Origin: a bacterium
Lineage (GTDB): Bacteria; ARS69
NCBI GenBank assembly: GCA_025774805.1
Contig: JALGZR010000071.1
Location: 1 to 30,024, forward strand
Reading direction: 5' to 3'
Length of the DNA stretch: 30,024 bases
Position numbers and translations under genes: made by a program. The number at the start of each line of letters is the position of its first letter. Positions within the stretch are counted from its first letter, which is position 1. Below the pieces are notes generated by a model. It saw nothing but the letters and a program-made list of their open reading frames with translations. It made no database searches and was not told the DNA's origin. This document shows, piece by piece, positions 1-30,024 of the stretch.

Positions 1-605
1 CCGGCGGGGTGGAGGAGGGCGAAGTCCCGCGAGTCGAGGCCGCGTCGGCGGTAGAGTGCGATCGCGACGGCGTCTCCCAGGGCGAGCGTCGCCGTCGACG
101 AGACGGACGGGATGAGGTCCTCCGGGTCCGCCTCGGGACCCACGTCGAGGACGATTGCGAGGTCCGCCTCGCGGGCCAGGGGAGAGTCGGCGACCGTCGT
201 CCAGGCAAGTATCGGGATTCCCAGACGCTCCGCGGCGGAGACCACCGAGCCCAGGAACTCCAGAGCGCCGCTGCGGGAGATGGCGATGAGGAGATCGGAG
301 GCAGTGATCAGTCCCAGATCGCCGTGGGCGGCCTCCGAAGGATGGACGAAGATCGCCGGCGCCCCGGTGCTGCAAAACGTGGAGGCGATCTTGCGGGCGA
401 TGTTGCCGGACTTGCCCATGCCGGTGAGGAGAACGCGACCCCTTCGATCCAACACCTCCTCGAGAAGTCGCACCGTCTCGTCGAACCGTACGTCGAGCTG
501 CCGGGCGAGGACACGGAGTGCCTCGGCCTCCCGCTCGATCACGTCCCGGCCGATGCCGACCAGGTCGCCCGCCTCCGTCCGGGTTCCTTCGCGCGTCCGG
601 CTCAT
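1..605 (-). CDS. kdsD: Arabinose-5-phosphate isomerase (KpsF/GutQ family), 3' end cut by window
   Basis: Converts ribulose-5-phosphate to arabinose-5-phosphate, the first committed step toward Kdo, in the cytoplasm. The visible 201 residues form the SIS sugar-isomerase domain: GMGKSGNIARKIA around residues 63-75, the HPSEAAHGDLG motif with its histidines, and ISRSG shortly after. The usual pair of C-terminal CBS domains would lie beyond position 1, so the gene is incomplete here. The ATG at 603-605 overlaps the TGA of the upstream kdsA gene (ATGA, 602-605), which indicates translational coupling. GutQ-type paralogues have the same fold, but the position directly after kdsB-pyrG-kdsA makes the Kdo pathway assignment strong. 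Confidence 0.93.
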   Translation of the reverse strand, partial: MSRTREGTRTEAGDLVGIGRDVIEREAEALRVLARQLDVRFDETVRLLEEVLDRRGRVLLTGMGKSGNIARKIASTFCSTGAPAIFVHPSEAAHGDLGLITASDLLIAISRSGALEFLGSVVSAAERLGIPILAWTTVADSPLAREADLAIVLDVGPEADPEDLIPSVSSTATLALGDAVAIALYRRRGLDSRDFALLHPA

Positions 606-1489
606 CGCGCCTCGCTCGCCTCGGGGGAGAGGCCCGGACGGGGGGAAGGCGCCCGCTCCCCTTCCCACCCGGAAAGGGCGGCCCGGACCGACGAGAGGCT
701 TCGGAGGATTCCCTCCAGGCGGTCGAGGCGGGTCATGCTCATGGCGTCGCAGAGCCCTTTCCTCGGCTCCGGGTGGGTCTCCAGGAACACCGCGTCGGCC
801 CCCGCCGCGACCCCGGCCCGCGCGAGCAGTTCGATGTGCTCCGGCTCCCCGCCGGCCGGATCGTCGGAGCGCACTCCATAGATGCGCACGGCGTGCGTCG
901 CGTCCATCACGACGGGGACCCCGAGCGCCTGCAACTTCGCGATCGAGCGCATGTCCACGACGAGGTTGCGGTACCCGAAGCAGCTTCCCCGCTCCGTGAG
1001 CAGGACCCGCGAGTTCCCCGCGCGCCGGATCTTGCCGAGGGCGGCGCCCATGTCCTCGGGGGCCATGAACTGGCCCTTCTTCACGTTGAGGGCCCTGCCG
1101 GTCCGGGCGGCGGCGAGCACGAGGCGGGTCTGCTGGCAGAGGTAGGCGGGAATCTGGATGACGTCGAGCACTTCCGCGGCCGGCCCGACGTCGGAGAGAT
1201 CGTGCACGTCGGACAGCACGGGCAACCCCGTCCGCTCTCGCACCCGCCTCAGGATCCGCATGCCCTCCTCGACTCCGGGTCCCTGGAAAGAGCGCTCCGA
1301 GGAGCGGTTGTCCTTGAGAAACGAGCTCTTGAAGATGATCGGAACGCCGGTGCGTTCGGAGATGCCCGCGAGCTCGGTCCCCACCTCAAGGCAGAGCTCC
1401 TCGCTCTCGATGACGCAGGGTCCCGCGATCGCCGCGAGGGGCTCTCCCGGTCCGATCCGGATTCCGGCGATCTCGACGGCGGCGCTCAA
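602..1489 (-). CDS. kdsA: 3-deoxy-D-manno-octulosonate 8-phosphate synthase
   Basis: Condenses phosphoenolpyruvate with arabinose-5-phosphate to give Kdo-8-phosphate. Recognisable motifs are GPCVIES (residues 23-29), [11 protein letters not shown] (54-64), [24 protein letters not shown] and FLETHPEP. The Cys in GPCVIES, with the His, Glu and Asp of the later motifs, is what the metal-dependent class of KdsA carries; the metal-independent class has Asn there. The chosen start is TTG at 1487-1489, which overlaps the pyrG stop (TTGA) and is the only start codon that leaves a normal N-terminus. The product is 295 residues, slightly longer than the usual 280 or so, through a C-terminal tail. The gene ends in an ATGA overlap with kdsD. 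Confidence 0.95.
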
Positions 1490-3180
1490 GAAGTCTTCCC
1501 CGCGCCCAATCGATCGCCGATCGGATCCGTCGCCTCGGAGGGCTCTCCGTCTCCCGGGTCGAGGGACGAGAGATCCTCCCCGGAGCCGTACCCGCAGGCG
1601 GCGCGAACGAAACCGTGGAAGAGGGGGTGCGGCTTCCCGGGGCGGGAACGGAATTCGGGGTGGAACTGGCAGGCCACGAACCAGGGATGATCGGGAATCT
1701 CGAGAATCTCGACGAGTCCCTTCTCCGGCCATCGGCCGCTGAACACGATGCCCTTCTCCTCGAACATCTTCTCGTACCGCTTGTTGAACTCGTACCGGTG
1801 CCGGTGCCGCTCGAACACGGTGGACTCGCCGTACGCGCGCGCGGCCGCCGACCCCGGCTTCAGGGCGCACTCGTAGGCTCCGAGCCGCATCGTCGCGCCC
1901 TTGTCGACGATCCGCTTCTGCTCCGGAAGGAGGTCGATCACGGGGTCGGCCACGTCCGGATCGAACTCGGACGATCCGGCCTCGGGCAGCCCCACGACGT
2001 TCCGGCCGATCTCCATGGCGGCGACCTGCATGCCCAGACAGAGCCCCAGATAGGGGACACCGTTCTCCCGGGCGTAGCGCACCGCGGACATCTTTCCCTC
2101 GATGCCCCTGGACCCGAACCCTCCCGGGACGAGGACTCCGTCCACCGACCCGAGGACGTTCTCGACAACGTCCGCGGAGAGGTTCTCCGCGTCGACCCAC
2201 CGGACGTCGACCCGGGCGCCGCACTCCACTCCGGCGATCATCAGCGACTCGTTGATCGACTTGTAGGCATCCTTCAGATCGACGTACTTCCCGCAGATCG
2301 CGATCCGCACGGAGCGGTGGACCCGGGCGCAGCGATCGAGAAACCCTCCCCACACCTCGGTGTCGAGCTCCCTCGCCTCCAGTCCCAGCTTCGCCCCCAC
2401 GATGTGGTGGAGCCCGGCCCGCCCCAGGTTGCGGGGGACCTCGTAGATGCTTTCGACGTCGGGGGCGGGAATCACCGCCGCGGGCTCGACGTTGCAGTAG
2501 AGGGAGATCTTCTCCTTGATCGCGTCGGGGATGTCCCGGTCGGTGCGGCAGAGCAGCACGTCGGGTTGAATCCCGATCTGCCGCAGATCCCGCACAGAGT
2601 GTTGTGTCGGCTTCGTCTTCAGCTCGTCGGCCGCGGCGATGAACGGGAGCAAGGTCACGTGTAGGAACAGGAGATTCTGCGGACCCATGTCGAGACGGAG
2701 CTGTCGCACGGCCTCCAGGAAGGGCAGGCTCTCGATGTCACCGATCGTCCCCCCGACCTCCACGATCACGACGTCCCGGCGGTCCCCGTCGGAGACATGC
2801 CGTATGCGATCCTTGATCTCGTCGGTGATGTGGGGGATCACCTGGACCGTTCCTCCGAGGTAGTCCCCCCGCCGCTCCATGGAGATGACGCGGTGGTAGA
2901 TCTGCCCCGAGGTGACGTTGTTGTCCTGGCCGAAGGACTGGTCCATGAACCGCTCGTAGTGTCCGAGGTCCAGATCGGTCTCCGCGCCGTCATCGGTCAC
3001 GAAGACCTCCCCGTGCTGGAACGGGTTCATCGTTCCCGGATCGACGTTGATGTAGGGGTCGAGCTTGAGAAGCGTCACGTCGAAGCCCTGGTCCTTCAGG
3101 AGCCTACCCAGGGAGGCGGCGGCCACCCCCTTCCCGAGAGAGGAGACCACCCCGCCGGTCACGATCACGTACTTGGTCAT
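1486..3180 (-). CDS. pyrG: CTP synthase (glutamine-hydrolysing)
   Basis: Aminates UTP to CTP with ATP and glutamine. The 564-residue protein has the synthetase domain first, with the P-loop-like segment [10 protein letters not shown] (9-18), [13 protein letters not shown] and [11 protein letters not shown], followed by a class I glutaminase domain with nucleophile Cys381 in LGLCLGMQ and the His507/Glu509 pair in CQFHPEF. A charged tail of about 35 residues follows the family's normal end. The ATG at 3178-3180 overlaps the kdsB stop (ATGA), and the gene's own stop overlaps the TTG of kdsA. Its position between kdsB and kdsA makes metabolic sense because KdsB uses CTP to activate Kdo. Confidence 0.97.
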
Positions 3181-3950
3181 CGAAGCACTCCCTCTCCCCG
3201 TGATCGCAGAACCGTCTCGACGTGCCCCACGTCTTGGGGAACGTCGACGCAGATCGGCTCGTCCTCGATCTCCACTACCCGGATGCTCCATCCGGACTCG
3301 AGAGCCCGCAACTGCTCCAGATCCTCGATCGCCTCCAGACCCCCTCGCGGCCGGCCGACCAGATCGGCGAGGACCTCCGGCCGGAACCCGTAGGAGCCGA
3401 CGTGCCTCCAGGCCTCCTCTTCGATTCCGTCCGCTCCGAGCTCGGCGACCCCGGACCCGAGATGCCGGTACGGTATCGGCGCCCGTGAGAAGTAGAGCGC
3501 GTCCCCCCGGGCGTTCACGACGATCTTCGCCTTCATCGGGTCGAGACGGTCCGCCTCCGTGACGCCTCGCACCCCCAGCGTCGCCATCCGAACCTCCGGA
3601 TCGTCGAACGCGGCGACGAGTCGATCCACCGACTGCGGGCGCAGCATCGGCTCGTCCCCCTGGAGGTTCAGAATCACGTCCGCCGTCTCCCCCCGGACCG
3701 CTTCCGCGACCCGATCCGTTCCGGTCGCGTGATCGGACCGGGTCAGCCTGGTCTCCGCTCCCGCCGCCCGGGCGGCCCGGACGATGCGCTCGTCGTCGGT
3801 GGCCACGAGAACCCGATCGACCCGCTCGGCCCGCCGCGCCGCCTCGACGACCCAGGCGATCATCGGCCGGCCCAGAATCGGGGCCAGGGGCTTCCCGGGA
3901 AACCGGCGGCTCGCGTACCGCGCCGGGATCACCGCGAGAGCCGTGGTCAT
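3177..3950 (-). CDS. kdsB: 3-deoxy-manno-octulosonate cytidylyltransferase (CMP-Kdo synthetase)
   Basis: Activates Kdo with CTP to CMP-Kdo for transfer to lipid A. The 257-residue protein shows the family N-terminus [15 protein letters not shown] (8-22), then ATDDERI (50-56), LNLQGDEP (94-101), and the later YFSRAPIPY and HVGSYGF motifs. Length is normal. The ATG at 3948-3950 has a GGGAGGG Shine-Dalgarno a few bases upstream. It lies about 150 bp downstream of rpmA and is the first gene of a four-gene overlapping set with pyrG, kdsA and kdsD. Confidence 0.96.
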
Positions 3951-4000
3951 CGGCCCTCCCCTTCCCGCCGGCCGCGCCCGGCCCCTCCCCCGAAAGAGGA

Positions 4001-4048
4001 GAGGCCACCCCGTCCCCGCCGGAAGACCGGCGGATGGGAGGTGGCCTC
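4001..4048 (-). terminator. Nested GC-rich stem-loop between rpmA and kdsB
   Basis: An outer 9-bp perfect stem (GAGGCCACC at 4001-4009 pairs with GGTGGCCTC at 4040-4048) encloses a second perfect 7-bp stem (CCGCCGG at 4016-4022, CCGGCGG at 4027-4033) with an AAGA loop. It lies in the 148-bp gap after rpmA. There is only a weak T-rich stretch after it on the minus strand, so it may be a partial terminator, an attenuator or an RNA-processing hairpin that lowers expression of the Kdo genes relative to rplU-rpmA. The structure is seen; the function is inferred. Confidence 0.5.
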
Positions 4049-4098
4049 GCGGGCCCGCGGGCGCCGGGAACAGCCCGGCGGCGTCTTCGGCGGGCGGC

Positions 4099-4374
4099 TC
4101 AGGGCCCCGGTCCCTCGGCGGACACCGGCTCGATACGGACCTTTCTCCGATTCCGGCCGAACCGCTCGAAAGCGACCCTGCCGTCGACCAAAGCGAAGAG
4201 CGTATGGTCGTTGCCGACGCCGACATTTCGGCTGGGATGGGTCCGAGTTCCGCGCTGGCGGATCAGAATCGAGCCGGCGGTGACGAACTGACCGTCACCG
4301 ACCTTCACGCCCAGCCGCTTGGAATTGCTGTCCCGGCCGTTGCGCGAGCTTCCGCCGGCCTTCTTGTGTGCCAT
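4099..4374 (-). CDS. rpmA: 50S ribosomal protein L27
   Basis: A 91-residue protein with the invariant L27 N-terminus [20 protein letters not shown] and the central ILIRQRGTR and HPSRNVG-type segments, ending in a short acidic/proline tail. L27 reaches toward the peptidyl-transferase centre of the large subunit. The N-terminus begins directly with MAHKK, so there is no cleavable N-terminal extension of the kind seen in Firmicutes. GGAGG lies 9 nt before the ATG. It follows rplU by 27 bp, the almost universal rplU-rpmA order. Confidence 0.98.
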
Positions 4375-4401
4375 GGTGTCCGACCTCCGGACCGTTCCGC
4401 C

Positions 4402-4716
4402 TCAGGCGGTGAGGATCTCCCTGACGCGGATCTCGGTGAAGGGCTGACGGTGTCCGTTCGTCTTCTGGTACCGCTTGCGCCGCTTCTTGTGGAACACGAT
4501 GACCTTCGGATCCCGTCCCTGGTCCAGGACCTCGACGAGGACCTTCGCCCCCTCGATCCGGGGCTTCCCCACGGTCACCCCCGCCTCGCCCCCGACCAGG
4601 AGGACCCGATCCAGCTCGACGGTCTCCCCCACCTCGGAGCTCAACTTGGGAATGCGGAGGGTCTCGTCGGGCTCCACGCGGAACTGGAGGCCCCCCGTCT
4701 GGACAATCGCGTACAA
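4402..4716 (-). CDS. rplU: 50S ribosomal protein L21
   Basis: A 104-residue large-subunit protein. The N-terminus YAIVQTGGLQFRV and the basic motif VIVFHKKRRKRYQKTNGHRQ near the C-terminus are diagnostic. The natural start is TTG at 4714-4716, preceded by GAGGGG at a normal distance. An upstream in-frame ATG at 4776 would add 20 residues not seen in L21 and would begin upstream of the likely transcription start near 4752, so I rejected it. It is the first gene of the rplU-rpmA-kdsB-pyrG-kdsA-kdsD set. Confidence 0.96.
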   Translation of the reverse strand: MYAIVQTGGLQFRVEPDETLRIPKLSSEVGETVELDRVLLVGGEAGVTVGKPRIEGAKVLVEVLDQGRDPKVIVFHKKRRKRYQKTNGHRQPFTEIRVREILTA

Positions 4717-4758
4717 AGGACACACCCCTCGAAATCGGGATCCACACAAACAGCCCGT

Positions 4759-4787
4759 ATTGAACGGTATTCCCAACCGCGTGTCAA
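4759..4787 (-). promoter_or_regulatory. Sigma-70-like promoter for rplU
   Basis: On the minus strand a perfect TTGACA (4782-4787) is followed after 17 bp by TTCAAT (4759-4764, four of six consensus positions). The predicted transcription start near 4752 leaves a leader of about 36 nt before the TTG of rplU. It sits between repeat copy 1 and rplU, so the repeat would not be in this transcript. Confidence 0.7.
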
Positions 4788-4840
4788 GGGGGAGGTTGCC
4801 CGGTTCTTCCCCCTTTCGGGCGGGTCGGCGTCGGCCTTCC

Positions 4841-5029
4841 CCGACCGGGGTCTCTCCTCCGGCTCGTCGGACGAGTCGTCGGGCGGTTCATCGGGCCGGG
4901 CGAGGAGAAGGGGTGATTTCGCCCGAGGCGAGGCCGGACACCCCCGCCGCCGTGCGGAGGTGAGTCATCGACGCAGCCGGGCGCGGCGTTGCCGCGGCCG
5001 CAGCGGGGCGTGGCGAGAGACGCCGACTA
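4841..5029 (-). repeat. Dispersed palindromic repeat, copy 1 (diverged)
   Basis: This is the most diverged of three related elements. It shares with the copy at 26041 a run like GAGGAGA-GGGGTG-TTTCGCCCGAGGCG (here 4901-4929, with single-base differences) and the block CGACGNAGCCNGGCGCGGC (4969-4987). It also keeps the hairpin GCGGC-GTT-GCCGC (4983-4995). Terminal repeats are eroded but GTCTCTC is still found inverted at both ends. The right end, CTA at 5027-5029, is the stop codon of the RNase E/G gene. With the rplU promoter it accounts for the whole 310-bp gap between rplU and the RNase gene. Confidence 0.7.
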
Positions 5030-6721
5030 CGGAAACCGGTCCGTGATGTCCCGGCCGAGGTGGTCGATCACCCGCAGGTCATCCCGCCGCATCTCCCGAT
5101 CCTCCCGGACGTCCACCGCCGCATCGTAGCGGTTCTCGAGGGCCGCGATCCGGTCGAACCCCTCTGCCAGCAGGTAGTCCGCACGGTCGGGGTGGACGCG
5201 CACCTCGACTCGCGCCAGGAGCGAGTTCCTCCCCACCCGGCAGATCGCCCGCTCCACCTTCGCGAACATCGCCTCCTCGTCGAGGATCCTCCCGGTTCCC
5301 TGGCACTCCGGACAGCTTACCGAGTGATAGTGCGACATCGCCGGCCGCACGCGCTGCCGCGTCATCTCCACGATACCGAGGTCGGAGACAGGAAACGTCT
5401 TCGACCGGGCCCGGTCCTTTCGGAGATGTCGCCGGAGCTCCTCCAGAACGGCGGCACGATTCTCCTCGCTCCCCATGTCGATGAAGTCGATCACGATCAA
5501 CCCGCCGATGTCACGGAGGCGAAGCTGGCGGGGAATCTCGCGCGCCGCTTCCAGGTTGCAATTGAAGATGGTCTCTTCCTGATCCGACTTCCCCTTGAAG
5601 CGGCCGGTGTTGATGTCGATCGCGATGAGCGCCTCCGCCTGATCGATGCAAATGTAGCCGCCCTTCCTCAGCCAGACCTTCCGGTGCAGCGTCTTTTCGA
5701 TCTCGGGCTCCACCTCGAAGGCGTCGAAGATCGGAATCTCGTCCTCGTAGAGCTCGATCCTCCCGGCCAAATCGGGGGAGACCGACTCCACGTACTCCAG
5801 AATCTGATCGCGCTCGTCCGGGTCATCGACGACGAGGCGATCGAATTTCTCGGAGAATACGTCCCGGATCAGTCCGGTGGTCAAGGTCATGTCCTGATGC
5901 ACGAGGGCGGGGGCCTTCATCCGCTCCGAGTCCCGCCGAATCTTCTCCCAGAGACCGTCCAGGTGGCGAATGTCGGAGGCGAAGGACTCCTCGGGCTCTC
6001 CGGATCCCACGGTTCGCGTGATGACGCCGGCGCCGGCCGGCCGGTGCTTCTGGATGATCTGGCGCAGGCGGGACCGCTCCGAGCGGTCCTCGATCCGCCG
6101 TGAGACCCCGAGGTGATCCATCCCCGGCATGAGCACCACGAATCGTCCCGGGAGCGTCACCTGGGCCGTCACGCGAGGTCCCTTGGTGCCGATGGGCTCC
6201 TTCATGACCTGCACCAGGAGCTCGTCGCCCTTCTTCAACTGCTGCTCGATGGGGACGCGGCGCTGGGCCTCCCGCCGGGAGCGGTCGTTGCCCCTTCCGC
6301 CGTTGTCGTCGTCGGAATCGAGCTCGAGTTGCTCGGGATCGGGGTGCAGATCGGAGACGTGGAGGAACGCCCCCTTGTCCAGACCGATGTCGAGAAACGC
6401 GGCCTGGATCCCGGGGAGGACGGCCGTGACCCTCCCCTTGAAGACGTCTCCGACGATCTGTCGCCGCTCGGGGCGCTCGATCGTGTACTCGACGAGCTCT
6501 CCGTTCTCGAGGAGCGCGACTCGGGTCTGACCCGGTCGCACGGAGACCACGATTTCCCGGTAGACGTCGTCCGGACCGCCTCCTCGACGCTTCGTCGCCG
6601 ACCTTCCCGCGCCGCGCGCGCGCCGGCGGCCGCTTCCTCGCGTCCGGGGCCGCTTGCGCCTCTCTTCGCCTCTCTCGCTCTTCCGGGTCTCCTGGGTCCT
6701 GGTCCTCAGTTCTCTCGCCAC
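5027..6721 (-). CDS. rng: Ribonuclease E/G family endoribonuclease
   Basis: Cuts single-stranded, AU-rich RNA in rRNA maturation and mRNA decay. The 564-residue protein has an S1 domain (about 85-195, GDVFKGRVTAVLPGIQAAFLD region), an RNase-H-like and DNase-I-like catalytic region with the two metal-binding aspartates Asp369 (AIDINTG) and Asp412 (VIDFIDM), and the Zn-link CPEC at 470-473. It ends soon after the small domain and lacks the long RNase E scaffold tail, so it is closer to RNase G. Residues 1-50 are an unusual Arg/Lys-rich extension. The S1 domain also carries an acidic insert (DSDDDNGGRGND). GTG start at 6721 with AAGGGG upstream. It is 11 bp after nadD and ends at the boundary of repeat copy 1. 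Confidence 0.94.
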   Translation of the reverse strand: MARELRTRTQETRKSERGEERRKRPRTRGSGRRRARGAGRSATKRRGGGPDDVYREIVVSVRPGQTRVALLENGELVEYTIERPERRQIVGDVFKGRVTAVLPGIQAAFLDIGLDKGAFLHVSDLHPDPEQLELDSDDDNGGRGNDRSRREAQRRVPIEQQLKKGDELLVQVMKEPIGTKGPRVTAQVTLPGRFVVLMPGMDHLGVSRRIEDRSERSRLRQIIQKHRPAGAGVITRTVGSGEPEESFASDIRHLDGLWEKIRRDSERMKAPALVHQDMTLTTGLIRDVFSEKFDRLVVDDPDERDQILEYVESVSPDLAGRIELYEDEIPIFDAFEVEPEIEKTLHRKVWLRKGGYICIDQAEALIAIDINTGRFKGKSDQEETIFNCNLEAAREIPRQLRLRDIGGLIVIDFIDMGSEENRAAVLEELRRHLRKDRARSKTFPVSDLGIVEMTRQRVRPAMSHYHSVSCPECQGTGRILDEEAMFAKVERAICRVGRNSLLARVEVRVHPDRADYLLAEGFDRIAALENRYDAAVDVREDREMRRDDLRVIDHLGRDITDRFP

Positions 6722-6732
6722 GGGGTACCCCT

Positions 6733-7320
6733 TCAGGAGAGGTACAGCCCCTGCGACCGTATGAATCGCTCCACCGGATCCGTGACCATGTATCGAATCG
6801 ACTCCCCGGCCCGTACGAGCCGGCGGATCTCGGTCGACGAGATCTCGACCGAGGGGGTGGGCAGTCTCGTGGCGCGTGTCTCGAGGGAGGGAGGCAGATC
6901 GGACTCCCCTACCCCCGGTCTCTCGAGGATCACCACGGTCGATTCATCGAGAAGGTCCTCGTGGGCCTTCCAGCTTTCGAGGTCGCGGGCTGAGTCCGCT
7001 CCCATCATCAGGAAATGCTCCGTGTCGGGTGGACTCGCCTCCCTCAGAGCACGGAGCGTTTCGATTGTGTACGAAGGACCGTCCCGGCGCAGCTCCACGT
7101 CCGACACCGCGAAGTGCGGGTTGTCGGCGCAGGCCAGATCGGTCATGCGGAATCGTTGCTCCGGAGAGGTGGGAACGCCCTCCTTGTGAGGAGGGACCCG
7201 GGCGGGCACGAAGAGGACTCGATCGAGGCGCAACAGACGATGCACGATCTCGGCCAAGAGAAGATGGCCGAGGTGTACGGGATCGAATGTTCCCCCGAAG
7301 ATCCCGAGACGCAGGCTCAT
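6733..7320 (-). CDS. nadD: Nicotinate-nucleotide adenylyltransferase
   Basis: Transfers AMP from ATP to nicotinate mononucleotide in NAD biosynthesis. The 195-residue protein begins with the nucleotidyltransferase motif GGTFDPVHLGH (9-19), then VPARVPPHK, the MGADS segment (106-110) and the C-terminal ISSTEIR motif (160-166), all at expected spacing. ATG at 7318-7320 overlaps the bamD stop (ATGA). The order bamD-nadD-RNase indicates one transcript. Many genomes have rsfS or proA next to nadD; neither is seen here. Confidence 0.95.
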   Translation of the reverse strand: MSLRLGIFGGTFDPVHLGHLLLAEIVHRLLRLDRVLFVPARVPPHKEGVPTSPEQRFRMTDLACADNPHFAVSDVELRRDGPSYTIETLRALREASPPDTEHFLMMGADSARDLESWKAHEDLLDESTVVILERPGVGESDLPPSLETRATRLPTPSVEISSTEIRRLVRAGESIRYMVTDPVERFIRSQGLYLS

Positions 7321-8093
7321 GTACCCTCCGTCTCCTTCTCCGCGATCCGGGCGAGGGCGTCCCGGGCCAGCGCGGCTTCCTCGCTGTCCGGGTAGTCCTC
7401 CATGACGCGCCGGTAGTGAGCGGCCGCGTCGTCCCATCTCTTCCGAGCCAAGTAAACCTCCCCGAGTCCGAGCCGGGCCTTCGGTGCCCAGCGCGTAGCG
7501 GGATGCTCTTTCAAGACGAACTCGAACTGGATCTTGGCGGATCGGTTCCGGCGCTGCTTCTGATAGAAGCGGCCGGCCTCGTACTCCCGACGGGCGAGGC
7601 GGTCGCTGCACTCGGCCAGCATCTCCTCGACCTCGGGCACGAACGAACTCGCGGGATAGTCCCGCTGGAAATCGGTGAGGGACCGGACCGCCTTCTCGGT
7701 CTCCGATTGGTCCCGGTTGTAGGGGTGGATCAGCGCGAACCGACAGCGCGTGACCTTGAACTTCGCCTCCTCCACGTAGGGTGAGGCGGCGTAGTCTTCC
7801 ACCACGTCCTGGTACTCCCCCTCGGCCAGGATGTACTCCTCCAGTCCGTAGCGGGCGTCTCCGAGACGCAGCTTCGCATAGGGGACGCGGGAGTTCCCCG
7901 GTTCCGAGCGAAGGAAGTGCTCGAGGACCTCGACCGCGTCGAAGTAGTCGTGCTCGGCCAACCGCGTGTCGGCGAAGGCCAACATGTCGTCCGGGGACGC
8001 GTCGGCGGGCAGATCGTTCCCGGCGCAACCGAGCGGGAATCGGACCAGGAGAACGAGGAGCGCGGCTCTCCCGGCAAAGGAACGGTGTCTCAT
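7317..8093 (-). CDS. bamD: Outer-membrane assembly lipoprotein BamD-like
   Basis: BamD is the essential lipoprotein partner of BamA in inserting beta-barrel proteins into the outer membrane. The 258-residue protein has a signal peptide ending at Cys23 (PLGC, a weak lipobox), then TPR repeats: ADTRLAEHDYFDAVEVLEHFL, then LGDARYGLEEYILAEGEYQDVVEDY, and further copies to about residue 250. The segment with paired TPRs at the C-terminus (VYLARKRWDDAAAHYRRVMEDYPDSEEA) fits YfiO/BamD; a general TPR lipoprotein cannot be excluded. It lies directly after two secreted or outer-membrane protein genes, which suits the role. Confidence 0.85.
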   Translation of the reverse strand: MRHRSFAGRAALLVLLVRFPLGCAGNDLPADASPDDMLAFADTRLAEHDYFDAVEVLEHFLRSEPGNSRVPYAKLRLGDARYGLEEYILAEGEYQDVVEDYAASPYVEEAKFKVTRCRFALIHPYNRDQSETEKAVRSLTDFQRDYPASSFVPEVEEMLAECSDRLARREYEAGRFYQKQRRNRSAKIQFEFVLKEHPATRWAPKARLGLGEVYLARKRWDDAAAHYRRVMEDYPDSEEAALARDALARIAEKETEGT

Positions 8094-8111
8094 CAGGCCT
8101 CGTCGGGCCGG

Positions 8112-9665
8112 CTATTCGCCGACGTCTCGATTCGAAAAAAAGATCAAGGCGAGCCCGGCGACGATTCCCCCGACGATGGCAGGTTCTACGAGAGGATGAA
8201 GCTTGCGCTTCCCGGAGGCCAGCGGCGCTCCCGGCTGCGGGTAGCTCGAGGACTTCGGGACCCGGGCCGCGGCCACCGTCTCGGTGTCCTCGGCCGCGCC
8301 GGCCCCCGTCCACGCGGGCGAATCTTCGCCCGGCCGGAGCAGTCGAAAACCGAGATCGACGGTGGACCGTCGCTCGACGCTCACCGGTCCGACCCAGCGG
8401 GCACGGGTGCGCCGGAGGATCTCGTGCTTCGAGGAGCGGATCTCGACCTCGAGAACGGGATGGACCCCCTCCCGCTCCGGTTCCGGGGCGGCTGCCGGCG
8501 CTTCCGTCTCGGGATCGATGCCGGAAGCCGTCGGCGCCGGGTCGCGGGTCTCCACGACCAGGCCCCATCCTCTCAAGCGGTCCGCGACCGCCGCCGTCAC
8601 CGTCTTGGCGGCTTCGTGAGCGGCCGTGCATCGAACCACCACCGTGTCTCCCCCATCGCGGGGAAAGCTCGCCAAGCCCTGATCGATGGCTTGGTTCGCG
8701 ACGTTCAGGTAATGCTCGCGGGGACTCCGGACCATGGTCCCGTCCGAATCGTCCGGCGACCGGTCGGGGGCCCAGCGGACCCCCAGCCGGTGGCTGGCGT
8801 CAAAGATCCCGTTGCGAAAAGAGTAATCGAGCTCCCATCCCGCTTTCACTCGGATTCCGATCCCGGCCGTCCACGGATCCATCGCGTCGTCCGCATCGGT
8901 GCCGAACAGGGCCCCCGATCGCAGAAAGAGACGCTCCCGGATTCCGTACTCGGCTCCCACCACCGCGCCCCACTCCGGTCCGTTTTCCCAGAGAACCTCG
9001 GAATCCACGCGAAGTTCCCCCAAGGTCGCCCCCAGGCCGGCCGCCGCCCGCGTGGGGAGTTCCTCGTCGGGGCCGTCCCCGTAGGGAAACGAGGGTCCCA
9101 TGTTCCGAATCGCGCCGGACAGCCTCCAGCCCTCCACGATCCGATAGGTCAGGCCGGCGTCCGCGGACCAGCCGCTCGCGTCCTCCTCCCCCACCGAGCT
9201 CCGGATCCAGCGAAGTCCGACCCCTCCGTCGAACGGGCCCAGGGCCCGGCCGTACGCGGCGGAGACCGCCAGATCGGACTGACCGACCTCGGCCTCGCCG
9301 GGCACGTTGCCGAAATCCCCCACCGTGAGTGAGCGCACCGCGACTCCCGCCGCGGACCGTCCCGCGAGCGGGAGCACGGCGCCGAGAGTGCCCGTCTGCA
9401 CGTCCGGCATCCAGGTGACGTAGGAGAGCGAGACGTCCCGGCCCCGCGTGCCGGCGAGAAGCGACGGATTGAGGAAGAGGGCGTCACTCCCGGAGGCCAT
9501 GGCCGTCCCGGCGCCCGCCATCGCGTCGATCCGCGTGGACCCGCCCAAGTTCAGGAACTGGTAGGCCGCCGTACCGGTGTCGCCGCCCGCCGCCGCCGGC
9601 CCGGCGCCGGCGCCGGCGCCGAGAAGCGAGGCGATACCCACGGCGAGAAGGAGCGATCGGTTCAC
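8112..9665 (-). CDS. PorV/PorQ-like outer-membrane barrel fused to an extra C-terminal domain with a membrane helix
   Basis: 517 residues. After a signal peptide (GASLLGAGAGAGPAAA-like, about 1-27) comes AYQFLNLGGSTRIDAMAGAGTA and DALFLNPSLLAG, the typical start of PorV/PorQ/UPF0164 barrels, in which the first strands carry an 'AMGGA...N PA' pattern. Alternating barrel strands run to about residue 305. Residues 314 onward are not barrel-like: a soluble segment (LNVANQAIDQGLASFP, VVVRCTAAHEAAKTVTAAVADRL), a proline/alanine/glutamate linker, a second beta-rich part, and a hydrophobic helix at about 493-510 (AIVGGIVAGLALIFF). I do not recognise that C-terminal part. GTG start (9663-9665) overlaps the stop of the upstream FlgD-Ig gene (GTGA). 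Confidence 0.78.
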   Translation of the reverse strand: MNRSLLLAVGIASLLGAGAGAGPAAAGGDTGTAAYQFLNLGGSTRIDAMAGAGTAMASGSDALFLNPSLLAGTRGRDVSLSYVTWMPDVQTGTLGAVLPLAGRSAAGVAVRSLTVGDFGNVPGEAEVGQSDLAVSAAYGRALGPFDGGVGLRWIRSSVGEEDASGWSADAGLTYRIVEGWRLSGAIRNMGPSFPYGDGPDEELPTRAAAGLGATLGELRVDSEVLWENGPEWGAVVGAEYGIRERLFLRSGALFGTDADDAMDPWTAGIGIRVKAGWELDYSFRNGIFDASHRLGVRWAPDRSPDDSDGTMVRSPREHYLNVANQAIDQGLASFPRDGGDTVVVRCTAAHEAAKTVTAAVADRLRGWGLVVETRDPAPTASGIDPETEAPAAAPEPEREGVHPVLEVEIRSSKHEILRRTRARWVGPVSVERRSTVDLGFRLLRPGEDSPAWTGAGAAEDTETVAAARVPKSSSYPQPGAPLASGKRKLHPLVEPAIVGGIVAGLALIFFSNRDVGE

Positions 9666-11356
9666 GATCCCCCTCTCCGGATGACCGCGACCTTTCGAAC
9701 CTCTTCGGCACCTTCGACCTGGATCCGGAGCAGATAGACTCCGGAGGCGACGCCCCGGCCGGCGTCGTTCCTCCCGTCCCACGCGGCGAGCCCTTGCCCC
9801 TCGAGGGTTCTCACCTGGTGCCCGGCGAGATTGTAGATCTCCACGCGCACCGACGCCGAGGACGACTCCGCGACGATCGAGACCTCGTCGCCCGCGTCCG
9901 GATCGAACCGGTTGCGATCGACGATCACGAGCTCGTTCTCGTGCGCGTTCACGAGGTTCAGCGAGATCGTCGTGGTGCCGGAGAGAACCGTGGCGGTCGC
10001 CCGGATCTCGACGTCCTTCGTCCCTCCACTCCTCGAGTTCGTGGGAGAGATCCGGTACTCGATCCGGTAGTCCCCGTCGTCCAGAGGGATCACCTCCTCG
10101 TCGCCCCGCGAGTACTCCGAGTCGAGGTTCGAGAAATCGGCCTCCAGGCTCAGTCCCGACGTGTTCCATGCGCTCAGGAGACGCACGAGATCTCCGTCCC
10201 GGTACGTTCCGTCTCCGTCGATCGGGGTCGTGGCACCCGCCATCGGGCGAGACGTGTCGTAGGCCACGATCCGGGAGCTCACCTCGGTGTGCCCGAACTC
10301 GTCGATCGCCCTCACCCGGATCGACCGGCGACCGGGCGATGGAGCGGCGTCGGCCACCACGACGCTCCAGGACACGGAGTCGGAGGGGGCCGAGACCGTG
10401 TCGGCGGGCACCCAAGTCCCGCCGCTGTCGAAGCTCGCCTCCACGGTCGCGACGAGGTGGTCGTCGAGCGCGGCGCCCCGCAGCGTCACCGGAAACGCCG
10501 TGGTCTCGAGGGTGTCCGATCCTGTCGTCACGAAGGTCGGCGCGTCGCGATCGAGACGAACCGTCTGGCGCTCCTCGTCGCGATTCCCGGCCAAGTCCTG
10601 CGCGATCGCCGCGACCTCGTACGCGCCCGAGGGGGCGTTCGAGCTGTCCGAGGCCAGGCCGTCCCAGACGAACTCGTGCTCGCCCGGCCCCGGCAGCACC
10701 CCGAGCACGTTCACCGCCGCCGAGTCCTGCCAGATCTGGACGGTCGTGGCCGTGGTGGAGTCGCCCGTGACCCGGATCGGCACGAGCAGCCGGTTGAACG
10801 GATCGAGAGCCGCCGGATCGAAGGGGCTCGGCCCCACCGGATTCCCCGCGTAACCCAGCTCGACGACCGGGGGCTCCGTGTCGACGACCACGTCCACCGT
10901 CGCGCTCGCGGTGTCGAAGGCCGACCCGTCGACTGCGAACAGCTCGAGGCGATAGGAGCCGTCGGGGGCCGTTCCGGGGGCGGGGCCCCATCCCTGTCGA
11001 AGGGGGACGTCGATCGGGAAGAGGGCGGGCCCGAGCGGCGTGGCCCACGTCGAGTCGTCCGAGGCCCGAACGACGGTCACGGTCACCTCGACCGAGTCGA
11101 CCGTCCCTCCGGGTGTGAAGAGCACCGTCGTCGAGTCGCGCACCCCGTCTCCGTTCGGGGAGAAGCGGGCGGCGAGCACGTCGTCGACGGTGATCTCCGC
11201 GGACGCCTCCGCGCGCTCGAACGCCCCCGCCCCGACGATCGAGATCAGCGCGGCGAGAACGATCGCCCCCCGGGCGTAGGCGTCAAGTCGCGCGACCCCC
11301 GGGCCGATACCCCTTCGAGAGCGCGGGAGTTCCAGCCGGAGGATGCGACACCCCAT
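9662..11356 (-). CDS. Secreted multidomain protein with FlgD-type C-terminal Ig domain
   Basis: 564 residues. A hydrophobic signal (GAIVLAALISIVGAGAF) is followed by ARFSPNGDGVRDS, the SPNGDG motif common at the start of FlgD-Ig and gliding-type domains. Several Ig-like or CARDB-like repeats follow (VDTEPPVVELGY, RLDRDAPTFVTT). The C-terminus is a FlgD_ig domain (VEIYNLAGHQVRTL ... GVYLLRIQVEG ... KVAVIRR), resembling C-terminal sorting domains in FCB bacteria. No ATG, GTG or TTG exists between the ATG at 11356 and the hydrophobic stretch, so that start is taken although it gives a 30-residue charged n-region; a non-canonical later start is possible. It ends in a GTGA overlap with the PorV-like gene. 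Confidence 0.75.
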   Translation of the reverse strand: MGCRILRLELPRSRRGIGPGVARLDAYARGAIVLAALISIVGAGAFERAEASAEITVDDVLAARFSPNGDGVRDSTTVLFTPGGTVDSVEVTVTVVRASDDSTWATPLGPALFPIDVPLRQGWGPAPGTAPDGSYRLELFAVDGSAFDTASATVDVVVDTEPPVVELGYAGNPVGPSPFDPAALDPFNRLLVPIRVTGDSTTATTVQIWQDSAAVNVLGVLPGPGEHEFVWDGLASDSSNAPSGAYEVAAIAQDLAGNRDEERQTVRLDRDAPTFVTTGSDTLETTAFPVTLRGAALDDHLVATVEASFDSGGTWVPADTVSAPSDSVSWSVVVADAAPSPGRRSIRVRAIDEFGHTEVSSRIVAYDTSRPMAGATTPIDGDGTYRDGDLVRLLSAWNTSGLSLEADFSNLDSEYSRGDEEVIPLDDGDYRIEYRISPTNSRSGGTKDVEIRATATVLSGTTTISLNLVNAHENELVIVDRNRFDPDAGDEVSIVAESSSASVRVEIYNLAGHQVRTLEGQGLAAWDGRNDAGRGVASGVYLLRIQVEGAEEVRKVAVIRRGGS

Positions 11357-11792
11357 GCCGAATACGCGCGACATCCTGGACCAGATGTTCGTCAACTTGG
11401 TCAAAGTCAAGCTCGACGCGGATATCCTGGAAAAAATAGTGCCGGTGATCGACGGTCTGCTGGAGCGTCTGAGAGGCGGGCTCAATCTCGAGACCGAGCA
11501 GGGCTGGAACCGCCTGCGGATCGCTCTCGCCGGCATGCTGGCCCACGGATGGGCGCTGGGCATGAACCCCTTCAACAGTCCCAATCGCCACTCCGACGGC
11601 GATCGCGTCGACGTGCGGGTGTCTCGGGACATCCTGGTCCCAATCGAAGTGCTCAAGTCTCTCCGTTACGTCAAGAGGGACGACATGGGGCGTATCGAAA
11701 AGGCTCTTTTCGAGCCGAGCGCCGAGGTCCGAATCAAGGAGCAGATCGACCTGATACTCCGGGAGATCGAGCACAAGCACTGGAAAGAGTGA
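11355..11792 (+). CDS. Conserved-looking hypothetical protein
   Basis: 145 residues, soluble, no signal peptide. I do not recognise the family. It begins with a helical segment (DILDQMFVNLVKVKLDADILEKIVPVIDGLLERL), has a tryptophan-containing middle (GWNRLRIALAGMLAHGW), a polar loop rich in Asn/His/Asp, then a segment DILVPIEVLKSLRYVKRDDMGRIEKALF and a charged helical end. Coding on this strand is supported by sensible amphipathic helices. The ATG at 11355 is favoured; another ATG at 11343 is in frame, and GGAGG (11338-11342) touches that earlier ATG and is 12 nt from the later one. Its start codon overlaps the start codon of the divergent secreted-protein gene. Confidence 0.7.
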   Translation: MPNTRDILDQMFVNLVKVKLDADILEKIVPVIDGLLERLRGGLNLETEQGWNRLRIALAGMLAHGWALGMNPFNSPNRHSDGDRVDVRVSRDILVPIEVLKSLRYVKRDDMGRIEKALFEPSAEVRIKEQIDLILREIEHKHWKE

Positions 11793-11825
11793 TTCGGCCC
11801 GCTCCTGCCCCGCTCCCCCCCGGCC

Positions 11826-12194
11826 TCACCAGCTCGGATCCCCGGTGTTGATGCTGTACTCGGTCCCGGGCGCGATGATCTTGTAGCGATCCCCCTGCGT
11901 CCGGACCATGAAACGGTTTCCGGTGATGGGACAGACGAAGGGCATCCTCTCCTGACCCTCTTCCAGAAAGGGCCTGAGCGCTTCGAGGTCCGCCGCGAAC
12001 TTCTTGTTCTTCACGAGGTAGAGCTGTTGCGCTTGGGCCAGAGCCAGCAGCCGATACTGGCACTGGTCCTCCAAACGGGCGGCCTCCGTCCGAATCCCCA
12101 TCGTGATCAGGAGAAAGGCCACCAGAACGAAGGCCAGAAGGCCGACCAGGAAGTCCAGTAGAGGATATCGGCCGCTTTCTTCCTGCTCTGCCAT
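11826..12194 (-). CDS. Membrane-anchored small protein, pseudopilin-like
   Basis: 122 residues. A short polar N-terminus is followed by one hydrophobic helix (about 11-33, LLDFLVGLLAFVLVAFLLITMG) and a periplasmic part with a helix (YRLLALAQAQQLYLVKNKKFAADLEALRPFL) and a small domain containing VCPITGNRFMV. That layout, including 'QLYLVKNKKFAADLEAL', resembles pilin-like proteins with a processing-independent anchor, but there is no GFTLIE-type prepilin cleavage site. Start ATG at 12192-12194 with GGAGAG close by; an upstream in-frame start at 12266 is rejected because it would begin upstream of the promoter at 12238-12266. It converges on the hypothetical gene at 11355-11792, 33 bp apart. 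Confidence 0.72.
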   Translation of the reverse strand: MAEQEESGRYPLLDFLVGLLAFVLVAFLLITMGIRTEAARLEDQCQYRLLALAQAQQLYLVKNKKFAADLEALRPFLEEGQERMPFVCPITGNRFMVRTQGDRYKIIAPGTEYSINTGDPSW

Positions 12195-12237
12195 CTCTCT
12201 CCGCCGGTTTCCCAGAGCTGGGGATTTCGACGATTCG

Positions 12238-12266
12238 ATCCTAGGATCCCCCCCCGGGAGCGTCAA
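12238..12266 (-). promoter_or_regulatory. Sigma-70-like promoter for the pilin-like gene
   Basis: On the minus strand TTGACG (12261-12266) and TAGGAT (12238-12243) are separated by exactly 17 bp. The predicted transcript starts near 12231 and reaches the ATG at 12194 after about 37 nt. The spacer contains a run of eight G. Confidence 0.72.
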
Positions 12267-12302
12267 GAGGCGAATTCTCTCCCGGTCGGGCCATCCCTCG
12301 TC

Positions 12303-12331
12303 TTGACAAGGGTTTGGGGCCTACGTAAGGT
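12303..12331 (+). promoter_or_regulatory. Sigma-70-like promoter for the secreted carboxypeptidase-regulatory-like gene
   Basis: A perfect TTGACA (12303-12308) is followed after 17 bp by TAAGGT (12326-12331), which keeps the important T, A and final T of a -10 box. The transcript would begin near 12338, about 33 nt before the ATG at 12371. It is divergent from the promoter at 12238-12266, with 36 bp between the two -35 boxes. Confidence 0.62.
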
Positions 12332-12370
12332 CCGAGAATCTCCCCCAACCTCACGGAAAGGGACGTGGAT

Positions 12371-12937
12371 ATGACTCGATCGAGAGCCGTCGTATTGCCC
12401 GCCCTGCTCTTTCTCCTGGCCCCCGTCGCGGCGGCCGGGGCACCTCCCGGGGGAGGGAGCGGAGGAGGAGGCTCGACCATTCCCGACAGCCGCCGGATCT
12501 CCCGGGACGTCATGGGAGGGACCGATGCGATTCAGCGCGGTCTGTCTCTCGGGGTCGTGATCTCCGGGAGGGTGAAGGACGGCGCGGGCCGCCCGCTCGG
12601 CGGAGTCAGGGTAAAGATGTTCTCCAACGGCGTGATGATCGCCTCGGACGCCTCCGACGACGACGGGAGCTTCTCCGTCGACGCGAACCCCCCGGTGGAG
12701 GACACGAGCACGACCGTCCTCTGGTTCGAGAGCCCCGATCCCGGACGGTTGCTCGACGCGAGCCTCCTGGTTCACGGCGGGGTTGTGGCGCTCGAGCAGA
12801 ACCTCTTCCCCCCCTGCACGGACCGGGTCGAGCTCATCGGGGGGAACGCCCAGATCGAGGTCGCGATGCTGACCGCCGACGAGAGGAAGGAAGTTCTCGA
12901 GAGGTCGAGGTGTCTGGAGGCGGGATCGGCCCCGTAG
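12371..12937 (+). CDS. Secreted protein with carboxypeptidase-regulatory-like (Ig-type) domain
   Basis: 188 residues. A signal peptide (RAVVLPALLFLLAPVAAAGA, about 5-24) is followed by a Gly/Ser-rich linker (PPGGGSGGGGS) and a domain with GVVISGRVKDGAGRPLGGVRV at about 58-78 and DDDGSFSVD near 95, the pattern of CarboxypepD_reg/CNA_B-like folds. Those domains act as structural modules in exported proteins; no catalytic residues are evident. The ATG at 12371 has AAAGG 9 nt upstream; a GTG two codons earlier (12365) is also possible. The last 104 bp overlap the 3' end of the convergent rhomboid gene. Confidence 0.78.
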   Translation: MTRSRAVVLPALLFLLAPVAAAGAPPGGGSGGGGSTIPDSRRISRDVMGGTDAIQRGLSLGVVISGRVKDGAGRPLGGVRVKMFSNGVMIASDASDDDGSFSVDANPPVEDTSTTVLWFESPDPGRLLDASLLVHGGVVALEQNLFPPCTDRVELIGGNAQIEVAMLTADERKEVLERSRCLEAGSAP

Positions 12938-14207
12938 TCCGCTTCGGCTCCGAAGCGGAGTCCGGACGGCCCGCCTTCAGAATCGTCTCTCCGGTCAGGG
13001 CGCGCATGGCCCCGAGTCGCGCTTCCGCGAGATCCCGCCACTGGCTGTCCGGGAACGACTCGAGGTAGAACCCGTACGTCTCCTGAGCCTCCTCGTACTG
13101 ACCGAGATCCTCCCAGAGGATCTCCGCCCGGCGAATGAGGGCGAGCTCCGATTTCGGATCGGCGGAGAAGCGGGTGGCGATCTCCTGGAAGACGTCCGCT
13201 GCCGGTGCGGAGTGGCCCGCCCGGCGGAACCGGAAGGCGAGCTTGAACAGCCCCGGTTGACTCATGTTCGAGCCGATTCCGTAGCGGTGCATCTCCCGGT
13301 AGAGGTGCGCCACCTCGTCGAGGTCCCCCGCCTGTTTCGCCTCGCGAAAAACCGTCAGGTAGTCCGTGGCAGCCTCGCCGCCGCGGCCGAGGATGATCGC
13401 GCAGCGAGCCCGCATCGCCCGGGCCTCCCGGTCGTGGGGACAGATGTCGAGATGGGTGGTGAGCTCGCCCGCGGCGGCATACCAGTTCGCCTTCTCGAAG
13501 TAGCGGCGCCCGCGCTCTCGGTGCACCTCCCGCTTCGCCTCCTGCGGTAGACGGAGCGCGATTCCGAGCACGATCCCGGCCAGGAATCCGCCCGCATGGG
13601 CACTGTAGGCGATCGACCCACCCCCGCCCTCCCGGGCGACGAGCACCTGTACGACCTGGAAGACGAACCAGAAGAGACAGGCCGGAACGGTGTTCACATG
13701 GATCACCCCTCCGCGTGTCATTCCTCCCAAGAACGCGAACAGCAAGTATAGAACCCGCACCCGCTGGTGGGAAAAGCGGAGGATCGTTGCCCCCAGGAGG
13801 GCGGCCACCGAACCCGAGGCACCGATCACGGGTAGGGTGTAGTTTCCCGACGTCTCCGGAGTGAAGAACGACTGGACATAGTTGGAGGCGATCCCGCCGG
13901 CAAAGAAGATCAGAACGAGCGAGAGGAGGCCGTGCCGACTCTCGAGCTGCCGGCCGAAGATGTACAGGTAGAGGCCGTTTCCGAGGAGGTGGCCCCAGCC
14001 GCCGTGAAGGAGCAGGGAGAGGAAGGCCCCGTCCAGAGAGGGAGCGGACGGTCGGAAAGACACCTCGACCAGCGCCCAGTAGAGGTCGGGAGACAGGTGG
14101 CGGAGGGAGAAGAGCGCCAGAATGGTCGCCACCAGGAGAGCGGTTCCGATCGGGGGGTACCCCGGCTTCGAGTCGGTGCCGACCGGGAAGAAGAAAAAGA
14201 AGTACAC
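12834..14207 (-). CDS. Rhomboid-family intramembrane serine protease with C-terminal TPR region
   Basis: 457 residues. Six or so membrane helices carry the rhomboid signatures: HGGWGHLLGN (68-77), the catalytic Ser131 in GASG and His204 in AHAGGFLAG. After about residue 235 there is a soluble, TPR-like region (RRYFEKANWYAAAGELTTHL, ADVFQEIATRF, YEEAQETYGFYLESFPDS) to about 405. GTG at 14205-14207 is chosen because it gives the family-like start MYFFFFFPVGTDS and follows GGAAG by 5 nt; the frame stays open upstream but overlaps the small gene before it. The last 35 residues, rich in Ser/Arg/Pro, are read from DNA antisense to the gene at 12371-12937 and may be non-functional read-through. Confidence 0.85.
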   Translation of the reverse strand: MYFFFFFPVGTDSKPGYPPIGTALLVATILALFSLRHLSPDLYWALVEVSFRPSAPSLDGAFLSLLLHGGWGHLLGNGLYLYIFGRQLESRHGLLSLVLIFFAGGIASNYVQSFFTPETSGNYTLPVIGASGSVAALLGATILRFSHQRVRVLYLLFAFLGGMTRGGVIHVNTVPACLFWFVFQVVQVLVAREGGGGSIAYSAHAGGFLAGIVLGIALRLPQEAKREVHRERGRRYFEKANWYAAAGELTTHLDICPHDREARAMRARCAIILGRGGEAATDYLTVFREAKQAGDLDEVAHLYREMHRYGIGSNMSQPGLFKLAFRFRRAGHSAPAADVFQEIATRFSADPKSELALIRRAEILWEDLGQYEEAQETYGFYLESFPDSQWRDLAEARLGAMRALTGETILKAGRPDSASEPKRTTGPIPPPDTSTSRELPSSRRRSASRPRSGRSPR

Positions 14208-14223
14208 CGCGGCTTCCGCACCC

Positions 14224-14430
14224 TCAGCCCTCTCGCGACTCGTCCTCCTCCTCGACTTCCGACCAGGAGGTGCGCACCTCCCGGCGGGGGTCGAGTCGTC
14301 CCGACGCGGATCGCGGGCCACGAACGCCCGAACGCTTCGGTCGGTAGAGACTCCGCAAGATGCGCGTCGCGATGTAGGCGAGGACAGCCCAGAGGAGAAT
14401 CTTCAGGAGCAAGCTGTGCCCCCGCTCCAT
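14224..14430 (-). CDS. Small single-helix membrane protein
   Basis: 68 residues: a hydrophobic helix near the N-terminus (LLLKILLWAVLAYIATRIL, about 7-25), a basic segment with repeated Arg, and an acidic tail (EVEEEDESREG). I do not recognise a family. It starts 4 bp after the pspC-type stop and ends 16 bp before the rhomboid start, so it reads as a true member of this three-gene set rather than a chance frame. No strong Shine-Dalgarno is seen, which fits coupling to the gene before it. Confidence 0.62.
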   Translation of the reverse strand: MERGHSLLLKILLWAVLAYIATRILRSLYRPKRSGVRGPRSASGRLDPRREVRTSWSEVEEEDESREG

Positions 14431-14434
14431 CGGT

Positions 14435-15247
14435 TCATCGGTCGGATTCCGCGGGCGCTTGATCGGAGGGCGGGGCCTCTCTCTCCCCGCTCGCGGGGCC
14501 CGGCCCGGCGGCGGGCGCGGCGGTCGGGGCCGGAGGTCCCTCCCGGGGCGGATCGGCGGGCGGCGGGTCGGGGGGGACCGGAGCCCCCTCCCGGGGCGGG
14601 TCGGGGGGGGAAGGAGACGGCGGCCCCTCGGGGGCGATCGGTTCGACGGGCGGCAGAACCACTTCTTCCTCCGGCAGGATCAGGATCAAGAGCAGATAGA
14701 CCGGGATGGCGAGGCCGGAGGTGAGGGTCGTTGCCAGGACGAAGCCGATCCGCACGAGGTTCGGATCGGTTTCGGTGGCCTGGGCGAGACCCCCCGCCAC
14801 GCCCGCGAAGACCCGGTTCCCAACGGAGCGTCGGATCTTCGTCTTCGACGGGATGCCGGCCATGCTCCTCAGCTTCGGCCAGACCAGGAGCGCCCCGCCG
14901 ACGAACAGGATCACCGGCAGGATCAGCTGCCACGTCCAGAGCGTGAAGATCCCGAGGCCGAACCCCGGCACGTCGAGCAGGCGGAGGAAGAGCAACGCCG
15001 CGAGGGCGATGAGCACGAGCCCCAGATAGCGACCCGCCCCCTCGCCTTCGGATGCCCGTTCTTCCGCGTCGCTCTCGGGCATCAACAGTATGGCCGCCAC
15101 GTAGGGCAGGATGCCGATCCCGCCCAGCAGGATCGACACGATCCAGAGGACGCGCACGACGTCGGCATCGAGGTCGAAGTACTCCCCGAATCCGCCGCAC
15201 ACCCCGAACAGGACTCGGCTCGAACGAGATCGTTCCAGACGCTTCAC
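14435..15247 (-). CDS. Tandem PspC-domain membrane protein
   Basis: 270 residues. Two PspC domains are present: the first at about 3-58 (RVLFGVCGGFGEYFDLDADVVRVLW), the second at about 147-203 (NRVFAGVAGGLAQATETDPNLVRIGF). Between them lie two or three further membrane helices (YLGLVLIALAALLFLRLL, LILPVILFVGGALLV). The last 65 residues are a Pro/Glu/Ala-rich tail with repeated DPPREG. PspC proteins act in envelope-stress sensing in enterobacteria; here the role is inferred only. GTG at 15247 is preferred over an ATG nine codons earlier because GGGAGGAG lies 6 nt before it. It heads a set with the small membrane protein and the rhomboid. Confidence 0.85.
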   Translation of the reverse strand: MKRLERSRSSRVLFGVCGGFGEYFDLDADVVRVLWIVSILLGGIGILPYVAAILLMPESDAEERASEGEGAGRYLGLVLIALAALLFLRLLDVPGFGLGIFTLWTWQLILPVILFVGGALLVWPKLRSMAGIPSKTKIRRSVGNRVFAGVAGGLAQATETDPNLVRIGFVLATTLTSGLAIPVYLLLILILPEEEVVLPPVEPIAPEGPPSPSPPDPPREGAPVPPDPPPADPPREGPPAPTAAPAAGPGPASGEREAPPSDQAPAESDR

Positions 15248-15380
15248 GGAACTCCTCCCGAGCGGGTCGTGCATCGAGCGGGAACCCCTTCCGGGTCGGC
15301 CCCGGTCCGCCCCGCCTCAGCACCGCGCGTGCGGAGACCCTCAGGGTCGTTCACCGCCTCGGGAAAGGCAAGCGTTTCTC

Positions 15381-15564
15381 CTTGACCTGCATCTCTCACC
15401 AGGCTCGTTGCGAGGCTCAAGGATCGTCGTGTCTGACGAGGAGATGGGGAGCTTTCGTCCGAGGCGGGGCCGTAGCCCCGTCGCAGGGCGGACGCGCCGC
15501 AACGACGAAGTCAGGCGCGGCGAGCCGCTACCGCAGCAGGGGCCGGTGAGAGATGCAGGTCAAG
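15381..15564 (-). repeat. Dispersed palindromic repeat, copy 2
   Basis: 184 bp bounded by a perfect 20-bp inverted repeat: CTTGACCTGCATCTCTCACC at 15381-15400 and its complement at 15545-15564. It aligns along its length with the copy at 26041 and shares with it an identical 34-base run (15459-15492). It contains two short hairpins: CGGGGC-CGTA-GCCCCG within that run, and GCGGC-GA-GCCGC at 15517-15528. The right arm runs 5 bp into the dppC gene and includes its TGA stop (15560-15562). The remaining 133 bp up to pspC (15248-15380) hold no feature I can support. Confidence 0.88.
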
Positions 15565-16492
15565 CCCGCGTCCGGCGGCGCGGAACGAACGAGGAGCGCC
15601 CCGCCCACCGCGGATCGAGAGCGTCGCGCAGCGAGTCGCCCAACAGGTTCAACGAGAGGACGACCGCGGCGAGAAACGCCCCGGGAAAGATCGAGATCCA
15701 GGGCGCGGTGCGGAGGAACTCCTTTCCCGCGGACACCATGGCCCCCCAGCTCGGCGTGGGAGGTTGGGCGCCGAGTCCGAGGAAGGAGAGACTCGCTTCG
15801 GCGAGGATCATCGTCGCGACTCCCAGCGTGAACGAGATCACGACCGGGTTGAGGCAGTTCGGGGTGACATGACGGGAGAGGATCCGCATCTCGCTCAGGC
15901 CCAGCGCCCGCGCGGCAGTAACGAACTCGAGCTCCCGTACGCGGAGCGCCTCCGAGCGCACGAGGCGCGCGACCTCCGCCCACCCGACGACGCCCAGCGC
16001 GACGAAAGTCACGCGGAGCCCCGGCTCGAACGCGGCCGTGATCCCGATCAGAAGAAGGAGTGAGGGGAACGCGAAGAACACGTCGGCAGATCGCATGACG
16101 ACCGTATCCACGCGTCCTCCCCAGTATCCGGCGAGGAGTCCCAGAGCTCCCCCGAGGAGGAGGGACACGGTGCGGGCCCCGAGGCCGATCGCGAGGGAGA
16201 GCCGGGCGCCGTGCAGCGTTCGGGCGAGCACGTCCCGTCCCTGGTGATCGGTTCCGAAGGGGTGGGCGGCCGAAGGGGGAAGCAGCCGCTCCTCGAGTCG
16301 CCCTTCCAGCGGTCCCGCGGGAGCGATTACGTCGGCCAGCGCGGCCCCCCCGACGATCGTCAGAAGAAGCACGCCCCCGACCCAGGCCACGGGATCGCGG
16401 TGAAGGCGGCCGAGGCCCCGGCGGGCGGGCTTGTCCCGGCCCCCCCCGATCCCGGAGGCCTGCCCGGGGGAGCTCTCCCGTACACCGGTCAT
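15560..16492 (-). CDS. dppC: DppC/OppC-type ABC transporter permease
   Basis: 310-residue inner-membrane subunit of a peptide/nickel-type importer. After a cytoplasmic start comes the first helix (VGGVLLLTIVGGAALADVI), then the family motif HPFGTDHQGRDVLAR (about 77-91), further helices, and the EAA loop ARALGLSEMRILSRHVTPNCLNP that docks to the ATPases. The C-terminal LGDSLRDALDPR is also typical. ATG at 16490-16492 overlaps the dppB stop (ATGA). Its own stop lies within the right arm of repeat copy 2. No OppD/OppF ATPase gene follows. Confidence 0.9.
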   Translation of the reverse strand: MTGVRESSPGQASGIGGGRDKPARRGLGRLHRDPVAWVGGVLLLTIVGGAALADVIAPAGPLEGRLEERLLPPSAAHPFGTDHQGRDVLARTLHGARLSLAIGLGARTVSLLLGGALGLLAGYWGGRVDTVVMRSADVFFAFPSLLLLIGITAAFEPGLRVTFVALGVVGWAEVARLVRSEALRVRELEFVTAARALGLSEMRILSRHVTPNCLNPVVISFTLGVATMILAEASLSFLGLGAQPPTPSWGAMVSAGKEFLRTAPWISIFPGAFLAAVVLSLNLLGDSLRDALDPRWAGRSSFVPRRRTRA

Positions 16493-17436
16493 CCCGCCCT
16501 CCCCGTGCTCAGCGACCGGCGGATTCTGGGGTCCAGCACCCCGTACAGCAGGTCGACCGTCAGGTTCACGAGCACGAACACGACGGAGAGGAACAGCACC
16601 GTTCCCTGAATCGCCGGGAAGTCACGGCGAAGGATCGCCTGCAGCGCGTATTGACCCACTCCGGGCCAGGCGAAGATGGACTCCGTGAGGACGGAACCCG
16701 AGAGGTAGCTCCCGAAGTCGAGTCCGATGAGCGTCAAGACGGGGACGAGCGCGTTTCGGAGCCCGTGGCCGAGCACCACGGAGCGCTCGCGCAATCCCTT
16801 CGCGCGCCCGGTCCGGATGAAATCCTGCCCCATGACCTCGAGCAGCGAGGCCCGCGTCATGCGGGCCAGGACGGCCGCGGAACGAACGCCGAGGGTCACC
16901 GCGGGAAGGACGAGGGCGCGCGGATCGGTGTCCACGTATCCGGAGGGCGGCAGCGCGCGCAACACGAGAGCGAAGAACCAGAGCAGGAGCAGCGCGGACC
17001 AGAAGACGGGCATCGACAGCCCGCCCAGAGCGAGCGTCATCGAGACGCGATCCGCGACCCCGCCCGGACGCACGGCGGCCACGGTTCCCAGCCCGAGGCC
17101 GAGCACCGTGGCCAACCCCATCGCGGCCGCCGCGAGCAAGAGCGTGCGCGGAAACCGCTCGGCGAGCTCATGGGCCACCGGCCGTCCGGTCGCGAACGAC
17201 TCCCCGAGATCTCCCCGCGTGAGACGCGCGACGTAGGCCGCGTACTGGACCGGGAGCGGACGATCGAGTCCCAGCTCGTGGCGAATCCGACCGAGATCCT
17301 GCTCCCGGTATCTCTCCCCGGCCAGGGCGCGCGCCGGATCGCCGGGAAGAAGGTAGGTCAGCACGTAGGCCACGAGCGTGACGCCGAGCAGGACGGGCAG
17401 CGTCGTGACCAGACGGCGAAGCACGTAGGGAGTCAC
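16489..17436 (-). CDS. dppB: DppB/OppB-type ABC transporter permease
   Basis: 315-residue partner of DppC. The N-terminal YVLRRLVTTLPVLLGVTLVAYVLTYLLPGDPA is characteristic, followed by the periplasmic GLDRPLPVQYAAYVARLTRGDLGESF segment, further helices, the EAA loop (FIRTGRAKGLRERSVVLGHGLRNALVPV) and the final YGVLDPRIR. GTG at 17434-17436 overlaps the binding-protein stop (GTGA). The substrate cannot be read from sequence; oligopeptides or nickel are the usual ones for this family. Confidence 0.9.
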   Translation of the reverse strand: MTPYVLRRLVTTLPVLLGVTLVAYVLTYLLPGDPARALAGERYREQDLGRIRHELGLDRPLPVQYAAYVARLTRGDLGESFATGRPVAHELAERFPRTLLLAAAAMGLATVLGLGLGTVAAVRPGGVADRVSMTLALGGLSMPVFWSALLLLWFFALVLRALPPSGYVDTDPRALVLPAVTLGVRSAAVLARMTRASLLEVMGQDFIRTGRAKGLRERSVVLGHGLRNALVPVLTLIGLDFGSYLSGSVLTESIFAWPGVGQYALQAILRRDFPAIQGTVLFLSVVFVLVNLTVDLLYGVLDPRIRRSLSTGRAG

Positions 17437-19004
17437 GGCGCGGGAGCTCTCTCTCCGGCCGCGGGGGCCACGTCGAGCCAGCGCTCGCCCGCCGGCACGG
17501 GGTGGGGCGCGTATCCCGCCACCCGGTCGGACAGCGCCACCTCGAGGACCGGATGCCAAAGGTAGATCCACGGCGCCCGGGCGTGGATGCGCGTGTCCAT
17601 TTCGCCACAGAGCTCGGCGCGCTCCCCGGGATCGGCCACTCGATCGACGCGATCGAGAAGGCGATCCACCTCCGGGTCGGAGAATCGCGCTCGATTGCCT
17701 CCCCCTCCGATGTTGCGCGAGTGGAAGAGCGGAACGAGGAAGTTCTCGGGATCGGGATAGTCCGCGTACCAGTTGATGAAGAACCCCCGGGTCTCCCCCC
17801 GATCGACGGCCGCCTTCAGCGCGCTCCAGTCGCGAAGGCGAATCTTGGCGGTCACGCCGACCCGGCGCAGATCCGCCTGAATCGCCTCGAGAACCTGGGA
17901 GGCGAGCGGGCTCGGGCGCTGCCAGAGGTCGAGTGTCCAACCGGCCGGGATCGCCGCCGCCGCCAACAGGCGGCGGGCTTCCTCGGGGTCGTGGGGATAC
18001 GGCGCGCCGCGCCCTCCGCCGGGCAGGCTCGGCGGGATCGCCCCCGCCGAGAGAACGCCGCGCCCGGAGAGCACCCGCTCGAGGATCAGCCTCCGGTCGA
18101 CGGCGAGATTGAGCGCGCGCCGGACGCGAGCGTCGGACAGGACCGGGTCCTCGTTGTTCAGGCCCACGTACTCGGTCACGAGCGCCACCTGCCGGTGGAC
18201 GCGATCCCGCAGTGCGGGGTCGTCCCGAAAGCGTCGCGACTCCGCCGCGGGCACCTCCAACACGTCGAGGTTGCCGACCTCGAACTCCGCGACGCGAGTG
18301 AACTCCTCGGGGAGAATGCGGACGAGAATCTCCTCGAATCCCGAGGCGCGCCCGCGCCAGTGCGGATTCCGGGTGAAGCGCAGGTGGGAGTCGCGAACGC
18401 GCTCCTCCAGCCGCCAGGGTCCGGTGGCGACTCTTCCCGTCGCGTCCCCGGAGGCGGGCAGGATCGCCGCGTTGGGCATGGCCAGGAGCCCGAGGAAGGA
18501 CACGGACGGCGTCTCGAGCTCGATCTCCAGGCGATCGCCCCCGAGCGCCCGGAGCCCCTCGATCGTGTCGGCCTCCCCACGTCGAAAGGCCCCGGCGCCG
18601 CGGATTCTCTCCAGGACCCAGGCGCGGGACGACGCCGTTCGGGGGTCGAGAAGACGGCGGAAGGACGCGATCACCTCCGGACCCCCGATCGGCGTTCCGT
18701 CGGAGGCGCGGGCGGCCGGATCGAGCGAGAAACGATAGAGGAGACCGTCGCCCTCGACCGTCCACGCGCGCGCGATCCCCGGCGCCGGGCGCCCCTCGCG
18801 ATCGAGCGTCACCAGCCCCTCGTAGACGAGCGCGACCGCCACCCCTCCCACCACGTCCACGGCGAGCGCGGGGTCCAGGGAGGCGGGATCGGAGGACCAG
18901 GCGAGACGGAGCCGACCGGGGAAGGCGTCCCCCGCCCCCGGGTCGCACGCCCCGAGGGAGATCCCCGACAGGGTCAGCAGAAGGGCGCTCAGCCGCGCAG
19001 CCAG
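17433..19004 (-). CDS. Peptide/nickel-type extracytoplasmic binding lipoprotein (SBP family 5)
   Basis: About 523 residues. A lipoprotein signal ([16 protein letters not shown], Cys at about 20) leads into RLRLAWSSDPASLDPALAVD, LVYEGLVTLDREGRPAPGIARAW and later motifs DARVRRALNLAVDRRLI and WYADYPDPENFLVPLFHS, which define family 5 binding proteins. No ATG, GTG or TTG is present near this signal; the only candidates are CTG at 19002-19004 and CTG at 18990-18992. The latter overlaps the upstream stop as CTGA. I drew the earlier one because it gives a positively charged n-region (AAR). The same frame stays open back to 20213, into the 5' part of the frameshifted GWxTD gene. Confidence 0.85.
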   Translation of the reverse strand: MAARLSALLLTLSGISLGACDPGAGDAFPGRLRLAWSSDPASLDPALAVDVVGGVAVALVYEGLVTLDREGRPAPGIARAWTVEGDGLLYRFSLDPAARASDGTPIGGPEVIASFRRLLDPRTASSRAWVLERIRGAGAFRRGEADTIEGLRALGGDRLEIELETPSVSFLGLLAMPNAAILPASGDATGRVATGPWRLEERVRDSHLRFTRNPHWRGRASGFEEILVRILPEEFTRVAEFEVGNLDVLEVPAAESRRFRDDPALRDRVHRQVALVTEYVGLNNEDPVLSDARVRRALNLAVDRRLILERVLSGRGVLSAGAIPPSLPGGGRGAPYPHDPEEARRLLAAAAIPAGWTLDLWQRPSPLASQVLEAIQADLRRVGVTAKIRLRDWSALKAAVDRGETRGFFINWYADYPDPENFLVPLFHSRNIGGGGNRARFSDPEVDRLLDRVDRVADPGERAELCGEMDTRIHARAPWIYLWHPVLEVALSDRVAGYAPHPVPAGERWLDVAPAAGERAPAP

Positions 19005-20213
19005 AACTCGCCCGAGCCCCGCTCGTCCACGAAGACGAAAACCCGATTCGTGACGTCGTACTCCCAGATCTCGGTCGGGGGCCCTTCGAAACCGCCGCCT
19101 CGCAGCGTACGCCGGCTGGGAGGACCGAACTTCAGGAGGATCCGACCCCGGTCGGTCCTCCACCCGGGACGCAAGAAGGGCTCCCGGAAGAGACGCGCCG
19201 CCATCTGCATGCGCGATTGGATCTCCTCCAGGTACTCGTTCCCGGACCGGTCGGGGTCGAGGTCGTGGCGCGTCCAGAACTCCTTCACGCGCCCGGCCCA
19301 CTCGTCGTCCGAGGCCTCCTCGAGGAGCGCGATCTCCTCGGGCGTCCCGAGGATCTCGAAGACCTCGAAGGCGTCGGTACGGCGAAGAAAGAACCATTCG
19401 GGCGTCAGCTTGGCGTTGAAGGTGGCGTTTCGGGTCTCCTCGCGTTCGCCGCCGGAGTCGAACAGCCGCAGAGTCAGCGAGTGCTTCCCCAGAGCGAGGC
19501 GCTCCGAGGGAATCGGGATCTCCAGGGCACGGTGCCCGCCGTCGAGCGCGAGCAACGTATCCCGCTCGGCCAACACGCGGCCGTCCGGATCCTCGAAGCG
19601 CCACTCCAAGCGGCAGGCTCCGCGGACCCCGGAATCGGGATGAAGCGTGAACCGGACGACGTGTCCCTCCGCCCCGATCGGTATCTCTTGGCTCGGGTTC
19701 GGGACGGGACCGCTCTTCGTGTAGCGCACGAACCTCGGATCGCTCAACCCAATTCGCACTCCGCGAAAGTCGGCGCGCATGCGCCCTTCGACCCACGCGG
19801 ACGCGTTCGAGATCCGATCGGTCACCGAGATCCGTCCGAGAAACTCCCCACGAGGCAGCCGGAGGAGGCGGCGCCCCTTGGAGAACCGTTTCGGGCTCCG
19901 GGTCTCGTCGTAGCCCCGGCTCCGGACTCTCCGCTCCCAGACGTCTCCCGCGACCTGCCGACCGTCCCACCACGGACACGTCGTAGCGCGCCCGGTAGTA
20001 ACCGTCGCGGTGCCGGAACGTGAGCTCGGAATGGGGGATCTCCCAGTACACGTCGACCCGGATCGAGTCCGGACCGGAGGGGAGCGCGACCACGTTCGCG
20101 ACGAAGCGCGGTCGCTCCGTGGAGCGCACCGGAAAGTCGGGGGCGGGAAACGCCGCGGCCGGGGCGAGCGCCGTGAGGACGACTGTCCCGCCGAGAATGC
20201 GGCGCACCCTCAC
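18989..20213 (-). CDS. GWxTD-domain secreted protein, interrupted by a frameshift
   Basis: 1225 nt, one base more than a multiple of three. The 5' part, from GTG at 20213, encodes a signal peptide ([22 protein letters not shown]) and [30 protein letters not shown]. Around 19966-19970 the frame must shift by one base to continue as [24 protein letters not shown], and then to the end at 18989. The 3' part carries the GWxTD-type core [10 protein letters not shown] with [15 protein letters not shown], and the [11 protein letters not shown] motif. A G-triplet in GGTGGGACGG is the likely site; one G too many, or two bases missing, would explain it. Sequencing error and real mutation both fit. The GTG overlaps the ATPase stop (GTGA). 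Confidence 0.8.
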
Positions 20214-20938
20214 GGTCGCTCGGCCGAACCGGGTCCCGGAGCGATGGAGGACGGCTCTCCCCTCGTCTCGTCCGCCTCGATCCGGCCGTCCAGGAGCCGC
20301 ACGATGCGCTGCGCGCGCCGGGCGATGCTCCCCTCGTGGGTCACGACGATCAGCGTCTGCCCCCGGTCGTGAAGCCGACGAAAGAGCTCCATGATCTCCT
20401 TTCCGGTCTTCGTGTCCAGATTGCCGGTGGGCTCGTCGGCGAGCAGAATCGAGGGGGAGTTCACGAGCGCACGGGCCACGGCCACCCGCTGGCGCTGCCC
20501 TCCCGACAGCTCGCTGGGCCGGTGCGCCGCGCGATCCGCCAGTCCCACCCTCTCGAGGGCCTCCAGCGCCCGTTGCCGGCGGCGCGACGCCGGCTCACCC
20601 GCGTAGATCAGGGGGAGCTCCACGTTTCGCAGTGCGTCGGAGCGAGGCATCAGATTGAACGTCTGAAAGACGAAGCCGATCTCCTCGTTCCGGATCCGGG
20701 CCAACTCGTCGTCCGAGAGCTGGGCGACCGACCGGTCGCGCAGGCGATACTCGCCCGAGGTCGGGCGGTCGAGACACCCCACGATGTTCATCAGGGTCGA
20801 TTTCCCCGACCCCGACGGCCCCATGATCGCGACGTACTGGTTCGCGTCGATCGAGAGCGAAACGTCATCGAGAGCGAAGATGGACTCCTTGCCCATGTCG
20901 TACCGCTTCGTGACGTTCTCGACCTCGATCAGGCTCAT
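20210..20938 (-). CDS. LolD/MacB-type ABC transporter ATP-binding protein
   Basis: 242 residues with Walker [10 protein letters not shown] (40-48), Q-loop region [10 protein letters not shown] (89-98), signature [15 protein letters not shown] (144-158), Walker B ILLADE (164-169) with TGNLDT, and H-loop His201. The LMP and GNLD forms place it with LolD/MacB/FtsE-like ATPases that drive FtsX-type permeases in lipoprotein export, macrolide efflux or similar. No FtsX-type permease or MacA-type adaptor is seen in the window. ATG at 20936-20938 overlaps the tolC stop (ATGA). Confidence 0.92.
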
Positions 20939-22254
20939 GGGGCGGGCTCCGGCACCGGGGTGTCCCCGATCGCGTTGCGCAGAGCCGACTGGGCCAGCCG
21001 CGCGTCGTAGATGGTCGTGATCCGGTCGGTCTTGGATCGGGTCAGGTTTACCTGTGCGTCGATGACGTCGAGAATCGTGCCCTCCCCGATCTTGTACCGC
21101 TCCTGGGCGAGCCGGAGATCCTCCTCCGAGGATCGCACCGCCTCCTCGGCCACCTCGATGGACTGGCGCGCGATCTCGAGGTCGAGGTACGCCTGCCGGA
21201 CTGCCAGCAGGACGTCGCGCCGCGTGCTCTCCACGGTCCGGCGCGCCGCCAAAAGGTCGGCCTCGGCCCGGCGGATGCGCGACTTCGTCAGGAGTCCGTC
21301 GAAGATCGTGAGGTTGACCTGCGCTCCGTAGCTCCACTGGATGTGCTCGTCGTCGAAGTCCTTCAGCTCCACGTTGTAGTAGTTGGAGGCGTAGAAGAGG
21401 TCGAGGGAGGGATAGCGACCGGACTTCGCGAAACTGACCCCGGAGCGACCCGCGTCCAGGCCCGCCTCCGAGGAGAGCAGGGCCGGGTTCACCTCCAACG
21501 CCCGGCGCGAGGCATCGTCGAGCCCCATCGCCTCCGTGATCGCGAGGTCTTCGTCGGCCAGCTCGATCTCCTCGAGGGGATCGAGTCCGAGGGAGGCCGC
21601 GAGGATCGCCTTGCCGATCGCGAGATCCCGGTCGGCCCGGAGCTCGGCGAGCCGGTTGTTCGAGTGGTCCACCTCGGCCTTGTAGACGTCGGCCTGGGTC
21701 GCGGCGCCGAGGTCCTTCATCGTCCGCGTCTTCTTGAGCTGCTCAGCCGACAGGCGGACCGCCTCTCGCTGCACGTCGACGAGCGCCTTCCGCTTCCCGA
21801 CCTCGAAGAACCGGCGCTGCGTCTCCAGCATGACGTCCTGCATCGCCTTGCGGTGGCTCGCGCGCGCCGACTTCCGCCCGTGCGAGGCCTGCCGGTAGCC
21901 GGACACGTTTCCGAGCCCGTCGAAGAGGGTGAGGCCCGCGCTCAGGTTCGCGCTCCAGGTCTCTCCGAAAAAGGCCGCGCGGTCGGGGACGAAGACGGGC
22001 TCCTCCGGGTGAGACCAGGTTCCGGAGACCCGGGCGCTCGGCAGAAACCCCGACCAGGCTCCCAAGACGTCGGCGTCGGCCCGCTTCAGTCGGGCCTCCG
22101 ACTCGATCACCACCGGGTTGTTCTTCAGCGCCAGTCCGATGCAGGCCTCGAGGGTGAGACGCTCGGCGAAGGCGGGCGCCGACGCGACGGCGACCAGCGC
22201 CCCCGCGAGGACCACGCCTGCTCCCCCGCCCCCGCGGACAGGTACCATCCTCAT
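20935..22254 (-). CDS. TolC-family outer-membrane efflux protein
   Basis: 439 residues. Signal peptide ([18 protein letters not shown]), then [31 protein letters not shown], the usual start of an outer-membrane efflux protein, with two similar halves of long helices; the second half starts near [35 protein letters not shown]. Periplasmic helices and barrel strands alternate as in TolC. ATG at 22252-22254 has GGAGG 6 nt upstream. The next gene down is an ATPase of the MacB/LolD type, so a tripartite exporter is likely, with the missing permease and adaptor encoded elsewhere. Confidence 0.9.
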
Positions 22255-22358
22255 GAAACACCTCCGACAACGGTTCCGGGGCCGGGGGGAAGTCCGACCC
22301 ATGATTCGAGTTACGAGCCCACACCGGGAGGGGTTGCACCGGGTGTCGGCATCGGTGA

Positions 22359-23162
22359 TCAGCTTCCGGCCGCCCAGGCGCCGAACATCCGACCGCCGAA
22401 GACGAGCAGCGACCGCAGGACCCAGAGGGTTCCGGAGATTCCCCACCCGGCCGTCGACGAGACCCGGTACGCCACCCTCGCTCCGACCGCGAGGAGGACG
22501 AGATTCCAGAGGGAGAAGACGTCGAGCAGATCCAGAAGAATCGCGGGCAGCGAGTTGTAGTCGAGCCCGGGGAAGAGGATTCCCGGTCCCAGCGTCACCT
22601 CCATCGTGTCCGAAGCGCGAACGAGCAACGATTTCACCAGGACTCCCAGCGCCAGGGGAACGAAGGCGAGCGCGTAGACGGTGAGGGAAAGCCGGAAGCC
22701 CGGGTCGGCGCCGGCGATCTTCGCGACGAGATGCAGGACCGCCGTACCGACGAAGAAAACGACCACGATGGTGATCACCGCCGGAGCGACTTGCCCGGCG
22801 ATATCCCCGATCGTCAGGGAGTCCGGATCGGGAAGCGAAGCGAGGGTCTCCTCGATGGCGTCCTCCGGAGCGCCGAAGCGCTCCATGGTCCGGATCGTGA
22901 TCTCGGCTCCGAACTCGAGCTGCTGGGCGAGCTGGATCCACGTCGACAGGGCGACAAGGACAACGATCAGCCCGAGGACACCGATCCATTTCGGCCGGGG
23001 CCGGAGCCCTGCAAACGCCTCGGCCGGGCGCGTGAACAGGAGCGGCACCGCGCCCAGTCCCCCCGCCGCCACGGGTTCGCTCGGCTCCGGTGTCCCGGAG
23101 TCGGGGCGGGCGGCCCCCGGATCGGCGGGGAGAGCCTCGGTCCGGCGATCGTCGGAGCTCAT
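22359..23162 (-). CDS. Yip1-domain membrane protein
   Basis: 267 residues. A Pro/Ala-rich cytoplasmic segment (about 1-45) is followed by LLFTRPAEAFAGLRPRPKWIGVL and five or so membrane helices, the usual form of the bacterial Yip1 family (PF04893). The loop after the first helix carries QQLEFGAEITIRTMERFGAP and LPDPDSL, as in other family members whose P-P/E-rich loop precedes the second helix. Function is not known for bacterial members. ATG at 23160-23162 has GGAGG 6 nt upstream. It is 104 bp before tolC and may be cotranscribed with it; I see no good promoter in that gap. Confidence 0.82.
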   Translation of the reverse strand: MSSDDRRTEALPADPGAARPDSGTPEPSEPVAAGGLGAVPLLFTRPAEAFAGLRPRPKWIGVLGLIVVLVALSTWIQLAQQLEFGAEITIRTMERFGAPEDAIEETLASLPDPDSLTIGDIAGQVAPAVITIVVVFFVGTAVLHLVAKIAGADPGFRLSLTVYALAFVPLALGVLVKSLLVRASDTMEVTLGPGILFPGLDYNSLPAILLDLLDVFSLWNLVLLAVGARVAYRVSSTAGWGISGTLWVLRSLLVFGGRMFGAWAAGS

Positions 23163-23246
23163 TGGGAACCTCCGGAAGCGATGATGGACGAGAAGGAGAG
23201 CGTTGTGTGCCGGAAAGCGTACCTCCGGATCCGCCTTCCTGTCCAA

Positions 23247-23273
23247 GCGGTTTCGAGGGACCTCCGAAACCGC
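23247..23273 (-). terminator. Perfect 9-bp stem-loop in the gap between tonB and the Yip1 gene
   Basis: GCGGTTTCG (23247-23255) pairs perfectly with CGAAACCGC (23265-23273) across a 9-base loop. It lies 77 bp after the tonB stop. There is no T-run on the minus strand after it, so a Rho-independent terminator is only possible, not shown. The rest of the 187-bp gap holds nothing I can name. Confidence 0.4.
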
Positions 23274-23349
23274 GCTCCGTGCCGCATCGTGGGGAAGAGG
23301 ACGTGCCACGGGCGGGCGCCCGCGGGATCTCCCGCCGGAGAGACGGAGG

Positions 23350-23958
23350 TCAGCGATTCAGCTTGAAGACGATCCTCTGAAGGACGGGGGCCGCGACCGG
23401 GTTTCCGCTCATCATCGCCGGCTCGAACTCCCACTGCCGGACGGCTTCGACGGCCGCATCGTTGAACACGGGAGAATCGGAGGAGATCACCTCCACTCGG
23501 GTTACCCGTCCGCGCTCGTTCACCCAGACCTTGAGAACCACCTCCCCCTCCATTTCGGCCTGCTTCGCCATGGTCGGGTACTCGGGGAACGTGGCTTTCT
23601 TCGGCTTGGGCGGGTCGTCGTACACGGCAAAGTCCCCCCGCCTCGGAGGTGGAGGTGGCGGGGCGTCGGGGAGATTGTCCATGTCAAGGTCGGTGTCATC
23701 GATCGTCTCCTCTTCCTCGACATCCTCGTCGAGGGTCTCGACCGGGATCTTCGGCCGCGCGATGTCCTTGGGGGGCGGCGGGATCTCGATCTCGGGCGGG
23801 ATCTCGATGACCTCGAGCTCGTCGGTCTCGGTCTTGTAAGGATTGATCTGGATCGTCGGCATGATCGCGAAGGCGAGAACGTGGAGCGCCAGCGAGATGG
23901 ACAGCGCGATGTCGAAGTACTTCCGGTACTTCAGCTTGAACTCGGTATTCGCGATCAT
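23350..23958 (-). CDS. tonB: TonB-type energy transducer
   Basis: 202 residues. One N-terminal membrane helix (DIALSISLALHVLAFAIMP, about 16-34), a proline- and acid-rich periplasmic linker (IPPEIEIPPPPKDIARPKIP and LPDAPPPPPPRRG), then a TonB C-terminal domain with MEGEVVLKVWVNERGRV, VEAVRQWEFEP and a final strand VLQRIVFKLNR. It spans the periplasm and passes the inner-membrane proton motive force to outer-membrane receptors. ATG at 23956-23958, GGGGAG upstream, 3 bp after the second exbD. Together with exbB and two exbD genes it forms a complete transducer. Confidence 0.93.
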   Translation of the reverse strand: MIANTEFKLKYRKYFDIALSISLALHVLAFAIMPTIQINPYKTETDELEVIEIPPEIEIPPPPKDIARPKIPVETLDEDVEEEETIDDTDLDMDNLPDAPPPPPPRRGDFAVYDDPPKPKKATFPEYPTMAKQAEMEGEVVLKVWVNERGRVTRVEVISSDSPVFNDAAVEAVRQWEFEPAMMSGNPVAAPVLQRIVFKLNR

Positions 23959-23961
23959 GGC

Positions 23962-24384
23962 CTATCTCCCCTTCTCGAACTCCGCCGTGAACGAGACCCG
24001 GGTGGCATTGGCCTGCTTGAGCTCCTCCATCACCTGGTCGACGCGCCGGAACGGGACCTGCTTGTCGACGTTGAACGCCACGATGATCGCGGGGTTCGCG
24101 ACGAGCTTGCTGTAAATGATGGACTCGATCTGCTCCGTGGCGACCAGGTTGTCGTTGATGCTGATGTTCCCGGCCCGGTCGACCCAGATGTGGCTGACGC
24201 GCTCGCGGGGGACTTCCACGCCGGCTTCGGCCTTCGGCATCTCGACGGGGAGCCCGTCCTCCAGCTTGAAGATCGTGGTCACCATGAAGAAGACCAGCAG
24301 GAGGAAGACGATGTCGCCCATCGAGGCCGTCGGGATCGACTGTCCCACCTTCGATTTCCGCTGGAATTTCCCGGTCTTGGCCAT
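23962..24384 (-). CDS. exbD: ExbD/TolR-type biopolymer transport protein (second copy)
   Basis: 140 residues. Basic cytoplasmic start, then a single membrane helix with the key proton-path aspartate at residue 24 (TASMGDIVFLLLVFFMVTT), then a periplasmic domain (LPVEMPKAEAGVEV ... VNPAIIVAFNVDKQVPFRRVDQVMEELKQA-like). Only about 30% similar by eye to the neighbouring exbD at 24415, so the two are old paralogues rather than a recent copy. ATG at 24382-24384. Located 30 bp after the first exbD and 3 bp before tonB. Confidence 0.92.
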   Translation of the reverse strand: MAKTGKFQRKSKVGQSIPTASMGDIVFLLLVFFMVTTIFKLEDGLPVEMPKAEAGVEVPRERVSHIWVDRAGNISINDNLVATEQIESIIYSKLVANPAIIVAFNVDKQVPFRRVDQVMEELKQANATRVSFTAEFEKGR

Positions 24385-24414
24385 GGGTGCGATCGCCCTC
24401 CCCGGTCGGCCGTC

Positions 24415-24831
24415 CTACTCCACGATCTCCATTCCCTTGATCGAGATCTTCTTCGCCTCGGCCAGTTGAAGCTCGTCGAGCACGTTCACCATCGTCTCGT
24501 AAAAGGAGTCGGGGTGGACCTTGAGCTGGCAGATGAGGTTTTCGTTTTCGAGAATTCGGCGACGGACCTCACCCTCGATCGAGGGAATCCCGAACGGGAC
24601 GCCGTTGATGGTCACGAGGTTGTTCGCCTGGATCTCGATGTTCAGGATGTTCTTCTGACTGACCCGCGCGGTCTCCGACGCCTGCCCGGGAAGCTGCATG
24701 GGAAGCCCGAGCTCCTGGGAGAAGATCGTGCTGACCAGGAAGAAAATGAGGAGCAGAAACGCGATGTCCGCCATCGACGCGGTGGAGATGTCGTCTACGG
24801 TCCCCTTCTTGCGTCGGAACTGGACGGCCAT
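24415..24831 (-). CDS. exbD: ExbD/TolR-type biopolymer transport protein (first copy)
   Basis: 138 residues. It has the same layout as the following gene: basic N-terminus, membrane helix with Asp22 (TASMADIAFLLLIFFLVSTIF), and a periplasmic domain (LPMQLPGQASETARVSQKN, VDELQLAEAKKISIKGMEIVE-like end). The Asp in the helix is the residue needed for proton flow in ExbD/TolR. ATG at 24829-24831 with GGAGG 5 nt upstream. It follows the ExbB/TolQ gene by 67 bp. Confidence 0.93.
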   Translation of the reverse strand: MAVQFRRKKGTVDDISTASMADIAFLLLIFFLVSTIFSQELGLPMQLPGQASETARVSQKNILNIEIQANNLVTINGVPFGIPSIEGEVRRRILENENLICQLKVHPDSFYETMVNVLDELQLAEAKKISIKGMEIVE

Positions 24832-24898
24832 GCTGTCCTCCTTCTCCGGCCTCCCCGGCCCGGGAACGGGGCGGCTCCGCTCCCACCCGCCGGGGCGA

Positions 24899-25807
24899 CT
24901 ACTCCACCCCCGCCTGCTTCACCCCGAGATCGACCAGGGTGTCGACGAGGTCGGCGGACGTCTCCTGCATCTCGATCACGAACCGGTCGATCTGGGACAC
25001 GAAGTAGTTGTGCCCGATCGACATCGGGATGGCCACGATCAGACCGCTCATCGTCGTCAGAAGCGCCTCGGAGATACCGGAGGCCACGAGCTTCGCGTTT
25101 ACCTGGTCGGCGGCGGCGATGGCGTCGAACGCCGAGACCATCCCGGACACCGTCCCCAGGAACCCGAGCAGCGGAGCCACGTTGGCGATCGTCGCCAGGA
25201 CGAGCAGCCCCCGCTCGAGGAAGGAGAGCTCCACGACTCCGGCGCTCTCGATTGCCTTTTCCGTCGCCTCGATGCTGATGGTGGAGCGCCGCAGCCCGGC
25301 GTGCAGGATCGCGGGAATCGGTCCGCGAGTCTTCTCGCACACCTCTATGGCCGCCTCGATACCTCCCTCCCCCTTGAGCGCGGAGAGAACGCGGTTCATG
25401 AGGGTCCGGACGTTGGTGCGCGCCCGGCCGAGAGTCCAGAAGCGCTCCAGGATCACGGCGACCCCGATCACGAAGAGGATCAAGAGCGGCCACATGAAGA
25501 CGCCGCCCTTCTGGAACTGCTCCACGGCGCCGCTCGAGGCCATTCGATCCAGGAAACCCGTCTCGGTCTCCTCGACCACACCGAGATCATCGAAGCCGGT
25601 TCCCCAGTTCGCCAGCGAGTCGACCGCGGCGGAATCGACGGCTGCCGAGTCCATGGGAGCGGTCTCCATCGTCGACTCCGCGGCGATCCCGCTCTCCGCG
25701 GCCGTACCCTCGACCGCTTCCTCCTGGGCGAAGACCGTGGCGCCCAACACTCCGGCAAGGCACGCGACCGCCATGAGTGAGGTGAACTTCTTCCGCTCCA
25801 ATCGCAT
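24899..25807 (-). CDS. exbB: ExbB/TolQ/MotA-type proton channel subunit with N-terminal signal and low-complexity segment
   Basis: 302 residues. A cleavable-looking signal (LMAVACLAGVLGATVFA, about 10-26) precedes an acidic Ala/Ser/Glu segment with AAVDSAAVDS. The conserved part starts at about 90 with a first helix (FMWPLLILFVIGVAVILERFWTL) and has the two coupled helices (ERGLLVLATIANVAPLLGFLGTVSGMVSAF and ALLTTMSGLIVAIPMSIGHNYF). ATG at 25807 is chosen because AAAGGAG lies 8 nt upstream; an earlier in-frame ATG at 25924 has no ribosome site and would begin only about 12 nt into the predicted transcript. It heads the exbB-exbD-exbD-tonB set. Confidence 0.92.
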   Translation of the reverse strand: MRLERKKFTSLMAVACLAGVLGATVFAQEEAVEGTAAESGIAAESTMETAPMDSAAVDSAAVDSLANWGTGFDDLGVVEETETGFLDRMASSGAVEQFQKGGVFMWPLLILFVIGVAVILERFWTLGRARTNVRTLMNRVLSALKGEGGIEAAIEVCEKTRGPIPAILHAGLRRSTISIEATEKAIESAGVVELSFLERGLLVLATIANVAPLLGFLGTVSGMVSAFDAIAAADQVNAKLVASGISEALLTTMSGLIVAIPMSIGHNYFVSQIDRFVIEMQETSADLVDTLVDLGVKQAGVE

Positions 25808-25942
25808 CGAAGGTACTCCTTTGGCTTCCGAGCTGGCTCGGACGCGGTCGGATCCGGCCGGCGCTGCGCGCCATTCCGAGGATCCGAGGGTCCGGGATCG
25901 GGATCGGGATTCCCGTTTCTTCATAAGGAAATGAGACCTCGC

Positions 25943-25972
25943 ATTTTAGGAACGAGCATTTCGAAGTGTCAA
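25943..25972 (-). promoter_or_regulatory. Sigma-70-like promoter for exbB-exbD-exbD-tonB
   Basis: On the minus strand a perfect TTGACA (25967-25972) is followed after 18 bp by TAAAAT (25943-25948), a near-consensus -10. The start near 25936 gives a leader of about 130 nt before the exbB ATG; the leader contains GGGATC three times in tandem (25892-25911) and could fold. This is the strongest promoter-like signal in the window. Confidence 0.82.
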
Positions 25973-26040
25973 CCCGTTTCCCCCGGCGGAACGGGGCTCC
26001 GACCTCACGGCGCGAGCCGGGCCGGCCCTCGGGGCGGCTT

Positions 26041-26220
26041 TAGCCGGCATTTCTCACCAGGCTCGTCGCGAGGCTGCGGATAGCCGTGTCTGGTGAGGAG
26101 ACGGGGTGCTTTCGCCCGAGGCGGGGCCGTAGCCCCGTCGCAGGGCGGAAGTACCACAACGACGAAGCCAGGCGCGGCTTCGCCGCTGCTGCAGCAGAGC
26201 CCGGTGAGACATGCAGGCTA
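26041..26220 (-). repeat. Dispersed palindromic repeat, copy 3
   Basis: 180 bp with imperfect terminal inverted repeats of 24 bp, 3 mismatches: left arm 26041-26064 (TAGCCGGCATTTCTCACCAG and on), right arm 26197-26220. Shares an identical 34-base run with copy 2 (26116-26149) that holds the hairpin CGGGGC-CGTA-GCCCCG. A second hairpin, GCGGC-TTC-GCCGC, is at 26074+100 (26174-26186). The last three bases, CTA at 26218-26220, are the stop codon of the GWxTD gene on the minus strand. Between the element and the exbB promoter (25973-26040) I see nothing else. Confidence 0.88.
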
Positions 26221-27807
26221 GTGGAGGGACACTCCCGAGCTCCCGATGAGCTGGAAGTCGCCGTTGCCCATCTCGTCGGCGAAGATGAACTTCAGACCCC
26301 GGTGGCTGTCCTGGTCGAGCGCGATCCGGTCGGTCAGCGGGCGGCCCCGCCCGTCGTAGGTCCAGATCTCGAGGGATTTCGACTTCACGGTCGCGCTGCC
26401 CCGCTGCCGGGCGACGTCCTCCACGTCCCCCTCGAGGAAGTCGTCCCGATCGAGGAAGGAGGCGCTCGGCCGCCCGGTCAGGCCGGCCCGCTCGCCCGGA
26501 TCCGCCACCCGCTCCTCCCGGTCGGTGGGCCCGAAGCCCGAAGAGCTCTCCTTGTAGTTGACCTCGTCGGGTGGTCCGTAGCGGACGAATACCCGGCCCC
26601 GGTCCGTCAGCACTCCCCTCTGAAGCGTGGAGCGGAAATTCCGCTCGACATAGGCCACCCGGGCCCGGAACTCGTCGTGGACCTCGTTCCCCGGGATCTC
26701 CGGATGGGGGTCGAGGCGGTGCCAGAACTCCGCGAGATAGACCTCACGGGCCCCCGCGGAGAGCTTCTCGAACGCGTCGAACTCCGAGTCGGACATGATG
26801 AGGGCCACTTCCTGGAGAACCTCCTCGGCGTCGCGGCGCCACGAGCTCATTCCCCAGATGACCTCGAAGGGTCGGCCCGTCACCCGCATCTCCCCGCTGC
26901 GCTCGTTCATCACGGCGACCTCGAGATGAAAGCTGCCCGCCGGCATGTCGGGAGGGAGATCGAGGATGTCGGTGACCACGAAGGACCCGGTTCGCGGGGT
27001 GGCGCGCTGGACCCGCTCCACGAAGTCGGCGTCCGAGCGGTCGTGAATCCGCGTTTGCACGAGAAACGTGTCGTCCGGTCGGAAGTCCTCGCCTCCGTAG
27101 ACCTCGAGGTACGCACCCACGCGGGACAGGACGAGCCCGTAGTAGTGGGACGGGTTGGGATCGAAGTCGACTCCGTTGCGGCCGAACTGCGACCCGGGTT
27201 CCGCGGGCCCGATCCGCCGGGTGAGCGTCAGATCCGACAGGTGGAACCCACCTCCCGAGAGATCCGTCACCTCGACCCAGTCCTCGATCCGACCGCGCTT
27301 GTGCTTCTTCCGGATCCGATTGAGGAGACCCCTCCGGAGGGATCTCGAGTCCTCCAGCACCAGGACGAGATGGTAGACGCCCGGAGGGAGCTCCACGCGC
27401 TCCCGGATGATCTGGAGGATCGTCCGGTCGCCGGCATCGAGTCGACTCGCGGCCCGGGGTTCGAGGCGGTCGGTGACCCGAGCGACCGTCTCGCCGTCGG
27501 GCCGACGGAACGTCAGCTCGAGGGAGATCTCGCCCGCGAAAGGCCCGGTCTCCTCGTCGGCCCCCTCCTCGGGCCGGAAACCGATCTGGTCGTTGGGAAG
27601 TGCGACGTAGACTTCGACGTCGGACTTGCCGTCGATTCCGCGATAGGCCGAGAGATCGAGGACGAAGTCCAGGTCCTCCTCGCTGTGCAGGGGGAGGACC
27701 TGGGGAACGGGATCGTCGTCGGCCGCCGGAGCGGGTCCGCCCCCGAGAGGGGCGGCCAGCGCGGACCCGAGCAGCAGTCTGCGAGCGAAGCACTGCCATC
27801 GGTTCAC
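26218..27807 (-). CDS. GWxTD-domain secreted protein
   Basis: 529 residues. Signal peptide (CFARRLLLGSALAAPLGGGPAPA, about 6-28). Beta-rich N-terminal and middle parts (FVLDLSAYRGIDGKSDVEVYVALPND, GSFVVTDILDLPPDMPAGSFHLEVAV), then the GWxTD-like core LAEFWHRLDPHPEIPGNEVHDEFRARVAYVERNF and GRVFVRYGPPDEVNYKE. GWxTD (TIGR04514-type) proteins occur in Acidobacteria, Gemmatimonadetes and FCB lineages; their function is not established. GTG at 27805-27807 with GGGAAGG upstream. It follows the PorV-like gene by 103 bp and ends inside repeat copy 3. Confidence 0.85.
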   Translation of the reverse strand: MNRWQCFARRLLLGSALAAPLGGGPAPAADDDPVPQVLPLHSEEDLDFVLDLSAYRGIDGKSDVEVYVALPNDQIGFRPEEGADEETGPFAGEISLELTFRRPDGETVARVTDRLEPRAASRLDAGDRTILQIIRERVELPPGVYHLVLVLEDSRSLRRGLLNRIRKKHKRGRIEDWVEVTDLSGGGFHLSDLTLTRRIGPAEPGSQFGRNGVDFDPNPSHYYGLVLSRVGAYLEVYGGEDFRPDDTFLVQTRIHDRSDADFVERVQRATPRTGSFVVTDILDLPPDMPAGSFHLEVAVMNERSGEMRVTGRPFEVIWGMSSWRRDAEEVLQEVALIMSDSEFDAFEKLSAGAREVYLAEFWHRLDPHPEIPGNEVHDEFRARVAYVERNFRSTLQRGVLTDRGRVFVRYGPPDEVNYKESSSGFGPTDREERVADPGERAGLTGRPSASFLDRDDFLEGDVEDVARQRGSATVKSKSLEIWTYDGRGRPLTDRIALDQDSHRGLKFIFADEMGNGDFQLIGSSGVSLH

Positions 27808-27839
27808 GACCCTTCCCCTCACGCGGGAATCAAGAGATC

Positions 27840-27863
27840 GGGGCGGACTCACGAGCCCGCCCC
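27840..27863 (-). terminator. GC-rich stem-loop between the PorV-like and GWxTD genes
   Basis: GGGGCGG (27840-27846) pairs with CCGCCCC (27857-27863) around a 10-base loop. It lies 32 bp before the GWxTD start and after the PorV-like stop, so it could weaken read-through or protect mRNA ends. There is no T-run. Low confidence as a terminator. Confidence 0.3.
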
Positions 27864-27910
27864 CTCCGTCCCGCCGCTCTCTCCCCGGCGAGCCCCTCCT
27901 CCGGACGCGG

Positions 27911-28876
27911 CTAGAAGCGAAGCTCGGCGGAGAACTTGTGCGTGTCGTCCAAGAAGTCCATCGCGGAGAACCCGTAATCGACCCGCATCCAGGAGGCCGA
28001 ACCGGTCGGGAACTCGACCCCGAAGCCGGCGGCCAGATTCTCCTCGTCTCGATTGAAGCGGTAGCCCCCCCGGAGCTGGAGCTTCGCGTTCGGCTCGAGG
28101 GCCTTCAGGCTGTATTCACCGCCCAAGCTGGCCCGCTCCGCGTTGTCGGCCGGGTGATCGAATTCGAAGGCGATCAAGAGATTGTGGTGGTCGCTCTGAT
28201 AAGCATCCATCGCGGCGCCCACCCGGAACATGGTGGGCATGGGGAAGGAGTCGTCGATGAACTTGATCGATGGTCCCAGGCTCTGGATCGCCATACCGAT
28301 CCGGATCGTTCGGAAGTCGGTGTAGTAGAGCGTGCCGAAGTCGACGACGAAGCCGTCGGCGTTCTCGTCGTCCAGACCGAGGTGCAGGTACTTGGCGGTG
28401 AGACCGAACGCGAATCGATCGATGAGGTTCTTGGCCCAGGTCAGTCCGAGATTGAAGCTGCCCGCGTCGAAGTTCTCCCCGGTTCCCTCCGGCCGGTACT
28501 CGGTTCGCCGGGGAATGGGATCCATCTGGAGAATCGTCGCGTTGACGGCATACGCGCCGGGCAACCCGCCGTACGTGAACGCGTAGCCGAAGAACTCGTG
28601 GGAGATGTCGGCGGGCCACGTGGAGTGATTCAGGCTCAGTCGGCTCTCGCCGTCCAAGGTGATCCGGGCCACACTGGCGGGATTCCACCAGATTCCCGAC
28701 GCGTCATCGGACACCGCAACGAAGGTCTCGCCCATTCCCACCGCCCGAGCCCCCACGCCGATCTTCAGGAACTGGGCTCCGGCCGTTCCGACTTTGCGGA
28801 AGATCTGGGCGCCATCCGCGCCGGGCGCTCCCAGCAGGATCACCGCGACGGTGGCGAGGCTGAGATGACGCTTCAA
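27911..28876 (-). CDS. PorV/PorQ-family outer-membrane barrel protein
   Basis: 321 residues. Signal peptide (LSLATVAVILLGAPGADG), then GAQFLKIGVGARAVGMGETFVAVSDDASGIWWNPAS, the hallmark start of PorV/PorQ (UPF0164) barrels, then alternating strands (LTAKYLHLGLDD, IRIGMAIQSLGP, LQLRGGYRF) to a terminal strand ending in Phe (KFSAELRF), as outer-membrane barrels do. PorV serves as a shuttle protein in type IX secretion; many FCB genomes have several paralogues, so this exact role is inferred. TTG at 28874-28876 has GGAGG 4 nt upstream. It follows a secreted FlgD-Ig protein by 104 bp. Confidence 0.88.
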   Translation of the reverse strand: MKRHLSLATVAVILLGAPGADGAQIFRKVGTAGAQFLKIGVGARAVGMGETFVAVSDDASGIWWNPASVARITLDGESRLSLNHSTWPADISHEFFGYAFTYGGLPGAYAVNATILQMDPIPRRTEYRPEGTGENFDAGSFNLGLTWAKNLIDRFAFGLTAKYLHLGLDDENADGFVVDFGTLYYTDFRTIRIGMAIQSLGPSIKFIDDSFPMPTMFRVGAAMDAYQSDHHNLLIAFEFDHPADNAERASLGGEYSLKALEPNAKLQLRGGYRFNRDEENLAAGFGVEFPTGSASWMRVDYGFSAMDFLDDTHKFSAELRF

Positions 28877-28980
28877 TGAACCTCCTCCTTGGCTCCCCTC
28901 CACCCCGGGCCCGCAAGCCTCGCGAGCCGATGGATTGCAGGCTCCGGTCCGTTCCTGGGTCCGTCCGGAGCGTGGCCACT

Positions 28981-30024
28981 CTACCGGATTATCACGAACT
29001 TGCCAACCTTCTCCGATCCGTCGATATCGGACGTGACGTGGTACAGGTAGATCCCACTCACGGTGTCCTGGTTGTTCTTGGAAATCAGGTTCCAGGCGGT
29101 GGCGCCGACCGGTAGGTCGGAGTCGAGACGTCGGTCGTCGTCGTGGTCGAGCGTGATGACGTGATCGCCCGCGAGCGTGAAGATCCGGATCGTCGCGCGC
29201 ACGGGCAGATTGTAGAACTTGATCCGCCGCCCGGTGGGCTCGAAGTTCGTCTCGGCCAGATCCCAGGCCGCCGAGCCCTTGTAGGGATTCGGTACCACGA
29301 TGACGTCGTCGAGGGTCTGCGCCGGCGTGGGGCTGGGCATCACCTGGACCATGTTCTGGGTCGGTTTGCCGAACTTCGGCTGCTCGATGCGCTGGAACAC
29401 GTACGTCGTCTCGGGAGGGACCCCCCCGATCACCGGGATTCTCTCGTAGGTTCCCCGATCGTAGGCCGAGACCGCGTACCAGTACCAGAAGCCGTTCTGG
29501 ACCCGCGTATCGACGTACCGGTACTTCCCGACCCCGGACTGACCCGTGTCCACGTCGGAAAGCTCCGTGCTGTCGAAGTCGGCCACCAGCCTCCACATGT
29601 CGTCCGCCGGGACCGTCGACTCCCGTCGCCACCCCTCCGCCTTCCAAACCTGGTATCCCGCGAAGTCGAGTTGACCCGTCAGGGGATCGGGCGTCAGCTC
29701 GGGACCGTCGTTCCACTCGACGACCACGTGATCGTCGCCCGGCGTGACCAGGATTTCCGGGGGGGGAGGCGGCGAGCTCGTCGCCCACGGGACCCGGGGG
29801 CTATTCGGATCGTCGGGGTCTAACGCGAAGCCGAAGAACACCCGCTGAGCCGCCTTCGGGTTCGTCATGTCGGGGTCGCGTCGGGTGATGTCGCCTACGG
29901 TCGTCTCGATCATTTCCCCGCACACGAACGCGACCTGGAAGGTCAACGTCGACCCCGGAGGAATCAGCTGGAACGGACCTGCCGAGACCAGGAAGCGATA
30001 GTCGTTGGCGCGGCTGGTCCCCGG
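28981..30024 (-). CDS. Secreted protein with fibronectin-like and FlgD-type C-terminal domains, 5' end outside window
   Basis: 347 residues visible, open through the window edge, so the gene starts beyond 30024. The central part resembles a fibronectin type III module (VVVEWNDGPELTPD, FAGYQVWKAEGWR, YRYVDTRVQNGFWYWYAVSAYDRG). The C-terminal 90 residues match the FlgD_ig/type-IX-like sorting form: VVPNPYKGSAAWDLAE, IRIFTLAGDHVITLDHDDD, GIYLYHVTSD and VGKFVIIR. The VIIR ending with GIYLY before it is common in exported FCB proteins. A TTG at 29946 is in frame but the preceding residues continue the same fold, so it is not the start. Confidence 0.85.
   Translation of the reverse strand, partial: PGTSRANDYRFLVSAGPFQLIPPGSTLTFQVAFVCGEMIETTVGDITRRDPDMTNPKAAQRVFFGFALDPDDPNSPRVPWATSSPPPPPEILVTPGDDHVVVEWNDGPELTPDPLTGQLDFAGYQVWKAEGWRRESTVPADDMWRLVADFDSTELSDVDTGQSGVGKYRYVDTRVQNGFWYWYAVSAYDRGTYERIPVIGGVPPETTYVFQRIEQPKFGKPTQNMVQVMPSPTPAQTLDDVIVVPNPYKGSAAWDLAETNFEPTGRRIKFYNLPVRATIRIFTLAGDHVITLDHDDDRRLDSDLPVGATAWNLISKNNQDTVSGIYLYHVTSDIDGSEKVGKFVIIR

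Follow-up and report, generated by a model that had tools for sequence, protein, structure and literature searches.

Small gene-less elements with IS1380-type ends share a folded core across bacterial phyla, suggesting that the fold helps them spread

The window, that is, the whole stretch of 30,024 nucleotides that was analysed, contains three repeats, each of which touches a gene on the reverse strand: an RNase E/G-family gene (5027–6550), an ABC permease gene (15560–16492) and a GWxTD-domain gene (26218–27852). In all three cases the end facing the upstream gene is also the stop codon of that gene (Table 1). The first-pass annotation had described three real repeats, and this is borne out, with copies 2 and 3 as full-length elements of 180 bp. 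Copy 1 is diverged (74–77% identity to the other copies over 61 bp) and keeps its blocks in order. Identity between copies 2 and 3 is 88% over 101 bp; they do align end to end as had been noted, but their similarity exceeds the 34-base identical run that was singled out, as the whole 180 bp aligns. Both are near-palindromes that fold into one long hairpin (copy 2, −126.4 kcal/mol, z −10.9; copy 3, −121.5 kcal/mol, z −8.8). The fold of copy 1 is no better than that of shuffled sequences (z −0.7). The three copies also have the same orientation, as annotated. Genome-wide, orientation is mixed (24 plus, 23 minus), and the shared orientation in the window is therefore chance, as is the even spacing of 10.5 kb. 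The end triplets of copy 2 are TGA and TCA, not TAG and CTA (15383–15385 and 15560–15562), a symmetric change. Two other copies (L003 and L027) have TGACC at one end, and these TGA variants are still stop codons.

Table 1. Positions of the repeats, their parts and the overlapping stop codons in the window, with examples of short forms elsewhere in the same genome (G000)
Feature	Position	Strand	Remark
Copy 1	4841..5029	+	degraded remnant of the element
TAG stop codon of the RNase E/G-family gene	5027..5029	-	formed by the right end of copy 1
Copy 2	15383..15562	+	full-length 180-bp element
Copy 2 structured core	15402..15543	+	matched by R1, a model made from elements of other phyla (cmsearch, E 2.4e-6)
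TGA stop codon of the ABC permease gene	15560..15562	-	formed by the end of copy 2
Copy 3	26041..26220	+	full-length 180-bp element, type A ends
Copy 3 left terminal inverted repeat, TAGCCGGCATTTCTCACCA	26041..26059	+	
Copy 3 structured core	26060..26201	+	cmsearch with R1, E 6.8e-10; alignment A4
Copy 3 core parts: sub-terminal CGTCGCGAGG / CTGCAGCAG module and central GAGGC...GTCGCAGG hairpin	26060..26201	+	
Copy 3 right terminal inverted repeat, inward TAGCCTGCATGTCTCACCG	26202..26220	-	
TAG stop codon of the GWxTD-domain gene	26218..26220	-	formed by the end of copy 3
Short forms (examples)	G000:C8:97610-97692, C63:101313-101367, C40:8803-8873, C105:40906-40970, C229:13744-13821		

The window copies belong to a family of very small, gene-less transposons with roughly 300 members in the home genome, and the possibility that only three copies exist is thereby discarded. 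The commoner end sequence (type A, TAGCCYGCATNTCTCACC) is located at CTAG. Allowing up to 3 mismatches, its terminal motif CTAGCCYGCATNTCTCACC occurs 552 times in the home genome and 11 times when reversed as a control, hence about 270 type-A elements; a second end type, B, occurs 66 times (1 in the control), corresponding to about 33 elements. A search of the home genome with copy 3 gave 329 candidates, leading to 40 scored places. In 1.18 Mb of fetched stretches there are 68 paired elements of 52–206 bp (mode 180), about 40 of them of 172–182 bp and the rest mainly of 52–96 bp, together with 51 structured cores; as these stretches were picked because elements are present in them, the densities are upper estimates. 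Gene calls behind the context counts came from a home-made model trained for the analysis. By these calls only 1 of the 68 lies inside a gene, in line with the earlier statement that no protein is encoded. Many of the elements (26 of the 68 pairs) are short forms of 52–96 bp, which have the same ends but have lost most of the core. In two places (G000:C80:32454-32487 and G000:C8:21975-22008) elements lie end to end with one common CTAG, as if the end of one copy had been the target of the next.

The elements read TAGCC...GGCTA and are flanked by C and G, that is, CTAG. Among 146 well-preserved ends, the four border bases are C in 127, T in 115, A in 113 and G in 137, and the commonest border pair is CTAG on both sides. 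In elements with CTAG altered on one side only, the change is mostly in the base outside TA (L107, L106, L136 and similar). As this base departs more often than those inside, a TA duplication, with G...C as part of the element, would be favoured over a 4-bp CTAG duplication. Two external cases, TTAG/TTAG and CTAA/CTAA, are compatible with a duplication of 4 bp.

The tetranucleotide CTAG is itself rare: in the 1.18 Mb of sampled stretches it is found 285 times, with 3514 expected from composition, an under-representation of about twelve-fold. A TAG at a gene end that lies within CTAG is one of the few such sites and is regenerated by insertion, which is why the ends supply stop codons. For 24 of the 68 elements, the end facing the upstream gene is its stop codon. 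CTAG sites fall on stop codons as often with an element as without one (43:45 with, 65:80 without; Fisher p 0.59). Neither is there a bias in orientation to genes (20 sense, 29 antisense, p 0.25), a link between element strand and GC skew (22 of 47) or a departure of gene-pair context from background in the 1.18 Mb. The earlier term "3'-end element" is thus apt as a description of the three window copies, but target-site availability explains the overlap.

The end pattern is found in at least 115 stretches from many phyla, and a sub-terminal module is common to the elements of 182–184 bp among them. Full-length HMM matches in other phyla came largely from shared ends, and the ends were therefore stripped before any claim of core homology was made. 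Twelve cores were aligned without their ends, none from the home genome, the sources being Gammaproteobacteria, a deltaproteobacterial MAG, Acidobacteriota, Gemmatimonadota, an actinobacterial MAG and G039. All twelve have CGT..C.AG...CGCAG.AG and a central G.AG...TA..GT.GA motif. The core of about 140 nt has conserved stems and internal loops, with CGTMGCGAGG paired to CCGCAGYAG and a central hairpin of GNA-GGC and GTC-GA. Compensatory changes occur at 37 of the 49 predicted pairs, and the covariation score of 0.566 exceeds both shuffled controls (0.218; 0 of 500 as high) and slid controls (at most 0.161). The covariance model R1, which contains no rows from the home genome, matches copies in that genome at E values of 1e-6 to 1e-15 and recognises window copies 2 and 3 as well as most intact copies; copy 1 is given only 11.9 bits. 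It also matches copies with different ends in G002, and Nitrospira and Eisenbacteria loci. R1 scores generic long hairpins up to about 45 bits, so matches lacking the sequence motif (L291–L295, L305, L306, L163, L210 and others) were treated as generic hairpins and excluded from the counts; R1 matches 17 of 193 genomes, and in 12 of these the inspected loci contain the motif. In 17 rows outside the model that were aligned without structure, 24 of 26 pairs have compensatory changes, although these rows were found with the model; the rows of alignment A4 were also located with it, and that set is not free of selection for structure. A core HMM trained on the home genome matched only G002 when run against other phyla.

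The motif-bearing genomes are labelled Pseudomonadota (including a 'Deltaproteobacteria' MAG), Acidobacteriota, Gemmatimonadota, Nitrospirota, Eisenbacteria and, for one MAG, Actinomycetota. The core is homologous in several phyla, at least six by the labels of the records, with binning errors possible for single MAGs. R1 finds no trace of it in IS1380 elements. Judging from these searches, the core is more than an IS remnant. A second class of palindromes of 244–249 bp has type-A ends and interiors unrelated to the core model (L122, L125, L164, L165, L179, L188 and L195, from Gammaproteobacteria and Acidobacteria); R1 does not match the 246-bp palindromes with the same ends.

The ends point to a partner. 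The IS1380 family (NF033539, Pfam PF13701) consists of relatives of piggyBac. When plasmids were searched with both ends, transposases of the IS1380 family came up in Pseudomonas and Bradyrhizobium, flanked by TAGCCCGCATTTYTCACA, which is near-identical to the element ends. In a gammaproteobacterial genome that is also the source of an element (G213, element L124), an intact IS1380 transposase of 486 aa (NF033539, E 1.9e-121; L309) is flanked on both sides by identical CTAGCCCGCATTTCTCACCA, which is the terminal inverted repeat of the element. Another IS1380 in G213 lies between TAGCCCGGATTATTCATGAA and TAGCCCGGACTATTCATGAA, ends that resemble type B (L320). Eisenbacteria RS_13_32 has an intact IS1380 with one matching end seen. 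The first-pass annotation had proposed a search for a transposase with matching ends, and its suggestion of a MITE is borne out by this partner transposase with identical ends, the hundreds of dispersed non-coding copies, the inverted ends and the CTAG/TA target. The home genome has no intact IS1380 transposase, only a C-terminal fragment in a 131-aa frame; there are no recognisable ends near this fragment (L259:1501-1839, G000:C17:1747-2085). Most core-bearing genomes have no detectable intact IS1380 transposase, and mobilisation by this family is therefore what we infer from shared ends, with the match of ends within one genome seen elsewhere, in G213. End pairs 1–3 kb apart were considered as candidate autonomous elements, but they enclose genes for amidohydrolase, SURF1, DnaB and others and were set aside as chance pairs.

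The same core is found with differing terminal repeats, such as TAGCCCGGATATCTCACGAGATTC (G141), TAGCCCGCATTATTCATGAGGGTT (G039) and TAGAAGCGGTTTCATAAGTC (G109), among others. In G171 it has TAGCCCGGATATTTCATGAACTT ends, which match the ends of an IS1380 at L254. Of 47 cores in the home genome, 37 have type A ends and 10 type B. These comparisons show that one core is joined to IS1380-type ends that differ from genome to genome, and to two end types in the home genome.

Between lineages, departures from Watson-Crick pairing are G-U in 108 cases and A-C in 34 (p 3.6e-10), with strands oriented partly by a model that allows G-U; in sets aligned with MAFFT only, the ratios are 39:12 and 27:6. In all 43 cases compared, the forward strand has the better fold, with DNA parameters too, and the reverse strand has half the consensus energy or less and no G-U excess. 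A one-strand asymmetry of this kind needs selection on a single strand, and a symmetric cruciform is therefore no explanation. Among the 47 resident copies of the home genome, G-U and A-C are about equally frequent (58 and 56), so pairing is not conserved once a copy is in place. At the level of sequence comparison, this shows constraint on one strand between lineages and neutral decay of residents, a pattern that fits a selfish element whose fold serves its own spread and not host regulation. We infer that it is in source copies, as they spread, that the fold is important. The "structured RNA" proposed earlier is thus supported as far as covariation and one-strand constraint of the core across phyla go, but resident copies have no such constraint.

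Taken together, the element is probably a miniature transposon that is not autonomous, depends on DDE transposases of the IS1380 family acting in trans and has a core fold kept for propagation. Its ends of about 20 bp are IS1380 terminal inverted repeats, it lies at CTAG, and no protein is encoded by it. One strand would fold in single-stranded form, more likely as RNA than as single-stranded DNA, while the source copy propagates; selection would keep the fold in the spreading lineage only, and inserted copies would drift. The mobilising transposase may have been lost from the home genome, or its gene may be missing from the assembly. A broader proposal, made tentatively and with the balance somewhat against it, is that this is a new class of selfish nucleic acid: a structured RNA or single-stranded DNA module of about 140 nt in at least six phyla, SINE-like for DNA transposons, which repeatedly swaps its terminal repeats and is thereby moved by one IS1380 transposase after another.

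An alternative is that these are ordinary IS1380 MITEs, internal-deletion derivatives with a functionless palindromic interior; the cores would then be alike only through descent or transfer, and hairpin-templated correction of the arms would maintain the pairing. In favour of this, the ends match IS1380, residents decay neutrally, and palindromes with the same ends but unrelated interiors do exist (the 246-bp class). Arm correction would, however, erase non-complementary loops, yet GTA/A, GA/GCA and GCA/GA recur across phyla; nor does this account sit well with the excess of G-U over A-C on one strand, with the absence of the core from IS1380 elements, or with a core that is kept as the ends change. 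We regard it as unlikely. Rather better placed, but still on the unlikely side, is a variant of the miniature-transposon reading in which folded single-stranded DNA is selected instead of RNA, for example a one-strand hairpin recognised by the transposase or a replication protein. G-T wobbles and sheared G-A pairs are tolerated in DNA too, the preference for the forward strand holds with DNA parameters, and the lack of gene-orientation bias is as expected without a promoter reading the element; against this, IS1380 DDE transposition is expected on double-stranded DNA, and the element strand is unlinked to GC skew.

A role of benefit to the host, in which gene ends have recruited the element as a terminator or as a hairpin that stabilises mRNA, would agree with the very stable hairpins and the 24 of 68 elements that provide stop codons. 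It is highly improbable given the equal stop-codon frequency of element-free CTAG sites, random orientation, background gene-pair context and unconserved pairing in resident copies. Hardly credible is an IS630/Tc1-type or REP/RAYT-type element. TA at both borders, within CTAG, speaks for such an element (the TA flanks of copy 3 had given the first hint of IS630), as does a palindromic, intergenic, high-copy repeat. The home genome, however, has no DDE_3 and no Y1 (TnpA_REP) transposase, the ends do not flank the IS630 loci of 20 other genomes in which they occur, and they are IS1380 terminal inverted repeats.

Compared with IS1380 insertion sequences, the miniature transposon proposed here has identical terminal inverted repeats of 18–20 bp and the CTAG context, but a core and no gene, where the insertion sequence has a transposase of about 480 aa and no core. 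ERIC and Correia repeats are also flanked by TA, and like REP/BIME they are high-copy intergenic palindromes; no sequence relation to them was found, the phylogenetic range of the element is much wider, and REP depends on Y1 transposases, which the home genome does not have. SINE-like parasites offer an analogy only: a folded core kept in the source lineage, decaying residents and dependence on the machinery of other elements. Unlike SINEs, the element has DNA transposon ends and no reverse transcription, and its RNA form is putative. Bacterial MITEs with IS-type ends include MITEPye1 (IS1182-type; PMC11578231) and TIMEs (Tn3-type; PMC4133298). These are likewise short, non-coding, intergenic, able to form a stable hairpin and equipped with inverted ends common with an autonomous element, but they belong to other transposase families, and the interior of the present element is a covarying core found across phyla with different ends.

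An exact 24-mer search of a genome contigs collection gave no match, and no Rfam 15 family reached its gathering score; weak matches to miRNA and other low-scoring families were rejected, as they fit any long hairpin. No report of IS1380-type MITEs or of the core motif was found in the open-licence literature, a scope that leaves out most subscription journals and ISfinder. The first-pass annotation had likewise not recognised a described family.

The usual view of MITEs is that they derive from insertion sequences by deletion and have no function. In the present family the interior is conserved across phyla and the ends are variable, and constraint is kept between lineages and lost in residents. 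A common folded core across phyla suggests that the fold helps DNA parasites to spread. It allows two proposals to be put to the test: that a non-coding core takes an active part in spreading a parasitic element of bacteria, and that such a core has itself spread horizontally or very anciently. The analysis also explains why the elements so often provide stop codons. With the covariance model, intergenic repeats that have had no explanation can be annotated by the hundred in many phyla without cultured members. It is worth noting two smaller differences among the elements. The central internal loop in the home genome is GA (5') / GCA (3') (window 26118–26142); most other lineages have its mirror, GCA / GA. 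Elements of Bryobacterales that have type-A ends (L112, L149, L158, L163, L178 and L210) share a sub-terminal motif of their own near the left end, GCGAGGCGAAGTG, and may have a third type of core.
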